DNA of 64,000 bases from Candidatus Accumulibacter cognatus. GTDB lineage: Bacteria > Pseudomonadota > Gammaproteobacteria > Burkholderiales > Rhodocyclaceae. Of this stretch, positions 1 through 64,000 are shown piece by piece. The stretch spans positions 2,413,553 through 2,477,552 of the forward strand of contig CP058708.1 in the NCBI GenBank assembly GCA_013414765.1. The letters run 5' to 3'. Numbering within the stretch: the first letter of the stretch is position 1; the number at the start of each line of letters is the position of its first letter. The position numbers and the translations under genes are program-made. A model generated the notes under the pieces. That model did no database searches and had not been told where the DNA came from. It saw only the letters and a program-made list of their open reading frames with translations.

Positions 1-1092
1 TGGGTTGGTGTGCGGGATCCACGACAGGCGAAGAAGGTCGAGCACGACTTGGTGGAGATGCTGGTGGTGGCGGTGTGTGCGGTGCTCTCGGGTGCAGATG
101 GCTTCGTGGAGATCGAAGCCTGGGCGAAGGAAAAGCTGGACTGGCTGCGCCGTTATCTCAAACTGGAGCGTGGCATTCCGTGCCATGACACGTTCGGGCG
201 GGTGTTCGCGGCGATCGATCCCGGCGAGTTCGGTGCGGCTTTCCTGCGCTGGGTCGGCCAAGTCGTGCCGGCGTTGAGCCGGGAGGAAGTCGTGGCGATC
301 GATGGCAAGACGAGTCGTCGTTCGGGGAAAGCGGGCGCCACGCCATTGCATCTGGTGAGCGCTTTCGCCGCCCAAGCCGGCGTGGTCCTGGGACAGCGTG
401 CGACGGCTGCGAAATCGAACGAGAAGACCGCCATTCCGGAACTGCTGACCACCCTGGCACTGGAAGGCTGCCTCGTCACGATTGACGCGATGGGGACGCA
501 GCCCAACATCGCACAGGCCATTCGTGATCGCGGAGCCGACTATGTGCTGGCGGTCAAGGACAATCAGCCCACCCTGGCCGGGTCGATCCGGGATTTCGTC
601 AGCGCCTTCGACGCCGCGCCGGAGCGGACCCCGCACCGGTTTCACCAAGTCGTCGAGAAGGACCATGGCCGTCTGGAGGGGCGGCGCTGCCACGTCTTCG
701 ACCAGCTCGACTGCCTGCATGCGCCGGAACGCTGGCCAGACCTGAAATCCTTCGCGATGATCACCAGCGAGCGGACGATCGGTGGCAAGACCTCCGTCGA
801 ACGTCGCTTTTATCTCAGCAGCCTCGCTCCGGACGCTGAACGAATGAACCGCGTCGTTCGCCAGCACTGGCGTGTCGAGAACAGTCTGCACTGGTGCATG
901 GATGTCGTCTTCCGCGATGATCAGGCGCGCACGCGTACCGATCATGCTGCCCACAACCTTGCGGTCCTGCGCCAGTGGGTCCTCAACCTCCTGCGCACCG
1001 CGCCCGTGAAACGCAAGGGCGGCCTTCAGGTGCAGCGCCTCATCGCCGCGACTTCTGACAGCTTCCGGGCCCAACTCCTGGGTCTTGTATAA
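1..1092 (+). CDS. ISAs1-family (DDE) transposase, 5'-truncated by window edge
   Basis: The frame is open from base 1, so the start codon probably lies upstream; about 363 residues are visible. It reads as an ISAs1/H-repeat transposase. A DpR-type N-terminal segment is followed by the catalytic aspartates in AIDGKT and TIDAMGTQ, and the catalytic glutamate in RVENSLHW, about 98, 159 and 290 codons from the GTG at base 10. The C-terminal NLAVLRQWVLNLLR segment is also typical. The frame is intact within the window, so the element may still be active. It shows no functional link to the prfB-lysS genes downstream. Confidence 0.88.
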   Translation, partial: WVGVRDPRQAKKVEHDLVEMLVVAVCAVLSGADGFVEIEAWAKEKLDWLRRYLKLERGIPCHDTFGRVFAAIDPGEFGAAFLRWVGQVVPALSREEVVAIDGKTSRRSGKAGATPLHLVSAFAAQAGVVLGQRATAAKSNEKTAIPELLTTLALEGCLVTIDAMGTQPNIAQAIRDRGADYVLAVKDNQPTLAGSIRDFVSAFDAAPERTPHRFHQVVEKDHGRLEGRRCHVFDQLDCLHAPERWPDLKSFAMITSERTIGGKTSVERRFYLSSLAPDAERMNRVVRQHWRVENSLHWCMDVVFRDDQARTRTDHAAHNLAVLRQWVLNLLRTAPVKRKGGLQVQRLIAATSDSFRAQLLGLV

Positions 1093-1111
1093 GATTCATG
1101 CGATTGCCCTG
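1..1111 (+). mobile_element. ISAs1-family insertion sequence, right part
   Basis: This is the right-hand portion of an insertion sequence whose left end lies before the window. It consists of the ISAs1-type transposase gene and about 20 bases after its stop codon. The stretch CGATTGCCCTG (1101-1111) after the stop is a plausible right terminal inverted repeat, because ISAs1-family ends begin CAGGG on the outer strand. The exact end and the target duplication cannot be checked without the left end. Confidence 0.6.
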
Positions 1112-1356
1112 GGGGAAACGGTGGAAATGGGCTGGGCACCTGAAAAATCATCGATACTTCGATCAAGTTCGAGGTAAACACTATAACACACGGTTTACCA
1201 GAATTATTTTTAGAATAGCCGGAGTTTCCCTCAAGCTTCACCGCCAAAGTCCGCCAATCTTCGCACGCCAACCTACGCCAACAGCTGCTTTGCGTGGCTT
1301 TGAAATGAGAACTGCTGGATCCCCGCCTGCCTGCCCGGTTCGGCACGCCGCACGTA

Positions 1357-1362
1357 TATAAT
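1357..1362 (+). promoter_or_regulatory. Candidate -10 box of the prfB promoter
   Basis: A perfect TATAAT lies 35 bases before the prfB start codon. The -35 region is weak: only CCGGTT is present at a plausible distance. The interval 1112-1396 between the insertion sequence and prfB otherwise contains no gene I can support. Confidence 0.35.
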
Positions 1363-1396
1363 GCGCAGTTCATTCATCAAGCAAGCAGGGTCCATC

Positions 1397-2501
1397 ATGG
1401 AAGCCGAACAGCTCAACCTCATCGAAAACCGGCTCGCCGACCTCGGTCAGCGGGCCACCGAACTGCGGAGGTATCTTTGACTACGATCAGAAAGCTGATC
1501 AGTTAAAGGCCGTTGCGCGCGAATTCGAGGATCCGAAGGTCTGGGACAACGCCGAGCGCGCGCAGGAACTCGGACGCGAGAAACGCGTGCTGGAAAACGT
1601 CGTGCTGACGCTGAGCCGCATCGGCGATGGCCTGCGCGACGCCAGCGACCTCTTCGAGATGGCGCGCGAGGAGGATGACGACGACACGCTGAACGCGGTC
1701 ATTGCAGATGTCGACTCCATCGAGAAGGAGGTCTCCGGCCTCGAATTCCGGCGCATGTTCAACAACCCTGCCGACCCGCTCAACTGCTTCGTCGACATCC
1801 AGGCCGGCGCCGGCGGTACCGAAGCGCAGGACTGGGCGGCGATGCTGCTGCGCATGTACATCCGCTACGGCGAACGCAAGGGCTACGCGGTCGAAGTGCT
1901 CGAGGAATCGGAAGGCGAAGTCGCCGGCATCAAGACGGCCAGCATCAAGCTCTCCGGCGACTACGCTTACGGCATGCTTCGTTCGGAAACCGGCATCCAT
2001 CGACTGGTCCGCAAGTCACCCTTTGATTCGAATGCGCGCCGCCACACCAGTTTCTGCTCGGTGACCGCCTACCCCGAAATCGACGACTCCTTCGAAGTCG
2101 ACATCAACCCGGCCGATCTGCGCATCGATACCTATCGCGCTTCCGGCGCCGGTGGTCAGCACATCAACAAGACCGACTCGGCGGTGCGCATCACGCATCT
2201 GCCAACGAACATCGTCGTGCAGTGCCAGAATGACCGTTCGCAGCATCGCAACCGTGCCGAGGCAATGGCGATGTTGAAGTCGCGCATCTACGAAGCCGAG
2301 ATGCGCAAGCGCCAGGCCGAGCAGCAAAAGCTCGAAGACGCCAAGTCCGACATCGGCTGGGGTCACCAGATCCGTTCCTATGTGCTCGACCAGTCGCGAA
2401 TCAAGGACTTGCGCACCAACGTCGAAGTCGGCAATACCCAGAGCGTGCTCGACGGCGACCTCGACCAGTTCATTGAAGCCAGCCTGAAACAGGGCGTCTG
2501 A
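1397..2501 (+). CDS. prfB: Peptide chain release factor 2, with programmed +1 frameshift
   Basis: Class I release factor that recognises UGA and UAA and triggers peptidyl-tRNA hydrolysis in the ribosome. The first 27 codons from ATG 1397 end at an in-frame TGA (1478-1480). Translation continues in the +1 frame from GAC at 1479 to 2501, giving about 367 residues, the usual RF2 length. The GGQ motif is visible in the segment [16 protein letters not shown], needed for hydrolysis, and the conserved HR-rich segment [13 protein letters not shown] follows. The arrangement prfB-lysS is the classical one in proteobacteria. Confidence 0.96.
1466..1481 (+). promoter_or_regulatory. prfB programmed +1 frameshift site
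   Basis: The sequence CGGAGG-TAT-CTT-TGA-C contains a Shine-Dalgarno-like GGAGG just upstream of CTT and an in-frame TGA followed by C. It is the autoregulatory slippery site of RF2: scarce RF2 lets the ribosome slip from CTT to TTT and read GAC. The standard AGGGGG is replaced by GGAGG, which still fits the anti-SD sequence. Confidence 0.93.
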
Positions 2502-2519
2502 ACCCGTATGCCTAACCTG

Positions 2520-2706
2520 CTCAAGCACCAACAGTCATGACTTTTCCAGGCCCCTGCGACCATTAAAATCATGATCGCTGCTCTCTCCCACGGCACGCGC
2601 TGCATCGCAGGCCGGCCGCGGCGGCTCCGAGGAGTACTCGCGAAACCTCGTCTTCGCCCCCGCGAGTGGGGCGTGGTGACTCGTGAGTCGCTGAAGCCAC
2701 TTTCAC
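2520..2706 (-). repeat. Dispersed ~190-bp repeat, copy 1
   Basis: Read on the minus strand, this prfB-lysS spacer shares several blocks with 59,187-59,400. Both start with TGTGAAAGT...TCAGCGACTCACGA, continue with a C/G-rich hairpin and TTCGCG.AG, and end with AAAGTCATGAC. Short frames inside it give similar peptides (VKVASATHE) in both copies, but these look like shadows of the repeat rather than genes. No other gene is visible in the 226-base gap. Confidence 0.5.
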
Positions 2707-2727
2707 ATTAGAAACGAAACTCCCATC

Positions 2728-4242
2728 ATGTCCACGACCGAAAACCTCCCCGATCTTTCGCCGCAGCCGGACGAAAACCACATCATTGCCGATCGTCGTG
2801 CCAAGCTTGGCGAATGGCGGCAGAGCGGCCAGGCCTTCCCGAACGACTTTGCGCGCGAAAATACCGCCGGCAAGATCAGCGATGTCTACGACAGCAAAAC
2901 GCTTGAAGAACTCGCGGCAGTGCCGGTCACCGTCCGGATCGCCGGGCGCATCATGCTCAAACGGGTGATGGGAAAAGCTTCATTCATCACCGTTCAGGAT
3001 TTCTCCGGCCGCATCCAGGCTTATGTCAGCCGTGACCAGGTTGGCGATGAAATCTATGCGGCGTTCAAGCGATGGGATATGGGGGACATCGTCGGGGCCG
3101 TCGGCACGCTGTTTCGCACCCGCACCGGTGAGCTGACCGTGCAGTGCACGGAAATCCGGTTGCTCTCGAAATCTCTGCGACCGCTGCCGGAAAAGTTCCA
3201 CGGCCTGACCGACCAGGAACTGAAATACCGCATGCGCTACGTCGACCTGATCACCAACGAGCAATCCCGCTTCACCTTCGCCGTCCGCAGCCGCATCGTG
3301 CAGTCGATCCGCAACTTCATGATCGATCACGGCTTCCTCGAAGTCGAGACGCCGATGATGCATCCGATCCCCGGCGGCGCAACCGCGCGCCCCTTCGCGA
3401 CACATCATAACGCGCTCGACATGCCGCTGTTCCTGCGCATCGCGCCGGAGTTATACCTCAAGCGTCTCGTTGTCGGCGGCCTTGAAAAGGTTTTCGAAGT
3501 TAACCGCAACTTCCGCAACGAAGGGCTCAGCCCGCGCCACAACCCCGAATTCACGATGATGGAATTCTATGAGGCGTACTCCGAGTACCGCCAGTTGATG
3601 GACTTCACCGAAGGACTACTGCGCCACAGCGCACGCGCGGTGCTGGCCAGCGAAGTGTTCGAATATCAGGGGCGCAGCATCGACTTCGCCAAGCCCTTTG
3701 CCCGTCTGACGATCATCCAAGCGATCCGCCAGTTCCATCCCGGCTTCAGCATCGCCCAACTTGGCGACGCCGCCTGGTTGCGTGCAAAACTGACGGCGAT
3801 GAAGGTCGAGGTCGGTGCGGAATCCGGGCTCGGTGCGCTGCAACTGAAGCTCTTCGAGGAGACTGCCGAAGCTGATCTCTGGGACCCGACCTTCATCATC
3901 GATTACCCGGCCGAGGTCAGTCCGCTGGCGCGCCGTAGCGACAGCAATCCCGAGGTCGCTGAGCGTTTCGAGTTGTTCATCGCCGGCCGCGAGATCGCCA
4001 ACGGCTTCTCCGAGTTGAACGACCCCGAAGACCAGGCGGCACGCTTCCTCGAACAGGCGCAAGCCAAGGAGGCCGGTGACGAGGAAGCGATGTACTACGA
4101 CGCCGACTACATCCGCGCTCTTGAATACGGACTGCCGCCGACCGCTGGCTGCGGCGTCGGCATCGACCGGCTGGTGATGCTGCTGACCGACTCGGCAAAC
4201 ATTCGTGACGTGATCCTCTTCCCGCAGATGCGGCCGGAGTAG
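2728..4242 (+). CDS. lysS: Lysyl-tRNA synthetase, class II
   Basis: Charges tRNA-Lys with lysine in the cytoplasm. The 504-residue product has the expected class II layout: an N-terminal OB-fold anticodon-binding domain (about residues 60-150), then motif 1 (FLEVETPMM), motif 2 ([20 protein letters not shown]) and motif 3 ([14 protein letters not shown]). Length and domain order are standard. It follows prfB after a repeat-filled spacer, so it may depend on read-through from prfB or on its own promoter in the repeat. Confidence 0.97.
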
Positions 4243-4288
4243 GCAACTGCAGCAAGCCAGAACACACATTGACCGGCACTCCCAGTGC

Positions 4289-5506
4289 ATGCCACAGCAC
4301 GCAATCGTCATTGGTGCCGGTCTGGCCGGCAGTAGCGCCGCCGAACGCTTGGCGGCACGCGGCTGGACGATCGATCTGATCGAGCGCGCCGCGGCACCTG
4401 GCGAGGGCGCTTCGGGTAATCTTGCCGGCGTCCTGCGCCCGCTGCCCTCGGTCGACGATAACCGCCTGGCACGACTGACGCGGGCCGGTTTCGTCCACGC
4501 CTGTGCGCATCTCCAGTCGCTGACTGCCGCCGGTCTGCCGCTGCGCTGGGGCCGCACCGGCGTGCTGCATCTGGCGCGGGACGACAAACACGCCGCGACA
4601 CAGCAGCGGGTGGTCGAGATCCAGCAGCCTGCAGCCGATGAACTGCGCTTTGTCGACCGTGACGAAGCCAGCCAGTTGGCCGGCTGGCCGGTTGCCAAGG
4701 GCGGCTGGTGGTTCCCCGGTGGTGGCTGGGTCGATCCCGCTTCGCTTTGTCGGGCCAACCTGGCTCGCCAGGCGACGGCGATCCAGTCGCACTTTCGATG
4801 CCAGGTCGCAGAAATCAGACGGCAGTCAGGTCTCTGGCAAACTTACGACGCCGCTGGCAAGCTCATCGCCGCCGCACCGGTGCTGATTCTGGCCAACGCA
4901 GCGGCTACCCGATGCTTTTCACCCGCCGCGCATCTGCCGCTACGCGCTGCGCGCGGGCAGGTTTCGCATCTGCCGGCCGAGACGGCTTCGCCGCCGGCCA
5001 TCGTCGTCTGCCGCCTCGGCTACGTGACGCCGGCCATCGAAGGTCTGCGCTGCGCCGGTGCGACCTTCTGCGTCGACAACCAGGAAAGTGCACTGCGCCA
5101 GGCCGACCATGCCGAAAACCTGGCCAAACTCGATTTCATCCTGCCAGGCTACAGCCAGGGCATCGACCCGGCTCAACTCGGCGGCCGCGTCGGCTTCCGC
5201 CCGCTGTCGCCGGATCGGCTGCCGATGATCGGCGCGCTCGCCGACGCCACCGCCATCGATCCGGCGCGCCCGTCGTTGCCGCTCGCCGCCATGCCGCGTC
5301 TACCAGGACTCTACCTGATCAACGGCTTTGGCGCCCGTGGCATCGTCTGGTCGGCGCTCGCTGGCGAATTGCTGGCCTGCCTGATCACCGGTGCGCCACT
5401 GCCGCTTGCCGACGACCTGGTTAGCGCCGTCGATCCCGGTCGCTTCCTGTTGCGTGGCCGCAGCCAGCGGTGGCACAGCGACGCCGCGCCGCGTATCGAC
5501 GGGTGA
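4289..5506 (+). CDS. FAD-dependent oxidoreductase of the MnmC C-terminal type
   Basis: A 405-residue flavoprotein with an N-terminal Rossmann dinucleotide-binding motif (VIGAGLAGSSAAERLAARG, residues about 6-24). The DAO-type fold ends with NGFGARGIVWSALAGELLA. The overall pattern resembles the oxidase half of MnmC, which removes the carboxymethyl group from cmnm5s2U34 of tRNA to give nm5s2U. The methyltransferase half of a fused MnmC is absent here, so it would be a stand-alone MnmC2-like protein or another amine oxidase of the family. It starts 46 bases after lysS, consistent with a tRNA-related cluster. Confidence 0.75.
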   Translation: MPQHAIVIGAGLAGSSAAERLAARGWTIDLIERAAAPGEGASGNLAGVLRPLPSVDDNRLARLTRAGFVHACAHLQSLTAAGLPLRWGRTGVLHLARDDKHAATQQRVVEIQQPAADELRFVDRDEASQLAGWPVAKGGWWFPGGGWVDPASLCRANLARQATAIQSHFRCQVAEIRRQSGLWQTYDAAGKLIAAAPVLILANAAATRCFSPAAHLPLRAARGQVSHLPAETASPPAIVVCRLGYVTPAIEGLRCAGATFCVDNQESALRQADHAENLAKLDFILPGYSQGIDPAQLGGRVGFRPLSPDRLPMIGALADATAIDPARPSLPLAAMPRLPGLYLINGFGARGIVWSALAGELLACLITGAPLPLADDLVSAVDPGRFLLRGRSQRWHSDAAPRIDG

Positions 5507-5607
5507 CTTTTGCGCCAAGCCTGACCGTAAACGTTGCGCAGTGCTCTTCCTCCATGGCTGCCCGCAAAGCGTTACACTGAGATTTTTATTTCCAGGAAAT
5601 CCAGGGT

Positions 5608-6216
5608 ATGGAAAACCAGTCCACAAGCACCCACCCGATGATTCTCGTTGCCGCAGCCTCGGTCACCCTGTTCAGCCTCACCGGCGTCGCGGCGCTGCTC
5701 GGCTGGCTGCCGAGCCCCATGGCACCGCAAGTGGCAAGCGCACCGACGCCGACCTCCATCGCCGTACCCGCGGAAAAGGCTGCGACGCTGAACATCCCTG
5801 CCGGCTCTAGGGTCACGGTGCATACCGTCAGCGAAGCTCCTGCAAGCCAGGCAAGCAAGCATGTCGCCACTCGACCGAGCAAGGCAGTTGTCAACCAGGG
5901 GCGATCCCTCGCGCGATCCACTGCGTCTTTCAGCTCCGACTACGCTAGCCGTGGCACCAGGCCGATAGCGAACGACCCGCAACAGGAGAACGCGCTTTAC
6001 GTCGACCACAGCCGACATGCTGTTGGTGTCTGCCGGGACTGCGGTACCATTATTGACGTACGCGAGGTGACGAAAAGGGGACGCGTCAGTCCGCAGTACC
6101 AGGTCACGGTTCGCCTCAACGATGGCAGCATGCGCACCGTCAACGAATCGCAAGCGCCGCTGTGGCGCAGCGGCGACCGCGTGCGCATCGGCAATGGACA
6201 GTTCCCAGGCATCTAG
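5608..6216 (+). CDS. Membrane-anchored protein with C-terminal glycine-zipper-lipoprotein-like domain
   Basis: A 202-residue protein with an N-terminal hydrophobic segment (about residues 10-33, LVAAASVTLFSLTGVAALLGWL) that should anchor it in the inner membrane. A Ser/Ala/Thr-rich linker follows, then a C-terminal domain with VCRDCGTI, a VRLNDGSMR strand and GDRVRIGNGQF. That C-terminal pattern is what follows the 2TM glycine zipper in SlyB-type envelope proteins; the zipper itself is not present. Function unknown. It stands alone between the oxidoreductase and metY, in the same orientation. Confidence 0.65.
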   Translation: MENQSTSTHPMILVAAASVTLFSLTGVAALLGWLPSPMAPQVASAPTPTSIAVPAEKAATLNIPAGSRVTVHTVSEAPASQASKHVATRPSKAVVNQGRSLARSTASFSSDYASRGTRPIANDPQQENALYVDHSRHAVGVCRDCGTIIDVREVTKRGRVSPQYQVTVRLNDGSMRTVNESQAPLWRSGDRVRIGNGQFPGI

Positions 6217-6280
6217 GTGGGCCATCCGAGATGCTAAGATTGACCCTTGCCCAAGCACCAACCCTCCAGGGAGAACCTGC

Positions 6281-7561
6281 ATGAAACTAGAAACGCTCGC
6301 CGTCCACGCCGGCTACAGTCCCGAACCGACGACCAAGGCGGTCGCCGTACCGATTTACCAGACCAGCTCGTATTCCTTCGACAGCACCCAGCATGGTGCC
6401 GACCTGTTCGATCTCAAGGTGGCCGGCAACATCTACACGCGCATCATGAATCCGACCCAGGATGTCCTCGAAAAGCGCGTTGCCGCGATGGAAGGCGGCA
6501 TCGGCGGACTGGCGCTGGCATCGGGCCAGGCGGCGATCACCTACGCGATCATGACCATCGCCGAAGCCGGTGACAATATCGTCTCGGCAGCAACACTTTA
6601 TGGTGGTACCTACAATCTTTTCGCACACACCCTGCCACAGTACGGCATCGAGGTGCGCTTTGCCAACCACGCCGAGCCGTCCAGTTTCGAAAAACTCATC
6701 AACGGCAAGACCAAGGCCATTTATTGCGAGTCGGTTGGCAATCCGCTTGGCAATATCACCGACTTCGAGCCGCTCGCCGAGATTGCGCACCGCCATGGTC
6801 TGCCCCTGATTGTTGACAACACGGTTCCTTCGCCCTATCTGTGCCGTCCCTTCGAGCACGGCGCCGACATCGTCGTTCACTCGCTGACCAAGTATATCGG
6901 CGGTCATGGTAACTCGATCGGCGGCATGATCGTCGATAGCGGGCGCTTTCCCTGGGCTGAGCACAAGATGAAATTCAGGCGCCTCAACGAGCCGGATGTC
7001 TCCTACCACGGAGTGATATACACCGAAGCCCTGGGTCCGGCGGCCTTCATTGGTCGTGCACGCGTCGTGCCGCTGCGCAATATGGGTGCCGCCATCTCGC
7101 CGTTCAACAGCTTCCTGATTCTCCAGGGCATTGAGACGCTGCCGCTACGCATGGACCGCATCTGCGCCAACACCGAAAAGATCGCCGCCTACCTGCGGGG
7201 CCACGCCAAGGTAGCGTGGGTCAATTACGCCGGCCTGCCGGATCATCCGGACCACCCACTGGTCCAGAAATACATGGACGGCAAGGCTTCCGGGATTCTC
7301 ACCTTTGGTGTCAAGGGCGACGGCTGCAGCGGCTCGGAGGCGGGCGCGCGATTTCAGGATGCGCTGCAGTTGTTTACCCGGCTGGTCAACATCGGCGACG
7401 CCAAGTCACTCGCCTGTCACCCGGCATCGACCACGCACCGCCAACTGGCCCCGGCAGAACTGGCCAAGGCGGGCGTCTCCGAGGAAATGGTTCGCCTTTC
7501 GATCGGCATCGAACATGTCGACGATCTGATCAATGACCTGGAGCAGGCACTGGCCGCCTGA
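6281..7561 (+). CDS. metY: O-acetylhomoserine aminocarboxypropyltransferase (sulfhydrylase)
   Basis: PLP enzyme that makes homocysteine from O-acetylhomoserine and sulfide, in direct-sulfhydrylation methionine synthesis. The 426-residue product shows the Cys/Met-metabolism fold: ETLAVHAGY at the N-terminus, the PLP lysine in VHSLTKYIGGHG, and the C-terminal ACHPASTTHRQL motif. I chose ATG 6281 rather than the earlier in-frame start at 6122 because it is preceded by an AGGGAG ribosome-binding site and begins at the conserved MKLETLAVHAG. Confidence 0.93.
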   Translation: MKLETLAVHAGYSPEPTTKAVAVPIYQTSSYSFDSTQHGADLFDLKVAGNIYTRIMNPTQDVLEKRVAAMEGGIGGLALASGQAAITYAIMTIAEAGDNIVSAATLYGGTYNLFAHTLPQYGIEVRFANHAEPSSFEKLINGKTKAIYCESVGNPLGNITDFEPLAEIAHRHGLPLIVDNTVPSPYLCRPFEHGADIVVHSLTKYIGGHGNSIGGMIVDSGRFPWAEHKMKFRRLNEPDVSYHGVIYTEALGPAAFIGRARVVPLRNMGAAISPFNSFLILQGIETLPLRMDRICANTEKIAAYLRGHAKVAWVNYAGLPDHPDHPLVQKYMDGKASGILTFGVKGDGCSGSEAGARFQDALQLFTRLVNIGDAKSLACHPASTTHRQLAPAELAKAGVSEEMVRLSIGIEHVDDLINDLEQALAA

Positions 7562-7654
7562 CGGAAGCCCTGAGATACAATGGCCTTACGACGAGCGCAG
7601 GGCAAGGTTTTGGGCTAACATGCGGTTATCGTTGTGTGCAGGTAATGCTTACAG

Positions 7655-8566
7655 ATGTTCAGTAGCCCACCCCTTCCGCCGTTCGTCGACCTGCGTGCCG
7701 ATGATGTCGAAATCGGAAATTACGCAACGCTGCTCGACAGCCTCGACATTGCCCTGCTGGTCTTCTCGCCTGATGGCTCACTGCATTTGCGCAACAATCA
7801 GGCCGCCACTCTGCTTGGCGATACACCGGTGGTATGGGAAGACGAGAATGGTCAGCCGCTGGCCGTCGACCACCGCCTCGAAATGGAGGTGGCACAGACG
7901 CGGCAGGCCATTCTTCATCGGGCCATCGGCATCCGAAAGACCGTATCGGGTGCCACGGCCTGGTGCAAGGCCGGAGCCTTTCCGGTGTTCGCCGACGACG
8001 GCAGTCTGCGACGTATCCTCCTGGCCCTGGCCAAACTGACCCCCTATAGCCATCTGGCAAGCGAAAGTCGGCCCATGCCGACACACGACCTGCTCACCGG
8101 GGTTTTCAACCAACGCTATATCAGGCTGTTGCTCGACGACGAGGATCGCCGCGCCCGACGTTACGGAACCCCTTTTGCCCTGGCGCTGATAGCCCTCGAT
8201 GGCTTTGCCGATTTCTGCGCGGCGAATGGACGGGAAGCCGGCGAACAGGTACTTGCCGAGGTGGGTTCCCTGTTGGGCAAGAGTCTGCGTGGCTTCGACA
8301 TGGTTGGCCGCTTTGGTTCCGATCAGTTCCTTTTGATTCTGCCCAATGTTTGCATCCACGATGCGATGATCGGCCTGGAACGTGTCCGTGAAACAGTCGA
8401 GGCGACCTATTCGCGTCACGTCAGGCTGCCGTGGACGATCAGCGGTGGCGTTACCGAATACAGCGGCGAAGATTCAGCGACACTGATCGAGCATCTGCGA
8501 CCACTGCTGATCGCGGCGCAAGAATCCGGCGGCAACCGGCTCTGCGTAGACCCGGAGATTTTATAG
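7655..8566 (+). CDS. Sensor-type protein with degenerate GGDEF domain, copy 1
   Basis: A 303-residue protein: an N-terminal PAS-like segment (about residues 15-130) followed by a diguanylate-cyclase fold (about 145-300). The active-site loop reads GRFGSDQFLLIL, so GGDEF is replaced by GSDQF. Loss of the metal and catalytic acidic residues predicts no c-di-GMP synthesis; it may be a regulatory GGDEF that binds nucleotide or partners. It is one of a tandem pair with 8769-9674; the upstream leader (ACGACGAGCGCAGGGC ... TTTTGGGCTAACATGC) is duplicated too. Confidence 0.8.
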   Translation: MFSSPPLPPFVDLRADDVEIGNYATLLDSLDIALLVFSPDGSLHLRNNQAATLLGDTPVVWEDENGQPLAVDHRLEMEVAQTRQAILHRAIGIRKTVSGATAWCKAGAFPVFADDGSLRRILLALAKLTPYSHLASESRPMPTHDLLTGVFNQRYIRLLLDDEDRRARRYGTPFALALIALDGFADFCAANGREAGEQVLAEVGSLLGKSLRGFDMVGRFGSDQFLLILPNVCIHDAMIGLERVRETVEATYSRHVRLPWTISGGVTEYSGEDSATLIEHLRPLLIAAQESGGNRLCVDPEIL

Positions 8567-8768
8567 GCTTTACCCGGCCAGGCGCACTGGTCAACAGGCG
8601 ATGCGCTGTTGATCACCCTGATCGACGACCTGGGACATGCACTGGCGACTGCTGGATGGTTTTCCTGACCCATCCGAAGCGCTCTTAATATCAATGGTTT
8701 CACGACGAGCGCAGGGCGGGATTTTGGGCTAACATGCAGACATCGTTCTTTCCCGGTGATGCCCGCAG

Positions 8769-9674
8769 ATGTCCAGTAGCCCACCCCTCCTGCCACCCGT
8801 CGACCTGCGTGCCGATGATGTCGAAATCGGAAACTACGCGACACTGCTCGACAGTCTCGACATTGCCCTGCTGGTCTTCTCTGCCGACGGTTCCCTGCAG
8901 CTGCGCAACACTCAAGCCGCCACCCTGCTTGGCGATACACCGGTCGTATGGGAAGATGAGAACGGCCAGCCACTGGCTGTCGACCAGCGCCCTGAAAGGG
9001 AGGTGGTACAGACGCGGCAGGTCATTCGGCATCGGGCCATCGGTATCCGGAAGGCTGCGTCCGGTGCCACCGACTGGTACCGGGCCAGTGCCTTTCCGGT
9101 ATTCGCCGATGATGGCAGTCTGCGACGTGTCCTCCTGGCCCTGGCCAATCTGACCCGTGACCGTCAGTTGGCAAGCCAGTCCATGCCGACACACGACCCA
9201 CTCACCGGGGTCTTCAATCAAGGCTATATCAGACTGCTGCTCGACGATGAGGATCGCCGTGCTCGCCGTTACGGTACCCCTTTTTCCCTGGCGTTGATCA
9301 CCATTGATGACTTCGCCGATTTCTGTGCAGCGAATGGACGGGAAGCCGGTGATCGCCTGCTCGCCGAGGTCGGTTCACTGTTGGGCAGGAATCTGCGCGA
9401 GTTCGACATGGTGGGCCGCTTTGCTTCCGATCAGTTCCTGTTGATTCTGCCCAATGTGCGCATCAATGATGCGATGATCGGTCTGGAGCGCGTACTCGCG
9501 GCGGTCGAGGCGACCTATGCGCACCACACCAGGGCGCCACTGACGATCAGTGGCGGGGTCACCGAATACAGCGGCGAAGATTCATCGATATTGATCGAGC
9601 ACCTGAAGCCACTGCTCAGCGCAGCGCAGGAAGCCGGAGGTAATCGGCTCTGTGTGGATCTGGAGATCTTCTAG
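8769..9674 (+). CDS. Sensor-type protein with degenerate GGDEF domain, copy 2
   Basis: A 301-residue tandem paralogue of the preceding gene with the same PAS-like plus GGDEF-like layout. The active-site loop here is GRFASDQFLLIL, even further from GGDEF. The copies differ through the whole length but remain collinear, and the duplicated unit includes about 70 bases of leader, suggesting duplication of a gene with its promoter. Both copies keep an intact frame despite the lost catalytic motif, so there is selection for a non-catalytic role. Confidence 0.8.
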   Translation: MSSSPPLLPPVDLRADDVEIGNYATLLDSLDIALLVFSADGSLQLRNTQAATLLGDTPVVWEDENGQPLAVDQRPEREVVQTRQVIRHRAIGIRKAASGATDWYRASAFPVFADDGSLRRVLLALANLTRDRQLASQSMPTHDPLTGVFNQGYIRLLLDDEDRRARRYGTPFSLALITIDDFADFCAANGREAGDRLLAEVGSLLGRNLREFDMVGRFASDQFLLILPNVRINDAMIGLERVLAAVEATYAHHTRAPLTISGGVTEYSGEDSSILIEHLKPLLSAAQEAGGNRLCVDLEIF

Positions 9675-9717
9675 GCTTTACTTCTGGCCAGCCGCACTGG
9701 CCGCCAGGCACTGTTGA

Positions 9718-10830
9718 TCACGACAGATGCGGCAAGCCGAGATACGCGCGTGAACGCATTTCGGTCAGACGACTGGCGGTGCGGCAGAACTCGCTGGCCT
9801 GCGTGCCCTGCGTGTACAACCCGTCCGGGCCACAATCGGCGGTGGCAATCAGCTTGACCTTGTGATCGTAGAAGATGTCGACCAGCCAGGTAAAACGCCG
9901 TGCCTCCGATGACATGCTCGCCGACATCCTGGGAATCGCCGAAAGCAGTACCGTATGATAGCCGCGCGCCAGTTCGAGGTAGTCGTTTTGCGAACGCGGC
10001 CCACCGCACAGTGACTTGAAATCGAACCAGATCACGCCGTTGCCACGGCGCTGTGTTGGAATATTGCGCCCGAGGATCTCGATGGTGCCGCCCGGTTCGC
10101 CTTCGCCGTCGGCCATGGCGGCAAAATACCCGGCCATCTTCTGCTCGGCCGCGGCGTCGGCCGGGTAATGAAAGATCTCGACCTGCTCGAGCGTTCGTAG
10201 CCGATAATCGACCCCGGCATCGATTTCGAGCACGTCCAGCCGCGACTTGAGCAGGGCAATCGTCGGCAGAAAGTTGTCGCGCTGCAGGCCATTCGGATAG
10301 AGCCTGTCGGGTGGGTAATTGGAAGTCATCACGAATACCACCCCGTGGGCAAAGAGCGCTTCGAGCAAGCGGCCGAGGATCATCGCATCGGCGATGTCGG
10401 AAACGTGAAACTCGTCGAAGCAGAGCAGCCGCACGTCTGTAGCGATGCGCTCGGCCAGCCGCAGCAGCGGATCGTTCTCGCCCTTGAGTTCGTTCAACTG
10501 CCGATGCACCCCGTGCATGAAGGCGTGGAAATGAATCCGGCGCTTGCGACGATATGGCACCGCGTCGAAAAAGCAGTCCATCAGGAAGCTCTTGCCGCGT
10601 CCGACGCCGCCCCAGAAATAGACGCCACGCGGCACTTCCGGCGGTGCGAAGAGACGCCGCAAGGTGCTGCGACGCCCGACCTTGAACGACAGCAGCTCAT
10701 AATAAAGGCGCTGCAAGCGTTCGGCGGCTGCGCGTTGCGCGGCGTCGGCCTGAAAATTGCGCGCCGCGAGCAGGCCCTCGTAGGCATCGATCATTCCCCG
10801 CTCGGGGACTTTGAGAACTCTGTGAGGCAT
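9718..10830 (-). CDS. zapE: Cell division protein ZapE (AFG1-like ATPase)
   Basis: P-loop ATPase of the AFG1/ZapE family, which acts at the inner membrane on the constricting Z ring and in membrane-protein quality control. The 370-residue product shows Walker A (GGVGRGKSFLMD, about residues 77-88), Walker B (LLCFDEFHV) and the sensor segment VFVMTSNYPPD. ATG 10,830 was chosen because it gives the family's usual N-terminus; an upstream in-frame extension to 10,914 looks non-coding. It is transcribed away from pxpA, on the same strand. Confidence 0.93.
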   Translation of the reverse strand: MPHRVLKVPERGMIDAYEGLLAARNFQADAAQRAAAERLQRLYYELLSFKVGRRSTLRRLFAPPEVPRGVYFWGGVGRGKSFLMDCFFDAVPYRRKRRIHFHAFMHGVHRQLNELKGENDPLLRLAERIATDVRLLCFDEFHVSDIADAMILGRLLEALFAHGVVFVMTSNYPPDRLYPNGLQRDNFLPTIALLKSRLDVLEIDAGVDYRLRTLEQVEIFHYPADAAAEQKMAGYFAAMADGEGEPGGTIEILGRNIPTQRRGNGVIWFDFKSLCGGPRSQNDYLELARGYHTVLLSAIPRMSASMSSEARRFTWLVDIFYDHKVKLIATADCGPDGLYTQGTQASEFCRTASRLTEMRSRAYLGLPHLS

Positions 10831-10943
10831 CGGCGTCTTTCCGCTATCCGAGGGGGGGGCTCTCGCGTTTGTCGGGCAGCAAGCGGGGCAGGCCAGGATC
10901 GCAAGCGCTGCCACGCCCTACCTTCACCAACGATGCCGGCATT

Positions 10944-11747
10944 CTAAACCATTGCTGGCGAAACGTCAGACGCGGACTTGAGCACTTCCGGAAGCTTCAC
11001 CAGGTCGATACCGGCGTTCAGCAGTGCGGTACGGATGGCGGTCGCTGCGGCCACTGCCTGCGGGCCGTCGCCGTGCACGCAGATGCTGTGAAACTCGGTG
11101 CGGATCATCTGGCCGCTCAGGCTGACGATTCCGTCTGCGTCGAGCATGCGCAGGACCTGCTCGACGCAAGCGTCGGCGCTGTGGAGAACGGCATCGGGCT
11201 GGCTGCGCGGCACGAGTTTGCCGGCGTCGGTGTAACTGCGGTCGGCAAAGACTTCGGCGACGACTTTCAGGCCCGCGGCTGCACCCGCCAGCAAAAGCTG
11301 CGAAAGCACTGGCGCGAGCAGTATCAGCGCAGGATCGAAGCTCTTGATCGCGGCCACGACGCTGCCCGCCAGCGCCGCATTCTCACAGGCCATATTGTTC
11401 AGCGCACCATGCGGCTTGACATGCGTCAGCCGCCCGCCTTCGGCTTGTGCAATGCCGGCAAGGGCGCCGATCTGGTAGATCAGCATCGCTTCGAGTTCTG
11501 CGGCCGGAAGTTGCATCGCTCGCCGGCCGAAACCCTGCAGGTCAGGAAACGATGGATGTGCGCCAAGGCTGACGCCGGCAGCCAGTGCCTGTCGGACCGT
11601 GCGGCGCATCACCAGCGGATCGCCGGCATGGAAACCACAGGCGATGTTGGCCGCACCGATGATGCGCAGCAGTTCATCATCGCGGCCCATTTCCCAGACC
11701 CCGAAGCTTTCGCCGAGGTCAGCGTTGAGATTGATCCTGCGGGTCAT
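10944..11747 (-). CDS. pxpA: 5-oxoprolinase subunit A (LamB/YcsF family)
   Basis: Subunit of the ATP-dependent 5-oxoprolinase that opens 5-oxoproline to glutamate together with PxpB and PxpC. The 267-residue product begins INLNADLGESFG and contains ANIACGFHAGDP, SLGAHPSFPDLQGFGRR and HVKPHGALNN, all family signatures. The start ATG 11,747 overlaps the stop of the pxpC remnant (ATGA), as expected of an operon pxpB-pxpC-pxpA. The prophage inside pxpC lies between it and the operon's upstream part, so its transcription from the original promoter is probably interrupted. Confidence 0.95.
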   Translation of the reverse strand: MTRRINLNADLGESFGVWEMGRDDELLRIIGAANIACGFHAGDPLVMRRTVRQALAAGVSLGAHPSFPDLQGFGRRAMQLPAAELEAMLIYQIGALAGIAQAEGGRLTHVKPHGALNNMACENAALAGSVVAAIKSFDPALILLAPVLSQLLLAGAAAGLKVVAEVFADRSYTDAGKLVPRSQPDAVLHSADACVEQVLRMLDADGIVSLSGQMIRTEFHSICVHGDGPQAVAAATAIRTALLNAGIDLVKLPEVLKSASDVSPAMV

Positions 11748-12620
11748 CCTCTCTCCCACCGTGAAGACGGTGAATCCTGTACAGGCGTCGCCGTCCGGGC
11801 CACCGGATCCTCCTCTCGGGCATCGACAACACCACTGACCAGATTGGCGGCATAAATCGCCTGCAGATCAGGCATCCCCACTTCCACCAGCGGCCCGATG
11901 CCGGCGATCAGTGCGTGCAGGGCTGCCGCGCGAGCGCGCGCCGCTCGTTCGGCATCCGCGACCGAAACGGCAGCAAAGCGGATGCACTGTCCCGGTGCCA
12001 GCACGGCCAGACGCGGCAGATCAGCCGAGATCACCGTGGCGATCTTCGGATAACCGCCAGCGGTATGGCCATCGGCGAGCAACACGATCGGCTGTCCCTG
12101 GCCCGGCACCTGAATCGATCCTGGCACAGTCGCGTCCGAAGTAATCTCGAAGCCTTTCTCGGGGCGATGTCTGAGCACCGGACCCTCCAGACGCATGCCC
12201 ATGCGATCGGCCGCTGCGGAAATCTGGTAAGCCTCGCCCAGGAAGCAGGCTAGCGACGCCGCAGTGAAGTAATCCTCCTGCGGTCCGGGAACGACGCGAA
12301 TCGGCGCCGCGTCCAGCGGCGGCAAGGTCCGCAGCATCTGTTGGCCGGCCCTGCCCTGGCCGACCGGCAGGCGGACTCCGGGCGACAAGCAGCGACCGTC
12401 GAGGCCACCGAGGCCGGCGGGCGCATACGTCGATGCGCTGCCGAGTTGTTTCGGGATGCTGATCCCGGCTAGCGCGAGGTAGCCGACCCGGCCCGGTGAC
12501 AGCATGCCACAACGCAGGGTCTCGCCGGGCGAAAGCGTCACACTGCGCCAGGAGTCGAGGCGACGACAGCCGTCGGCGCCGATTACTGCAGCCGAAAAAT
12601 TTCCGGCCAGCGCGAGCTGC
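11744..12620 (-). pseudogene. pxpC: pxpC 3' fragment (5-oxoprolinase subunit C, interrupted by prophage)
   Basis: The C-terminal part of a biotin-dependent-carboxylase-like/PxpC protein. Read upstream through the GTG at 12,541, the frame continues in the family sequence (LALAGNFSAAVIGADG...) up to the prophage end at 12,621. The missing N-terminal part is at 53,625-53,844, 41 kb away on the same strand. Joined at the GCTGC duplication, the two give a continuous frame: ...DSPVQ / LALAGNF.... The fragment could be translated from GTG 12,541 but would lack the N-terminal quarter. Confidence 0.93.
12616..12620. repeat. 5-bp target-site duplication, left copy (GCTGC)
   Basis: GCTGC abuts the prophage end TGTAAATT. 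The same five bases follow the other end at 53,625-53,629. A 5-bp duplication is what Mu-type transposition produces. Confidence 0.93.
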
Positions 12621-12636
12621 TGTAAATTCGCGCGCT

Positions 12637-12680
12637 ATTTGGCACAAACTTTGGTGATACTTGGCACAAGACATAGGCAT
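12637..12680 (-). promoter_or_regulatory. Phage right end: two tandem 22-bp transposase-site-like repeats
   Basis: Two adjacent 22-base units, starting ATTTGGCACAAACTTTGG (12,637) and ACTTGGCACAAGACATAGG (12,659), share TTGGCACAA. The inverse motif TTTGTGCCAAA recurs three times near the other end. Orientation and spacing match MuA end-binding sites (R1/R2-like). Confidence 0.75.
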
Positions 12681-12691
12681 ATTTACGGGCG

Positions 12692-12913
12692 TTAAACGAG
12701 AATTTCGACGATGGGCAGGGTCGGCGCAATGCCGTGAATTACACCCCCTCGAACAAACACCTTTTGACCCACCCCCGCGACGCCTTTGGCGGTGATCGTG
12801 GAGCCGTCCGGAAGGGTCACGATCCTGATCTCGTCGGCGATGCTGGAGACCTCTCCGACCAGCAAAGGATCACCCGGCAACAGGCTCAGAAAATCGCTCA
12901 GCAGGTTACTCAT
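12692..12913 (-). CDS. Small tail-end phage protein
   Basis: A 73-residue protein, the last gene of the late block, ending 71 bases from the phage right end. It is beta-rich (IRIVTLPDGSTITAKGVAGVGQKVFVRGGVIHGIAP), compatible with a small tail-tip or baseplate component. Its start overlaps the stop of the preceding tail gene by 8 bases, so it is probably translationally coupled to it. No family could be named. Confidence 0.7.
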   Translation of the reverse strand: MSNLLSDFLSLLPGDPLLVGEVSSIADEIRIVTLPDGSTITAKGVAGVGQKVFVRGGVIHGIAPTLPIVEILV

Positions 12914-14786
12914 GGCACTCGATCTCGATGGTTTGACGGACGGTCGGGAAGGTGGCGTTGAGGGAAACGCTACGCACCAGGCCGCGCCGGGAATCGGTGC
13001 CGTCGGAGAAAGCGACGAAGGCGCCCACAGGGTAGATTCCCACGCCAGAAAACACTGGCGTTTCCAGCACCAGATGTTGCTGCGGACCAGTGTCGGACAG
13101 CACCGAAATCCCCCGCTGCCGGGCCGCCTCGGTGTGGGTGGTCAGGGCGTCGACGATCATCGGGGCGAGCAGATCGCCCGCGGTGCCGGCACGGGTGACA
13201 TGCGCCAGAATCCCTTGCGCTTCGCCACTGAGATACACCGAGTTGTAGGCGGGCTTCTCCAGCCAGCGAACAGACTCGCGGGTAGTGGCCGCCGAGGGCA
13301 GGGAGAAATCAGGGACGACGCCGGACCAGTCCCACGGCGCGACCGGGTAACGCGGCAGGATGGACAGGGTTTTGCTGTGGCGGCTGGCCTGCACGTAGCC
13401 GCCAGCCGCGGCCGCGATGCGCGCGCAGGCGTCGATGGCGGCGCCGGTGTGGGACCACACGCCGGCCGGGATGAGCCAGTCCGTCAGATGCCAGTCCAGA
13501 TCCCAGCCGAGGCTCACCGCGTTGAACGTCAGCGCGTCCCCCATCAACTGCTGCGCGGTGCGGTCTGCTTCGTTGTGGCGGCTGATCACCGGTGCATAGG
13601 GCGCCCCCAGTTCGGCGGCCAGCCCGCGCCCGGAGACGGTGATACGGGCCTGGGCAAATCGCCGGTCGCGCGTGATTTTTTCCGCCAGCAGCCGGAAATT
13701 GACGCCGTTGACCACGGCTTCCACTTCGACCGGCTCCCCCGGCCCGGCCGGCAGGAGATCGCCGAGACTGGAGGCCGGCAGACTCGCACTCCAGCCCCAG
13801 ACCCACGAGCTGGAGTCGATCGAGAGAGATAGGGACAGGGCCGGCAGCGACAGCGTATTGGACACGCGAGTGAGCGTGACTTCGTTCAGCACGAGATAGG
13901 TCCTCCGGACAGGAATGATGACCCGCCCCCCCTTCCCGAGCCAGGGAAAGACCAGATGCGGGCTGCCGATGTAAGGGTCCGGGTCGGGTTCCGGCCCAGG
14001 GGGAAGGGGCGATCGACCCGCCGCCGGAGCCCGCCCGATCTGCCAGGGGTGAGACACGAGCAGACGATTGGGCGACCCGCTGCCGGCCGACAGATCGAGC
14101 AGGATGACGCGCGGAACGCCCTCTTCCCAGGGGGCAGACAGGGTCGGGCGCGCCCGGCGAAACAGCTCGATCCAGTCGCATGCGGTTTGCCGCGGCCTCT
14201 GCGAGGCGGCCGTAAACGGGGCCTCGATCGCCGGTCGAACGGCCCTCGACAGCGGCTGGAATCCCTCCTGCACCGCGGTGGCGCGGGGTTGCCCCTCGGT
14301 CCAGACGACCTGCACGGGTGGACGGCGATCCCGTTGCTGCGGTTGCCAGGCACTCTCGACGCGTTCCCCCCGGCGCAGCGCGCGGCGGGCGATGGCCGAG
14401 ACCTCGACCTGCCCGGCGCGCGGCGCACGATGCCCGATCCGGGACTGTTGGCCCCGCGCAGGCGCCTGCTGCCAGGCATGATCGGCCCAGCGGAACGGCG
14501 CCCGGTTCACGGCATTGTCGTAACTCAAGGCGAACGCCGGCGCCGGCGCCGGCAGCGTGGCCGCGCTCGAGAGCGCCGGCACGCGCGCAATGGCCAGCGC
14601 CAGGGGCAGCCCCGCCCCCGCAGCCAGCCCCAGCGGCACGGCGCCGGCCACCAGCGGGCCGTCCAGGGTGGGCGCGGGCGGAACGAAAGCGCTTCCGAGG
14701 CGCTGGATGATCGGCGGGTTTCCCGTCCGGCCGAATACCAGATCGGGACCGGCCAGGCCTTCCGCGAAGAGCAGGTCGATCCCCAC
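12906..14786 (-). CDS. Large phage tail-tip/hub protein
   Basis: A 626-residue protein from GTG 14,786. The N-terminal half is Ala/Pro/Arg-rich with no clear domain. The C-terminal half (about 300-626) is more ordered, with VNGVNFRLLAEKITRDR, ALTFNAVSLGWDLDWHL and WDWSGVVPDFSLP. That half resembles tail-hub or tip proteins of siphophages, in which similar beta-domains surround the tail tube exit. Position at the distal end of the tail module supports a tip role. The assignment rests mainly on context. Confidence 0.6.
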   Translation of the reverse strand: MGIDLLFAEGLAGPDLVFGRTGNPPIIQRLGSAFVPPAPTLDGPLVAGAVPLGLAAGAGLPLALAIARVPALSSAATLPAPAPAFALSYDNAVNRAPFRWADHAWQQAPARGQQSRIGHRAPRAGQVEVSAIARRALRRGERVESAWQPQQRDRRPPVQVVWTEGQPRATAVQEGFQPLSRAVRPAIEAPFTAASQRPRQTACDWIELFRRARPTLSAPWEEGVPRVILLDLSAGSGSPNRLLVSHPWQIGRAPAAGRSPLPPGPEPDPDPYIGSPHLVFPWLGKGGRVIIPVRRTYLVLNEVTLTRVSNTLSLPALSLSLSIDSSSWVWGWSASLPASSLGDLLPAGPGEPVEVEAVVNGVNFRLLAEKITRDRRFAQARITVSGRGLAAELGAPYAPVISRHNEADRTAQQLMGDALTFNAVSLGWDLDWHLTDWLIPAGVWSHTGAAIDACARIAAAAGGYVQASRHSKTLSILPRYPVAPWDWSGVVPDFSLPSAATTRESVRWLEKPAYNSVYLSGEAQGILAHVTRAGTAGDLLAPMIVDALTTHTEAARQRGISVLSDTGPQQHLVLETPVFSGVGIYPVGAFVAFSDGTDSRRGLVRSVSLNATFPTVRQTIEIECHE

Positions 14787-14793
14787 TGGCCGC

Positions 14794-15195
14794 TCACGGC
14801 TCGGTCAGGGTCGCGCCGAACAGAAAAACGAATGCGCCGGCGTACAAATCGAGGTCGTCGAGTGTGAAGACCGCCCCAGGGGTGCCGGTAAGCGCGACGT
14901 GACCGTCGATCAGCCAGTAACCGTCGCCGTCCCGAGCGCGAGCCCAAAGGACTTGCCCGCTTGCCGCGACTTGCGCCGGTTGCGTCGTCGCGAAGTGGAT
15001 CACCCCATTGGTGACGGTGCCGCAGGGTTTTTGCAGGGTAATTACCGCCGCCGCACTTCCGCCGGGGTCCGCGCCGGCGGCCGGCTGGGTCGTGTAGTAC
15101 AGCGATAGCGTCGCCGGCGTTGCCGCCCGGTCGAGCTGGGCGACGGTCGCAAGGGCGCGGGCAGTGCGCAGCGAATCGGCAAACGACAAGCTCAT
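14794..15195 (-). CDS. Hypothetical phage tail-tip protein
   Basis: A 133-residue protein. The N-terminus (ADSLRTARALATVAQLD) is helical, followed by beta strands such as ATLSLYYTTQPA and GVIHFATTQPAQV and a C-terminal hydrophobic stretch. Its start overlaps the preceding gene's stop (ATGA at 15,192-15,195), so the two are probably made together. I do not recognise a family; context places it among the tail-tip/fibre genes. Confidence 0.6.
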   Translation of the reverse strand: MSLSFADSLRTARALATVAQLDRAATPATLSLYYTTQPAAGADPGGSAAAVITLQKPCGTVTNGVIHFATTQPAQVAASGQVLWARARDGDGYWLIDGHVALTGTPGAVFTLDDLDLYAGAFVFLFGATLTEP

Positions 15196-16241
15196 GGGAT
15201 CAGCTCCGGAATCACCCCGTCGGCGATGACGGCGTTAAACAGCCCGGTGTGGTCGTGCGACATCAGCACATACGGGACATCGTGACGGATGCGGTCGAAG
15301 GCGTAATTTCCGTCGGCATCGCTCCAGATCTCGCGCGCCAGCGCGCCGTCGCGCTGGCGCAGCAGGCGCACGCGACGGGATACCGGATAGTCCGGGTCGC
15401 CGTCGGCCTGGGTCGTGCCGACGATCCGCCCCCGGCCGCCGTGCTCGGCGTCGAGCAGCAAGGCGGGCGGGCTTTGCCGGACGGCTTTCCAGGCCGGCCG
15501 CGCGGGCTGGACCAGCGGAAAAGCCGGCGCGGCCCGCGCATAATTCAAGGAAAACCCTTCCTCGAACGGCCCACTTGCCGGGGCATAGGCGCTATCGTGG
15601 CGCCCCCATTTGCACAGGATACGCAGTTCGCTGAGGTATCCATTCAGCGCCGCGTCGACCGTCGGATAGCCGGATTGATCGCCGCCGATGCGGACGATAT
15701 TACTGGTGCCCCCGGTGGGCATGTCCAGCCCGGTGCGTGAAGCGATGATCAGGCCGTTTTTGAACATGAGCGCCGTGCCGTTAAACACCGAGATCTCGAA
15801 ATCTTGCCAAGTGTTCAGCGACACCTCCCCGCCGGTGGCGAAGAGGAAATTTTTTCCGCTCAGGGGGACATAGGCCCCCATATCATGAAATTCGTTCAGG
15901 GCGACGCAGAAGGAGCTGCCGGAGCCGTTGGTCCCGATATTGACGATCCGGCACTGATTCCCGGCCGCCGGATACGCCAGCAAATACAGCGAAAACGAAA
16001 TCGACAGCGAGGTCGCGCCGGTGAAAATGAAATCTGCCGACGCCGCGCAGCTCAGCCGGTCGCTGGCGCCGCCCGGAAAGTAGGCTGACCCCTCGCCCGC
16101 AAACCGGCTCTGTGCCGTCGAGATGGCGACCGCCCCAGAGCGCGTAAACGTATGGCCCTTGACATCCGGGAAGGACGTCGACCCGTGGCTGCCGGACAGA
16201 TGCAGTCCGGCATTGAGCAGGGGCCAGAGCGGATCACCCAT
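15192..16241 (-). CDS. LamG-like phage fibre/tip protein
   Basis: A 349-residue protein with a jelly-roll (LamG/concanavalin-like) domain in residues about 25-210 (GEGSAYFPGGASDRLS, SISFSLYLLA, WQDFEISVFNGTALMFKNG). Then comes a small carboxypeptidase-regulatory-like segment at about 280-330 (VRLLRQRDGALAREIWSDAD, YAFDRI). Such lectin-like modules are common in adhesive tail proteins, so a role in surface recognition is likely. It sits between two large tail-tip genes and is coupled by ATGA to the gene downstream. Confidence 0.65.
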   Translation of the reverse strand: MGDPLWPLLNAGLHLSGSHGSTSFPDVKGHTFTRSGAVAISTAQSRFAGEGSAYFPGGASDRLSCAASADFIFTGATSLSISFSLYLLAYPAAGNQCRIVNIGTNGSGSSFCVALNEFHDMGAYVPLSGKNFLFATGGEVSLNTWQDFEISVFNGTALMFKNGLIIASRTGLDMPTGGTSNIVRIGGDQSGYPTVDAALNGYLSELRILCKWGRHDSAYAPASGPFEEGFSLNYARAAPAFPLVQPARPAWKAVRQSPPALLLDAEHGGRGRIVGTTQADGDPDYPVSRRVRLLRQRDGALAREIWSDADGNYAFDRIRHDVPYVLMSHDHTGLFNAVIADGVIPELIP

Positions 16242-16247
16242 GACCGA

Positions 16248-17423
16248 TTACCGCCACGGCCCGGTGGTATCGAAAAAAGCGAAAGCCGCCGTCGTGACCC
16301 CGGCGCCGAAGGGCATGACCCGAACTTCCCGGTCGAGGAGGTTCGCGACGTTGGCAATCGACGCGTTGGCGGCGAACAGCCCGAGCGGAACCGTCTGCGG
16401 GCAGCAGTAGACGCCTGGCGCGACGCCGCGGAAAGCGCCGGCGAAAGACTCGAACAGGTTCGTCTGCGACAGGTACAGCCCTTGATCCGGCCCATTCGGA
16501 TAGGGCATGGGACCGGCGCCGCTGGCAAAACCGACACTGGTCGAGGGCGTCAGCAGGCTGAAGGCCTTGTACGCCGTCGCCGAACTGCCCACCCCGCCAT
16601 ACGACCGCGCGAAATACAACTCGTCGGCGGCGTTGCGCAGCACCCCGAAATCGTTGGTGTCGCCCGGCGCCGACCCGCTCTTGTCGCTGGCGTAGCCCGA
16701 GAGCACACACGCCCAGGCGTCGCCCGATTTGACCGGCAGAAAATCGCCGAAGGCAATGAAAGCGCCACCCGCCGGATAGGTCGGGTGATAGGCGGTGATC
16801 AAATAGAACATCCGGTCATCGGCGACCAGCGTCCAAGCCCGCGCGCTGCCATCCGCGACCGTGCTCTTCGTCCACCAGGACCCGCCACTGCGCTGCGTAC
16901 TCGTCGGGAACGGCCCGCTGCCGGTGCTGATGGCGGTCATCGTTTGGTAGCCGACCACCCTCGCGGTCTTGCCGGCCGTATCATCGACGCGCAGCAGACA
17001 CTGCGTCGCCGCCACATTACCGCTCTTATAGGCGGCCAGATTCGTGCCCGAGAACGCCTTGCTCCACCCCGCCCCGGCCAGCTTCAGCGAAATCGTCCCG
17101 CGCGCCGTCTGATCGCTGATCCCGGTGGCGTCGAACGTCAGCGTGGTGTTGCCCGCGCCGACCGACAGGACCTTCTTCTCGCCATTGAGCCCGCCCGGCG
17201 CCGCCCCGGACACGAGCACCACGCTGCCGACTTCGGCGCTATGGCCGGCGCTGATCGTGGCCGTGGCGACGCCGCCGGAGACCACCAGGTTGGCCACGGC
17301 CGAGACCGCGAAGCCATTGACCAGGCAGGCATCGAGGACCGCGATCAGCGATCCCGCGGTGCCGGACAAAACAGGCGCTCCGGTCAGCCCGGAGTGGAAA
17401 AATTTAACGCTGGTATCCGTCAT
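16248..17423 (-). CDS. Hypothetical phage tail/fibre protein
   Basis: A 391-residue protein rich in Gly, Ala, Ser and Thr, with a beta-rich N-terminal part (about 20-140: VVSGGVATATISAGHSA, LTFDATGISDQTARG). A central region carries aromatic residues and a cysteine pair near the C-terminus (GVYCCPQTVPLGLF). Composition and position indicate a virion surface protein. I do not recognise a named family. Confidence 0.6.
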   Translation of the reverse strand: MTDTSVKFFHSGLTGAPVLSGTAGSLIAVLDACLVNGFAVSAVANLVVSGGVATATISAGHSAEVGSVVLVSGAAPGGLNGEKKVLSVGAGNTTLTFDATGISDQTARGTISLKLAGAGWSKAFSGTNLAAYKSGNVAATQCLLRVDDTAGKTARVVGYQTMTAISTGSGPFPTSTQRSGGSWWTKSTVADGSARAWTLVADDRMFYLITAYHPTYPAGGAFIAFGDFLPVKSGDAWACVLSGYASDKSGSAPGDTNDFGVLRNAADELYFARSYGGVGSSATAYKAFSLLTPSTSVGFASGAGPMPYPNGPDQGLYLSQTNLFESFAGAFRGVAPGVYCCPQTVPLGLFAANASIANVANLLDREVRVMPFGAGVTTAAFAFFDTTGPWR

Positions 17424-17438
17424 TTTGAGAGTCCAGGA

Positions 17439-20400
17439 TCAGGGAGTATCGACATCGCCGCGGATGCCGAGGATGAATTGGTCGCTGCTCTCCGCCGGCG
17501 GCCCTTGCAGCACGGTGCGCGCCACCCAGACCGGGGAATTGGCCGCCACGGTGTTGAACCGAACCAGGTTTCCGGCGGACCAGCCCGCTCCCCAGCCGGC
17601 CGGCTGAATGCTGAAATAGGGCACGCCGGTCGCCGGGTTGATCGGCGCGATCACGTTCGCGATGGCCACCGCGGTCAGAATCTGGCCGATGGTTTCGCCG
17701 ATCACATTGACCGTCGTGGTGTTGGTGAACTGGATCAGCCAGCGCTCCTGGAGCGCGCCGCGATTGCTGACCGTGACCGGATACTGCACGGTGTTGTAGC
17801 TCGCGCTCGCCGCGCTGCCGATCAGCGTATCCGACCACACGCTGGTCCAGGTCGCCTGGTCGAACCAGTGCGACACCCGCGCGTGCAGGTCGCCCAGGAT
17901 CAGCGCCGAGCTGACCAACGACCCGAGCGGGAAATCATGCGTCAGCGGCCGCGTCAGCGTCAGTTCCCCGTTGATCTGGGCATCCGAACACAGCGCCATG
18001 TCTTCGATTCGATGCTCGATGGTCACTGGCTGCGAGTAGCCCGTGACATCGGAAAACGTCACCGTGCCGGCGTCCAGGTCGTGCGTGTAACCCGCACTGA
18101 TCGTTTCGCCGTCGTCGCCGAGGACCCGCACCCGCGCGACGCGCACCCGCCCCAGGTTGACCGTCTGGGTGTTGCTCACCGTCGCCGGCGCCGTCGTCGC
18201 GGTGTGGTGGATCACGACCACGTCGCCTTTGCGCAGGATCGGCACGCGCCCGTCGACGGGCAGGCGCACCGGGTCCAGGCCCAGAACGTCAGCCGACAGG
18301 GGCAGGTTGGAGACCGCCACGGCGTTAAACAGGGCAGTTTCCGGCATCACCAAAAGGGGCTTGAAAATCTGCCCGGAGACCACGCGCGCCGGGTGATACC
18401 ACCACTCGGACTTCTCCTCGGGCGAGAGCCCGGCATCGGAGACCCAGGCGCCGAAACGCAGCGACACGATGCCAAACTGCACGTCCACCGTGCCTTCCAC
18501 CTCGGCGGTCTCGATGTCGCCATTGAGCGCGCTGCTGGCGCTGATCTGCACGCTGTCGGTCGCGCGCACGGTACGGATCGCCAGGCTGGCCGGCTGCAAG
18601 GGCGCGCCGGAGACCCGGAATTGGAACTGCCAGTCATCCCAGAAGCCCTTGCGCGTCAGGCATGACACGACGAGGGCCGGCACGCCCCCGGCGGCGTAAT
18701 CGCTGACCGAAACGCTTCCGGTCGCGTAGTTGACCGTCCCGGCGATGGTGCCGCTGTTGGTATCCGCAGAGACATTGCGCAGCAGCGTGCCATCGCGATC
18801 GACATAGACACTGCCGCCGAACGTGAAGCGCAGACTGTTGGGGACCAGGGTATTCGAGGTGGTCGGCAGCAGATCGATCCGCAGCGCCTCGATGGCCTGC
18901 GAATGCGTCAGCAGGGCGCCGGCGCTGTCGGTCGCCTGGCGATAGCGGGCGGTGATCGTCCCGGTCGCGACGACCGTGGCGAACGTCTCCTGCCAGGTGT
19001 GCGTTTCGACGACCGCCTCCGGGGAGCCGCTGAAGCTGCGCGCCTGGTGGGTGTCCAGGAACGTGACCTGCGCCCCCAGGGCGACCGCGCCGGTGGTGTA
19101 ATTGATCGACCCGCCGACGCCGGAGGTGGAATTCAGCACATGGGACGTGCTGGCGGTCACGCCCTGCGGCTCGTTCCAGGTCCGATCAGCGGTGACCCGT
19201 GGCGTGACTATTCGCAGCAGCAAGGCGCCGGTGCCATCGTCGCAGACGATGTACTCGGTTTGCCGGCTATCCTGAAAGGATAGGGACAAGCTCTTGGGCA
19301 GCACCGCATGGCTCAAACTGAAATTCGACGAAGCGCCGCCGGCGGTAAACACCTCGGTGACGTTCAAGCCCTGCCGGTACGTCGTCACCAGATCCGAATC
19401 GCCGTCCGGAAGCTGGTCGGGAAGCAGTGCCGCCCGACCCGTCGCGTAATCGATCCAGCCGGATCCTTGCCCGGAGAGCGCGCCTCCGGAATCGTCGATG
19501 ACTACCCGGCCGATGCCATTGACCTGATAGGTGATCGTCACACTGCCGGGCTGGATCGCGCCGTCGGGCAGGGTGATCGGGATCGCCGGCACGTTGAACA
19601 CCGACGCGCCGACCTGCGCCTTGTAATGCGCTGGCGTCCCCCAGGCAAACAGGATCTGCGTGTTCACGTCGGGCAGCGCGCCGAGCGTCACGACCAGAGA
19701 GCCGGTCGCATAGTCGACCATGCCGGAGCCCACGCCGTCATCGCCGGTCAGCCCGCCGGCGCCGTTGTCCGCCAGACGATACCATTTTCCGAGCGCCAGA
19801 TAATCGACCGAAACCGACCCCGGCGCCGGCGCTGGCGACAGGGATTTGACGTAGGTATAGCCGCGATTGCCAACGCTGACCGCCGTGCTCGCGGTATGCC
19901 CGGCGGCCGCGATCGCGACGGCTTGCGCCCCCGCATAGCTGGCCGTACCGCTGATGCCGGTGCTCCTCGCCAGGCTGACGGCGCCGCTGGCGTAGTTGAC
20001 CGAGCCGGTGAATCCGGACTGGGCCACCAAGTTGCCCGCGCTGTCGTCGACCAGCGTCACCCCGGCGATAGTGACGGTGACCGATCCCATCGCCACCGCC
20101 CGACCGAAATAGCGCACCGCCGTGACGCCGGGCGAGGTCGTCACCGTCGAGGAAAAAGCGAGCCCCGGCGCGCCGGCAATGGGCACGATCAGATTGCGAT
20201 CGCCGACGCAACGCGCGTCGATGATCGGCGCTTCGGACAGCGCCGAGGGCACCAGTTGCGTGTAGACCGACTCGGCGCGCAGCGTCAGCGCCCCGAGCAA
20301 GGCGGCCTGCGCGAGGGGAGAGACGCCGTAATAGCTCGTCGCGTCGGCGGCGAAGGTGCTGTGAACGCGCGTCGGCGGGTTGTAATAGTCGTACGTGAAG

Positions 20401-21023
20401 CGCGTGACCGGCGCGCCGGTAAACGCCATCCGCAGGGGATCGGAGATTTCGAGCACCAGCACATCGCGCAGATAATCGCCGTGAATGTCGGTGAACACCT
20501 GGTCGACGACGCGCGAAATCAGCCGCGTGATCCGGACAAACTGCTGGGCGGTCGGCGTGTCGCGCTGGACCAGCGCGAAGACGTCGCCGACGCCCGGATT
20601 GACGACCGACTTGGCGCAATGGACCTGAATGCTGTGCTGCCCGGAGAGATGATTGCCGAACAGCACGTAACGCGACTCGCTGCCCATCGCGAGATAGTTC
20701 TCGAGCTTGTTCTGCGCACTGGTGCGCTGATCCGACCAGGACTTGGTGGTAAACAGCGCCGCCGATACGCGCGGATCGGCCGGCGCCTCGGCGACGATGA
20801 CATGCGCGCCGTAATAGCCCTCGACCGAATCGGTCAGCACCGCGGGAAACACCTTGCGCAGCGAGATCCGGCCATAGGTCCGGTCCAGCTCGGAGATGTC
20901 CGGGAACAGGTTATTGCTGACCCCGTCGACCACCGCGAGGCCCGTCGCCATGCCGCCCCCCTCGGGCACGTCGTCGAGCACCGACGATTTGAGCAGCACG
21001 ATGTCGCCATCCAGAATGGGCAT
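17439..21023 (-). CDS. Giant phage tail protein with repeated beta-domains
   Basis: A 1,194-residue protein, the largest in the phage. The N-terminal 250 residues (GDIVLLKSSVLDDVPEGGG, TDIHGDYLRDVLVLEIS) resemble a conserved tail-module domain. After residue ~300 there are at least five copies of a module ending in a G-x-(V/I/M)-(D/N)-Y-(A/T)-(T/S)-G turn: GSVNYASGAV, GMVDYATGSL, GWIDYATGRA, GSINYTTGAV, GTVNYATGSV. This pattern suggests tandem Ig-like or fibronectin-like domains in a central fibre or tip. It lies directly downstream of the tape measure genes. Confidence 0.65.
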   Translation of the reverse strand: MPILDGDIVLLKSSVLDDVPEGGGMATGLAVVDGVSNNLFPDISELDRTYGRISLRKVFPAVLTDSVEGYYGAHVIVAEAPADPRVSAALFTTKSWSDQRTSAQNKLENYLAMGSESRYVLFGNHLSGQHSIQVHCAKSVVNPGVGDVFALVQRDTPTAQQFVRITRLISRVVDQVFTDIHGDYLRDVLVLEISDPLRMAFTGAPVTRFTYDYYNPPTRVHSTFAADATSYYGVSPLAQAALLGALTLRAESVYTQLVPSALSEAPIIDARCVGDRNLIVPIAGAPGLAFSSTVTTSPGVTAVRYFGRAVAMGSVTVTIAGVTLVDDSAGNLVAQSGFTGSVNYASGAVSLARSTGISGTASYAGAQAVAIAAAGHTASTAVSVGNRGYTYVKSLSPAPAPGSVSVDYLALGKWYRLADNGAGGLTGDDGVGSGMVDYATGSLVVTLGALPDVNTQILFAWGTPAHYKAQVGASVFNVPAIPITLPDGAIQPGSVTITYQVNGIGRVVIDDSGGALSGQGSGWIDYATGRAALLPDQLPDGDSDLVTTYRQGLNVTEVFTAGGASSNFSLSHAVLPKSLSLSFQDSRQTEYIVCDDGTGALLLRIVTPRVTADRTWNEPQGVTASTSHVLNSTSGVGGSINYTTGAVALGAQVTFLDTHQARSFSGSPEAVVETHTWQETFATVVATGTITARYRQATDSAGALLTHSQAIEALRIDLLPTTSNTLVPNSLRFTFGGSVYVDRDGTLLRNVSADTNSGTIAGTVNYATGSVSVSDYAAGGVPALVVSCLTRKGFWDDWQFQFRVSGAPLQPASLAIRTVRATDSVQISASSALNGDIETAEVEGTVDVQFGIVSLRFGAWVSDAGLSPEEKSEWWYHPARVVSGQIFKPLLVMPETALFNAVAVSNLPLSADVLGLDPVRLPVDGRVPILRKGDVVVIHHTATTAPATVSNTQTVNLGRVRVARVRVLGDDGETISAGYTHDLDAGTVTFSDVTGYSQPVTIEHRIEDMALCSDAQINGELTLTRPLTHDFPLGSLVSSALILGDLHARVSHWFDQATWTSVWSDTLIGSAASASYNTVQYPVTVSNRGALQERWLIQFTNTTTVNVIGETIGQILTAVAIANVIAPINPATGVPYFSIQPAGWGAGWSAGNLVRFNTVAANSPVWVARTVLQGPPAESSDQFILGIRGDVDTP

Positions 21024-21026
21024 GCG

Positions 21027-21410
21027 TTAAACCTCGATCAATTTAATCGTGACCACATACGGAAAATCCGCCCCAGGGTCGGCAATCGGATACAGCGGCG
21101 CCGCCGAAATCGCGGACTCTGGCGCAAAAATGACGTTGAAGCTGCGGCCATCGGCCAGCGCCAGCACGAATTGTCCCGGCACTTCGCTGGCCAGCACGCG
21201 CAGCGCGTCGACCGTGGCGCGCGTCACCCAGCCGCCGCCGGCGTCGCCGCCGAGCGTAATCGGCCGCCCCGCCTGGCGCTGCCCGACATCGACGATCAGC
21301 GCGCCGGTCAGCGCATACTCGGTCTTGCGGACCACGGTCGGCCAGGTGAACTCGTCGGTCCACACCAGGTCGGCCGGCAGCGGCAGCGCGCCTAAGAGAT
21401 GCTCAGCCAT
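21027..21410 (-). CDS. Phage minor tail protein-like
   Basis: A 127-residue protein (MAEHLLGALPLPADLVWTDE...) with strands such as KTEYALTGALIVD and GQFVLALADGRSFNVIFAP. It overlaps the next upstream small gene by 19 bases and lies 4 bases from the giant tail gene. Size, position after the tape measure and beta-rich composition fit a tail-tip adaptor of siphophages. Identity is by context only. Confidence 0.6.
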   Translation of the reverse strand: MAEHLLGALPLPADLVWTDEFTWPTVVRKTEYALTGALIVDVGQRQAGRPITLGGDAGGGWVTRATVDALRVLASEVPGQFVLALADGRSFNVIFAPESAISAAPLYPIADPGADFPYVVTIKLIEV

Positions 21411-21610
21411 GTCTCACCCACCGGCTGCCATTGGGTGCCGGTCCAGATCTTCTGCGGCACGCCCTGCTCGGACACCACGCCGCGCTCGACCAGGGTGTCC
21501 CAGATCGCCCGGAAGCGCCGGTCCCGCGACGACAGCGAGCGGACCGCCTCGAGGGCGATCCGGCTGCGCGGCCGCTTCGCCCAGCCCAGAAAATCCTTCG
21601 GCCCGATCAT
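21392..21610 (-). CDS. Small hypothetical tail-module protein
   Basis: A 72-residue basic protein (MIGPKDFLGWAKRPRSR...) whose start overlaps the tape-measure stop (ATGA, 21,607-21,610) and whose end overlaps the next gene by 19 bases. Its length and conserved Trp/Arg pattern argue that it is a real gene in a coupled string. I do not recognise a family. Confidence 0.6.
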   Translation of the reverse strand: MIGPKDFLGWAKRPRSRIALEAVRSLSSRDRRFRAIWDTLVERGVVSEQGVPQKIWTGTQWQPVGETWLSIS

Positions 21611-24600
21611 CCGGACACGTACCTTTCTTTCAGGGTGGTCAACACCCCGACCAGTGCCTGTGCCGACGCCTGGCTGTTGGTGTCGACGCGGGCGCTGGCG
21701 TTGCCGATCGTGATGTCGACGCGATGGACCGAGGCCACAGTACTGGCCGGGCTTGCTGCGCTGCTGGAGGTGCTGGCGCTCGCCGTGCCCGTCGCGCTGC
21801 TGGACGCGCCCGTGCTCGCCGCTCCCGCTGCGCCGCCGGACGCGCTGGCGCTGCTGGCTGACCGGACGGCGTCCTGGGCGCGGGCCTTGGCCCGATCGAC
21901 CGCACCGGCGTATTCGGTCAGGTAGCCCTCGGTGGAAATCACCGGCGTCGCCAGCAATTTGCTCTTGAGGGCCGCCATTTCCTCGGCGAGGATGTCCGTA
22001 TAGGCTCTGACAAACGCCTGCACCGCCGGGCCGGTCAACCCCAGGGAGCGGGCGACCGTCTCATGATCGACGCTCTGCGTACTGACCTGGCGCTGCACCA
22101 CGTTGGGTTGATCCGACCGCTGCTGCTGATCGCGCAGCCGGCCGACCTGCCCTGCCGCGCTGCCCGCCGCGCTGCCCAATCCGTCGAGGTCCCGCGTCGC
22201 GCCGCGAACGCCGTCGCCCATCCGGCCTGCCGCGCCGCCGGCCGAATCGAAACTATCGGCCAGTTCGCGGGTCCGTCTCGCCACCTCGTCGGAGATTTGC
22301 GCTTCGACTTCCTTGACGCGCGCGGCGGCTTCCTGCGCGGCGAGTTCGGCCCGTTTCGCGGCGGTGAGCTGGCCCGACGCTTCCAGTTCGGCGCGCTTCG
22401 CTTGCACCGCGGCCAGCGCCGCCGCGGCTTCGGCATGTTTCGCGGCCGCGACCAGTTCGGCGAGCTGAATTTCCAGGCGCTTCATTTCCAGCAGCGCATT
22501 CAGCGCGCCGCGTTCGTCGCCGTGCGCGCGGGCCACGTCGAGAATCGTTCGCTGCTGCTCGATCGCCAGCCGAACCACCGATTGTTCGAGGGTCAGTTGC
22601 GCCTGTTTGACCTGGCTGTTCGCCTGAATCTGGCGGGTCTGATCGGCCAGGGCGTCCCGGTAAAGCCGGCTCGCCTGCCCGGCCTGGATCTCGGCGGCTT
22701 CGATCTGCTTCGTGACATCGACGCCCGCCGCCTTTTTGGCGCGCAGATCTTCGAGCGCTCGCGTCGCCGCCTCGTAGGCCGCCCGCAGCTCGGCGACGCG
22801 GCCGCTGTTGTTGGCGTGCGCCGCCGCCTCGGTCTGGGCCTGCGCCGCGACCACTGCCGACGCCCGCGCCTGCCCCTCGGCCTTGTCGGCGTCGGACTGG
22901 CGCGCGGCGATGACCTTCTCCAGCTCCGCGCGCTGCTCTTTTTGCTGGGCGGTGGCGTTTTTCCAGCCGCCGATCTCGGCTTCGATCGCCGCCAGTTGCC
23001 GCTGCGCCATCGAGAGGTCGGCCGCTTTCTGGACGGCGACCTGGCGGTCGGCTTCGGCGTTGTCTTTACTGGCTTGTACGCGGGCCCGGAGTTTTTCGGT
23101 TTCGCTCCCGAAGGCATTGGCCAGATTGACCGAGGCCGCGGTCTGGGCTTTTTTGGCCTCGGCGTCGGCGACCGTCTGCTTGGTGAGCTTTTCTCCGGCG
23201 TCCGCGAGGTCGGCGTAGGTCGCTTTCAGCCGAGTGACGCCGAGCGCCGCGGACTGCGCGGCGGTGCCGGTCTGGGCGACGGACTCGGCGGCCGCCTTAC
23301 TCGACAGCTTGAATTTGATCGCCTCCCGATCGGCGTCACTGAGCGATTCGATAAAGTACTTGTTGTGTTTGGCGGCCTTCAGGAGTTTGTCGTAAGCTTC
23401 TTCTTGAATCGCGTCGAACGCATCGATTGCACTTTGTTTGAACCCTCGCAGCCCGATGTCTCCATTGGCCAGCGCCGCAAAAAACGTCCCGATCGTCTTG
23501 GCGACCGCAACCGTCGAGATGGACACAGCGATGAGCTGGGCCTCCATCAACTCCAGGCTTTCCTTCAGCCCTTTGATTACCCCCGCGTCGCCGATCGTCT
23601 GGAACACCTCGGCAACGCTATTCTTGTAGTGATTCCATCGTTGCGTCAGCGTTTCGGTCTGCCCGCCGAGCGCGCCGGACGACTGATAGAGCGCGTTCAG
23701 GCCGGCCGTCAGGGCCGGGAACAGCTCCTCGGTCGTCAGCTTGCCGCTCTCGACCAGTTTGATCAGTTGCTCGGTCGTGATGCCGAAGCCGTTGGCGACC
23801 GACTGGAGCGCGCCGGGCAGCGCCTCGCCCAATTGCCCGCGCAGCTCCTCCATCGAGACCGTGCCCTTGGAGGCCATCTGCGACAGCGCCAGCAACGCGT
23901 TCTGCGTTTCGGCCGAACTCTTGCCGGCGACCGACATCGCACTCGCGACCGCCTCGAACACCGCTCGCGTCGCCTCGCCCTCGACCGCGCTGCCCTTGGT
24001 CGCCGCGGTCAGGCCGGCGTAAGCTTTGCCGACTTCGAGGATCGGCAGGCCCAGACGGCCGGCGACATCGTGGACATAGGCCATTTCCTCGGCCGAGGCC
24101 TGGCTCGATCCGGCGACAGCGGTGAACGTCCGCGATAAATTCTCCAGTTCAACGTTGACCCGGAGGAACTCCCGCGCCAGCTCGACCCCGGAAAACGCGA
24201 GCCCGAGCTTGCCCAGGACGCTCGTCAGTCCGTCGGCCTGGCGCGCGACCTGGCCGACGCTGCCCGGCACGCCATCCAGCTCGGCGCGCAGCGTCCTGAT
24301 GCGCGCCTGCCCGGCGGCAAAGGCGCGGTCGAACTGATCGCCCGTGACATCGCTGCTCCTCGCCAATCGCTGCAGCGCCTGATTGATCTCCAGGAGTTCC
24401 GCCTGGATGCGGTCGGCCGAGCGAATCCCGAGGGTGGCGAACGCGGCCTGCACCTGCTCGGTGCTGCCGCGCACCCGCTGCTGGGCGGCGGCCACGCCTT
24501 CGAGGGAGCGCTGCGCCGCCGTCCCGAGCGCCGCCACGCCGTCACCGGCGGTCCGGGCCTCGCCGCCGGTGTCGCGCGCTTGCTGGCCAAGCTGGTCGAC

Positions 24601-24681
24601 CGACGCCGCCAGGTGGTCGACCGCCTCCCGGCCGGTGACCCCGGCGGCGATGTCGACGCGTAAGCGCAGATCGTCCGCCAT
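21607..24681 (-). CDS. Tail tape measure protein
   Basis: A 1,024-residue, largely helical and coiled-coil protein with a hydrophobic central part (about residues 365-410, IAVSISTVAVAKTIGTFFAALA). It has the typical low-complexity Ala/Gln/Arg-rich rods, for example around residues 550-820. Tape measures set tail length; at the usual ~1.5 A per residue this predicts a tail near 150 nm, as in long-tailed siphophages. ATG 24,681 is used; an adjacent GTG at 24,684 would add one residue. Confidence 0.88.
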   Translation of the reverse strand: MADDLRLRVDIAAGVTGREAVDHLAASVDQLGQQARDTGGEARTAGDGVAALGTAAQRSLEGVAAAQQRVRGSTEQVQAAFATLGIRSADRIQAELLEINQALQRLARSSDVTGDQFDRAFAAGQARIRTLRAELDGVPGSVGQVARQADGLTSVLGKLGLAFSGVELAREFLRVNVELENLSRTFTAVAGSSQASAEEMAYVHDVAGRLGLPILEVGKAYAGLTAATKGSAVEGEATRAVFEAVASAMSVAGKSSAETQNALLALSQMASKGTVSMEELRGQLGEALPGALQSVANGFGITTEQLIKLVESGKLTTEELFPALTAGLNALYQSSGALGGQTETLTQRWNHYKNSVAEVFQTIGDAGVIKGLKESLELMEAQLIAVSISTVAVAKTIGTFFAALANGDIGLRGFKQSAIDAFDAIQEEAYDKLLKAAKHNKYFIESLSDADREAIKFKLSSKAAAESVAQTGTAAQSAALGVTRLKATYADLADAGEKLTKQTVADAEAKKAQTAASVNLANAFGSETEKLRARVQASKDNAEADRQVAVQKAADLSMAQRQLAAIEAEIGGWKNATAQQKEQRAELEKVIAARQSDADKAEGQARASAVVAAQAQTEAAAHANNSGRVAELRAAYEAATRALEDLRAKKAAGVDVTKQIEAAEIQAGQASRLYRDALADQTRQIQANSQVKQAQLTLEQSVVRLAIEQQRTILDVARAHGDERGALNALLEMKRLEIQLAELVAAAKHAEAAAALAAVQAKRAELEASGQLTAAKRAELAAQEAAARVKEVEAQISDEVARRTRELADSFDSAGGAAGRMGDGVRGATRDLDGLGSAAGSAAGQVGRLRDQQQRSDQPNVVQRQVSTQSVDHETVARSLGLTGPAVQAFVRAYTDILAEEMAALKSKLLATPVISTEGYLTEYAGAVDRAKARAQDAVRSASSASASGGAAGAASTGASSSATGTASASTSSSAASPASTVASVHRVDITIGNASARVDTNSQASAQALVGVLTTLKERYVSG

Positions 24682-24696
24682 CACTCAGGCCAGATC

Positions 24697-24760
24697 TCCC
24701 CTCTCCCCTCGCGGGAGAGGGGCCGGGGGAGAGGGGCGACGATCTTCCGCTGAGGCGGGT
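24697..24760. repeat. REP-like palindrome CTCTCCC...GGGAGAGGGG
   Basis: CCCTCTCCCCTCGCGGGAGAGGGG followed by CCGGGGGAGAGGGG is a GC-rich hairpin-forming repeat between the tail tube and tape measure genes. The same unit occurs three times at 37,090-37,260 and in a variant at 59,227-59,255. Confidence 0.6.
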
Positions 24761-24781
24761 AAGCGGGGAGGCGCACGGCGA

Positions 24782-25540
24782 TCAGGACGTCAGCAGATCG
24801 ACCTGGAACGGCTCGGTCTTGCCGGTCGGCGTTTTGAGGCGCCCCTTCAGGGTGATGTTTCCGAAACCGTCACTCAGGAAGTCAAACGCGCTTTCCGGCG
24901 CCAGCACCGCCTCCCAGACGGTGCAGATGCACGGCAGGTTGTCGGCGAAGTTCACCCCATCCAGGACGAACTCGGCCCGCACCTGCGCCTGCGTGGCGCC
25001 GGCGATGCGCGTGCCGGCACTGGTCTGGTAGTTGCCGGTGACCTTGATCGTGGCGCCGTTGGCGATCGCGCCGGTGGACTTGACGCGCACCATGCCGAGG
25101 CGGTAATTGACGTCGTAGTCGGTGCCCAGCACATAAGTCGGCGTGCCCGAGGTATGCGTCACGACAAAGCCGGCGACCGCGAAATTCGTCTTGGAAAGCG
25201 ACACCCACTTGTCGTGCACCGCGACGATCGCCTCGGCGGTGATCGTGCCGCTGCCCTGCGACCAGGCCGCATTGGTGCCCAGCAGCGCGAGCGTCAGACC
25301 CTCCTTGTCGAGTTCATTGAGTTGTACGGTCAGGTCGGCGGGTTTCTGGATGGCGACCGACTCGATGACCTGCCCGTAGGTCGTTTTGCCGCGCGAAACC
25401 TGTTCTTTGAGGTCGGTATTGGGCTTGATTTCGAACTTGCCGCACTCGAACGGGCCGACTCGCCCGATTTTCAGGCCCGTCGTGGGGTCCGTGCGGTTGA
25501 TGTAGAGGTCGCCGCCTCCAAGAAATGCGCGTGATGCCAT
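24782..25540 (-). CDS. Major tail tube protein
   Basis: A 252-residue protein (MASRAFLGGGDLYINRTDPTTG...) with the start, length and beta-rich sequence of siphophage tail tube proteins: GPFECGKFEIKPNTDLKEQ, RLGMVRVKSTGAI and ITLKGRLKTPTGK. Its position between a Mu gp37-like gene and the tape measure supports this. A Mu-type contractile sheath gene is not seen next to it, which argues for a non-contractile tail. Confidence 0.75.
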   Translation of the reverse strand: MASRAFLGGGDLYINRTDPTTGLKIGRVGPFECGKFEIKPNTDLKEQVSRGKTTYGQVIESVAIQKPADLTVQLNELDKEGLTLALLGTNAAWSQGSGTITAEAIVAVHDKWVSLSKTNFAVAGFVVTHTSGTPTYVLGTDYDVNYRLGMVRVKSTGAIANGATIKVTGNYQTSAGTRIAGATQAQVRAEFVLDGVNFADNLPCICTVWEAVLAPESAFDFLSDGFGNITLKGRLKTPTGKTEPFQVDLLTS

Positions 25541-25571
25541 GGGTCGTCTCCGTTAAAAAAGGGCGGATTAG

Positions 25572-25997
25572 CTAGCGGTCGGGCTCGATCACCTGTTGCG
25601 TGGTGACCGCCAGCGGGTAAAACAGGGCGCCGGCCAGGAACACCGGCGCCGGCGGCGTGGCCAGCAGCAGCGGCGTGTATTTCGCCGGCGGCGTCCAGCC
25701 GAGCAATGATTTCAGCAGGGCCTCGGCCAGGGGCGCTGCCGCCGCCCGCGCCGGCGCGCCGCTGCCGGCGCGGCCGGCGTGCTTGACCGCCAGAATCACC
25801 AGCCAGCGGGTTTCGATCCGCACCGCGCGCCGGCTGCGGTGCTGCTCGATCACCTGGTAGCCATCAAAGGCCAGGAACACGCAGGGCGTTGGCTTGCCGG
25901 CTTGCTCGATGCTTTCGAGATCGCTCATCGGGTGTACCCCGAGCAGGCCGGGGACTCCGCTCAAGTGCTCGGCCAGGGGTACTTCGAGACTCAACAT
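25572..25997 (-). CDS. Mu gp37-like tail completion protein
   Basis: A 141-residue protein from ATG 25,997. It has the pattern of the Mu gp37 (DUF1834) family, a tail-terminator-like fold: an N-terminal helix, then WLVILAVKHA and FLAGALFYPLAVTTQQVIEP. It follows gp36 by 7 bases, the same order as in Mu. It would close the proximal end of the tail or join it to the head. Confidence 0.65.
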   Translation of the reverse strand: MLSLEVPLAEHLSGVPGLLGVHPMSDLESIEQAGKPTPCVFLAFDGYQVIEQHRSRRAVRIETRWLVILAVKHAGRAGSGAPARAAAAPLAEALLKSLLGWTPPAKYTPLLLATPPAPVFLAGALFYPLAVTTQQVIEPDR

Positions 25998-26004
25998 GCC
26001 CGGC

Positions 26005-26409
26005 TCACGACCGCTCGCCGCGCGCGAACAGGCGGGGGCTGCTGACCACCTGCGACAGCCCCGCCTGGGCCGGCGGGCCGGACTGGCCCAATTGCAGGGT
26101 CCCGTCGGCGATCCGCGCCAGGAGCTTGAGCGCGTTCTGGTAGCGTTCCTTGACCAGATCCGGCGCCGCATCCGGATACAGCGCGTAGCGCGCCAGATCG
26201 CAGCACAGGCCGACCAGCAGCGCCGGCACGGTGGCCAGCGGCAGCGCGTAGCGCCCCGCCAGATAGCCGTCCAGGATCGCGCTGGCGTCGTCGAGCACGC
26301 GCGTGACCACCTCGGTATTTACGTTGGTGCCGCTCACGCGGTCGGTCTGATCGATCAGCTCCTGCTCGCCGAAGCGGGCGACCAGGTCGTCGAGGGTGGC
26401 GTAGGCCAT
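26005..26409 (-). CDS. Mu gp36-like head-tail connector (DUF1320)
   Basis: A 134-residue protein starting MAYATLDDLVARFGEQEL, the typical DUF1320/gp36 N-terminus, followed by the helical DDASAILDGYLAGRYALPL core. This family are head-to-tail adaptor proteins. It lies between capsid and gp37, in the Mu order. Confidence 0.85.
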   Translation of the reverse strand: MAYATLDDLVARFGEQELIDQTDRVSGTNVNTEVVTRVLDDASAILDGYLAGRYALPLATVPALLVGLCCDLARYALYPDAAPDLVKERYQNALKLLARIADGTLQLGQSGPPAQAGLSQVVSSPRLFARGERS

Positions 26410-26413
26410 GGCG

Positions 26414-27346
26414 TTACGCGACCGCGTTCTGGAAAAAATAGCCCAGGTCGGTCGCGCAGACCACCTCTTTGACGCGCTCGCCGACGCGCACGCGCTGGCA
26501 GCCCGTCAGGCCGATGGTCGGTTCGTCGATCGATCCCGAGGTTTTTCCGCCGGCCTCGGCGGTGAATCCGAAGGTCACGCCGACTTGCGGACCCGCGGCG
26601 CGATCCCGGTACAGAAACGCCGCGTGCTTGCCCCAGACGCGGGCCAGCGTGGCCGTCTGGCCGCGCTTGGCGCTGTTCGCGAAACCCGCGCCGACGAGCA
26701 CTTCCTGCAGCTCGAAAAACTCGGCGAATTCCTGCCGGGAGACCATGCCCGCCCCCTGCGCCGTGCCCTTGATCGCCTGCACGAGCTTGGGGTGGCGGCG
26801 CGTCTTGGTCCAGGCCACCTGCCCGAAAACGGCGATATTGGGCCGCATCACCGGCACGTCGAGCGCGTCGCCGATCGCGGCGACCGGGTCCGAGTTGGTG
26901 GTGTCGGACCATTGTCCGGTGCCGGAGAGCGTCGCCTGGTTGCCGGCCGCGTAGCTGCCGGTGGCGAACACCAGCGCGGCCGCGCGTTGTTCGCGCGCCA
27001 GGTTGAGCAGGTGGGTGAGGTAGGCGGCCGCGGTACCGAGCGGGTCGACACGCTGGTTGTCGTCGGCAATGTCCTCGTTCGGCACCAGATCGTCGAAGCC
27101 AAAATCCGACACCTTGTCGGCGACCTCGGTGGCCGAAAAATCCACTTCGGTGGGGGCGCTCTTGCGGCCGACCTTGGCATCCGGCACGGTGAATCCGTCG
27201 GCCAGGTTGTACTTGAGATACTTGAATTCGGCCGCGGTCGGCGTGCGCGGCAACACGGCATCGGCGATCAGCGCGATGTCCGGGTTGCGGTAGGCGATGG
27301 CGATCGCGGTGAGGATCGGATTGGTGGGGAACGGGCGGACAGCCAT
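26414..27346 (-). CDS. Major capsid protein
   Basis: A 310-residue protein with the layout of HK97-fold coat proteins: an N-terminal arm (FPTNPILTAIAIAYRNPDIA), an extended loop region with FGFDDLVPNEDI, and a C-terminal AEAGGKTSGSIDEPTIG segment. The family is that of transposable and related phages lacking a long N-terminal delta domain. Scaffolding is supplied by the protease/scaffold gene upstream. Position between decoration protein and connector supports it. Confidence 0.85.
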   Translation of the reverse strand: MAVRPFPTNPILTAIAIAYRNPDIALIADAVLPRTPTAAEFKYLKYNLADGFTVPDAKVGRKSAPTEVDFSATEVADKVSDFGFDDLVPNEDIADDNQRVDPLGTAAAYLTHLLNLAREQRAAALVFATGSYAAGNQATLSGTGQWSDTTNSDPVAAIGDALDVPVMRPNIAVFGQVAWTKTRRHPKLVQAIKGTAQGAGMVSRQEFAEFFELQEVLVGAGFANSAKRGQTATLARVWGKHAAFLYRDRAAGPQVGVTFGFTAEAGGKTSGSIDEPTIGLTGCQRVRVGERVKEVVCATDLGYFFQNAVA

Positions 27347-27392
27347 GAAGGGATCTCCAGAGAAATGAGGGTCGGGGGGGGCGTAACCGGCG

Positions 27393-27749
27393 TTACATCA
27401 CGCTCGGAGCGATCAACACCGGCGCGATGTCGCCGGAAACGGCCGAGACCTGGGCGATTCCGATCGCGCGGTTGGTCGACGCGGCGGCGACGCCTTTACC
27501 GTTGGCATCGCTGGTGACCAGCGCGCCGCGCGTCACGGTGCCGCCGAACTCGACGTCGGCGATGCCGACGACGACCACGTCGACCCGCTCCCCGGACGCC
27601 GGGCCGACGGAATTGCACACGCCGACCGACAGATCGGAGGCGGCGGCGGCCTGGATCACGGTGCCGTCGGTCGTATCGAATTTGACGATCCGGAAGGCGC
27701 CGATCGCGGCGCCGGCGACGAAATTGCGGGAGAGGAGTTCATTGGCCAT
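27393..27749 (-). CDS. Capsid decoration/cement protein (DUF2190-like)
   Basis: A 118-residue beta-rich protein (MANELLSRNFVAGAAIGAFRIVKFD...) typical of DUF2190-type capsid cement proteins, which sit on the outside of HK97-type capsids. It is 1 base after the protease gene and 47 before the capsid gene, the standard order protease, decoration, coat. Confidence 0.75.
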   Translation of the reverse strand: MANELLSRNFVAGAAIGAFRIVKFDTTDGTVIQAAAASDLSVGVCNSVGPASGERVDVVVVGIADVEFGGTVTRGALVTSDANGKGVAAASTNRAIGIAQVSAVSGDIAPVLIAPSVM

Positions 27750-27750
27750 A

Positions 27751-28845
27751 TCAGGATTCCGATTGAGTTTTCACGATGTGCGCGACGGCGGCGGGGGTGG
27801 AAAGCTCGATTCCGGACTGCCGTTGCGTGGTTTGATACGCCAGCGCCGCGTCGGCGATCTGGCGCGCGTCCGGGGGATCGGTTTTGCCGGGAGCCTGGCC
27901 GCCGGTTTGCGTGCCCTGCAGCGCGGCGAGCACCGGCGCGGCGTCGAGGTAGGTGGTCAGCGCCGCCAGGTCGCGCTGGCCGAGGGTGCGCGCCCAGCCC
28001 ACCAGCGCCGGGGGCAGCTTGCCCGCGGCCGTCGCCTGGGCAATCGCCTGTTCGACCTGGTCGGCCTGGATTTTTCGCTGCAGCTCGGCCAGCTCGCCCT
28101 GCACGCGGGTATGGTCGGCCTGCAGGGCGGCGAGCGTGGCGATCGGCACATATTGGCCGGGATCGGGAGGGGTCGCCGTTTGCGCGACGAGCGCGGCGAC
28201 GCGGGACTGGAGGGCAGTGGCGGCGCCAATCGCGAGCGTCAGGGCGGCGAGGTCGTCGGCCGGCTGGTCGGCAATCGCCAGGGCCTGGAACAGTTTTTTC
28301 ATCAGATCGTGCAAGGCTTCGGTCTCCGGGGGGTTGAGAAGAGGCGCCGCGAGGGCGGCGAGGTCGGTCAGGCCATCAAGGCCAGGGTCGTTGGTGAGGC
28401 TGGCGCCGAGAAGCTGCAGGACGCGGCCGGTACCGGGCTGGTAGCTGAACAGCGGGGAGATGTAGCGGTACTCGCGGTCCTGGATCATGCGGGCAGCGGC
28501 CGGCGTCCAGTCGATGTCGACGGCCCAGAGTCCCGAGCCGGGGCGCCATTCGAGGGCGTCGAACCAGCCGGCGGCCGGCGCCGGGGTCCCTTTGGATTTG
28601 GCGTGCAGGGTGGCGTGTTCGTAGTCGATGTACCGCGCCGACTGGCGCGCGGCCATCTCGGCGACGAGCCGTTGGCCGTCCGCGTCATCGAGCACCCAGG
28701 CCGGGGCATCCGCCGGCCGGCCATCGGGGGCGCTGAACGCGCCGGCTGGAATCAGCCGCAGCGCGCTGGGAACCGCCGAGCCGACCGGCAGATCATGGCG
28801 CAGGACGGCGACAGCGGGCGGCGGAGAGCAGAGTGAACGAGGCAT
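27751..28845 (-). CDS. Mu gpI-like prohead protease with scaffold domain
   Basis: A 364-residue protein. Residues 1-160 match the Mu protein I protease pattern (RLIPAGAFSAPDGRPAD, ARYIDYEHATLHAKSKG, YRYISPLFSYQ). The remaining helical, Gln-rich part is the scaffold (Mu Z-like, produced internally or by cleavage). It is the first gene of late block 2, and its start lies just inside a conserved late-promoter-like element. A true start somewhat downstream of ATG 28,845 is possible for that reason. Confidence 0.88.
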   Translation of the reverse strand: MPRSLCSPPPAVAVLRHDLPVGSAVPSALRLIPAGAFSAPDGRPADAPAWVLDDADGQRLVAEMAARQSARYIDYEHATLHAKSKGTPAPAAGWFDALEWRPGSGLWAVDIDWTPAAARMIQDREYRYISPLFSYQPGTGRVLQLLGASLTNDPGLDGLTDLAALAAPLLNPPETEALHDLMKKLFQALAIADQPADDLAALTLAIGAATALQSRVAALVAQTATPPDPGQYVPIATLAALQADHTRVQGELAELQRKIQADQVEQAIAQATAAGKLPPALVGWARTLGQRDLAALTTYLDAAPVLAALQGTQTGGQAPGKTDPPDARQIADAALAYQTTQRQSGIELSTPAAVAHIVKTQSES

Positions 28846-28854
28846 GCGGCGCAG

Positions 28855-28905
28855 TTTGCGCGCGCGCGAAGCCAGAATTGGGGGGGAAGTGCTTCACACC
28901 CGGCG
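28855..28905 (-). promoter_or_regulatory. Candidate late promoter/activator element A
   Basis: This ~50-bp stretch aligns with 42,131-42,180, upstream of the other late block. Both have GCCGGG, a GTGAAG(C/T)(A/G)CTTCC half-palindrome, a C-run, an AAT-containing spacer and CTTC.CGCGCGCG. It precedes the protease gene directly. A Mor/C-type activator is a likely binder. The interval 28,906-29,080 shows no gene. Confidence 0.55.
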
Positions 28906-29080
28906 CGTAGGGGCGCGTGTGCGACCCTACGGCGTCAGGGAATGCGCAGGCTGATGCGCGCACGGATGGACGGGAGAGCCTGGTAAAAAAGATCCTAGGC
29001 CGGGATTCGGTTCCTGGCTGCCATGAAAAAGCGCCGACCAGCAAGCCGGAGATCAGCACCGGCCCCTGCAAAACAAGATT

Positions 29081-29171
29081 GTAGGTTGGGCTGAGGCACG
29101 AAGCCCAACACCCCCATGACCCGGCAACGATCTCCCTGGAATGTTGGGCTTCGTGCCTCAGCCCAACCTAC
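29081..29171. repeat. Two-hairpin repeat (REP/BIME-like), copy 1
   Basis: GTAGGTTGGGCTGAGGCACG...AAGCCCAACA is followed, after a ~30-base spacer, by its reverse complement ending AACCTAC. Each arm is itself a short hairpin (GTTGGGC...GCCCAAC). Other copies are at 30,509, 31,839 and 42,203. Confidence 0.9.
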
Positions 29172-29181
29172 CGGCTAGTCT

Positions 29182-29601
29182 TTACCGTGAATTCGCGTCC
29201 AGATCAGACGCGAGCAACGGACGGGGGCTACCGCAGGAGGCGCAGAAGTGGAACGATTCGGGAAAGCGCGCGTGCGCCTTGAAGAACCGCTCCGCGTCTC
29301 TCGCGCTCAGATTCATGATGTCGCGATGGCAGTCATCGTTTGAGTTGCTGGGCGTTACCCTGAGCAGGTGGCCGGCAGGCAGGACGTCGCTTTCAAACAA
29401 CCAATAAATTGGCGGTTCGCCGCTGATGTGCCCGTAGAAGGTCCGTATGTGTTGACAGATGTCTCCACTGATTTTAGTGGCGCACTCTCTGGTAAAGACC
29501 GATAACCCTCCTCCTGTGGACGATGGCCTAAAGGCCAGACTCTGGAAACGCGCCAATTTTCTGTCGAAGTGCCTGGGATGGATAACCCGTACGAGTTGCA
29601 T
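29182..29601 (-). CDS. Cargo gene 3, unknown function
   Basis: A 139-residue protein from ATG 29,601 (MQLVRVIHPRHFDRKLARFQ...). It contains AFRPSSTGGGLSVFTRECA, a WLFESDVLPAGHLL segment, DDCHRDI and a C-terminal CASCG. It looks like a small globular cytoplasmic protein with possible metal-binding Cys/His. Upstream in-frame codons to 29,691 look like the shadow of gene 2. It overlaps gene 2's C-terminal codons by about 250 bases, so gene 2 and this gene cannot both be ordinary genes there. No family recognised. Confidence 0.65.
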   Translation of the reverse strand: MQLVRVIHPRHFDRKLARFQSLAFRPSSTGGGLSVFTRECATKISGDICQHIRTFYGHISGEPPIYWLFESDVLPAGHLLRVTPSNSNDDCHRDIMNLSARDAERFFKAHARFPESFHFCASCGSPRPLLASDLDANSR

Positions 29602-29960
29602 AGACGACGCCCGTAGTTTTTGATCAAAAGCTGGCATTCCGCGAAACTCAAGCCCTCCCGATACACTTCCTCGGCGCCATCGGCTTCGCACAAGAACGTG
29701 ATGACATGATCCGACGGCTCAAGCGTGAATTCCAAGTAATAGCGGTTCCCCCGAGGGGATCGCTGATAAGCAGTCACTCGAACCTCGCCATTCAATCCTG
29801 GGAAGGCGTCAAGCTGCTCAAAGCCCTGACCGAGTAACGATGTGGCGAGTTCGATTGCCTTGTTGAGTAGCCGCTCATCGAAGGGGAATCCCTCGCCGTA
29901 GCACCAGCCGGGGGTCAGGCTCTGAAAGTCAACGATCTTGGCAAGAACGTTTGCGCTCAT
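29355..29960 (-). CDS. Cargo gene 2, unknown function (C-terminus doubtful)
   Basis: The open frame gives 201 residues (MSANVLAKIVDFQSLTPGWC...), but only the first ~122 look like a protein (FPFDERLLNKAIELATSLLG, YYLEFTLEPSDHVITFL). The remainder runs antiparallel in information to gene 3, in another frame. At the expected end, the gene 3 start reads ATGC where an ATGA overlap would stop gene 2. A stop-codon loss or small frameshift is therefore likely. Its start overlaps gene 1's stop (ATGA, 29,957-29,960). Function unknown. Confidence 0.6.
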   Translation of the reverse strand: MSANVLAKIVDFQSLTPGWCYGEGFPFDERLLNKAIELATSLLGQGFEQLDAFPGLNGEVRVTAYQRSPRGNRYYLEFTLEPSDHVITFLCEADGAEEVYREGLSFAECQLLIKNYGRRLCNSYGLSIPGTSTENWRVSRVWPLGHRPQEEGYRSLPESAPLKSVETSVNTYGPSTGTSAANRQFIGCLKATSCLPATCSG

Positions 29961-30256
29961 GGCGAAGTGGCTTCATCGGATCGACTCGCAAAGGCCGCGG
30001 CGACCAGGTGGGTGGTCAGGATACTGGTTTGGGTGGCGTCTTCAAGGTTGTCGACGGCCTTCTTCAGTGCTTCGGAAAGCGTCTTGGCAACCGTGTAGGA
30101 TGTGTTCAGAGTCAGGATTGGTCTGCCGTTTAACTGCAGGGTCATCACGACATCCGCCGCTCCAACTGCCATGGTAAAACCGTTGAAATAGGAGGTGGAG
30201 CAATTGTCGGGCAGCAAATCGATATCCGGCAGACTTTCTCGCGAGTTTTGTTGCAT
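29957..30256 (-). CDS. Cargo gene 1, DUF3467-like small protein
   Basis: A 99-residue protein from ATG 30,256, chosen because it is preceded by GGAGAG at a good distance; an upstream in-frame extension to 30,298 is less likely. The core YFNGFTMAVGAADVVMTLQL ... LNTSYTVAKTLSEALKKAVD resembles the DUF3467 pattern, small proteins of unknown role often in mobile-element contexts. It is the first gene of a tightly coupled set of three on the minus strand, in the cargo interval between the two late blocks. Confidence 0.65.
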   Translation of the reverse strand: MQQNSRESLPDIDLLPDNCSTSYFNGFTMAVGAADVVMTLQLNGRPILTLNTSYTVAKTLSEALKKAVDNLEDATQTSILTTHLVAAAFASRSDEATSP

Positions 30257-30701
30257 CGGTGTTCTCTCCTTCGACCAAGCACGCCAAGTGACGTACAACC
30301 GATATCAGTATGTGGGCCTTTGTCGGTAAAAAAATAATCGGCGACGCTCGCCTCGTCCGAATGCTTGCCCTCTGATCTGACGATGACCGCGCTGGGCGCG
30401 CAAAAAGCCGCGGCAAAGGCGGCTTGACTCGGGAGCACAGCGTATCACAACCCGTTTTCCCGTCAATGGCCCGCGTTAAATTCCGCTTGAAATTCTCCGG
30501 CAAAAGCCGTAGGTTGGGCTGAGGCACGAAGCCCAACACCCCTGACCCGGCAACGCCATCCTGGAAGGTTGGGCTTTCTTCGTCAGCCCAACCTACGCGC
30601 TTCCCGCGTCCGCCCAACCGACGCCCCCCGATTTCCTCATGTCATGCGCGGTGTCGGATAGTATCGGCGGCGACGCCACAACCCAGTAAAAGGCACTGTG
30701 T
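30257..30701. other. Divergent intergenic region of the cargo interval
   Basis: This 445-base gap separates the minus-strand cargo genes from the plus-strand protease gene. It is more AT-rich than its surroundings, contains one copy of the two-hairpin repeat (30,509-30,596) and a GCGTTAAA octamer (30,473). No convincing promoter pair or further gene could be seen. Confidence 0.6.
30509..30596. repeat. Two-hairpin repeat (REP/BIME-like), copy 2
   Basis: Starts GTAGGTTGGGCTGAGGCACG and ends CAGCCCAACCTAC. The spacer and arms are close to copies 1 and 3, with a slightly altered right arm (CTTTCTTCGTCAG). It lies between the minus-strand cargo genes and the protease gene. Confidence 0.9.
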
Positions 30702-31640
30702 GTGAACGACCAACAACTGAGAGCCATTGTAAACGAAGTCGCCAATCAACATCAGGCAGACGTCTTTTTGTACCTGGGATCGATCGACCGCCATGGATAC
30801 GAGGATATTTCTCGTCTTTGCCGGGAAGAGAAGACAAGGGCAAAAGTCCTGTTGGTCCTCAGCACGCTCGGGGGAGACGCCCATGCCGGCTATCGCATAG
30901 CGCGGGCATTGACTCATCACTACGGAGGGTATTCGATCCTCGTGCCGGGGTTGTGCAAGAGTGCGGGCACGCTGATCTGCTTGGGAGCCAGGGAGCTGAT
31001 TATGGCCGACCAAGCCGAACTAGGCCCTCTCGATGTACAGGTCCGCAAATCTGATGAACTATTCGATATGGGCTCTGGCCTGGATACCGTGCAGGCGTTG
31101 AACTACCTTCAGGACCAAGCCATGAACGCCTTTCGCAACTACATGGTCGACTTGACGGTAGGCGGTGGGATCAGCACACGCATGGCTGCGGAGATCGCAT
31201 CGAAGTTAGCTACCGGGCTTTTCGGACCGGTCTACGGGCAGATTGACCCGATACGGGTAGCTGAAATGCAGCGAGCAATCGAGATTGCCTACGCTTACGG
31301 CGAGAGACTATCCTCTGCGTCAAAGAACCTCAAAGCGGATGCGTTGGGCCGCCTGGTTTCCAACTATCCGTCGCATAGCTTTGTGATCGACCGCAAGGAA
31401 GCGCGGGAAATATTCGCCGAGATTCGTCAGGCGACCGGCTTCGAGCAGGAACTAGCTTTGGCGACCTATTCCGACAACCCAGGCCAGCTTGGCGGTCCGG
31501 CCACCGTCTTGAATTTGAACAATCTATCAACGGAGGCGACACATGAGTCATCCAACCACACCGAGGATGCCGGAACCGCTGCGCCAGGCATTGAGACAAA
31601 CGAACGCGCGGGCGGCAAGGCTGGCGAGAATGGTCATTGA
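30702..31640 (+). CDS. ClpP-fold serine protease of the SDH/SppA type
   Basis: A 312-residue protein from GTG 30,702. It matches the serine dehydrogenase proteinase (SDH_sah) branch of the ClpP/SppA fold: VLSTLGGDAHAGYRIARAL supplies the oxyanion glycines, VPGLCKSAGTLICLGA carries the nucleophile Ser87, and MADQAELGPLDVQV follows. No signal peptide, so it should act in the cytoplasm. The last ~40 residues are hydrophilic. Its target is unknown. It is the only plus-strand gene pair in the late half of the phage and so is likely expressed in the lysogen (a moron). Confidence 0.8.
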   Translation: MNDQQLRAIVNEVANQHQADVFLYLGSIDRHGYEDISRLCREEKTRAKVLLVLSTLGGDAHAGYRIARALTHHYGGYSILVPGLCKSAGTLICLGARELIMADQAELGPLDVQVRKSDELFDMGSGLDTVQALNYLQDQAMNAFRNYMVDLTVGGGISTRMAAEIASKLATGLFGPVYGQIDPIRVAEMQRAIEIAYAYGERLSSASKNLKADALGRLVSNYPSHSFVIDRKEAREIFAEIRQATGFEQELALATYSDNPGQLGGPATVLNLNNLSTEATHESSNHTEDAGTAAPGIETNERAGGKAGENGH

Positions 31641-31734
31641 GGGCCAGCGCCCAATGGCTGGACAACCGTCAACCAGCGGCAAGAGCTTCGGCACTATGCA
31701 GCGCCAACTGATCATCAAGAAGGATGAGGGATAA
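31543..31734 (+). CDS. Small partner protein overlapping the SDH-type protease
   Basis: A 63-residue basic protein (MSHPTTPRMPEPLRQALRQT...). It starts inside the protease gene and overlaps its last ~98 bases in another frame. A strong GGAGG ribosome-binding site sits 8 bases before ATG 31,543, which argues for real translation, coupled to the protease. A terminator follows at 31,791. No family recognised; it could be a regulator or substrate adaptor of the protease, by position only. Confidence 0.55.
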   Translation: MSHPTTPRMPEPLRQALRQTNARAARLARMVIEGQRPMAGQPSTSGKSFGTMQRQLIIKKDEG

Positions 31735-31790
31735 GAGAAGCGAGAAGCGGCTCATATTATTGGTCATCCAGCGCGATTCTGCAGGTCCAG

Positions 31791-31816
31791 CCCCGGCCCC
31801 GTGCCGGGGTTTTTTT
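31791..31816 (+). terminator. Rho-independent terminator after the protease pair
   Basis: CCCCGGC-CCCGT-GCCGGGG followed by seven T. It ends the plus-strand protease unit. A nearly identical copy lies at 32,062. Confidence 0.85.
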
Positions 31817-31838
31817 GCCCGTCGACAGCCCATAGCCC

Positions 31839-31928
31839 GTAGGTTGGGCTGAGGCCACGAAGCCCAACACCCCCCAACCCGGCAACGCCATCCTGGAATG
31901 TTGGGCTTCCTTCATCAGCCCAACCTAC
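31839..31928. repeat. Two-hairpin repeat (REP/BIME-like), copy 3
   Basis: Starts GTAGGTTGGGCTGAGGCCAC and ends AGCCCAACCTAC, like copies 1 and 2. It lies between the two copies of the terminator. The gap 31,735-32,105 contains only the terminators, this repeat and a GCGTTAAA octamer. Confidence 0.9.
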
Positions 31929-32061
31929 GCGCTGCGGGATCTTTCCCGGATGCGGGAATGCCTCCAGGACGAAACTTAACGCCGGTTTAACGCGGGTGTT
32001 TTTCGCTGGGAATACCTGAGCCTGCCCGGACTTGTCGAACGCCTGAAATCGCGATTCCGCG

Positions 32062-32087
32062 CCCCGGCCCCGTGCCGGGGTTTTTTT
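32062..32087 (+). terminator. Second copy of the terminator hairpin
   Basis: CCCCGGCCCCGTGCCGGGG plus T7, preceded by GCGATTC.GC as at the first copy. No plus-strand gene ends just before it. It looks like one half of a duplication that flanks the repeat, and could have arisen with insertion of the cargo unit. Confidence 0.8.
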
Positions 32088-32105
32088 GGGCGCGCGCTCC
32101 GGCGC

Positions 32106-32669
32106 CTACCCCCGCAGCCGCCCCGCCAGGTACTCCAGCAGCTTCCTCGCGATCTTCGCTTCGTCGGCCTCGGTGAGCTTGAGAAACGGCCGCGCCGGCA
32201 TCTCGATGGTATGCGCGCCGCGCGTGTGCCACTGGGCAAAGTTGGACCGGCGCTTTTGCACGAAGCGGTTGCCGACCGTGCCATCCTTGGCCTGTTTGAA
32301 ATACGCTTGCTGACTGCGCGCCGGCATCTCGATCTTGCCGCCAAACTGGTGGATCGCGGCATAGACCACGTTGGTGCCGACACTCGCCGAATGATCGTCC
32401 GCCTGCGGCGTGATGCTCGACAGCAGACTCTGGCCGCCGCCGCGCCGGATCAGGATCTGATCGCCGTAGCCGTGTTTGCGCTTGTAGGCCAGCGTGGCCG
32501 GTTTCAGGGCTTGCCAGCGCGGCCGGCCGGACTGCGCGAAGTTTTCCATCACCGCATCGTGCAGGATGCCGGCCACGACCGGCATGACCGGCCCCGGACG
32601 CGCCAGGCTGCTGGCCAGGCGCTGGAGCGCCGCGGCGATGTCGGGGCCTTCGATTTGGATCGTGATCAT
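32106..32669 (-). CDS. Mu gpG-like virion morphogenesis protein
   Basis: A 187-residue protein of the phage virion morphogenesis (Mu gpG) family: RLASSLARPGPVMPVVAGIL, FAQSGRPRWQALKPATLAYK, VYAAIHQFGGKIEMPARS and the C-terminal ARPFLKLTEADEAKIARKLL. In Mu, G takes part in tail or head-tail assembly. It is the last gene of late block 1, immediately before the cargo interval. Confidence 0.9.
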   Translation of the reverse strand: MITIQIEGPDIAAALQRLASSLARPGPVMPVVAGILHDAVMENFAQSGRPRWQALKPATLAYKRKHGYGDQILIRRGGGQSLLSSITPQADDHSASVGTNVVYAAIHQFGGKIEMPARSQQAYFKQAKDGTVGNRFVQKRRSNFAQWHTRGAHTIEMPARPFLKLTEADEAKIARKLLEYLAGRLRG

Positions 32670-32763
32670 GGTTGGGCTATACTGAGGTTAGCTGATTGCG
32701 GTCGTACAAGCTCCCGACTGACGCATCCAAAGGAACCGCACAGTGCCCCCTGATGAGTCGGCG

Positions 32764-34101
32764 TCAGGGGGTTTCCGGCTTCCGGTAGAGCAGAAATCCG
32801 TCGCGCTGACGCTCGATATAGCGCAGACGAGCCGCCGGCCCACGGTCCGCCTGCGACATCATCGCGGTGGACCCGGACCACCCGTCTTTCCCGTACTCGA
32901 ATACCGACAGCCCGTATTGTGGGCCATCGTCGCCCATCACCTCAAAGCTGCGGAGATATCGCCGCTTGAGCCGCCAGGTTCCTGGGGCCTCGCGCGACTC
33001 CTCCCAGCGCAGCCAGATCTCGTCCGGCGCCTGGACGGACTCGGCGAGCAAGCGCATGAACGGTCCGCGCCCGTCCTTGGCTGCCTTCCAGTTGCCCGCC
33101 CCATCCTGAAACAGCGCCTCATCGATGACCAGGGGCGCGCCGGTCACATCCCTGAACACCACGCCCTGGTCCACGTCGGCGCCGAATTCGGCCAGGAAGG
33201 CGTGCGCGTAGTCCTCGGGCGGCAAGCCGGGCGCCAGCAGGCGATCGGCGGCGACCCGCGTGGGCGCCGGCAGATCGGGCAAGGGCACGCCAGGGCTGAA
33301 GGTGCGCGGCAAGTCGTCCAGCGGCGGCGGCGCAAAGGGCTTGAGCGCGGCGGCGCCGGGGTTATAGCTCCACCCCGCGTCGGGCGCGAAAAACTTGCCC
33401 GGCGCGTACTCGAAGCGCGTCACCGTGGCCGTCGGCCCGTCCGGATGGCGGCTGGTCGACACTTCGATGTCCGACAGCCGGCCTTCGCTGCTCGACAGAT
33501 CGATGCCGCGCGCCTGCAGGTCTTCGGCATCGAGGGCGCGCACGCCGCAACGGCAGCGGAATCCATTCGGCGGAAAGTGGGTCCGCCAGATCGGGTCATC
33601 ATGGCGGAACGTGCGGCCATTGAGCGCCGCGTGCGCCGGCCGCGTGCGGCTATCCATCACCGCCACGTATTGCCAGTACGGCCGGTCGGCGACGTTGGCC
33701 AGGAAGGCCTGATAGCGCCCGGCCATGTAGGCCGACTGCAGATTGGTGTCGAAGATCGTCGCCAGGCGGCGCGGCGTCAGCCCCTTGCCGGCCATCTCCC
33801 CGGTGACCGGGTCCACCTGCGCCTCGTATCCCCACCAGCCTTTGCGTTGCAGCAGCGGCGTTAAATTCCGCAGATAGTCCTGCCGCGTCGTGCCCTCTTT
33901 TAACGCGTCGACCAGGCCCGCCTTGAGATCGGCGAGCACGTCCACCTTCATCACCCCGGCCGCGGTGAAGGCTTTCGCGTGCGCCTCCTGCCAGACGTCC
34001 CGCCAGGAGAAGCCGATCGCATAGCCCTTGCTTTCCAGATAGGCGATGGCGTCCTCGGGCGGCAGCCGGCACGCGTAGGCGAGGTCAGGAACGTCCGGCA
34101 C
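32764..34101 (-). CDS. Mu gpF-like head protein with C-terminal putative nuclease domain
   Basis: A 445-residue protein. Residues about 20-200 match the SPP1 gp7/Mu F minor head family (TTRQDYLRNLTPLLQRKGWW, ATIFDTNLQSAYMAGRYQ, HFPPNGFRCRCGVRAL). After a proline-rich linker (about 260-300), residues about 310-430 look like the PBECR-type domain fused to F proteins in many phages (DVTGAPLVIDEALFQ, EIWLRWEESREAPGTWRLKR, FEVMGDDGPQYGLSVFEYG). That fold is related to RNase/colicin toxins. Whether it is active and injected is unknown. It overlaps the portal gene by 17 bases. Confidence 0.8.
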   Translation of the reverse strand: MPDVPDLAYACRLPPEDAIAYLESKGYAIGFSWRDVWQEAHAKAFTAAGVMKVDVLADLKAGLVDALKEGTTRQDYLRNLTPLLQRKGWWGYEAQVDPVTGEMAGKGLTPRRLATIFDTNLQSAYMAGRYQAFLANVADRPYWQYVAVMDSRTRPAHAALNGRTFRHDDPIWRTHFPPNGFRCRCGVRALDAEDLQARGIDLSSSEGRLSDIEVSTSRHPDGPTATVTRFEYAPGKFFAPDAGWSYNPGAAALKPFAPPPLDDLPRTFSPGVPLPDLPAPTRVAADRLLAPGLPPEDYAHAFLAEFGADVDQGVVFRDVTGAPLVIDEALFQDGAGNWKAAKDGRGPFMRLLAESVQAPDEIWLRWEESREAPGTWRLKRRYLRSFEVMGDDGPQYGLSVFEYGKDGWSGSTAMMSQADRGPAARLRYIERQRDGFLLYRKPETP

Positions 34102-35752
34102 TCAGGCGCCCCCAGACATCGGCCACGAAAATGGCGCGGGCGAGCAGCGTTTCCAGCGCGCCGCTATCGAGTTTCGGGAAGGCCGCCAACAGCGCGTCGC
34201 CGGCCTCGTCGGGCGTTTCGCCGGCCTGTAGCGCGGCGATCGCCGGCGCCAGCAGGGCCTGCAGGGCGGCCTGGCTGTCCGCGCCCGGCAGATTCGCCAG
34301 CGCGGCGTCGAGCACCGCCTGGTCGGCCGCGGCCGAATCCGGCGGCGGGTCGGCCGCCAGTGCGGCCAGGCCGGACTGGGGCGGCGGCTTCTTCGGGGGG
34401 GCGCTGCCCTGCTCCTTACCCTGCTCCTTGCCCTGTTCCTTGCCCGGCCCCTTGCCCTGCCCCTGCTGGCCCTCTTCCGCGGGATCGGGCGCCCGCGCGC
34501 CCAGGACGGCCTCCCCTTCGGCCGGCAGCGGGATGCGCAGCTTGTCGTGCGCCCAGGAAATGGGAACCTGCATGCCGATGCCGGTCAGCTTGGGCAGGGC
34601 TTCGGCGAACTGCGTCAGGTCTTCGGCTTCACTGGTGTCGAAGACCAGGCGCGGGCAGCGCGCGAGGCCGTCGATCCGGCCGCGGTTGAGCGCCACCAGG
34701 GGATAGAGCAGGTCGCGCGTGAGCGTGCCCTCGATCTGCCGAGCGTCGGCTTGCAGGATGTCGCGGCGGACTTCGTCGTGCAGATCGGCGTTGCCGCTGC
34801 CGATGCCGGTCGCCCTGGCTTCGGCGCTCATCGTCTGCCCGAGGATCGCCTTGGATTCGCTGCGCTCCGCCCAGTCGACCATGGCGAGGTGCGACGAATG
34901 GCCGGCGCCGCCGCCACTGGCGGCCTGGTTGATTTCGATCTGCATGTCGGCGGGCATGATCCCGCGCGCGTCGTGGCCGATCGCCGTGACGGCGCGCAGC
35001 AGGCTGGCCTTCTCCTCTTCGGTCGCGCCGGAAAAATACTTGCCGATCAGGATCGGCAAACCGAAGGTTTCGAGGTATTCCGCGAAATCACCGATCGCGT
35101 AGGTCTTGTACAAAAACGGCCAGACCAGGACGCGGTGCAGGCCCAGACGGCCCAGATACCCGGTCTTGGCGCGGCCGTAGGTGTGCATCACCCAGCCAAA
35201 GGGCTGCAGCGCGGCGCCGTCCGGGCTGGCATCGCGCAGGCGCAGCTCGCGGCGCGTCCGGTCGAGCCGAAACCATTCCTGTGGGCGGGGATGGAAGGCG
35301 GGCAGCAGCTCGCCGCCTTCCCGGCGCCACTCCAGTTCGACGGACGCAAAGCCGTGGCCAATGCCGTCCATCAGGGCGACCAGCAGTTCCTCGAAGGGGT
35401 CGGCGGCGTCGGTGAGAACGTCGGTGAGCCATTCGGCGTGCCCCTTTTCGGCAGCGGTGGCGTTTCGCGGCGGTTTGATGGACCAGTCGAGGCAAAGGAT
35501 GGCGCGCTGGCGCTTGCCCATTTCGGCCGAGAGATGGGCGTCGCGCTCCTCCATGTCGGAAAACAGGCGGTGCTGCGCCCAGAGGTCGCCCTGGTCGGCG
35601 GCGCGCAGGGTGGCGGCGAGGCGGGCGGGGCTGAGGCCGTTGAGCTGGCTGGTGAGGTATTCGTTTTGCAGCGTCCTGATGCGGGCGGTTTGGGGTTCGC
35701 GCAGGGCGCCGGTGTCGATGGGACGGCCGTATTGGTCGACAAGGCGGGGCAT
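34085..35752 (-). CDS. Portal protein (Mu gp29-like, DUF935)
   Basis: A 555-residue protein from ATG 35,752, overlapping the terminase stop (TGATG). It matches the Mu gp29 portal family: SDMEERDAHLSAEMGKRQRA, DWSIKPPRNATAAEKGHAEW, YLETFGLPILIGKYFSGA and ISWAHDKLRIPLP. A linker with the repeat KEQG-KEQG-KEQG (about residues 425-440) separates the portal core from an Ala-rich C-terminal domain. It forms the dodecameric DNA entry pore of the head. Confidence 0.92.
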   Translation of the reverse strand: MPRLVDQYGRPIDTGALREPQTARIRTLQNEYLTSQLNGLSPARLAATLRAADQGDLWAQHRLFSDMEERDAHLSAEMGKRQRAILCLDWSIKPPRNATAAEKGHAEWLTDVLTDAADPFEELLVALMDGIGHGFASVELEWRREGGELLPAFHPRPQEWFRLDRTRRELRLRDASPDGAALQPFGWVMHTYGRAKTGYLGRLGLHRVLVWPFLYKTYAIGDFAEYLETFGLPILIGKYFSGATEEEKASLLRAVTAIGHDARGIMPADMQIEINQAASGGGAGHSSHLAMVDWAERSESKAILGQTMSAEARATGIGSGNADLHDEVRRDILQADARQIEGTLTRDLLYPLVALNRGRIDGLARCPRLVFDTSEAEDLTQFAEALPKLTGIGMQVPISWAHDKLRIPLPAEGEAVLGARAPDPAEEGQQGQGKGPGKEQGKEQGKEQGSAPPKKPPPQSGLAALAADPPPDSAAADQAVLDAALANLPGADSQAALQALLAPAIAALQAGETPDEAGDALLAAFPKLDSGALETLLARAIFVADVWGRLSAGRS

Positions 35753-37290
35753 CAGAGCATCCTCCGGGTGGGGTATTCGGCGTCGTCGGCGCCCTCGTCG
35801 GCGAGGCCGCGGCGGGGGACGGACTGGAAGCCGGTGCAGGCGAGGCTGGGGTCGGACGCGGCGTGGCAGGCGAGAAAGCACGCCCAGGCGCGGTCGGCGT
35901 GGCCGTCGCCTTCGCCATCGACGAGGAAGCGCGGCGCGCCGGTCGCCGAGGCGGCTTTCTTGAGGCTGTGCAGGTCCGCGCGCAGGGCGTAGTCCCCTTC
36001 TGGGATGCGGATGCGGCGGTCTTCGAAGGCCTGTTTGCCGAGGCCGGCGAGCAGTTGCTTGTGGGCGGCGGTGAACAGCACGCCCTCGACGCGCATCGTG
36101 CCGTGCCGGCGCTGCGCGTCCTCGACGGGTTTCTCGCCCATGCCGGTCTGGTCCATGGCGGCGCGGACGATGCGGTAGCGGAGAAACACGCCGTCGAGCA
36201 GGGCGTCTTGCTCGGCGAAGGAGATGCGCCGGCGGACGATGACCTCGCGCGTCCACAGCACGTCGCCGACGGCCTCGAGGACCCAGATCACGAACAGATC
36301 GTTCCGCGCGGCGATGTCGACGCCGGCGAAGCAGGGGCCGCCCTGGTAGTGGTCGGGATCGCCGGCGCCGGTGGCCTCGGCGGCGTTGATCAGGTCGTAC
36401 GACAGCCAGTTGCTGGCTTCGTCGAGCCAGGCGAGTTCGTATTCCTGCGCCCACAGGTCGGGGTCGTTGAGGCCGCGGCGCAGCAGCTCGATGTCGCGCG
36501 GCAGGCCCTCGGCGACGGCCTGCTGGATGTCGACGCGGTGCCGGCTCCAAAGCGGGTCATCGCTGGTCATCAGCTCGTAGAACTTGTTGCCCTTGCCTTT
36601 CGGGGTGGAGGTGACGCGGATCTTGTGCCCGGCGGAGATGACCGGGAAAAGCGCGCCCCAGATGGCGCGGCTGTCTTTGTGGATGGCGAACTCGTCGAGG
36701 AAGACGTTGGCCGAGAAGCCGCGCGCGGTGTCGGCGTTGGCCGGCAGGGCGATGATCTGTGAGCCACCCGGCAGCGTGACATCGAGCGCGCGCACGTCGG
36801 GAGAGAAGTCAAATTCACTTTCCTGGACGGCGATCTTGAACGCGGACAAGTGTTTTTTAACGCCTTCGTCCATCGCTTCGCGCGCTTGCCGCTCGCCGCG
36901 CGAGAGGATGATCCACTTGGCGCGCCGGCCCGCAGCCTCGGCCTTGAGGCAGTCGAGGACGATTTCCAGGGTGGTGGTGAACGTCTTGCCGGTCTGGCGG
37001 GCGAACATGCCGATTTTGAAGCGCGCGTCGTCGGAGAGCCAGCGCTGCTGGTAGGGATGGAGGGGGACCGCCGGCGCGCGCGGGGCGAGCGCCCCCTCTC
37101 CCCCGGCCCCTCTCCCGCGAGGGGAGAGGGGAGAAGGGGCGCTTGGGTGGGTGCCCCCCTCTCCCCCCGCGGGAGAGGGGTGGGGGGAGAGGGGGGAAGG
37201 AGCGCTTGGGGTGGCGCCCCCTTCTCCCTTCGCGGGAGAGGGGGGCGGGGCGAGGGGGGCAGGAGCGCGAGTGCTACGCGGTGAGGCCAT
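35752..37290 (-). CDS. Terminase large subunit (Mu gp28-like), REP-expanded N-terminus
   Basis: A 512-residue packaging ATPase-nuclease. From ATG 37,290 the first ~75 residues are Pro/Gly/Ser-rich and encoded by REP-like repeats. The conserved enzyme starts near PLHPYQQRWLSDDARFKIG, with Walker A in FARQTGKTF (about 97-104), Walker B in NVFLDEFAIH and nuclease-type acidic residues in GVDIAARNDLFVI and AMDQTGMG. Its start overlaps the gp27-like gene by 17 bases. A start inside or after the repeats cannot be excluded. Confidence 0.9.
   Translation of the reverse strand: MASPRSTRAPAPLAPPPSPAKGEGGATPSAPSPLSPHPSPAGGEGGTHPSAPSPLSPRGRGAGGEGALAPRAPAVPLHPYQQRWLSDDARFKIGMFARQTGKTFTTTLEIVLDCLKAEAAGRRAKWIILSRGERQAREAMDEGVKKHLSAFKIAVQESEFDFSPDVRALDVTLPGGSQIIALPANADTARGFSANVFLDEFAIHKDSRAIWGALFPVISAGHKIRVTSTPKGKGNKFYELMTSDDPLWSRHRVDIQQAVAEGLPRDIELLRRGLNDPDLWAQEYELAWLDEASNWLSYDLINAAEATGAGDPDHYQGGPCFAGVDIAARNDLFVIWVLEAVGDVLWTREVIVRRRISFAEQDALLDGVFLRYRIVRAAMDQTGMGEKPVEDAQRRHGTMRVEGVLFTAAHKQLLAGLGKQAFEDRRIRIPEGDYALRADLHSLKKAASATGAPRFLVDGEGDGHADRAWACFLACHAASDPSLACTGFQSVPRRGLADEGADDAEYPTRRML
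37090..37260. repeat. Triple REP-like repeat inside the terminase gene
   Basis: Three tandem-like units of CCC.TCTCCC...GGGAGAGGGG lie in the 5' part of the terminase gene, separated by AGGGGCGCTTGG-type spacers. They are translated as three similar peptides (SPLSPHPSPAGGEGG and relatives). The same unit occurs alone at 24,697. Confidence 0.8.
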
Positions 37291-37819
37291 AGATGCGCTC
37301 GGTAATTTCGGCGAGGACCTCGGGCGAGAGCTGCGCGCGTTCGCCGATGCCGCGCACCTGCTCGGCGGCGGCGGCGGCGCGGTCGCGGAATTCCTGCTGG
37401 TATTTCTTGAGGTGGACGCTGGCACGCGACAGGGCGGCGATATTCTTCGCGGCGCTGGCCAGCAGTTTGACGCGCGCTTCGGGGTCGACGCGCTCGTCGG
37501 TGGCCTCCTGCAGATTGACCAGGGTCTCGAAGAGTTCGGTTTGCACCAGGGCGATGACGGCTTCGCTGCGGGCGTCCTGAGCATCGGCGGCGCCTTCGGT
37601 GAGCAGGCGCGCGGCCTCGGTGCTGGCCTTGATCGCGGCCAATCGGCGCTGCAGCGGCTGGCCGTAGCGGTGGATGGCGCTTTTCGAGAGGGCATACCCT
37701 TGCGCGGCCAGCGTGTCTTCGAGGAGCTGGTAGCCCTGGAAATTGCCGTCGATCAGCGCTTTTTCCAGCCAGTGGCGCACCTCGGTCGGCAGGTTGAGCA
37801 CGCCGCTGCGCTGGCCCAT
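37274..37819 (-). CDS. Mu gp27-like protein (DUF3486)
   Basis: A 181-residue helical protein of the DUF3486/Mu gp27 family, in the place of a small terminase subunit: LPTEVRHWLEKALIDGNFQGY, KSAIHRYGQPLQRRL and a long C-terminal helix. It begins at ATG 37,819, sharing a base with the stop of the upstream gene, and its end overlaps the terminase start. Confidence 0.85.
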   Translation of the reverse strand: MGQRSGVLNLPTEVRHWLEKALIDGNFQGYQLLEDTLAAQGYALSKSAIHRYGQPLQRRLAAIKASTEAARLLTEGAADAQDARSEAVIALVQTELFETLVNLQEATDERVDPEARVKLLASAAKNIAALSRASVHLKKYQQEFRDRAAAAAEQVRGIGERAQLSPEVLAEITERIYGLTA

Positions 37820-38151
37820 CAGACGCCCCCTTCGCCGCCGGCCCAGTATTTGGCCGGTCGGGCGATGCCGGGTTCGCAGTCGATCGTGTATTCGACGATG
37901 TCGATGCCAGTGCGCGAGAGCTCGACCCACCAGCGCCCAGCCGGTTCCTTGCGCAGACCGATCAGCTCGCGATGCGCGAGGTAGTCGAGCTGCTGGCGGA
38001 TTTCGAGCGCGGTGGTGTCGGGGTAGAGCGCGCGCACGGTCCCCTCGAGAATCGCTTCGCATGCTTCGTTGGGCCGGGCGTGGTAGATCGCCAGCAGCAG
38101 GTACCAGCGCAGCAGCTCGCGGCGCGTGCGCGCGGGGTCAAGGGGATTCAT
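37819..38151 (-). CDS. Mu gp26-like small protein
   Basis: A 110-residue protein (MNPLDPARTRRELLRWYLLL...) with a winged-helix-like pattern (IRQQLDYLAHRELIGLRKEP, WWVELSRTGIDIVE). Similar genes sit between DUF2730 and DUF3486 in Mu-like phages, matching Mu gp26 by position and size. Its function in packaging is not known. It overlaps the gene upstream by 14 bases. Confidence 0.75.
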   Translation of the reverse strand: MNPLDPARTRRELLRWYLLLAIYHARPNEACEAILEGTVRALYPDTTALEIRQQLDYLAHRELIGLRKEPAGRWWVELSRTGIDIVEYTIDCEPGIARPAKYWAGGEGGV

Positions 38152-38590
38152 GGGGCGGGTCTCCCAGGTCGGTGGTGAAGGGGTGGCGATCGACGCGGCG
38201 CCGATCGCCGGGCGAGGCGCGCAGCTGCAGGTTTTCGAGCTTGAGCGCCAGCGCGTCGAGCTTGGCTTCGACGATGGTCTGTCCGCGCACGTAGTCTTCA
38301 CGCCGCACGTAGTGTGTCGGCAGTTCCACGCGCAGGGCGAGGAGGTCGCGTTCGACGCGCTGCCATTGCAGCACTTCTTCGCGCCGCGACTGATCGATGG
38401 CAGCAAAGCGGTTGAGGGTGGCGGTATGCGCTTCGTCGCGGGCCTTCTGCAAGTCGAGGAAGCGCTCATCGAGGCGACGCTCGACTTGCCGAAGCAATAT
38501 CTGGCCAAAACTCAGGCCGAGGGTGGCGAGCGTCGCGACCAGGCCGAACAGGAGCCCGAACAACTGCCAGACTTCGATCTGGACGACCAT
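38138..38590 (-). CDS. Membrane-anchored coiled-coil phage protein (DUF2730-like)
   Basis: A 150-residue protein with one N-terminal transmembrane segment (about residues 8-32, WQLFGLLFGLVATLATLGLS) followed by a long charged coiled coil. This layout and the position match DUF2730/Mu gp25 genes. A spanin- or holin-like role is sometimes considered for such proteins, but nothing here proves it. Start ATG 38,590 overlaps the DksA-like gene's stop (TGATG). Confidence 0.65.
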   Translation of the reverse strand: MVVQIEVWQLFGLLFGLVATLATLGLSFGQILLRQVERRLDERFLDLQKARDEAHTATLNRFAAIDQSRREEVLQWQRVERDLLALRVELPTHYVRREDYVRGQTIVEAKLDALALKLENLQLRASPGDRRRVDRHPFTTDLGDPPHESP

Positions 38591-38832
38591 CAGAGGGATC
38601 CTCCGAGGGGGAGGGCGCCGCGCAGCAGGGCGCGCTCCAGCTCTTGCTGGCAATCGATGCAAGTCTGCACGCCCGGCAAGGCGTGCTGGCGAGCGAGGGG
38701 GATGGGTTCGTCGCAGATCGCGCAGGTGTCGGCGGTCTCGGCGACGACGGGGCGCCGGCGCTGCTGCGCGGCGAGCGCGTCGTCGCGCAGCTCCTGTTCG
38801 CGTTCGGACGCGAGGTCGGCGAAGTCGCTCAT
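38590..38832 (-). CDS. TraR/DksA-type zinc-finger protein
   Basis: An 80-residue protein with a four-cysteine finger: CAICDEP...PGVQTCIDCQQELER (CxxC...CxxC). It is a short phage TraR/DksA homologue, a family that binds RNA polymerase in its secondary channel and changes promoter use. The N-terminal helix (ASEREQELRDDALAA) fits the coiled-coil arm. It lies between fibre-type genes and the packaging genes. Confidence 0.85.
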   Translation of the reverse strand: MSDFADLASEREQELRDDALAAQQRRRPVVAETADTCAICDEPIPLARQHALPGVQTCIDCQQELERALLRGALPLGGSL

Positions 38833-39131
38833 GCGGTGCGCACCGGCAGAATGGCTGCGCGCACCAATACCCGTCCGCTGGACAGCGTGGCGATGCAGCG
38901 AAATTTGTAGTTCGCTTCATGAGAGCCACCCGACATCGGCTGCAGGACGGTGCCGCCAGCGATGACGAAATCGCCGGATAGCAGCGCCGACGGGTTGGCG
39001 TCGGTGCCCGAGATCAGCGTACAGGTGGGGATGGCGCCGACGATCGTCTCGCCGTCGTCCAGCTCGTCCAGGAAGTCGAACGTCGCCACCAGATGCTCGG
39101 CGGGGTCCTTGGGCTTCCAGATCGTGGTCAT
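38829..39131 (-). CDS. Phage fibre-tail adaptor-like protein
   Basis: A 100-residue beta-rich protein (MTTIWKPKDPAEHLVATFDF ... SGGSHEANYKFRCIATLSSG). The AEHLVATFDFLDEL and GGSHEANYKFRC signatures are those of small proteins found beside tail fibre genes in many phages and named fibre-tail adaptors. ATGA-coupled to the large fibre gene upstream. Confidence 0.75.
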   Translation of the reverse strand: MTTIWKPKDPAEHLVATFDFLDELDDGETIVGAIPTCTLISGTDANPSALLSGDFVIAGGTVLQPMSGGSHEANYKFRCIATLSSGRVLVRAAILPVRTA

Positions 39132-40537
39132 GACCGCACCTCGAAGGATCGCCGCGGCAGCGAGGCGACGTAGGACCTGCGCCGGGCGGTGGCGACGTAG
39201 CGCGCATCCACCGCCAGCAACACGGCCTCCAGCGACGAGAGATGAGCCACGCCGCCCGCCGCCGCCTGCCCGCTGGCCGCGAGATCGACCGAGACGAACA
39301 GGGCGCCGGCGCCCATGGCCTGGACGAATCCGGCGGCGGTCAGCGTCACGGTGGCCGCGAGATTTCCGGCACCGCCCGCTTGCGCGCCGGCGCTGGCCGC
39401 GAGTTGCACGCTGACAGTCAGCACGGCCGACCCCGTGGCGGTGGCCCCGCCGGACGCCGAAATCGCGCCGGGCGATCCGCCGGACAGCGTCGCCGATCCG
39501 CTGGCCTGGGCGGCGCCGGCGGCCAGCGCATCGAGCTGAGCGGCGAGCGCGGCGTTTCCGGCCGCGCTCGCCGCGCCGGCGCCGGCCAGCAGAATTTCGG
39601 CCGCGAGCCCGGCCTGGCCAGCAGCCTGCGCCAGCCCGGCGGCGCTGATCGAAACGGTGGCCGTGAGTCCGGCCGATCCGCTCGACACCGAAAAGCCGGC
39701 CGCCGACAACGGGATATCGGCTTGAATGCCAGCCGATCCGCCCGCGACGGCGACGCCGAGGGCAGACAGGGCGACTTGCGCCTGCAGCGTCGCCGATCCA
39801 TCCGTTTGGGCACCACCAGAGGCGGATAGGGTGCTGCCCGATTCGGAGGATGGCAACCAGATTTTCCTGGAATCTGTTTGCAGCAACTTCCAGGGGGTTG
39901 CAGAAAGGTCCAGGATTTCTGCGTCGGACAAAGCCCCGGAGAGGGCCGCCATCAGGTAGACGTTGCTGCCCGTTCCGCCGCCCATGACCAGGTTAGACGG
40001 GGAGACATACAGGGAAGTGGCGCTATTGCTGGCTGACTGCACTTCAGTGCCGTTGAACGACGCTTTCAGCCCTGCGCCTGGAGCCCAGTGCACGACGGCG
40101 CAAAACGTTTTTCCAACGGTCACGGTCGGTCCGGTGATGGTCAGGTTTGTGCCGCCAGAGACTTTGCAGACCGCCGACACGACCCCTGAGGTGGCCTCGA
40201 CCCGCGGGCAGGACCAAGACCCAGCCGCATCGCTCAGCAAAGCCGTATGATTCCCGGAGGTGCTGGTCGACACGACCACCAGCGTCACCGGGGAGCCGTT
40301 GACCAGACCAGAGGCATGCGAGGCGTAAATGCCGGCACTGGCCGCGTAGAAACGACGGCCCGCTGGACCGACAGTTCGCTGCACGGCGCCGGTGAGCGTG
40401 CAGAGGCGGCCGCTGACTAGATCAGCAAACCCGTACCCGACGTTAATCAGCGCCTTGACTCTCTGTCGGCCACGGGAGAACGACCTGTTTTGAGGAAGCC
40501 CTAAAGTCGAGGCTTGAGAGAGAGAGATCAGGCTCAT
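39128..40537 (-). CDS. Tail fibre with LamG-like domain and Ala/Gly repeats
   Basis: A 469-residue protein. Residues about 40-235 form a LamG-like jelly-roll (GLVNGSPVTLVVVSTSTSG, VGKTFCAVVHWAPGAGLKAS, MAALSGALSDAEILDLSATP). Residues about 240-430 are made of ~20-residue repeats of the form A-x-G-x-A-x-L-x-A-x-V-x-L-x-A-x-G, about ten copies, giving a long thin rod. The C-terminus is basic. Very likely a fibre; its place far from the tail module, next to the adaptor gene, is noteworthy. Confidence 0.75.
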   Translation of the reverse strand: MSLISLSQASTLGLPQNRSFSRGRQRVKALINVGYGFADLVSGRLCTLTGAVQRTVGPAGRRFYAASAGIYASHASGLVNGSPVTLVVVSTSTSGNHTALLSDAAGSWSCPRVEATSGVVSAVCKVSGGTNLTITGPTVTVGKTFCAVVHWAPGAGLKASFNGTEVQSASNSATSLYVSPSNLVMGGGTGSNVYLMAALSGALSDAEILDLSATPWKLLQTDSRKIWLPSSESGSTLSASGGAQTDGSATLQAQVALSALGVAVAGGSAGIQADIPLSAAGFSVSSGSAGLTATVSISAAGLAQAAGQAGLAAEILLAGAGAASAAGNAALAAQLDALAAGAAQASGSATLSGGSPGAISASGGATATGSAVLTVSVQLAASAGAQAGGAGNLAATVTLTAAGFVQAMGAGALFVSVDLAASGQAAAGGVAHLSSLEAVLLAVDARYVATARRRSYVASLPRRSFEVRS

Positions 40538-40546
40538 GCAGAGACG

Positions 40547-40984
40547 TCAGGCATTTGACCCGGTAATGGTCGCCATATAGACGTCGCCGCTGGTCAGAGC
40601 GACCCCTAGGTCGTTCTTGACGACGATCTTGAGATAACGAGCCGTCGGGAGTCCGTACAGGCTGAACTGCTTTCGGTGATCGTTCGTGTCGTTTGTCGAC
40701 ATCGTCCCAATCAAGTGCAGGTCTCCTTCCTCGGTGGAGGTGTTCCCACTTTCTGGGCCGGTCCCCCAGTTGGTGTTGTCCAAGCTCAGCTTGGCGAACA
40801 GGATGAGCTGCTTGTTTCCGAACGGGGTGCCGTTCGGATTGCATTCCACCTCAATGGTCACGTCGAGCGGAATCGTGGCGGTCAGATCGATCGCCGACGA
40901 GGCGATGTAATAGCCAGCCGCCAGCGTGCCGAGCGACAGGATTGAGCTAGAGCGGGCGCTTTGCGCCAGCGTCTGGGTGGTCAT
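40547..40984 (-). CDS. Hypothetical virion-type protein
   Basis: A 145-residue beta-rich protein (MTTQTLAQSARSSSILSLGT...). It has LDVTIEVECNPNGTPFGNKQ and LPTARYLKIVVKNDLGVALTSG, a pattern seen in small accessory virion proteins of siphophages. It overlaps the next upstream gene (ATGA) and precedes the fibre gene by 9 bases. Function unknown; probably part of the fibre complex. Confidence 0.65.
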   Translation of the reverse strand: MTTQTLAQSARSSSILSLGTLAAGYYIASSAIDLTATIPLDVTIEVECNPNGTPFGNKQLILFAKLSLDNTNWGTGPESGNTSTEEGDLHLIGTMSTNDTNDHRKQFSLYGLPTARYLKIVVKNDLGVALTSGDVYMATITGSNA

Positions 40985-41544
40985 GACAGATAGAGTGCCT
41001 GGATCAGTTCTTCGTTGCTGACCATGCCCTCATATCCCATCAGCGCAGCAGTGACCGACCCCGTCGTCGCCTGGCCGATCGCGAGAAGTTTTTCGATGCG
41101 CAGCGCGGGGCGGGTGCAGGCCGTCATCACATTGACGCCGGAGGACCCTCCTGGGCTGACGTTTGCCCCCGAAGCGCCGGTCGGCACTTGGATCACGGCG
41201 TCGCGGAGTCCGGCGCGGACCGTGGCTTTGCTGGCGTCGACGGTTTCTCGGCCCTGCAAAAATATCTGCAGGTTGAGCTGTTTGGTTTGCGCTGCCAGCA
41301 CGCGATTGGTCCACGTTGCGGTGCCGTCCGGGGGGTCGGTCGGCGTGTACTTGTCGAACGCGATGGCGTCCAGGATGTCCGCCGTTCTGGCGTCTGTCCG
41401 CCAGACCAGGTACGTGGGGTCGGCGGGGCTGCTATACCATTCTGCCATCGCGCCGGTTGCTCCCGATTGACGGAGTTCGACGAACCCCGGATCGGTCTCT
41501 GCAAAAATGGCGGCGTGCAGGGTTTGGAGTTGTTCAGGCGTCAT
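40981..41544 (-). CDS. Hypothetical phage protein of the fibre block
   Basis: A 187-residue protein (MTPEQLQTLHAAIFAETDPG...). An N-terminal helical part with an AEWYSSPADPTYLVWRTDA segment is followed by a central ASKATVRAGLRDAVIQVPTGA and C-terminal ALMGYEGMVSNEELIQALYL. Proteins of this kind occur in many phages next to fibre genes, but the function is not known to me. Confidence 0.65.
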   Translation of the reverse strand: MTPEQLQTLHAAIFAETDPGFVELRQSGATGAMAEWYSSPADPTYLVWRTDARTADILDAIAFDKYTPTDPPDGTATWTNRVLAAQTKQLNLQIFLQGRETVDASKATVRAGLRDAVIQVPTGASGANVSPGGSSGVNVMTACTRPALRIEKLLAIGQATTGSVTAALMGYEGMVSNEELIQALYLS

Positions 41545-41553
41545 TTTGAAATC

Positions 41554-42081
41554 CTAGTTGTCGATTTGGAATTGCAGTTGCCCGGCCGGGAAACTGACGG
41601 TGACGCCGGCGCCGGAGACGTTGAAGGCGGTACCGAGGTTTAAACAGATCCACGAGTTGCCAGCGGACGAGGCATCGTACCAGCGCACCGCCTGCAGATT
41701 GCCCCATGCGGCGGAGCTGGTCGGGAAGGTGATCGCGGCGTTGTTGCTGACGGTCCCGCCCGTGCCGCTCGACGCGGTCGTACTGCCCGCGGATTGCGTG
41801 CCCGACCATTGGGACAGACCGGCCGTCACGGCGACGCGCGCATAGCTCCCGCCCGATGGCTCGGTACCGGCGCTCGAGTCGCTGCAGGTGTCGGTGGTCA
41901 CGCCGATATACCAGGTCGCCGGCGCGCCGATCGATTGGGCGCGCAGCAGGGCATCGACTACCTTGTTTTCGGCGTAATCGTTAAGCGCGCCGGCGAACGC
42001 GGCGGGAATGGCGCAGATCGCGGCGAGGGTGAGCGACCATAAAAGAAGGAGACCGAGGCGGAGGAAGGAAGGAGAGGTCAT
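41554..42081 (-). CDS. Phage tail-fibre-type protein with N-terminal signal-like segment
   Basis: A 175-residue protein, first gene of late block 1. Residues 1-30 look like a signal peptide (basic-free start, LGLLLLWSLTLAAICAIPAA, then AFA-G cleavage-like site). The rest (ALNDYAENKVVDALLRAQ, TWYIGVTTDTCSDSSAGTEP, YARVAVTAGLSQWSGTQ, NNAAITFPT) is a common phage tail/fibre-associated domain that normally starts at ALNDYAENK. An added signal segment on a virion-type domain is odd; a downstream start would remove it. Confidence 0.7.
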   Translation of the reverse strand: MTSPSFLRLGLLLLWSLTLAAICAIPAAFAGALNDYAENKVVDALLRAQSIGAPATWYIGVTTDTCSDSSAGTEPSGGSYARVAVTAGLSQWSGTQSAGSTTASSGTGGTVSNNAAITFPTSSAAWGNLQAVRWYDASSAGNSWICLNLGTAFNVSGAGVTVSFPAGQLQFQIDN

Positions 42082-42130
42082 GGCGGCCCTTTCGAAGATA
42101 TTTCAAAGTTTTAACGAGGTGGGGCCAGCA

Positions 42131-42180
42131 TACGCGCGCGCGTGAAGCGATTCGGGGCGGAAGCACTTCACGCCCCGGCG
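42131..42180 (-). promoter_or_regulatory. Candidate late promoter/activator element B
   Basis: Counterpart of element A (28,855-28,905). It holds GCCGGGG, GTGAAGTGCTTCC, a C-run, AATCGCTTCA and CGCGCGCG, read on the minus strand, about 50 bases before the first gene of late block 1. Similar order and spacing in both copies suggest one regulator. Confidence 0.55.
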
Positions 42181-42202
42181 ATGATCGGGGGGGGTTGGGG
42201 GG

Positions 42203-42291
42203 GTAGGTTGGGCTGACGCAGGAAGCCCAACGATTCAGGCGCCGGTGCGGGGGAGGTGTTGTGTTGGGCTTCCTTCGTCAGCCCAACCTAC
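42203..42291. repeat. Two-hairpin repeat (REP/BIME-like), copy 4
   Basis: Starts GTAGGTTGGGCTGACGCAGG and ends CAGCCCAACCTAC, with a spacer different from copies 1-3. Its right end encodes the last residues and stop codon of the zinc-finger gene 42,278-42,889. Confidence 0.9.
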
Positions 42292-42889
42292 CGCGCTGCC
42301 TGTTGGATGGCAAGCGCCGAGCGTCACGCCACTGCTTCCAGTGGTCTCTTTGCGCCTGCATGCACAGATCGCACTTGCAGCCCTTTTTGTACTCGCGCAT
42401 CGTTCCATGCTCGACAGGCGAGCGCCGTTGCCCCTTGTTCTGGCTACCGCCCTTTCTCCCTGCTGCGGCTTTCACGTCAGCCGGCACGTTTTTGGACCAT
42501 CCGGCCGCCGATGCAGTGATTACCGCACGCCCTTTTTTACTGAACGTCCTCGCCGTTGGTTTTCCCAATAGGCTAGGGTTCTTGCCAAGGTTGTATTCTC
42601 GCATCGTGCCGCTGAGTTCTGGCGAGCAAATACTTTCCGTGTACGTCAGTTCCAAGAGGTCGCGCAATTCGCGCGACAGAACCCCGTGCATCGCTTGGCA
42701 ATGGCCGGCGATGCTTTTGAACCCACTTTCTCCGCACAATGGGCAGTCGCCACGCAGAACCGCAGCGCGCATCTCGGTAACTTGCTCGGCGCTGGCGCTT
42801 CCTGAACGCAGCGACATCAATATCGCGGCCCCGATCTGCACGCACTTTTCCCGCCTTTTGGCTCGTTCCTCTTTGTTCGGCTTTCTCAT
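42278..42889 (-). CDS. Two-zinc-finger protein, possible captured cassette gene
   Basis: A 203-residue basic protein from ATG 42,889. A Ros/MucR-like C2H2 finger occupies residues 49-68 (CPLCGESGFKSIAGHCQAMH). A central EHGTMREY-type segment is present twice (GTMREYNLGKN and HGTMREYKKGC), the second followed by CKCDLC (171-176). It is likely DNA- or RNA-binding. The last four or five residues are encoded by repeat copy 4. Directly upstream of its start is an attC-like structure. Its lower GC and AT-rich codons differ from neighbouring phage genes, suggesting separate acquisition. Confidence 0.7.
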   Translation of the reverse strand: MRKPNKEERAKRREKCVQIGAAILMSLRSGSASAEQVTEMRAAVLRGDCPLCGESGFKSIAGHCQAMHGVLSRELRDLLELTYTESICSPELSGTMREYNLGKNPSLLGKPTARTFSKKGRAVITASAAGWSKNVPADVKAAAGRKGGSQNKGQRRSPVEHGTMREYKKGCKCDLCMQAQRDHWKQWRDARRLPSNRQRGRLG

Positions 42890-42898
42890 AAAATCGCC

Positions 42899-42967
42899 AT
42901 CCAACAGTGCGGTCAACGCGGACCTTCGCCGGCTGCGCCGGCTCGGCCCGTTACCTCGGCGTTATGC
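42899..42967 (-). other. Integron attC-like structure upstream of the zinc-finger gene
   Basis: Read on the minus strand, 69 bases start with a GCATAAC box and end with GTTGGAT, which fits GTTRRRY. Inside, GGTAACG and CGTTGACC can pair with one extrahelical base, and GCCGGC-N3-GCCGGC forms an inner hairpin. This is the layout of an attC (59-base element) site. The start codon of the zinc-finger gene follows the GTTGGAT core by ten bases, as in a cassette array. No integrase gene is present. Confidence 0.45.
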
Positions 42968-43001
42968 GCCAGGTTTTTCATGCGTTCTCAAAAAGGCGTT
43001 C

Positions 43002-43409
43002 TCAAAATAACCTCAATTGCCATCCCATCTCCACGCTGACGGCGTCGGGCGTGCGCTTGAGGATCGTCCTCACCTGGCGGGTGGTGAGGCCGTGCTGCCG
43101 GGCCAGGGCGCGGACCGGGGCGCCGTGGGTGTAGGCGTCGATGATCGCCTGGTCGCGCTGATCCCGCCGCAGACGGACGCAGCGCGGGATGGCGAGGCGA
43201 TGGCCGGGATAGGCCCGGATCAGGGCGGCGGCCGCGTGCTCGCCGAGCAATGCCCGGAGCACGGCGGCGCTCGGGCCGTCGGGCCGGACCGGGATAAAGA
43301 TCTCCGTGCCGCCATACACCGCAGCCAGCTTGAGCGCCGCGTCGAGACCGCACAGCACGGCGATCTCGCGCAGGGACTCGGGCAGCTCGGGCGGCAACGG
43401 GTTCACCAA
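43002..43409 (-). CDS. Mor/C-family transcription activator
   Basis: A 135-residue protein (start TTG 43,409 or GTG 43,406). It is of the Mor family: an N-terminal dimerisation part (LPESLREIAVLCGLDAALKL, YGGTEIFIPV) and a C-terminal helix-turn-helix (VRALARQHGLTTRQVRTIL). In Mu, Mor activates the middle promoter and the related C the late promoters. Only one such gene is present here, so it may serve both roles, with elements A and B as candidate targets. Ends the early operon. Confidence 0.9.
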   Translation of the reverse strand: MVNPLPPELPESLREIAVLCGLDAALKLAAVYGGTEIFIPVRPDGPSAAVLRALLGEHAAAALIRAYPGHRLAIPRCVRLRRDQRDQAIIDAYTHGAPVRALARQHGLTTRQVRTILKRTPDAVSVEMGWQLRLF

Positions 43410-43414
43410 AACAC

Positions 43415-43615
43415 TCAGGCGCGGCTGGCCGATGCCCGGCGCGACCGGCTGACGTACCGGGATAGCCAGCGCAGCGGCATCAGGGTGATGTGGCAGATCC
43501 GGAAGACCATCAGCTCGACCGCGACGGTGTCGGGGGCGCTGTCGATCAGCGGGGGGCCGGCCAGGGGCCGGGTGGGGGCCGGCAGATCGCCAGAGGATGA
43601 GGAAAGGGCGTCCAT
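43415..43615 (-). CDS. Small hypothetical protein between HU and Mor genes
   Basis: A 66-residue protein (MDALSSSSGDLPAPTRPLAG...). A GGAAGGA ribosome-binding site five bases before ATG 43,615 lies inside the end of the HU-like gene and supports translation. A short hydrophobic stretch (VAVELMVFRICHITLMPL) could be membrane-associated. No family recognised. Confidence 0.5.
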   Translation of the reverse strand: MDALSSSSGDLPAPTRPLAGPPLIDSAPDTVAVELMVFRICHITLMPLRWLSRYVSRSRRASASRA

Positions 43616-43616
43616 G

Positions 43617-43907
43617 TCAGTCCTTCCTGAATTCGACCGCCGCCGCGAAGGCGCTGCTGGCGCGAAACCGCGCGCGGCGCTTGCCGCCGACCGTGCGGGT
43701 TTCGGGGTTCGCGAGGAGATTGAGCCGCATCACCCGCGACGCGCTGACGTGCGCCTCGAAGGTTCCCAGACCGGGGAATTTGACGGATTCTCCCGCGGCG
43801 AGAGAGTCGGCGAGGACGCCGGCCGCCGCCTTGAGGATCGAGTCGGTCACGGTCTGGGGGAGCCCGGTGGTCCGGGCGATGCGGCGGATAAAGGCGGATT
43901 GATTCAT
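43617..43907 (-). CDS. HU/IHF-family DNA-binding protein
   Basis: A 96-residue protein with the HU fold: an N-terminal helical pair (QSAFIRRIARTTGLPQTVTD) and the FPGLGTFEAHVSASRVMR strand-turn region. The LLANPETRTVGGKRRARFRA arm corresponds to the DNA-bending beta-arm with its Asn-Pro. Mu transposition needs HU and IHF; a phage-encoded homologue could supply this. ATGA-coupled to the gene upstream. Confidence 0.8.
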   Translation of the reverse strand: MNQSAFIRRIARTTGLPQTVTDSILKAAAGVLADSLAAGESVKFPGLGTFEAHVSASRVMRLNLLANPETRTVGGKRRARFRASSAFAAAVEFRKD

Positions 43908-44233
43908 GGGGTTTCTCCTGGTAAAGGGGTGGCGATCTGTGGGCTGACGGAACTCCGTATTGTTTGAACGGCTTCTTTTGCTGGGGAGGTCGTGGACGCC
44001 GGCATCCGGCGAATGGCCGAAGCTTTCACGCGCTTGATCTGGATAGGCAGGTATTCCCGCTTGATCTGGAATTCCTCCTCATACTTCAGGCTGACGTAGT
44101 CCCGCTCGATCTGGACAGCGCCCGACAGGGCGCGCATCACCGCCGGCGCGTCCTGGACGGGGATGGCAAACAGGATTTCGTTGAACTCTCCGATTGAGAC
44201 GACACAAAGCGTTTCGGGGGCGGCGCGGCTCAA
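43904..44233 (-). CDS. Hypothetical early phage protein
   Basis: A 109-residue protein (MSRAAPETLCVVSIGEFNEI...). It contains a basic middle segment (EEEFQIKREYLPIQIKRVKA) and a Ser/Thr/Pro-rich tail. It overlaps both neighbours by ATGA, within the early operon. No family recognised. Confidence 0.6.
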   Translation of the reverse strand: MSRAAPETLCVVSIGEFNEILFAIPVQDAPAVMRALSGAVQIERDYVSLKYEEEFQIKREYLPIQIKRVKASAIRRMPASTTSPAKEAVQTIRSSVSPQIATPLPGETP

Positions 44234-44556
44234 TCGAAGACCTCGTCGAGTGTTTTGAGCACGCGGGAAAGCCGCTTCGAGGGCTTGAGACTGGCCCGCA
44301 GGATGCCGGGCCGAATCGTCTCGCTCGAGGTCACGACCCCGGCGGACAGGTGCGACTGATGCACGCGGGTGGCCGGGCCACGACGGACCCGGATTCTCCC
44401 CAGGGCGGGCAGATGGGCGGATTGCCAGCGGGCCAGGTCTCCGAGGATCATCGCCGCGTGTACGGCAATAATCTCTTCGACCACGCTTAGGGGAAAGCCG
44501 GTCAGATCGGCGATACGTTGCCGCTGGGCGGCGGGCTTGTGAATCATGCGAGGCAT
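44230..44556 (-). CDS. HU-like divergent DNA-binding protein
   Basis: A 108-residue protein from ATG 44,556. The segment RQRIADLTGFPLSVVEEIIA followed by HLPALGRIRVRRGPATRVHQ has the helix-helix-strand order and the 'LG(R/T)(I/F)xV' turn of HU-type proteins, though it is far from the classical family. It would be the second HU-like gene in this operon, two genes before the clearer one. The assignment is tentative. Confidence 0.55.
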   Translation of the reverse strand: MPRMIHKPAAQRQRIADLTGFPLSVVEEIIAVHAAMILGDLARWQSAHLPALGRIRVRRGPATRVHQSHLSAGVVTSSETIRPGILRASLKPSKRLSRVLKTLDEVFD

Positions 44557-44581
44557 GGGGGGTCCTTTCTTGGGGGGGGAT

Positions 44582-45112
44582 TCAGACGGTGGCCGCCACC
44601 AGTTCGACTTCGAACGGCACGACGACGAAATCTTCCATCTGGCTGATGGCGATGCCGGGGATATGCGCGGCGGTTTCAGGCTCGTTGAGGATCGCTTCAC
44701 GATTCACCTCTTCCTTCACGCGGATGAATCGTTCCAGGGCCATCCGGCGCAGGCTGTCGAGCACGGCCTCGACGCCGGTGACGCGCACCGAGGGCGGGCG
44801 GGTGCGCCAGAGGATCTGGCCCGCGGGCAGATCGTGGGTTTTGACCTTGCCATGCTGCGTCAACTCGTCGCGATTCGCCTCGGCCCAGGTCTTGATCGCC
44901 AGGGTCAGGGTGTCGACCCGCGCGCGCAGCGGGGCGGCCTGGGTTTCGTAAGCGGTTTTGATCTCGGCCATCCGATCGTTCATTTCGGCCTCGATGCGGG
45001 TCAGCTCGCGCGTCGCGGCGCCGATCTCGTCGACAGCCTGGCTGGCCTCGTCACGGTTCTGCGGCACGGCGGCGAGGGCCGGGCCGGCCTTGATGCGGGT
45101 TTTGGGGGGCAT
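44582..45112 (-). CDS. Gam-like host-nuclease inhibitor
   Basis: A 176-residue protein from ATG 45,112, preceded by AAAGGA. The sequence (IGAATRELTRIEAEMNDRMA, ALRARVDTLTLAIKTWAEAN, DLPAGQILWRTRPPSVRVTG) is that of Mu Gam. This dimeric DNA-end-binding protein, related to Ku, protects linear phage DNA from RecBCD. Confidence 0.92.
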   Translation of the reverse strand: MPPKTRIKAGPALAAVPQNRDEASQAVDEIGAATRELTRIEAEMNDRMAEIKTAYETQAAPLRARVDTLTLAIKTWAEANRDELTQHGKVKTHDLPAGQILWRTRPPSVRVTGVEAVLDSLRRMALERFIRVKEEVNREAILNEPETAAHIPGIAISQMEDFVVVPFEVELVAATV

Positions 45113-45125
45113 GGGATGGGTCCTT

Positions 45126-45443
45126 TCAGGGTTGACGGTAGTAACGCTGGTGGCCCGGTTGGCCGACGCGCTGCGCCCGTCCCGACTGGGCCAGCGCGCA
45201 CACATAGCTGCTGACGGTGCGGCCAGCGGCGTCCGGAAGGAGCTTGCCTACCTGGGCGGGGGTCAGCGCGCACCGCGGGTCCGTCGGCAGGCAGGCGAGA
45301 ATGCGCTGGACCAGTCCCTGCCCACGGGTGGGCGTCGGGGTTTTGGCCAGCGCGTGTGCCAGGAGCGCGAGCTCGAAGCCAAAGGTAATCACCCCTTCCG
45401 GGGGAATCGGCCCGTGGCTCAAGGGATCGGTGGCGAAGGTCAT
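45126..45443 (-). CDS. Hypothetical early phage protein with winged-helix pattern
   Basis: A 105-residue protein from ATG 45,443, ATGA-coupled to the gene upstream. The C-terminal two thirds (LVQRILACLPTDPRCALTPA, GKLLPDAAGRTVSSYVCALA, SGRAQRVGQPGHQRYYRQ) resemble a winged helix. It may bind DNA. No family recognised. Confidence 0.6.
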   Translation of the reverse strand: MTFATDPLSHGPIPPEGVITFGFELALLAHALAKTPTPTRGQGLVQRILACLPTDPRCALTPAQVGKLLPDAAGRTVSSYVCALAQSGRAQRVGQPGHQRYYRQP

Positions 45444-45610
45444 GAGCGGATCTCCCGGCACGCCCGCTGCCAGGCCCTGCGCCAGGGCTGGCGCAGGACA
45501 CGCCACCGGCGGAAGGCCTGGCCCAGGCGGTGGACAAACACCGCCGGCGCGCGGCGCAGGCGCTCGCTGAACAGCGCCAGCACCAGGTAGAGGAGCAATA
45601 ACGCTTTCAT
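45440..45610 (-). CDS. Small membrane protein of the early operon
   Basis: A 56-residue protein with one N-terminal transmembrane helix (MKALLLLYLVLALF) and a strongly basic C-terminus. It is coupled by ATGA overlaps to both neighbours. Function unknown. Its start is easily missed because a longer shadow frame covers it. Confidence 0.55.
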   Translation of the reverse strand: MKALLLLYLVLALFSERLRRAPAVFVHRLGQAFRRWRVLRQPWRRAWQRACREIRS

Positions 45611-45960
45611 GCGCTCACCTCCTCTTCCCAGCAAATCAGCACGCCGGTCTGCGGGTCGCGCGCTTCCCAGCGCTCGAAGCGGCTGCCGCCGACGCAGCAA
45701 TGGCCCCGGCTGGCCTTCTCTTCGCGCAACAAATACGCCAGCGGGCCGCAGGCGCGGGCCTGCACGACGGCGCCGCGGATCGTCGAGGCCGCGAAGGCGG
45801 CCACTTCGATCTGGTGACGGTCGAGCCAGCCGAGCGTGCGTTCGAGCTTGCCGAGCAGCGTGGCGAAATCGATCTGCACGCCGCGCCGGGCGATCTGGGC
45901 GCGGCGTTCGGCGAGCGGTCCGGGCAGGCGGTTCGGGAAATCGAGAATGTCCGCGCTCAT
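45607..45960 (-). CDS. Hypothetical early phage protein
   Basis: A 117-residue protein (MSADILDFPNRLPGPLAERR...). A helical N-terminal half is followed by KASRGHCCVGGSRFERWEARD, where a cysteine pair and a conserved-looking FERWEARDPQTG segment stand out. ATGA-coupled to GemA upstream and to the small membrane protein downstream. No family recognised. Confidence 0.6.
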   Translation of the reverse strand: MSADILDFPNRLPGPLAERRAQIARRGVQIDFATLLGKLERTLGWLDRHQIEVAAFAASTIRGAVVQARACGPLAYLLREEKASRGHCCVGGSRFERWEARDPQTGVLICWEEEVSA

Positions 45961-46430
45961 GCCGCCCCCCCGGCTTTCTCGGCCTGGCGCTGGCGATATT
46001 GCTGCGTGCGGGAGAGTGCGCCGGCGATCTTACGGAGTTCGTCGTAGCTGCACATTTCGAGCCGGCGGTCGACGCCGCCGGATTGCCGGCGGGCGATCCC
46101 TTCGGCGTAGGCGCGCCGGACACCGAGCGCGGTGCAGGTGGCGGCGATCTTGCGCAGCAGCGGGCGTTTCTCGGCGGCGGCGGTGGCGATGAAACGCCAT
46201 TCGGCGTCCGTGGCCGGCTCGGCCTGGCCGACGGAAACGCTGCGCTGACTGATCATGGCGATGGCACGGGCGAGCCCGGCCTCGTCGAGGTCGGCGGCGC
46301 TGCGCTTCCCGGTCAATCCTTGCAGGATGTCGCGGTATTCGTCGTCGGACCAGGCGCGTTCGTGCGCGAGGCAGTGCAGACGGGCGAGCAGTTGATTCCG
46401 GGTGGCGCCCGGCTTGCTGGCGGGTCTCAT
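45957..46430 (-). CDS. GemA/Mu gp16-like protein
   Basis: A 157-residue protein of the DUF1018/GemA family: RNQLLARLHCLAHERAWSDD, YRDILQGLTGKRSAADLDEA and a C-terminal helical KIAATCTALGV region. In Mu, GemA modulates host gene expression and DNA topology. It is coupled by ATGA at both ends. Confidence 0.9.
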   Translation of the reverse strand: MRPASKPGATRNQLLARLHCLAHERAWSDDEYRDILQGLTGKRSAADLDEAGLARAIAMISQRSVSVGQAEPATDAEWRFIATAAAEKRPLLRKIAATCTALGVRRAYAEGIARRQSGGVDRRLEMCSYDELRKIAGALSRTQQYRQRQAEKAGGAA

Positions 46431-46681
46431 GCGCGCACCTCTTCGGCGGCGGCTTCGCCTTTATCCTCGTCGATCTCGGGATAAATCCCGTAGTTTCCGA
46501 GCGCGTCATGGATCAGGGCCACGTCGAGGATCTGCTGCAGGGCCTCGTTCACCGTGGCCCTATCGATCTGGTCGGGGAACTCTGGGAGCAGGATCGAGAG
46601 CACTTCCGCGAGGTCGCGCAGGGCCTCGACGACTTCCCGGTCGACGATGCCGGCACGGGCTGGGGGCATTTCTGGATTCAT
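46427..46681 (-). CDS. Small acidic early phage protein
   Basis: An 84-residue, helical and acidic protein (MNPEMPPARAGIVDREVVEA...LPEFPDQIDRATVNEALQQI). Start and stop overlap the neighbours by ATGA. No family recognised. An acidic protein of this size in a DNA-transaction operon could be a DNA mimic or a partner, but that is speculation. Confidence 0.6.
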   Translation of the reverse strand: MNPEMPPARAGIVDREVVEALRDLAEVLSILLPEFPDQIDRATVNEALQQILDVALIHDALGNYGIYPEIDEDKGEAAAEEVRA

Positions 46682-47046
46682 GATTTCATCTCCTGATGCT
46701 TGGGGCGTTGTTCACAGCGTTGGCAAGCGCGGCGCAAATCGAGCGCGGCGGGGTCCCAGGTCGGCACGGGGCCGCGCTGGATTTCGGCGCAAAAGTCCGC
46801 GCGCACGTCGTGGCCCAGGTAGGGGCAGCGGTAGCAGTCGTACACTTCCAGCACGCGCCGGGAAACCGTGACCGGCTGCGCTGGATACGCGCCCGAGAGG
46901 ATCAGCGACAGCGCCGACCGGCCGCAGCCGTGGCCTAGGCGATCGGCGACGCCCTGGATGCCGCGCGGCTCGTCCGCCAAGGCCTTTTCGAGGATGCCGA
47001 ACCAGCGCTCTCGCATGTACGTCCGGGAGAATCGCTCTCCGCTCAT
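46678..47046 (-). CDS. Early phage protein with HTH and zinc-finger-like cysteines
   Basis: A 122-residue protein from ATG 47,046. The N-terminal half (LADEPRGIQGVADRLGHGCG, ALSLILSGAYP) looks like a helix-turn-helix. The C-terminal half has CYRCPYLGH..C and CQRCEQR, a likely zinc site. This combination is seen in small regulatory phage proteins. Function not known. Confidence 0.6.
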   Translation of the reverse strand: MSGERFSRTYMRERWFGILEKALADEPRGIQGVADRLGHGCGRSALSLILSGAYPAQPVTVSRRVLEVYDCYRCPYLGHDVRADFCAEIQRGPVPTWDPAALDLRRACQRCEQRPKHQEMKS

Positions 47047-47699
47047 TCCACCACCTCGCCGAGGTCGATCTGGTCGGCGCAATCGTCGGCGCCGTCCTGC
47101 CAGACGATTCGGTGCACGTTCGGGTCATAAACCGCTTTCAGGCGGGTGATCATCGGCGCGCGCGGTTTATTGCGGTGCTGCCGAACGCAGCGCCAGACGC
47201 TGGCGACGCCGCCCCGCCCGGTGCCGTGCCCCGGCACGACGAGCTCGAGATAGCCGGCGCGGCCGAGAAACCCGCAGTAATTCGCCGCGGTCGCGGGCTT
47301 GACCATCGCCAGCTCGGCGAGCAGGGGGGGCGTGAAGGTGTCCAGCACGGTGATCGCGTCCCACATCGACTGGGTGCCGCTGCCCTGCGTGACCGGCGAG
47401 CCATCGCGCCGGACGCGGGGGGCTTCGACGCCGTTATTTTTGGCCAGCACGCGCCCTTTTTTAACGCCGCGCCGGGCGCCGCCTTCGGATTCGGCCGCCG
47501 CGTGCAGGTAGCCCGCCGCCTCCAGGCCGATCAGGTATTCGCGCACGATCGGAAGTTCCACCTTGCTCAGGCGTGAAACGTCCTCTGCGTTGAATGCCCC
47601 GTGAGGGCTCACGGCGGCATGGGTCCGGATCGCTTCCCACACCCGTTGCCGCTGGCTCTTGCCGCCAGCCAGCTCGGTCACCGCGGGCAATCGCGACAT
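47043..47699 (-). CDS. Early phage protein with two winged-helix-like segments
   Basis: A 218-residue protein from ATG 47,699, which overlaps the MuB stop (TGATG). Residues about 15-70 (QRVWEAIRTHAAVSPHGAFN, VELPIVREYLIGLEAAGYLH) and 110-175 (SMWDAITVLDTFTPPLLAEL, ATAANYCGFLGRAGYLELV) both look like winged-helix domains. Probably DNA-binding; similar genes follow MuB in other transposable phages. No specific function can be named. Confidence 0.7.
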   Translation of the reverse strand: MSRLPAVTELAGGKSQRQRVWEAIRTHAAVSPHGAFNAEDVSRLSKVELPIVREYLIGLEAAGYLHAAAESEGGARRGVKKGRVLAKNNGVEAPRVRRDGSPVTQGSGTQSMWDAITVLDTFTPPLLAELAMVKPATAANYCGFLGRAGYLELVVPGHGTGRGGVASVWRCVRQHRNKPRAPMITRLKAVYDPNVHRIVWQDGADDCADQIDLGEVVE

Positions 47700-48478
47700 C
47701 ACGAGGCCCTCCGCTTGACGTCCGCCTGCTGCAGGGGCCGATCCCCCCAGCGCGCCAGGTCGCAATGGTCCCAGCCCTCGGCGGCGCCGGTCTCGAAGAT
47801 CTTGCGCAAGTTGTTGGAGACGCGCCGGACACTGCCGCGGGCGATCTTCACCAGGTGCGCCAGCAGGTCATCGGCCAGCGGCAATTGGGCGTTCTTGGCG
47901 CGGGCCAGGCGGCGCGCGTCCTCGAGGCTCACCGGCTCGGCGTAGAGCGTATCGAGCACACGGCCGTCGAACTTCTCCCATTTCTGGAGCTTCGCCGGCA
48001 TCGCTTCCTCGCCGATCAGGATGATCGATGCCCGGCTCATTTCGTAGATCGAGAACACGGCCATCACCAGGTTCTTGTCGATCGCGAAGTCGAACTCGTC
48101 GATGATCAGCGGCCGCCTCGCCTGGTGTAGCTGCGCCGCTACCCGTTCGGCGAGATGCTGGATCGTGCCCTTCGGCGGCTTGCCGTCGACCGACAATCCG
48201 AGCACCAGGCAGAGCTGCACCAGCAGACTCTTCCGGGTCACGAAGTCGTCGAGCTGCAGGTAGTACGCGCGGTGCCGGGCTTTCGCCCACGCCGCGGCCA
48301 CCGATTTGCCGTACCCAGACGGCCCGCTGACGACCATCATGCCGGGGTCGGTCGCGCCGCGATCCGCGAGCTGGAAAATCGCCTGCTCGATCACCGCGAT
48401 GTTCGTCAGCGGGGCGATTTGCCCCCCTTCGGGCAGGGGGCTGGCTGGCCCCTCCCGGTGAACTCTGTTTTCAGTCAT
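47699..48478 (-). CDS. MuB-like transposition ATPase
   Basis: A 259-residue AAA+ ATPase. ATG 48,478 was preferred to GTG 48,484 because of the GAGGTG site. Walker A is GPSGYGKSVAAAW, Walker B LIIDEFDF. The C-terminal domain continues with LADDLLAHLVKIARGSVRRV. MuB selects the target DNA, activates MuA and gives target immunity. A Mu-type N-terminal helix-turn-helix extension is short or absent here, as in the shorter MuB relatives of D3112-like phages. Confidence 0.92.
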   Translation of the reverse strand: MTENRVHREGPASPLPEGGQIAPLTNIAVIEQAIFQLADRGATDPGMMVVSGPSGYGKSVAAAWAKARHRAYYLQLDDFVTRKSLLVQLCLVLGLSVDGKPPKGTIQHLAERVAAQLHQARRPLIIDEFDFAIDKNLVMAVFSIYEMSRASIILIGEEAMPAKLQKWEKFDGRVLDTLYAEPVSLEDARRLARAKNAQLPLADDLLAHLVKIARGSVRRVSNNLRKIFETGAAEGWDHCDLARWGDRPLQQADVKRRAS

Positions 48479-48540
48479 AATCACCTCTCTCTGTCGTCAG
48501 AGCGGGTTCCCGCCCGCTCGGTCATCCCAGGACGCCCGTC

Positions 48541-50853
48541 CTATCGGGCGTCCGCCTCTTGCCTCGCCGCGGCCATGCTGGCCTCGGTCCGGAACATCGC
48601 AGTGCCGGGGAAGTGCAGCCAGAACCGCCGCTGCCAGGCTTCCTCCAGCACCTCCACTTCGCCGCCGTGCGCCGTCACGCGGGCGTCGTACAGCAGCCAA
48701 AGCTCGTATTTCTCGCGATTCGTCAGCCCCTCCAGCGGCGTCGCGTGCGCTTTCGCCGCCGGCAAGGCGGTCACGTTGCTCGGCGCCTCTTCCATCGCCT
48801 TGACCGCCTGTTCGGCGAGCGCCGCCGCGCGCGCCGAGGGCTTCGGCCCGGCCAGCGCCGCCACCGCTTTGCCGGCTTCGGTCAGTCCGTGGCTGCTGTG
48901 CGGGCTCGCCGTCTTGCCGAACTCGCCGACCACCAGCTTGCCGGCCGCCGCCGCCTGGTCGGCGAGATGCCGGTCGAGCAGCTCGCTGGTGGCTGTCAGG
49001 CCCTTGGTTTCGGCTTTCAGGCGCCGGCGTTGCTCCGCCGCCACGGCGCGCTTGATTTCGCTCGCCTTGAGGGCGATCTGCTGCCGGTCCGCGCCGGTGC
49101 GCTCGGCCGCTTCGGCGATGCACACGAAGTTTTTTCGGAAATAGACGACGATCCGCCCGAGATCCGGCGTTTCGTACACGTCCACCACGCTGCCCACGTC
49201 GATCCGCGCGAGGTCGGGCGCGTAAAACCACGTGCCGTCGAGCCGGATGCCCTTCTTCTGGGTCGTCCGTTGCCCACCGTCGGCCGGCTTGGCCAGCAAC
49301 AGGTCCAGGCTGCGCTCGTCACCGATCCGCCGCACTTCGCCGGTCCAGGACGCGGCCTGGGCGAAGGGGCTCCGGCCGAGGCTGGCGTGAGCGCGTTGCT
49401 CGTAGATGCCAGCCAGCCAGGTGTTGATCCGCCCCTGCATCGCCTCGGCGGTCATCGCCTCGAGGCCCAGCTCGCCGAAGTCCACCAGCTCGCCCTTCCG
49501 GGCCAGCCGGTCGGCGAACGATCGCCGCGCTTCGATGGCTTTGCGCTCGGCCACCGAGTGGCCGGTAAAGTGCGGCAAAAGCTCCAGAATCGAGTGGTTC
49601 AGCGTGCCGATGGCGCGCTCGACGTGCGGCTTCTCTTCGGGCGAGAAGGGGGCGGTCGTCCGGTGCTCGATGGAGAGCGCCAGCAGCGCCTGTTTGAAGT
49701 GCCCGGATTGGTAGTCCTGCCCGTTGTCGGTGAGGACTTCCCGCGGCACGCCCCAGGTCAACAGCGCCTGGCGCAGCGCGAAGCAGTGCGTCACCGTGCG
49801 CGGCGTGCGCGCCACCACCACCAGCATCCGCCGGCTCCAGACGTCGAGGATCACGCTCACCGTATGGCGCTTTTTCTGGCCGTCGCTGTCGAGCAGCAGC
49901 CAGTCGGCCGGCGTCGCGTCCATTTCCCAGCGGCCGTTCAAGGCCTTCACCTCGTCGCTGCACGAGCCGTAGGCGAGCAGGCATTGGTTCTTCCAGGCGT
50001 CCGGATTCGTCGCCTGCAGGTACAGTTCGCGGTGCTCCGCGATCCAGGTTTTCTGGAAGCGCATCACCTGGTCGTAACTCGGCGCGCGGAAGAGGATTTC
50101 TCCGGTTTTCGCGTCGATCGCGGCGGTCTTCAGCAGGTGGTGCAGTTGTCCGGTGCGGATTCCAGGCCGATCGAGCATCAGCTTTTTGGCGGCGGCGGCC
50201 AGCAAGGGGGTGGCGGCAAACGCGGTTTTGCCGGCGAGCTGGGAGCCGTTGCGGCGATCGACCAGGGCGGCGAGGTTCTGCGCCTCATAAGCGCCCACCC
50301 AGCGCTGCACCGAGCGCGCGGAAACCTCGGGGAAGGCCGCGCGAACGGCTTGCGAGACCGGGATTTCAACCAAGTTGTAGGCGTTCGCGTAGGGCGCCCA
50401 GCTCGCGGATTTTTTGAGAGGCTGCGCTTTCACGAACCAGATCTGCCAGCCCTGCGCAATCTCGCTGTGCGCGGACAGCGTCAGCGCCTCGCGCGCCGAC
50501 AGCCCGCCGGCGAGGTCGCGCAGCACCGCCTCGGCGGTCTGCTGCCGGCGCGCGAGGGCGGCTTCCTGCTCCTCCTCGAACTGCGCCAGCACGCTGGTCA
50601 GCGCCTTGATCCGCGCGCCCCGGGTTGCCGTGACGACGACGGTTCGGTGGTATGTCACGGCCTGACGCACGTCGGTGGGGAGGGTGGCGAGGGGGTAGAG
50701 GCGGCGCTGCCCGCCGCGAATGGCGATGGCTTCGAAGGGCCACGATTCGCGGTTCGCTCGCTGGGCCACGGCTTGCTTGGTCACCCCAAGCGCCTGGGCG
50801 ATTTCTACCAGGGTGGCGGTCACGGCGGGCAAAGGGGCGTTCATGGGGGGCAT
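48541..50853 (-). CDS. MuA-like DDE transposase
   Basis: A 770-residue transposase. An N-terminal winged DNA-binding domain (about 10-70, VEIAQALGVTKQAVAQRANR) is followed by end-binding domains. The catalytic core has D312 in RWEMDATPADW, D376 in LTDNGQDYQSGHF and E412 in HVERAIGTLN, with spacings of 64 and 36 close to those of MuA. A beta-barrel domain (RLDGTWFYAPDLARIDVGSV) and a helical C-terminal part for MuB contact follow. It should bind the TTTGTGCCAAA sites at both ends. Confidence 0.95.
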   Translation of the reverse strand: MPPMNAPLPAVTATLVEIAQALGVTKQAVAQRANRESWPFEAIAIRGGQRRLYPLATLPTDVRQAVTYHRTVVVTATRGARIKALTSVLAQFEEEQEAALARRQQTAEAVLRDLAGGLSAREALTLSAHSEIAQGWQIWFVKAQPLKKSASWAPYANAYNLVEIPVSQAVRAAFPEVSARSVQRWVGAYEAQNLAALVDRRNGSQLAGKTAFAATPLLAAAAKKLMLDRPGIRTGQLHHLLKTAAIDAKTGEILFRAPSYDQVMRFQKTWIAEHRELYLQATNPDAWKNQCLLAYGSCSDEVKALNGRWEMDATPADWLLLDSDGQKKRHTVSVILDVWSRRMLVVVARTPRTVTHCFALRQALLTWGVPREVLTDNGQDYQSGHFKQALLALSIEHRTTAPFSPEEKPHVERAIGTLNHSILELLPHFTGHSVAERKAIEARRSFADRLARKGELVDFGELGLEAMTAEAMQGRINTWLAGIYEQRAHASLGRSPFAQAASWTGEVRRIGDERSLDLLLAKPADGGQRTTQKKGIRLDGTWFYAPDLARIDVGSVVDVYETPDLGRIVVYFRKNFVCIAEAAERTGADRQQIALKASEIKRAVAAEQRRRLKAETKGLTATSELLDRHLADQAAAAGKLVVGEFGKTASPHSSHGLTEAGKAVAALAGPKPSARAAALAEQAVKAMEEAPSNVTALPAAKAHATPLEGLTNREKYELWLLYDARVTAHGGEVEVLEEAWQRRFWLHFPGTAMFRTEASMAAARQEADAR

Positions 50854-50923
50854 TCTGGAAAGAGGGAGGGGTCAGCAGGCGTCGGTAAAATGGGCAGGCA
50901 GGCGTCCAATCGTCGGTGTTACC

Positions 50924-51358
50924 ATGTACGCCGTGCATGAAATCAACCACCTCCTGAAAGCCCTCAACCGCTTCAACGCGCAGGTCATGGTGGCGCTCGA
51001 TAACGAGGCGCTCACGGAATTCGCCCGCGCCTTCCGCGACACACCCACCGCGAAGTGGCTCGCCTTGCGCGACGAGTTTTCCCATGAAATCCCGGTGTTC
51101 ATCGCGACACCCCAAGAGGAGTGGTGGGCTCGCTGGCCAGATCGTCTAACCAGAACGGCCCTGGCACTGGCGGCATGGCAGCTATCGTCGGATCTGGAGA
51201 TTCTGCTTTCCGAGATTCAAGATAGCGATCGATTACGGAACCCACTTGACCCAGCGTGGATGCGTGATCTGGCGAGCAAAGCTGTTGACGAATTCGCGCT
51301 AATTCGGCGATTTTCCTGCCTTTGGCCTGCGCAGCTCGGGTCGCCATTTGTAGACTGA
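50924..51358 (+). CDS. Possible plus-strand gene opposing the early operon
   Basis: A 144-residue frame (MYAVHEINHLLKALNRFNAQ...) lies between the MuA gene and the next early gene, on the opposite strand. Its first ~65 codons have strong GC-rich third positions and a helical, protein-like sequence. The second half overlaps the minus-strand gene 51,099-51,437 and looks less convincing. It might be a real small gene, or a remnant gene whose end is accidental. No clear ribosome-binding site. Confidence 0.4.
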   Translation: MYAVHEINHLLKALNRFNAQVMVALDNEALTEFARAFRDTPTAKWLALRDEFSHEIPVFIATPQEEWWARWPDRLTRTALALAAWQLSSDLEILLSEIQDSDRLRNPLDPAWMRDLASKAVDEFALIRRFSCLWPAQLGSPFVD

Positions 51359-51437
51359 CGCCGTCGAGTTCAGCGGCAACGCGGAACGCCTTCGCATGCG
51401 CGTCGAGGAGCAACGGGCTCCATTCCCCGGTTCTCAT
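51099..51437 (-). CDS. Hypothetical early phage protein
   Basis: A 112-residue protein from ATG 51,437, overlapping the preceding gene's stop. Its N-terminal third (EWSPLLLDAHAKAFRVAAEL) is followed by KGRKIAELARIRQQLCSPDH and an acidic, Pro-rich tail. It lies in the early operon upstream of MuA and overlaps the opposing frame at 50,924-51,358. No family recognised. Confidence 0.55.
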   Translation of the reverse strand: MRTGEWSPLLLDAHAKAFRVAAELDGVSLQMATRAAQAKGRKIAELARIRQQLCSPDHASTLGQVGSVIDRYLESRKAESPDPTIAAMPPVPGPFWLDDLASEPTTPLGVSR

Positions 51438-51871
51438 TGCATCGTCCCCATCACGCCCTTGATCCGCCGGATGCGCCGGCCCGCGTCTTCCTTGATCCGC
51501 TCCAACTTGCCGAGCTCGGCATCGAGCGCTTCCTTCCCGACCAGCACCTTGCAGCCGCGAACGTCGGCCAGCCAGGTGGTCAGCTCCCGCGTCTCCACCG
51601 CCACTTCGAAGGCCGGCACATACTCCAGCGGAAAGCGCCAGCCGTCGCGGCTGTCCGCCGTCCAGGAATCCAGTTGATGCTTGCTGATCGACGCGCCGGT
51701 CAGCGTGCTCATCGTTTCGGCAACTTCCTGCCGCGAGTGCTTCGAGCGCGTCATCAGATCGCTCAGCACATGTCGGATCGCCCGTCCGCAATCGAGCGAA
51801 CCGGGCGCCGGAAGCACCTCTACGGGCACCTCGAAAAGGTCGCGGGTCAGCGGGTCAAAACTTGTTTTCAT
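51434..51871 (-). CDS. Hypothetical early phage protein
   Basis: A 145-residue protein from ATG 51,871, preceded by GGAG; earlier in-frame codons overlap the Ner gene and look non-coding. It has PGSLDCGRAIRHVLSDLMTR, SRQEVAETMSTLTGASISKH and RFPLEYVPAFEVAVETREL, the last parts resembling a helix-turn-helix. The C-terminal helix is basic. Such genes often lie between ner and A in transposable phages. Function unknown. Confidence 0.65.
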   Translation of the reverse strand: MKTSFDPLTRDLFEVPVEVLPAPGSLDCGRAIRHVLSDLMTRSKHSRQEVAETMSTLTGASISKHQLDSWTADSRDGWRFPLEYVPAFEVAVETRELTTWLADVRGCKVLVGKEALDAELGKLERIKEDAGRRIRRIKGVMGTMQ

Positions 51872-51905
51872 GGTGTTTACTCCGTCGTGCGTTATTGCCA
51901 TTGTG

Positions 51906-52208
51906 TTAGCAACCAGAATGGCTAGAATGAAGCACGTGAGCCCCCCGAATACCGCGCCCTCTGGGCGTCCCGTCCGGGTGGTAGCGAGCGGCGAACATCT
52001 CCTGTACGGGGATGCCCACCGCATCGGCCAACCGCTTCTCGCTGGCCGGATAAGAGTGCGTCATCGCCTTGGAAAGCGTCGTCGGGCTGGTCAGCCCGTG
52101 CGCCTTGGCGAGGGCGCGCAAGGTGATGCCGCGCTTGTGCAAAGCGGCCACGATGTCGGCCGGATGCCAGTCTTCTGGACTGGCTTTTTTTGGGGGCTGT
52201 TTTGTCAT
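51906..52208 (-). CDS. Ner/Nlp-family regulator
   Basis: A 100-residue protein with the Ner/Nlp helix-turn-helix: HPADIVAALHKRGITLRALA, GLTSPTTLSKAMTHSYPASE and KRLADAVGIPVQEMFAARYH. In Mu, Ner shuts down early and repressor transcription and favours lytic growth. It is the first gene of the rightward early operon (minus strand here), facing away from the repressor. The last ~15 residues are specific. Confidence 0.9.
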   Translation of the reverse strand: MTKQPPKKASPEDWHPADIVAALHKRGITLRALAKAHGLTSPTTLSKAMTHSYPASEKRLADAVGIPVQEMFAARYHPDGTPRGRGIRGAHVLHSSHSGC

Positions 52209-52243
52209 CTGGTGGCGGTATCGGGTGGAGTGGAATTGATGGT

Positions 52244-52272
52244 ATTAGATACGCAAATTTGTCGTCAGTCAA
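52244..52272 (-). promoter_or_regulatory. Early promoter (Pe) for ner and the transposition operon
   Basis: On the minus strand TTGACT (52,272-52,267) and TCTAAT (52,249-52,244) are separated by exactly 17 bases, and the start of ner lies 36 bases downstream. This is a good sigma-70 promoter placed beside the operator repeats. Confidence 0.7.
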
Positions 52273-52294
52273 CACCTTTTACAGACACGTGTGT

Positions 52295-52410
52295 CGTTGA
52301 CACTTTAGCGTTTGCTCATATTTGGCAAAAACAGTGAAAAATCTATACAAATCAACGGGCAAAGAAAGTGTCAACGACCCCGACCAAGTTGACACTTTCG
52401 TTGACACTTC
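52295..52410 (+). promoter_or_regulatory. Repressor operator array and repressor promoter
   Basis: Four copies of CGTTGACACTT(T/C) occur at 52,295-52,306, 52,365-52,376 (inverted), 52,387-52,398 and 52,399-52,410. The first contains TTGACA, which with TATTTG at 52,319-52,324 (16 bases apart) could form the repressor promoter. Three copies lie within the apparent 5' end of the repressor frame. Confidence 0.65.
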
Positions 52411-52855
52411 CACTGTTATCGAATCGAGCACGGAAAGGCAGCAAATTGGCGCTCGGATGAAGGCAGCTAGGACGTATCTTGGCCTTAGCCAATCCAATTT
52501 TTGCGTACAAAGTGGCTACAACGTGCGTACTTACCAACGAAACGAAGAGGGGCGTAACGAGGCGGGAATTACCCTGGGGGCAGCGTTTGTTCGGGCTGGG
52601 ATCAACGCCAACTGGCTGCTGACGGGCGAAGGGCCGATGCGGATTGAGGATTTGGCCGGCGCGGAAACGCCCGGCGCGTTCGATCGGGAGCGCATGGCCG
52701 CCGCCATAGAAGCGCTGGAGGAAGTGCTCACGGAGGCCAAGCGCACCATGGCGCCGGCGAGGAAGGCCCAGGTCTTGCTGGCCGCTTACGACCTGCTGGA
52801 GGAGCCCAGCGCAACCAGGGAGAAGGTCATGCAGCTACTTAAATTCGCGGCGTAG
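52322..52855 (+). CDS. Phage repressor, Cro/CI-type helix-turn-helix
   Basis: The open frame is 177 residues from TTG 52,322, but a promoter -10 lies on that codon and operator repeats encode residues ~14-29. The real start may be downstream, up to ATG 52,457 (132 residues). The conserved part is an HTH_XRE domain (ARMKAARTYLGLSQSNFCVQ, RTYQRNEEGRNEAGITLG) followed by INANWLLTGEGPM, typical of CI-like repressors of transposable phages. The helical C-terminus probably mediates oligomerisation. It should hold the lytic promoter silent in the lysogen. Confidence 0.85.
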   Translation: MAKTVKNLYKSTGKESVNDPDQVDTFVDTSTVIESSTERQQIGARMKAARTYLGLSQSNFCVQSGYNVRTYQRNEEGRNEAGITLGAAFVRAGINANWLLTGEGPMRIEDLAGAETPGAFDRERMAAAIEALEEVLTEAKRTMAPARKAQVLLAAYDLLEEPSATREKVMQLLKFAA

Positions 52856-52878
52856 GCCGCTTTCAAGGAGGAAATGCA

Positions 52879-53637
52879 GTGCCACAAGAAGAAAAAAAAG
52901 ACCGCTTCAAGGCTCTGTTCAAGCAATCATTGGCGCCCGTGGAAGAGGACTCAAAAAGCCGGAAAACCCCGCCAATACTGGGAAAGAAGGTGGTCATCAA
53001 GGGCGACATGAACCACTTCGCGGAAGGGTCGACGCAACTCAAGGTGGTGCTGGTCGGGCCGCCGTCGGTCGTGCTCATCTCGAAGACCCAGAAAGCCGCC
53101 CTGGTCGAACGGCGCGACCAATGGGTCGATCTGCACAACACCGTGAAGGCGCGCCAGATCACCCGCAGCGACGCCCGCAAGGCCCTCAACGCCAAGGCCA
53201 AGGTCACGGCGCACCGCCTCATTCCCGCCGTTCGCTACGCCGATTTGATGGGCTGGCTCGAAGCCAGAATAGCCGCACTTCGTACCGCCGAACAGCGCCT
53301 CACCGAAAGCAACCGCCGCGACCTCGGCGCGTTGCGTCCCATCGTCGCCAACCCGGATGACGCCAACCCGGACACCGATTTAACGCCGCCCCACAAAGAA
53401 CGCCCCCCGCCCGGCCTGCGCTTGCTCAAATCCCCGAACGCCGGTCAGTTTGTGCCAAATACCACCTTAACGCCGGGCATTCAGACCGAAAAACAGGTTA
53501 TTTTGTGCCAAACCCAAACCCGCTTGAATTTTCCCCTCAACACCCCTCAAACCCTTGTCCCGCAAGGCCTCGCCCCTTCCCGCCTCTTCCCGCACCTCTG
53601 TGCCAACTACCCCCATGCCTCACAGCTGCACCGGTGA
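52879..53637 (+). CDS. Protein with ORF6C-like domain, reading out of the prophage
   Basis: A 252-residue frame from GTG 52,879, with a good AGGAGG six bases before it. Residues about 35-130 (KKVVIKGDMNHFAEGSTQLK, LVERRDQWVDLHNTVKARQI, TAHRLIPAVRYADLMGWLEA) resemble the ORF6C/Rha-type C-terminal domain of phage regulators. Residues after ~150 are Pro/Thr-rich and encoded by the left-end transposase sites. The stop codon lies in host DNA, 13 bases past the phage end. It is in the repressor operon, so it is likely expressed in the lysogen. Confidence 0.6.
   Translation: MPQEEKKDRFKALFKQSLAPVEEDSKSRKTPPILGKKVVIKGDMNHFAEGSTQLKVVLVGPPSVVLISKTQKAALVERRDQWVDLHNTVKARQITRSDARKALNAKAKVTAHRLIPAVRYADLMGWLEARIAALRTAEQRLTESNRRDLGALRPIVANPDDANPDTDLTPPHKERPPPGLRLLKSPNAGQFVPNTTLTPGIQTEKQVILCQTQTRLNFPLNTPQTLVPQGLAPSRLFPHLCANYPHASQLHR
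53448..53624 (-). promoter_or_regulatory. Phage left end: three transposase-site-like motifs
   Basis: GTTTGTGCCAAA (53,448), TTTGTGCCAAA (53,502) and TCTGTGCCAAC (53,597) are in inverse orientation to the TTGGCACAA repeats at the right end. Three sites, unevenly spaced, fit the L1-L3 layout of Mu. The terminal bases are CTCACA. Confidence 0.75.
53625..53629. repeat. 5-bp target-site duplication, right copy (GCTGC)
   Basis: GCTGC directly follows the phage end CTCACA and matches the copy at 12,616-12,620. Confidence 0.93.
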
Positions 53638-53844
53638 GTCGAGCGTACGCACTGCCAAACCGCCGACAAGGAATTCGATCGCCGGGGTATCTTCGTCATT
53701 GCCAAGCAAGGCATTGGCCAGGCGCAGCCAGTCCGGTTGCAGTGCACCGGCGCGCGGTACGCCAAGCCGACGGAACCCTGGTCGGCCAAGATCCTGGAGC
53801 GAAGCCAGTGCGCCGGGTCTGACGATTTCGAGAAACGCATTCAT
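53625..53844 (-). pseudogene. pxpC: pxpC 5' fragment (5-oxoprolinase subunit C)
   Basis: The first ~73 codons of PxpC from ATG 53,844 (MNAFLEIVRPGALASLQDLG, RPGFRRLGVPRAGALQPDWL, AIEFLVGGLAVRTLDSP). The frame then enters the prophage and stops at once. The rest is at 11,744-12,620. The start overlaps the pxpB stop (ATGA), so in the uninterrupted chromosome the three subunits formed one coupled operon. Confidence 0.93.
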
Positions 53845-54623
53845 CGCTCGGTTTGGCCATCGGCCAGAAAAGCCTGCGGCGGCTGCTCTGCCGCGCGCAA
53901 CTTTGGCATTTCCGCGCGTAGCAAGCGATACTCGCTGGCGGCAACCGCCCGGAAGCGTACCCGGTCACCAGGCAGGAGCAGCGCCGCCTGTGGCCAGTTC
54001 ACCGAAAACAGCGGCACCGGGCAGGTGCCCAGCAGGTGCCAGCCACCGGGGCTTTCCCAAGGGTAGATCGCAGTCAGGGTGCCGGCTGTCGCCACACTGC
54101 CCGCTGGTACCCGCAGGCGTGGCTCGCGACGGCGCGGACGCGAGAGCAGCTCCGGCAGATCGCCCAGGAAGGCGAAGCCCGGCTGGAAGCCAAGCATGTA
54201 GACCTCGTAGGTGACGGAAGCATGCCGACGAACCACCTCGGCCGGTGCCAAGCCACAAGCCTGTGCCAGTTCATCGAGATCCGGCCCGCAGGCAGCAATC
54301 TCGTCGCCGTAACACACCGGCAATTGCCATACACGTCCGCGACGCGGCCCATCCCTGGCCACCAACGATCGCAGTGCAGCATCTGCGTGTGTCGTAATGG
54401 TTGGTTCGATTTCGGCACGCGAGCACAGCAGGGGGTCATAGATGACGGTCAGCGAACGGAAGGTCGGCACCGTTTCGACGATCCCGTGCAGCTCGCCGCG
54501 GTCGATCGCCCGCGCCAGCGCTGCGTCGAGCGCCGCGACCGCGGTCAGCAGGTGCCGCTCGATGTGCTCGCCAAACTCGATGGTCAGCGCCGTATCCCCG
54601 GCGTTGAGGATGCGAAAGCTCAT
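53841..54623 (-). CDS. pxpB: 5-oxoprolinase subunit B
   Basis: A 260-residue protein of the PxpB (KipI-like) family, which with PxpC and PxpA hydrolyses 5-oxoproline with ATP. Signatures: ALTIEFGEHI, TVPTFRSLTVIYDP, YMLGFQPGFAFLGDLPEL and IYPWESPGGWHLLGTCPVPL. ATG 54,623 has an AAGGAG site; an in-frame upstream extension is unlikely. It is the first gene of the split pxpBCA operon and remains intact. Confidence 0.95.
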   Translation of the reverse strand: MSFRILNAGDTALTIEFGEHIERHLLTAVAALDAALARAIDRGELHGIVETVPTFRSLTVIYDPLLCSRAEIEPTITTHADAALRSLVARDGPRRGRVWQLPVCYGDEIAACGPDLDELAQACGLAPAEVVRRHASVTYEVYMLGFQPGFAFLGDLPELLSRPRRREPRLRVPAGSVATAGTLTAIYPWESPGGWHLLGTCPVPLFSVNWPQAALLLPGDRVRFRAVAASEYRLLRAEMPKLRAAEQPPQAFLADGQTER

Positions 54624-54677
54624 GCCGCCCTCTCCTTCAGATCGCCGGGCTGGCACGCATGCGCGACTCGTCCACCT

Positions 54678-55121
54678 CTACTCGCGAACCGCTTCAGCCC
54701 AGCAATTGGGCGTTTCGTAGAGGCGCAAGCACTCGAGACGCAAGCGCCTGCCATAACGGTCCCGATAGACCGCTTCGAGAATCGAGAAGGCTTTCTGCGC
54801 AAGGTTTTCGGCCGTTGGCACACAATCGAGCAGCACTGTCTTGTGTTCAGGCAGCGACGCCAGAAAACTCACCACTGGCAGGTCGCCGGCATAGACCAGA
54901 AAGGCATGATCCCAGGCATCGACCAGATGTGTGCAGGCCAGGGTCTTGACTTCGGAAAAATCCATCACCATGCCGTTGGCCGGGTCGCCGTCTTGGCGAA
55001 TGATGTCGCCGGCAAGTGTAATCTCGATTGCATAGCGATGCCCATGCAGATGCCGACATTGACTCAGGTGGTCGGGAATGCGATGGCCGGCGTCGAATTC
55101 GAGGCGACGAGTGATCAGCAT
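54678..55121 (-). CDS. queD: 6-carboxytetrahydropterin synthase
   Basis: A 147-residue QueD/PTPS-family enzyme that converts dihydroneopterin triphosphate to 6-carboxytetrahydropterin, in queuosine synthesis. Zinc-binding histidines are in FDAGH and HLHGH, and the catalytic Cys in SQCRHLHGH. The segments MVMDFSEVK, DHAFL and PTAENLA are family marks. It is upstream of pxpB on the same strand. Confidence 0.93.
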   Translation of the reverse strand: MLITRRLEFDAGHRIPDHLSQCRHLHGHRYAIEITLAGDIIRQDGDPANGMVMDFSEVKTLACTHLVDAWDHAFLVYAGDLPVVSFLASLPEHKTVLLDCVPTAENLAQKAFSILEAVYRDRYGRRLRLECLRLYETPNCWAEAVRE

Positions 55122-55265
55122 CGGAAGGGCACCGGAAAGGAACGCGCGATTATAGCACCGCCACTCCCGGTCCCTGCGGACGCAGCGACGCCTGGGGATA
55201 CGATGCAGTACCGTTCGGCCAGATCCAGGCCATTTCGAGGCTGATCGGTGATGCCTTGCCTCCCA

Positions 55266-56504
55266 TCATGCGGGCGGACCGGGCAAACCCGACCAGATCT
55301 CGCTGAGGTTGTTGAATTTCCATTTCTCAGGGTCTTCGATGTTGACGATCTTGTAGGCATCCTCCGTGTGCTCGAGGTCGATGATCGTCGGCAGGATACG
55401 TTCGTTCGAGCGTGTCGAGAAGAATGTCTTGACCTGCGAGCGGAGCAGCGAATGGCTGCCCTGCTCGATGACGACGCCGAGTCGGCCACAACTCAGGCGC
55501 ACCAGCGTGCCGATCGGGTAAATGCCGATGGTCTTGACAAAAGCGTGAAAGACTCTCGGTTCGAAATGGCCCTTGGTCCATTCGGTCATCCGACGCAGTG
55601 ATTCGGCCGGGCACCAGCCGGCCTTGTAGGGCCGATCCGAGGTGATCGCGTCGTAGACGTCGCAGACGGCGCCCATTTTGGCAAACAGGCTGATGTCCTC
55701 ACCCTTCAGGCGTTTCGGGTAGCCGGATCCGTCGGTCTTCTCGTGGTGGTGAAGAACGACATCCAGGGCGACCGCGTCAGCGCCACTGCCCGCGAGCAAT
55801 ATCCGATAGCCTTTTTCCGGATGCGACTTGACGAGCGAAAACTCCGCGTCGGTCAGTTTGCCGGGCTTGTTCAGAACCGAGATCGGGATCAGAGCCTTAC
55901 CGATGTCGTGCAACAGCCCCGCCATGCCGGCAGACTGCGTCTGTTGTGGATCGAGGCCAAGCTGTCTGGCGAGGGCGACCATCAACCCGCAAACGGCCAC
56001 GGAATGCATGTAGGTGTAATTATCGGCAGTCTTCAGGCGTGCGATGCTGATCAGGGCGCCGGGGTTGCGGCTCATCGAGTCCGAAATCTCTGCGACCAGT
56101 CGTTGCACGCCGACGGTATCGATGGCCTTGCCCATGCGCACTTCACCAAACATCGCGGTGATGGCTTCCCGTGACTTGGTGACGATCTTGGCCGCGCGAG
56201 CGAATTCGACGTTACTGCTGACCGCTTCGGTATCGCGTTTCTCGCTGGAAGTGCTGGCCAGTTCGACCTCGACCTGGGTTGCCGTATCGGCGACCGCGAC
56301 CGGCGCAACATCCGGCGCCAGATCCAGGCCCTGCGCGCAATCGATCCAGACCTCCGTGATGCTGCTCGCGCGAATGCTCGCCAGGTCCTTCGGATCGGTG
56401 ATCACAAACGACGATCGCCAGAACGGATGTTCCATCCAGGAGCCGCAGAAATCCTTGAGATACATTCCCAGGGTAAGCTGTTGGACGTTGATTCGCTTGA
56501 GCAT
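55266..56504 (-). CDS. HD-GYP domain protein (putative c-di-GMP phosphodiesterase)
   Basis: A 412-residue protein from ATG 56,504. An N-terminal DUF3391-like domain (about 1-120, INVQQLTLGMYLKDFCGSW) is followed by an HD-GYP domain: LLHDIGKALIP, SHPEKGYRILL, VLHHHEKTDGSGYPKRLKG and VCDVYDAITSDRPYK. All metal ligands and the GYP triad are present, so it should hydrolyse c-di-GMP. It follows a histidine-kinase-like gene by 32 bases and probably forms a signalling unit with it. Confidence 0.92.
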   Translation of the reverse strand: MLKRINVQQLTLGMYLKDFCGSWMEHPFWRSSFVITDPKDLASIRASSITEVWIDCAQGLDLAPDVAPVAVADTATQVEVELASTSSEKRDTEAVSSNVEFARAAKIVTKSREAITAMFGEVRMGKAIDTVGVQRLVAEISDSMSRNPGALISIARLKTADNYTYMHSVAVCGLMVALARQLGLDPQQTQSAGMAGLLHDIGKALIPISVLNKPGKLTDAEFSLVKSHPEKGYRILLAGSGADAVALDVVLHHHEKTDGSGYPKRLKGEDISLFAKMGAVCDVYDAITSDRPYKAGWCPAESLRRMTEWTKGHFEPRVFHAFVKTIGIYPIGTLVRLSCGRLGVVIEQGSHSLLRSQVKTFFSTRSNERILPTIIDLEHTEDAYKIVNIEDPEKWKFNNLSEIWSGLPGPPA

Positions 56505-56536
56505 GAGGTTTCTGGAAAAGAGTGGCGACAACGACG

Positions 56537-57151
56537 TTATTTTGGCAGCAATAGGCGGAAAACGGCGCCCCCGTCATTATCAAGCCTGATCTCGCCCTGC
56601 TGGCCGGCGTTCTGATGCATTTCTGCAATCCGTCGGGCCAGTCGGAGACCCAGGCCGGTGCCGTTCCTGGTCACCTGTGCCGTCACGCCGGTGGCATCGT
56701 CGAGCACCTCCTGGCGATAACCGTGGCCGTCATCACGAACCAGAAACTCGAGGAAACCACTACGTTCAGCCACCTCGATGACGATGCGCGCGCGCGCATA
56801 CCGCGCGGCGTTCTGCACGGCGTTGGCCAGGACCATGCGCACGACGGTTTCGTCGTAGAACCACAGCGTCGGCGCCTGCGAACAATCGAGGTCGATACGG
56901 CGGCGGCCGCGAATGCAGGTATCATCGATCAACTCTGCGGCAAGTTCGGCGGGAGCATGCGCGTCAATGTCCAGGGTGAGGGTGCCAACGTCCGATCGGT
57001 AATAGGTGAGCAGTCGTGTCAGGGCATTCGAGGCATCGATGGTTTCATGCAGAGTATCCAGGTCGCCGCGTGCCTCGGCGCGACCGGCCAGTTGAGCAAG
57101 GCGGTTTTTGACATCATGTAGCGTCAAGGCAGCGATATCGGCGAAGCTCAT
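56537..57151 (-). CDS. Stand-alone histidine-kinase-type ATPase protein
   Basis: A 204-residue protein from ATG 57,151 (GGAGG site). It has an H-box-like LTLHDVKNRLAQLAG, an N-box (VLANAVQNAARYARA), a G1 box (VRDDGHGY) and a G2 box (GTGLGLRLARRIAEMH). No sensor or membrane domain is visible, so it is a soluble kinase core which must receive its signal from a partner. It precedes the HD-GYP gene on the same strand. The 341-base gap on its other side (57,152-57,492) shows no gene. Confidence 0.85.
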   Translation of the reverse strand: MSFADIAALTLHDVKNRLAQLAGRAEARGDLDTLHETIDASNALTRLLTYYRSDVGTLTLDIDAHAPAELAAELIDDTCIRGRRRIDLDCSQAPTLWFYDETVVRMVLANAVQNAARYARARIVIEVAERSGFLEFLVRDDGHGYRQEVLDDATGVTAQVTRNGTGLGLRLARRIAEMHQNAGQQGEIRLDNDGGAVFRLLLPK

Positions 57152-57492
57152 CAGGTGGCCTCCAGGGAGAACTTGCGCTGGACCTTGCGGCGGTGCCGGC
57201 GATCGCCTGCTGGCGACTGGTCTAGCGGGTTGCGAAGCGGCGAATCCTGGACCGCTTTGGCAAACTGCGATTTTCCAGGGTAATACGACATCAGGCAAGG
57301 CCCTCTCGTGATCATTTCCGCGCGCCATGGATCGCGGTAGGAACCCCTCGTCCGGGATCGAGTCTGCTGGCGTTTGCGGGCGAGGAATGGGCGGGATTGT
57401 TCACCCTTCTACTCTAAATGGGCACTTGTTGTATCAGCGATACTTAGGCATGATGCACAGACATTTCAATAGCAGCCGCGCTTATTCACGCC

Positions 57493-59127
57493 ATGAGAAA
57501 CAACCAACCCGTCACCATGATTGAAACCCTCATCCCCGAAGGCGAGTTCATCTACTCGCGCACTGACCTCAAGGGGGTGATTGAGGAGGCGAATGAGGCT
57601 TTTGCCGCGATCAGTGGCTACACCCGAGAGGAGATGATCGGGCAACCACACAATATGGTTCGCCACCCGGACATGCCGGAAGCCGCATTCGCCGACCTCT
57701 GGACCGATCTCAAGGCCGGTCGCCCCTGGCGTGGTCTGGTCAAGAACCGTCGCAAGGATGGCGGCTATTATTGGGTCGTTGCGAATGCGTCGCCGGTTCG
57801 TGAAGAGGGCCGGACAGTCGGCTACCAATCGGTGCGCGCACGCCCGACACGCCAGGAAATCGCGGCAGCAGAGGAGGCCTATCGACGAATCCGCCAGGGC
57901 GATCACTCCTTGCGCATCCGGCATGGTCGGGTGGAGCGTGTGTTGCCTCGGGTGGTCAATTGGTTCGCCAGTTTGCCAACGCAAATGTCGATCATGGGCT
58001 TGCTGGCAGCACTTCTTGGAGTTCTGGAGCTTGCCGCGGGATGGATGGATGGGCGACCGCTGGAACGTGTACAAACCATTCTGTCCGCCATTGCCTTGCT
58101 TTATGCCTTGTTCTTCCTGTTCTGGGTGATACCAAGGGTATCGCGCGATCTCCAGGCAACGGCTGACTATCTCGAGTCGGTCCTGTTATCCGGCACTCTC
58201 AAAACACGTTTCGACCTTTCCCGTCGTGACATCGTCGGACGCATTGCCCGCCTGAGCGACAAGTTCATCGCTTCGGTGCAGGCCACGATTCAGGGTATGG
58301 CAGACACCGCCAAACAGGTGGACAACGCCAACAAACAGGTGCAGACCGGCGTGCAGAACGTCAAACAGTCGGCGACGGTGCAAAGCGACGCCACCTCGGC
58401 CTCGGCGGCCGCCGTCGAGGAAATGACGGTATCTATCGGAGAAGTGGCTGCGCATGCGGCCAGCACCGAGACTGCGGCCCTCAAGGCCGGCGAAGTCGCG
58501 CAATCCGGCGAGGAACTGTCGCTACGCGCCAGCCAGACCATTCTTGCACTGGCCGGAACGGTGAAGGCGTCGGCACAGCAGGTCGAGTCGCTCGGCCAGC
58601 GCTCGGAGGAAATTAGTCGCATCGTCGCCGTGATCAAGGAAGTGGCCGACCAGACCAATCTCCTGGCACTCAATGCCGCCATCGAAGCTGCACGGGCAGG
58701 TGAGGCTGGACGCGGCTTTTCGGTCGTCGCCGACGAGGTGCGCAAACTCGCTGAACGAACCGGCAAGGCAACCCACGAAATCAGCTGCATGATCAGAAGC
58801 ATCCAGGACGAAACCAAACAGGCGGTAGAGTGCATGCGCAGCGGCGCGAACGAGGTCGAGGAGAGTGTTCGTCTGGTTCAGGAAGCCCGCCAGGCACTGT
58901 GTAACATCAATGAGCAGATGCAGACTACGGTGAGGATGGTGAGTGAGATTACTTATTCCTCGAGCGAGCAGCGAGCCGCCATGACCGAACTTGCGCAAAA
59001 TGTCGAGCGCGTTGCCTTGATGACTGAACAGAATGTGGCGGTGGCTGCCCAAACCGGAGCCATGGTCGATACGTTGACCGCAACGGTGAGCCGCATGCGC
59101 AAGGCAGTTGGGCAATATCAGGTATGA
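57493..59127 (+). CDS. Aer-like methyl-accepting chemotaxis protein
   Basis: A 544-residue receptor. Residues about 15-125 form a PAS domain ([57 protein letters not shown]), as in the FAD-binding energy sensor Aer. Two transmembrane helices follow (about 160-180 and 195-218). The C-terminal methyl-accepting domain has the conserved hairpin ([40 protein letters not shown]). It should signal redox or oxygen conditions to CheA. Confidence 0.93.
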
Positions 59128-59186
59128 ACGTCGAGTGGCCTCTGGGTGGGAATTTGGCCGAGCCGCTACCCTCTATGAGTGGTTAG

Positions 59187-59400
59187 ATCACTGTGAAAGT
59201 CGCGTCAGCGACTCACGAATTTCCCTCCCCCACGCGTGGGGGAGGGGTCGGGGGAAGATGGGGAATTCGCGGAGCCTGTTGTGCTCCGTGTCCATCAAGC
59301 GATTCCGGCGTGCAAGCCGAAATGCGCCCTGCAAGAGAGGGAAACGGTCATGACTGTCATGATCGGAGTGCCTGGCAAAGTCATGACCGTCAGTCCGACT
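59187..59400 (+). repeat. Dispersed ~200-bp repeat, copy 2
   Basis: The forward counterpart of 2,520-2,706: GTGAAAGTCGCGTCAGCGAC..., a CCCTCCCCCACGCGTGGGGG hairpin, TTCGCGGAG and AAAGTCATGACCG. The interval between the chemoreceptor and the Nudix gene holds only this element. Short frames in it are not credible genes. Confidence 0.5.
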
Positions 59401-59467
59401 GACTATCTGGTTGAACAGCGCGCCTGCGGCAACGCCACCCTGTGCGCGAAAATTTCAGGAGGCCGGC

Positions 59468-60079
59468 ATGAGCGGGCAGGATGTCGAGATTATCGGGCAG
59501 GAAATTTGCTATCAGGGCTTCTTCCGGCTGGAGCGCTTGCGGCTGCGCCACCGCTTGTTTGCTGGTGGCATGAGTCCTGACATCGTGCGCGAGACCATCG
59601 AGAAGGGAGACGTCGCGGCGGTACTGCTCTATGACCCGCAGCGCGACGAAGTGGTGATGATCGAGCAATTTCGCATCGGCGCCCGCGCAGACCCGCGTGG
59701 GCCCTGGCTGCTGGAGATCGTCGCCGGTCTGATCGAAGACGGTGAGACGCCTGCGGCCGTGGCATGCCGTGAAGCAATGGAGGAGGCCGGCTGCACGGTC
59801 ACTGATCTACTACCGATCAGCAGTTTCTACACCAGCCCCGCCAAAACCTCGCAGCGTACCCACCTTTACCTGGGACGCGTCGATAGCCGCAACGCCGGCG
59901 GCATCCACGGTCTGGCCCATGAGGGGGAGGACATTCGCGTCGTCTGCCTTGCTGCCGGGCAGGCAGTCGTCCTCGCAGAGCAGGGGCGCATTGACTCCGC
60001 CTGGCCACTGGTCGCACTGTGGTGGTTCGCTCGCCACCACCAGGAGGTTCGCCAGCGCTGGCTGGCCGAATCCAGGTAG
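59468..60079 (+). CDS. nudF: ADP-ribose pyrophosphatase-type Nudix hydrolase
   Basis: A 203-residue protein from ATG 59,468, chosen for the AGGAGG site six bases upstream. It carries a complete Nudix box (GLIEDGETPAAVACREAMEE AG...) with the REAMEEAGC catalytic core. ADP-ribose-type features (VLLYDPQRDEVVMIEQFRIG upstream, SFYTSPAKTSQ downstream) suggest hydrolysis of ADP-ribose to AMP and ribose-5-phosphate. Confidence 0.92.
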   Translation: MSGQDVEIIGQEICYQGFFRLERLRLRHRLFAGGMSPDIVRETIEKGDVAAVLLYDPQRDEVVMIEQFRIGARADPRGPWLLEIVAGLIEDGETPAAVACREAMEEAGCTVTDLLPISSFYTSPAKTSQRTHLYLGRVDSRNAGGIHGLAHEGEDIRVVCLAAGQAVVLAEQGRIDSAWPLVALWWFARHHQEVRQRWLAESR

Positions 60080-60116
60080 TGTGGCAAGAAAAGAGGTTTC
60101 GCCTGACACGTTCCTG

Positions 60117-60608
60117 TCACGAGGACGAGAGCCTACGCATGTAGTCAGCCAGCAACCCGGCTGCTGCCAGCTCGCAAAGATCAAGGACCCGTTCGAATCC
60201 CGAGTCGGCACCATAATACGGATCGGGAATTTCGTTGATTCCGAGAGCTGGCGCGTAATCGAGAAAATAACCCAGCTTCAAGCGGTGTTCCTCTGGGCAC
60301 TGGCGTTGCAGCGCGAACAAATTGCTCTCGTCCATTCCAAGAATCCGGTCGAAACGATCGAAATCGGTGTCGATGACCGAGCGTGCACGCAATCGGGAGA
60401 GATCGTATCCCCGCTTGGCCGCGATCCGGCGCGCCCGTGCATCCGGGGCTTCGCCGGCGTGATAATGACCATGCGTACCTGCCGAGTCGAGCTGCAGCAT
60501 TGCCGCTAACCCCTGCCGCTGCGCCATCGTTCGCGTCACCGCTTCGGCGATTGGCGAACGACAGATATTGCCCATGCAGACAAAGAGAATCCGGTATGGC
60601 ACGTTCAT
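60117..60608 (-). CDS. Low-molecular-weight protein-tyrosine phosphatase
   Basis: A 163-residue protein from ATG 60,608 (GAGGAGG site). The P-loop CMGNICRS carries the catalytic Cys and Arg (C-x5-R), and the general acid Asp lies in DPYYG. Possible roles include dephosphorylation of tyrosine kinases of exopolysaccharide synthesis, or of small arylphosphates. It stands alone, converging with the Nudix gene. Confidence 0.94.
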   Translation of the reverse strand: MNVPYRILFVCMGNICRSPIAEAVTRTMAQRQGLAAMLQLDSAGTHGHYHAGEAPDARARRIAAKRGYDLSRLRARSVIDTDFDRFDRILGMDESNLFALQRQCPEEHRLKLGYFLDYAPALGINEIPDPYYGADSGFERVLDLCELAAAGLLADYMRRLSSS

Positions 60609-60689
60609 GGTTCGCCTCCTCAGCAACCATCAGTGCCGCGCGGTTTAGGCCAGACCGGCGCGCACCCTTGGCGTACCGGCGGCCGGAGG

Positions 60690-61223
60690 CTACTCGACGG
60701 CACCGGCACCCCCTTCTGGAAAAAGCTCGTCGACAAAACCGAAGCGGCTGAAGTCCCTGATTCGCATTGGATAGAGAATTCCGTCGAGGTGGTCGCATTC
60801 ATGTTGCACCACACGAGCGTGGAAACCTGCGACGCGGCGGTCGATCACCCGACCGAACGCGTCGCAACCGGTATAGCGCAGCTGACTCCAGCGCGGTACC
60901 CAGCCACGCAGACCAGGGACCGACAGGCAACCTTCCCAGCCTTCTTCGATAGTCGGTGCAAGCGGCGTCAGTACCGGATTGATCAACACCGTCATTGGCA
61001 CCTGCTCAGCATTCGGGTAGCGTGGATTGCCATCGACACTGAAAATCACCACCCGCAGACCGACACCGATCTGCGGTGCGGCCAGACCTGCACCGTCGAG
61101 TTGGCGCATGGTTTCTTCCAGATCCTTGATCAGCGCGTGCAGTTGCGGGGTGTTGAACTGCTCGACCGGTCGGGCCTTCTGCCAAAGGCGCGGATCGCCC
61201 ATCCTGAGAACGGTTCTAATCAT
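60690..61223 (-). CDS. def: Peptide deformylase
   Basis: A 177-residue metalloenzyme that removes the formyl group from nascent proteins. All three motifs are present: [16 protein letters not shown] and QHECDHLDG. The start overlaps the stop of the upstream phosphorylase gene by 8 bases. The surrounding genes suggest a paralogue not linked to fmt. Confidence 0.96.
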
Positions 61224-61959
61224 GGCTTGTCAGCATCCTCTCGATGATCGCGAATACCTGCTGCATTGCCCCCTCCAGGACTGAGAGTATGGCCTCCATG
61301 CGGATGGCTTCGCGACTGTCGCCGCGTCCCGCAGCGTAGTTGGCCACCACATTGATTGCCGCGTAGGGGATCGCCAGTTCGCGTGCCAGCACCGCTTCCG
61401 GCATGCCGGTCATGCCGACCACATCGGCGCCATCGCGTTCGAGGCGGTTGATCTCGGCGGCTGTTTCCAGACGTGGCCCCTGTGTCGCCGCATAGACCGC
61501 AGCCTCACTGACCCTGGCTCCGATCGCTGCAGCCGCGTCGACGAGCTGCCTGCGCAGAACGTGATCATAGGGCTCGGTGAAGTCGACATGCGTGACCGCA
61601 CTGTGCGGTCCTTCGTGGAAGGTCGAGGAGCGTGCCCAGGTGTAATCGATGATCTGATGCGGGATCACCAGATCACCAGGACTGAGATCGGACCGAATGC
61701 TGCCGACTGCTGCCACCGCGACGATGCCGGTTGGCACGCACTCGCGCAGGGCCCAGATGTTCGCGCGATAATTCACCTGATGGGGTGGAATCGTGTGTTC
61801 GTCGCCGTGACGGGCCAGAAACACCAGCGGCCGGCCACTGAGCAGTCCAAAGGTTAGCGCTGCCGAGGGATTCCCGTAGGGCGTCGTTACCTGCCGACGC
61901 TCAGCTTCCTCTAGCCTGGTGAAGCGGGTCAGCCCGCTGCCGCCGATGATGGCCAGCAT
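61216..61959 (-). CDS. S-methyl-5'-thioinosine phosphorylase (MTAP-like)
   Basis: A 247-residue purine nucleoside phosphorylase of the MTAP family: [46 protein letters not shown] and the substrate-site segment [21 protein letters not shown]. The GMTGMPEA form, rather than NMT..PE, is the one reported for methylthioinosine phosphorylases. It would salvage hypoxanthine, which fits the hpt gene immediately upstream (1 base gap). Confidence 0.88.
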
Positions 61960-61960
61960 C

Positions 61961-62509
61961 TCAATCCTCCCGCATGGCGTAGATCGCCGGCAGGTTGCGC
62001 CAGGCACCGCGAACGTCCATGCCATAGCCGAAAAGAAAACGATCGGGAACACTCAACGCGACGAAATCGGCCTGAATCGGCTTCGTTCTGCCAATCAGCT
62101 TGTCCGCGGCGACTGCCGTGTAGCAGGTCGCGGCACCCAGCGCCAGCAGGCGATCACGAATCGCGGCCAGTGTCAGCCCTTCGTCGAGGATGTCGTCAAG
62201 AACCAGAACTGTTCTGCCGCTCAGCGCAATTTCCGGCTCGATACGCCAGGATAGCTCACTACCGCTCGTGGCCAGGCGATAACGGCTGACATGCAGGTAG
62301 TCGAAATCCAACGGGAAGTTCAGTTGCGTCAGCAAATGGCCGGCGAAGGGGAGTCCACCCTTGAGCACACACAGCAACACCGGATTGCGGTCACGCAAGC
62401 GTTCGGAGATTTCGCGGGCGACACGGCGAACAGCGGCATCGACGGTATCGGCTGTGTGGATGAGGTCGGCCGAAGCGAGAATGGCCATGGCCTGTTGGGG
62501 TTCGATCAT
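61961..62509 (-). CDS. hpt: Hypoxanthine-guanine phosphoribosyltransferase
   Basis: A 182-residue enzyme that turns hypoxanthine or guanine plus PRPP into IMP or GMP. The PRPP-binding signature VLVLDDILDEGLT, the N-terminal VLKGGLPFAGHLL and C-terminal PDRFLFGYGMDVRGAWRNLP are present. Next to the MTIP gene, it completes a short purine-salvage unit. Confidence 0.93.
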   Translation of the reverse strand: MIEPQQAMAILASADLIHTADTVDAAVRRVAREISERLRDRNPVLLCVLKGGLPFAGHLLTQLNFPLDFDYLHVSRYRLATSGSELSWRIEPEIALSGRTVLVLDDILDEGLTLAAIRDRLLALGAATCYTAVAADKLIGRTKPIQADFVALSVPDRFLFGYGMDVRGAWRNLPAIYAMRED

Positions 62510-62585
62510 GGACCTTCCGAACGGGTTGGTGAAGGTGAAGCAGCGCTGCCGCCGGCGTGCCGCCAAATCCATGCCAGAAACGGAT

Positions 62586-64000
<1,415 letters not shown>

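What the first reader, a model, noticed from the sequence alone, without database searches (positions are those of the whole stretch)
12616..53629. Complete Mu-like prophage with readable ends, 5-bp duplication and host reconstruction
Both phage-host junctions can be read: GCTGC|TGTAAATT at 12,616 and CTCACA|GCTGC at 53,625. Deleting 41,004 bp plus one GCTGC rejoins pxpC in frame (...DSPVQ / LALAGNF...). The element has TG...CA termini and a 5-bp duplication, as expected for Mu. All early, packaging and head modules have intact frames, so it may be inducible.
Basis: partly seen in the sequence, partly recalled or inferred. Interest (0 to 1): 0.72.

Follow-up and report, generated by a model that had tools for sequence, protein, structure and literature searches.

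The report
Mu-like prophage with repeat-bordered cargo
A virus that spreads by jumping into DNA, a relative of phage Mu, sits apparently complete inside a bacterial gene; this is an ordinary kind of element, but its optional cargo genes are bordered by a small mobile repeat of the host genome, which may help explain how such viruses swap cargo.

Summary
The element is 12,621-53,624 (41,004 bp), with TG...CA ends and GCTGC on both sides. Removing it plus one GCTGC gives a 363-aa pxpC frame. In 16 of 27 other same-genus genomes the site is continuous; 11 gave no match.

It is a Mu/B3/D3112-type transposable prophage: DDE transposase, AAA partner, GemA, Gam, Mor, Mu-type terminase, portal, F, protease and head genes. 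Both ends carry TTGGCACA at +19. The early end abuts different DNA in five other contigs. A related prophage in another genome probably has its own 5-bp duplication; one related contig shows none. No endolysin was recognised; inducibility is open.

They are bordered by four copies of a REPIN; the host encodes a matching RAYT. Two segments bracketed by this repeat are each absent from one of two closely related phages. Whether the repeats drive cargo exchange is unproven; separate insertion into free intergenic DNA is the main rival.

The parts
12616..12620 (.). target-site duplication GCTGC, late-end copy
53625..53629 (.). target-site duplication GCTGC, early-end copy
12621..53624 (-). whole transposable prophage, 41,004 bp; early end at 53,624, late end at 12,621
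12621..12670 (+). late end: TGTAAATT..., TTGGCACA boxes at +19 and +41
   Evidence: same layout in L089 and, with variant boxes, G194
53451..53624 (-). early end: TGTGAGG..., TTGGCACA boxes at +19, +114, +167
   Evidence: +19 box conserved in L016, L017, L018, L020, L021
11744..12620 (-). pxpC, 3' part (host)
   Evidence: CT_A_B profile 61-260
53630..53844 (-). pxpC, 5' part (host)
   Evidence: CT_A_B profile 1-42
48541..50844 (-). transposase A (767 aa), rve and Mu-transpos_C; likely DDE D309, D373, E409 (assigned by eye from motifs)
47699..48478 (-). transposition ATPase (MuB-like, AAA_22)
52322..52855 (+). HTH repressor candidate; start uncertain
52879..53637 (+). 252-aa reading frame of unknown function; its stop lies 13 bp inside host DNA; relatives in L015 and L016 (about 46% aa)
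51434..51871 (-). transcriptional regulator (phrog_2345)
45957..46430 (-). GemA
   Evidence: Pfam PF06252
44582..45112 (-). Gam end-protection protein
43617..43907 (-). DNA-binding protein (phrog_379)
43002..43406 (-). Mor-type late activator
42278..42916 (-). cargo site 2: 212-aa frame with CxxC motifs (seen by eye), no Pfam family; no DNA match there in the L015 phage
42203..42291 (.). REPIN 4, border of cargo site 2
37274..37819 (-). terminase small subunit (Mu Gp27)
35752..37008 (-). terminase large subunit (Terminase_6N and 6C); start uncertain
34085..35752 (-). portal
32764..34101 (-). minor head protein (Mu F-like)
32106..32669 (-). Neck1 / tail completion protein (Mu G-like)
31839..31928 (.). 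REPIN 3, right border of the SDH cassette
30702..31640 (+). SDH-type (ClpP-like) serine proteinase, cargo on the opposite strand to the head genes
   Evidence: Pfam PF01972 49 bits (cut-off 31.3); phrog_21683 E=2.2e-109
30509..30596 (.). REPIN 2, left border of the SDH cassette
29355..30298 (-). cargo cassette A: small frames of unknown function, coding status uncertain
29081..29171 (.). REPIN 1
27751..28845 (-). head maturation protease (Mu I-like, PF10123)
27393..27749 (-). head scaffold
26414..27346 (-). major head protein
24782..25540 (-). major tail protein
21607..24681 (-). tape measure protein
17439..21023 (-). 1,194-aa protein of phrog_6128 (unknown function); listed homologues include an annotated tail protein
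12692..17423 (-). tail and late-end genes

Best explanation
It is a temperate transposable phage of the Mu/B3/D3112 kind, integrated by its own DDE transposase with an AAA partner. Step 1 (inferred from family knowledge): transposase bound to TTGGCACA boxes at both ends joins the TG...CA termini to the two strands of the host pxpC gene, staggered by 5 bp. Step 2 (shown by its scar): gap repair leaves GCTGC on both sides and splits pxpC near codon 72. Step 3 (inferred): an HTH repressor near the early end keeps it silent; on induction Mor switches on late genes and copies are packaged from the early end with host DNA attached. Its accessory genes sit at two sites (Neck1-protease and Mor-late operon) and are bordered by REPINs of a family whose RAYT the host encodes. 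The borders are shown. I infer, less surely, that cargo was gained or lost between these repeats.
For: Ends, duplication and frame. Site continuous in 16 of 27 other same-genus genomes. Transposase, ATPase, GemA, Gam, Mor and Mu-type head genes. The early end with its +19 box abuts different DNA in L016, L017, L018, L020 and L021, five of the seven virus contigs whose transposase is at least 59% identical. In G194, a same-family genome, an end pair of the same design, 38,796 bp apart, is flanked by TGACC on both sides; see the caveat opposite. REPINs and cargo.
Against: Contig G067 has both ends but no duplication (CCGCT against CCGGC); a population assembly or packaged DNA could do this, but it is a miss. 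The G194 pair was picked from seven listed pairs that share a 5-mer, four of them tied for the top score; the stricter end motif that leaves only this pair was written after seeing it, so its duplication is likely rather than independent proof. No endolysin was recognised. No reads or particles were examined. No second full copy in this genome was found, and none of the 27 other same-genus genomes gave a full-length match to the transposase; the best, in G007, is a fragment with two stops.
Confidence: 0.96

Rival explanations
1. The REPINs were inserted one by one by the host RAYT while the phage was a prophage. They sit beside cargo only because cargo sites hold nearly all of the phage's non-coding DNA. 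They play no part in cargo exchange.
For: REPINs are known as extragenic mobile units (PMC3116915, passages). Of seven gaps of 100 bp or more between the genes called by my own script, four hold the four REPINs. The host encodes RAYT, and 13 of 28 same-genus genomes, own included, hold the repeat. In the same phage pair the terminase and repressor blocks were exchanged without an exact REP motif there.
Against: By hand count 15 sites at E<=0.001 in 5.17 Mb (19 with weaker ones to E 0.05), four of them in 41 kb; binomial p 1.4e-5 on 19, although sites are not independent. The SDH segment is bracketed by two copies while the related phage has one partial copy; segment X is the reverse case.
Confidence: 0.45
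2. The REPINs act mainly as two-way transcription terminators that insulate oppositely directed morons from the late head operon, and are kept for that.
For: Very stable hairpins, 0 of 200 shuffles as stable for each of four, DNA parameters. The SDH gene runs against the head genes.
Against: No run of five T's lies directly beside the hairpins (flanks); ordinary terminator-like sites are present at 31,789-31,811 and 32,061-32,082 (that scan does not look for hairpins with long loops).
Confidence: 0.2
3. A defective remnant rather than a working prophage.
For: No endolysin recognised by family scans.
Against: Recognised transposition, packaging, head and tail genes are open. A relative 96-98% identical over long stretches exists in a virus contig collection.
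Confidence: 0.1

Closest known systems
Pseudomonas phage D3112 (Casadabanvirus)
   Same: Order TerL, portal, F, Neck1, accessory genes, head protease, next structural gene, major head protein; portal 50.6% over 76% of the query.
   Different: Nucleotide match covers 1% of the 24 kb queried. D3112 has AcrF2 and two small genes at the accessory site, this has an SDH proteinase and REPINs. D3112 was not among the 20 of 21 transposase hits listed.
Pseudoalteromonas phage HS6
   Same: Transposase 32% over 88%, the best listed named match.
   Different: Rest of the genome not compared.
Phage Mu
   Same: TG...CA ends, 5-bp duplication, and Pfam families named after Mu: GemA, Gam, Mor, Gp27, I protease, transposase C-terminus.
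   Different: Not compared directly. The 1,194-aa tail-region protein matches Stenotrophomonas phage S1 and Pseudomonas phages (8 of 34 shown); that Mu is a myovirus is recalled.
REPIN / GTAG-type REP repeats with RAYT (PMC3116915, PMC2817692, PMC3733652; passages read)
   Same: GTAG foot, inverted doublet, hairpin, RAYT genes with the repeat beside them. The REP printed for Coxiella burnetii in PMC2817692 is nearly the same sequence.
   Different: Found inside a phage, at cargo borders; low copy number.
Moron / RGP accessory genes of P. aeruginosa Mu-like phages (PMC4378225; passages and section 11)
   Same: Low-GC cargo at fixed sites; site 1 is the place of AcrF2 in D3112 by gene order.
   Different: That paper saw no flanking sequence suggesting a common recombinase target and called acquisition mysterious; here one repeat family flanks two sites.

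Membership tests
Transposable phages (Mu/B3/D3112, 'Saltoviridae') | DDE transposase with Mu C-terminal domain | tested here: met
   rve 41.7 bits, Mu-transpos_C 32.9 bits, phrog_310 E=4.8e-83; catalytic residues by eye
Transposable phages (Mu/B3/D3112, 'Saltoviridae') | AAA transposition partner and GemA | tested here: met
   phrog_296 and AAA_22; PF06252
Transposable phages (Mu/B3/D3112, 'Saltoviridae') | TG...CA termini with 5- or 6-bp target duplication (PMC8705779, passages) | tested here: met
   5 bp GCTGC; probably TGACC in G194; not seen in G067
Transposable phages (Mu/B3/D3112, 'Saltoviridae') | Insertion at many different sites | tested here: met
   Different DNA beside the same early end in five contigs; packaged host DNA would look the same
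Transposable phages (Mu/B3/D3112, 'Saltoviridae') | Genome about 36-39 kb (PMC8705779, passage) | tested here: inconclusive
   41.0 kb; the two cargo regions (28,846-32,105 and 42,082-43,001) make up 4.2 kb of it by coordinates
Transposable phages (Mu/B3/D3112, 'Saltoviridae') | Replicative transposition and virions with host DNA at the ends | not testable with these tools
   Needs induction and virion sequencing
REPIN | Inverted doublet of GTAG-footed palindromes that folds to one hairpin | tested here: met
   Four copies, z -6.3 to -11.2; 10-copy alignment
REPIN | Cognate RAYT in the genome, flanked by the same REP | tested here: met
   Two genes in L090, 200.7 and 194.4 bits against cut-off 80, with exact REP motifs beside them
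REPIN | Mobilised by RAYT | not testable with these tools
   Needs a transposition assay
Integron-like cassette array (considered) | Tyrosine integrase and attC sites | tested here: not met
   No tyrosine integrase family among the prophage proteins that were scanned (a few small frames were not scanned); the repeats are REPINs

The most novel reading that the evidence does not exclude
The phage uses a host mobile repeat as a portable joint: cargo genes are gained and lost between direct copies of a host REPIN at two fixed sites, one of them the place where D3112 carries its anti-CRISPR gene. A phage entering a host rich in the same REPIN would then have ready homology for picking up or dropping cassettes, and the SDH proteinase would be an anti-defence cargo gene acquired that way.
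Probability: 0.25. Interest if true: 0.65.

Novelty: new member of a known kind. Interest (0 to 1): 0.4.

Why it matters
As a prophage it is a well-documented new lineage with exact ends, useful for annotating related genomes and virus contigs. The wider point is the border repeats. How accessory genes enter Mu-like phages was called mysterious (PMC4378225, passages), and another study found that transposable phages of Pseudomonas insert preferentially 55-61 bp from a REP-like palindrome, though only about 5% of insertions fall at such sites (PMC5977238 section 13). A phage whose cargo is bordered by a host REPIN, with two presence/absence pairs, makes the question testable.

Tried and rejected
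SDH proteinase and site-2 protein in IMG/VR by back-translated patterns: no relative; the SDH proteinase has one match in named phages, Klebsiella phage ST13-OXA48phi12.4, 43%, which is not at a head site. PADLOC on ten cargo and unknown proteins: nothing. tRNA scan: none in the window, so no tRNA attachment site. A repeated operator around GAATTTCAAGCGGAATTTAACGCGG: only one place in the window. PF01797 in the own genome gave four hits and did not list the two RAYTs of L090; NCBIfam named them. REPIN against plasmids: six records match one arm only, 31-39% of the query.

Rejected: integron cassettes (no integrase recognised); CRISPR-like array (only four copies, 1.3 to 10.4 kb apart); host genes joined by an assembly error (site continuous in relatives, kin in virus contigs). 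A simple homologous crossover between full REPINs does not explain the relative lacking SDH: its remaining repeat has lost the left arm, and the join falls at a shared CCGGCAA, so a short-homology deletion fits as well. I expected G067 to repeat the duplication; it does not. In G067 and G194 the Neck1-like match lies elsewhere, so site 1 there can be defined only by F and the protease.
Full report
What was claimed and whether it is there. The junctions read exactly as stated: GCTGC at 12,616-12,620 followed by TGTAAATT, and CTCACA ending at 53,624 followed by GCTGC at 53,625-53,629. The element between is 41,004 bp. Joined with one GCTGC, the flanks encode 363 aa without a stop. The two halves match different parts of the carboxyltransferase A/B family and lie between pxpB-like and pxpA-like genes, so pxpC is the interrupted gene.

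Empty site. Of 61 genomes searched with the joined flanks, 22 matched, own genome included. Among the 27 other same-genus genomes, 16 matched and all 16 matches run across the join without a large gap; 11 gave no match at E<=0.001 (hand count). G026 (94%) and G019 (86%) cover all 535 bases. G019 has GCTGC at the site, G026 has GCTGA, and both have an open frame there.

What the element is. Reading from the early end (right side of the window): HTH repressor candidate, regulator, transposase A of 767 aa with rve and Mu C-terminal domains, AAA partner, GemA, Gam, a DNA-binding protein, Mor; then late genes with terminase small (Mu Gp27) and large subunits, portal, F, Neck1, protease I, scaffold, major head protein, tail genes. 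The acidic triad D309, D373, E409 was assigned by eye from motifs. The best listed portal hits are D3112-type phages at about 50% (8 of 235 shown). The best listed transposase match is phage HS6 at 32% (20 of 21 shown). By megablast the late 24 kb (12,600-36,600) matched 69 phage records, none over 80% of the query, and the 20 shown cover 1% each; the early part was not queried that way. At the DNA level this is a new lineage among named phages as far as tested.

Ends and mechanism. Each end starts with TGT and has TTGGCACA at +19; further boxes lie at +41 on the late side and at +114 and +167 on the early side. Five of the six TTGGCACA in the window lie in these ends. The early end recurs in five (L016, L017, L018, L020, L021) of the seven IMG/VR contigs whose transposase is at least 59% identical, each next to different DNA; the L015 contig starts just inside this end. 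This is what random insertion, or packaging with host DNA, predicts. A prophage in genome G194, same family but another genus (transposase 43%), has an early and a late end of the same design, 38,796 bp apart, both flanked by TGACC. This pair was found among seven listed pairs sharing a 5-mer, four tied for the top score; the stricter motif that singles it out was written afterwards, so I call its duplication likely, not independent proof. Against, contig G067 has both ends but flanks CCGCT and CCGGC, no duplication. Transposase binding, replicative transposition and packaging are inferred from Mu and its relatives, not shown here.

Distribution. In the 28 same-genus genomes only the own genome has a full-length match to the transposase; eight others match weakly or in part, the best being a fragment with two stops in G007. 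In 150 family genomes 31 match at E<=0.001, of which G194 alone comes near in score.

Completeness. The recognised transposition, packaging, head and tail genes are open. No endolysin was recognised in scans that covered the genes between Mor and terminase. 'May be inducible' is plausible, not shown.

Cargo. Between Neck1 and the head protease lies a low-GC island (0.53-0.61, against 0.69-0.73 to its left and 0.60-0.70 to its right) with an SDH-type serine proteinase on the opposite strand and small frames of unknown function. In D3112 the same place, between the Mu G-like and Mu I-like genes, holds AcrF2 and two small genes. In G067 the stretch between F and the protease holds a DUF4124 gene and two frames without a Pfam family, but its Neck1-like match lies elsewhere. 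In G194 F and the protease are close together. The L015 phage has yet another set. A second cargo site lies between Mor and the late genes.

The repeat at the borders. Four 88-91-bp palindromes lie at 29,081, 30,509, 31,839 and 42,203, all at cargo borders. Each is an inverted pair of a GTAG-footed REP and folds far better than shuffles (0 of 200 each). Ten aligned copies from this phage (4), a related phage (1) and the host (5) share both arms. By hand count the host genome holds 15 sites at E<=0.001, or 19 with weaker ones to E 0.05, four of them in the prophage (binomial p 1.4e-5 on 19; sites are not independent). The host has two REP-associated tyrosine transposase genes with the same REPs beside them. 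13 of 28 same-genus genomes, own included, hold the repeat. In IMG/VR the exact pattern occurs in 11 stretches, one of them the L015 contig; in INPHARED phages the REPIN had no match; in plasmids six records match one arm only. The REP is nearly the one printed for Coxiella burnetii (PMC2817692 passages).

Cargo presence and absence. The L015/L086 phage is 96-98% identical over three long backbone stretches. It lacks the SDH segment: sequence left of REPIN 2 continues directly into the right half of REPIN 3, joined at CCGGCAA. Conversely it has, at site 2, a small segment X between a REP and a REPIN, where the window has one REPIN; the backbone side matches over kilobases, the other side over only about 20 imperfect bases beyond the repeat before cargo differs. 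So in two cases a segment bracketed by the repeat is missing from the other phage, which keeps one whole or partial copy. This is n = 2 from one pair of phages. Other differences of the same pair, the terminase block and the repressor block, hold no exact REP motif, so the repeat is not needed for every exchange.

How I weigh it. That this is a Mu-type transposable prophage is near certain. That REPINs border its cargo is shown. That they cause cargo exchange is one of two readings; separate RAYT-driven insertion into the only free DNA is as likely or more so, since four of the seven gaps of 100 bp or more between my called genes hold the repeats.

Literature. PMC4378225 (passages and section 11) describes accessory regions in Pseudomonas Mu-like phages, reports no flanking sequence suggesting a common recombinase target and calls acquisition mysterious. 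PMC5977238 (passages and section 13) reports insertion hotspots 55-61 bp from a REP-like palindrome, about 5% of insertions. PMC8705779 (passages) gives TG-CA ends and 5- or 6-bp duplications as hallmarks. PMC3116915 and PMC3733652 (passages) describe REPINs and GTAG repeats. My searches, read as listings apart from the papers named here, showed no report of REPIN-bordered phage cargo; the library is open-access only.

Host name. The two named genome loci found with the transposase are a Rhodocyclaceae MAG (47%) and Pelomonas aquatica (35%). My searches for Accumulibacter papers followed a guess that was not tested.

Noticed in passing
own genome 578,546-578,947 (L091:6547-6947): Two REPINs in tandem with a sequence like the 3' end of the phage Neck1 gene and its terminator (81% over short stretches), in a region without other recognised phage genes: perhaps a remnant of a related phage's cargo border.
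   Followed up: partly
window 35,742-38,756 against L086: Terminase block replaced in the otherwise near-identical relative (TerL 26% aa): a module swap without an exact REP motif.
   Followed up: no
window 52,207-53,439 against L015: Repressor block diverged (repressor 42%, neighbouring frame 47% aa) inside a near-identical early region: the two phages may be heteroimmune.
   Followed up: no
own genome 750,732-750,840 (L002): Short relic of the 626-aa tail protein gene (55% over 65 aa), suggesting an older, lost prophage.
   Followed up: no
G007:C66:53191-53514 (L033): Transposase fragment with two stop codons in a same-genus genome: decayed relative of this phage.
   Followed up: no
window 37,009-37,273: Just upstream of the called terminase large subunit the long frame reads repeated SPLSP/GEGG-like blocks, suggesting another short repeat.
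   Followed up: no
window 38,829-42,081: Genes between Mor and terminase include relatives of podophage GP4 gp77 and gp80 fibre proteins.
   Followed up: no
L077:6130-6963 and L084:2962-3861: In two other virus contigs the same REP lies beside genes with a weak Mu F-like domain (25.9 and 30.6 bits, cut-off 29.6).
   Followed up: partly
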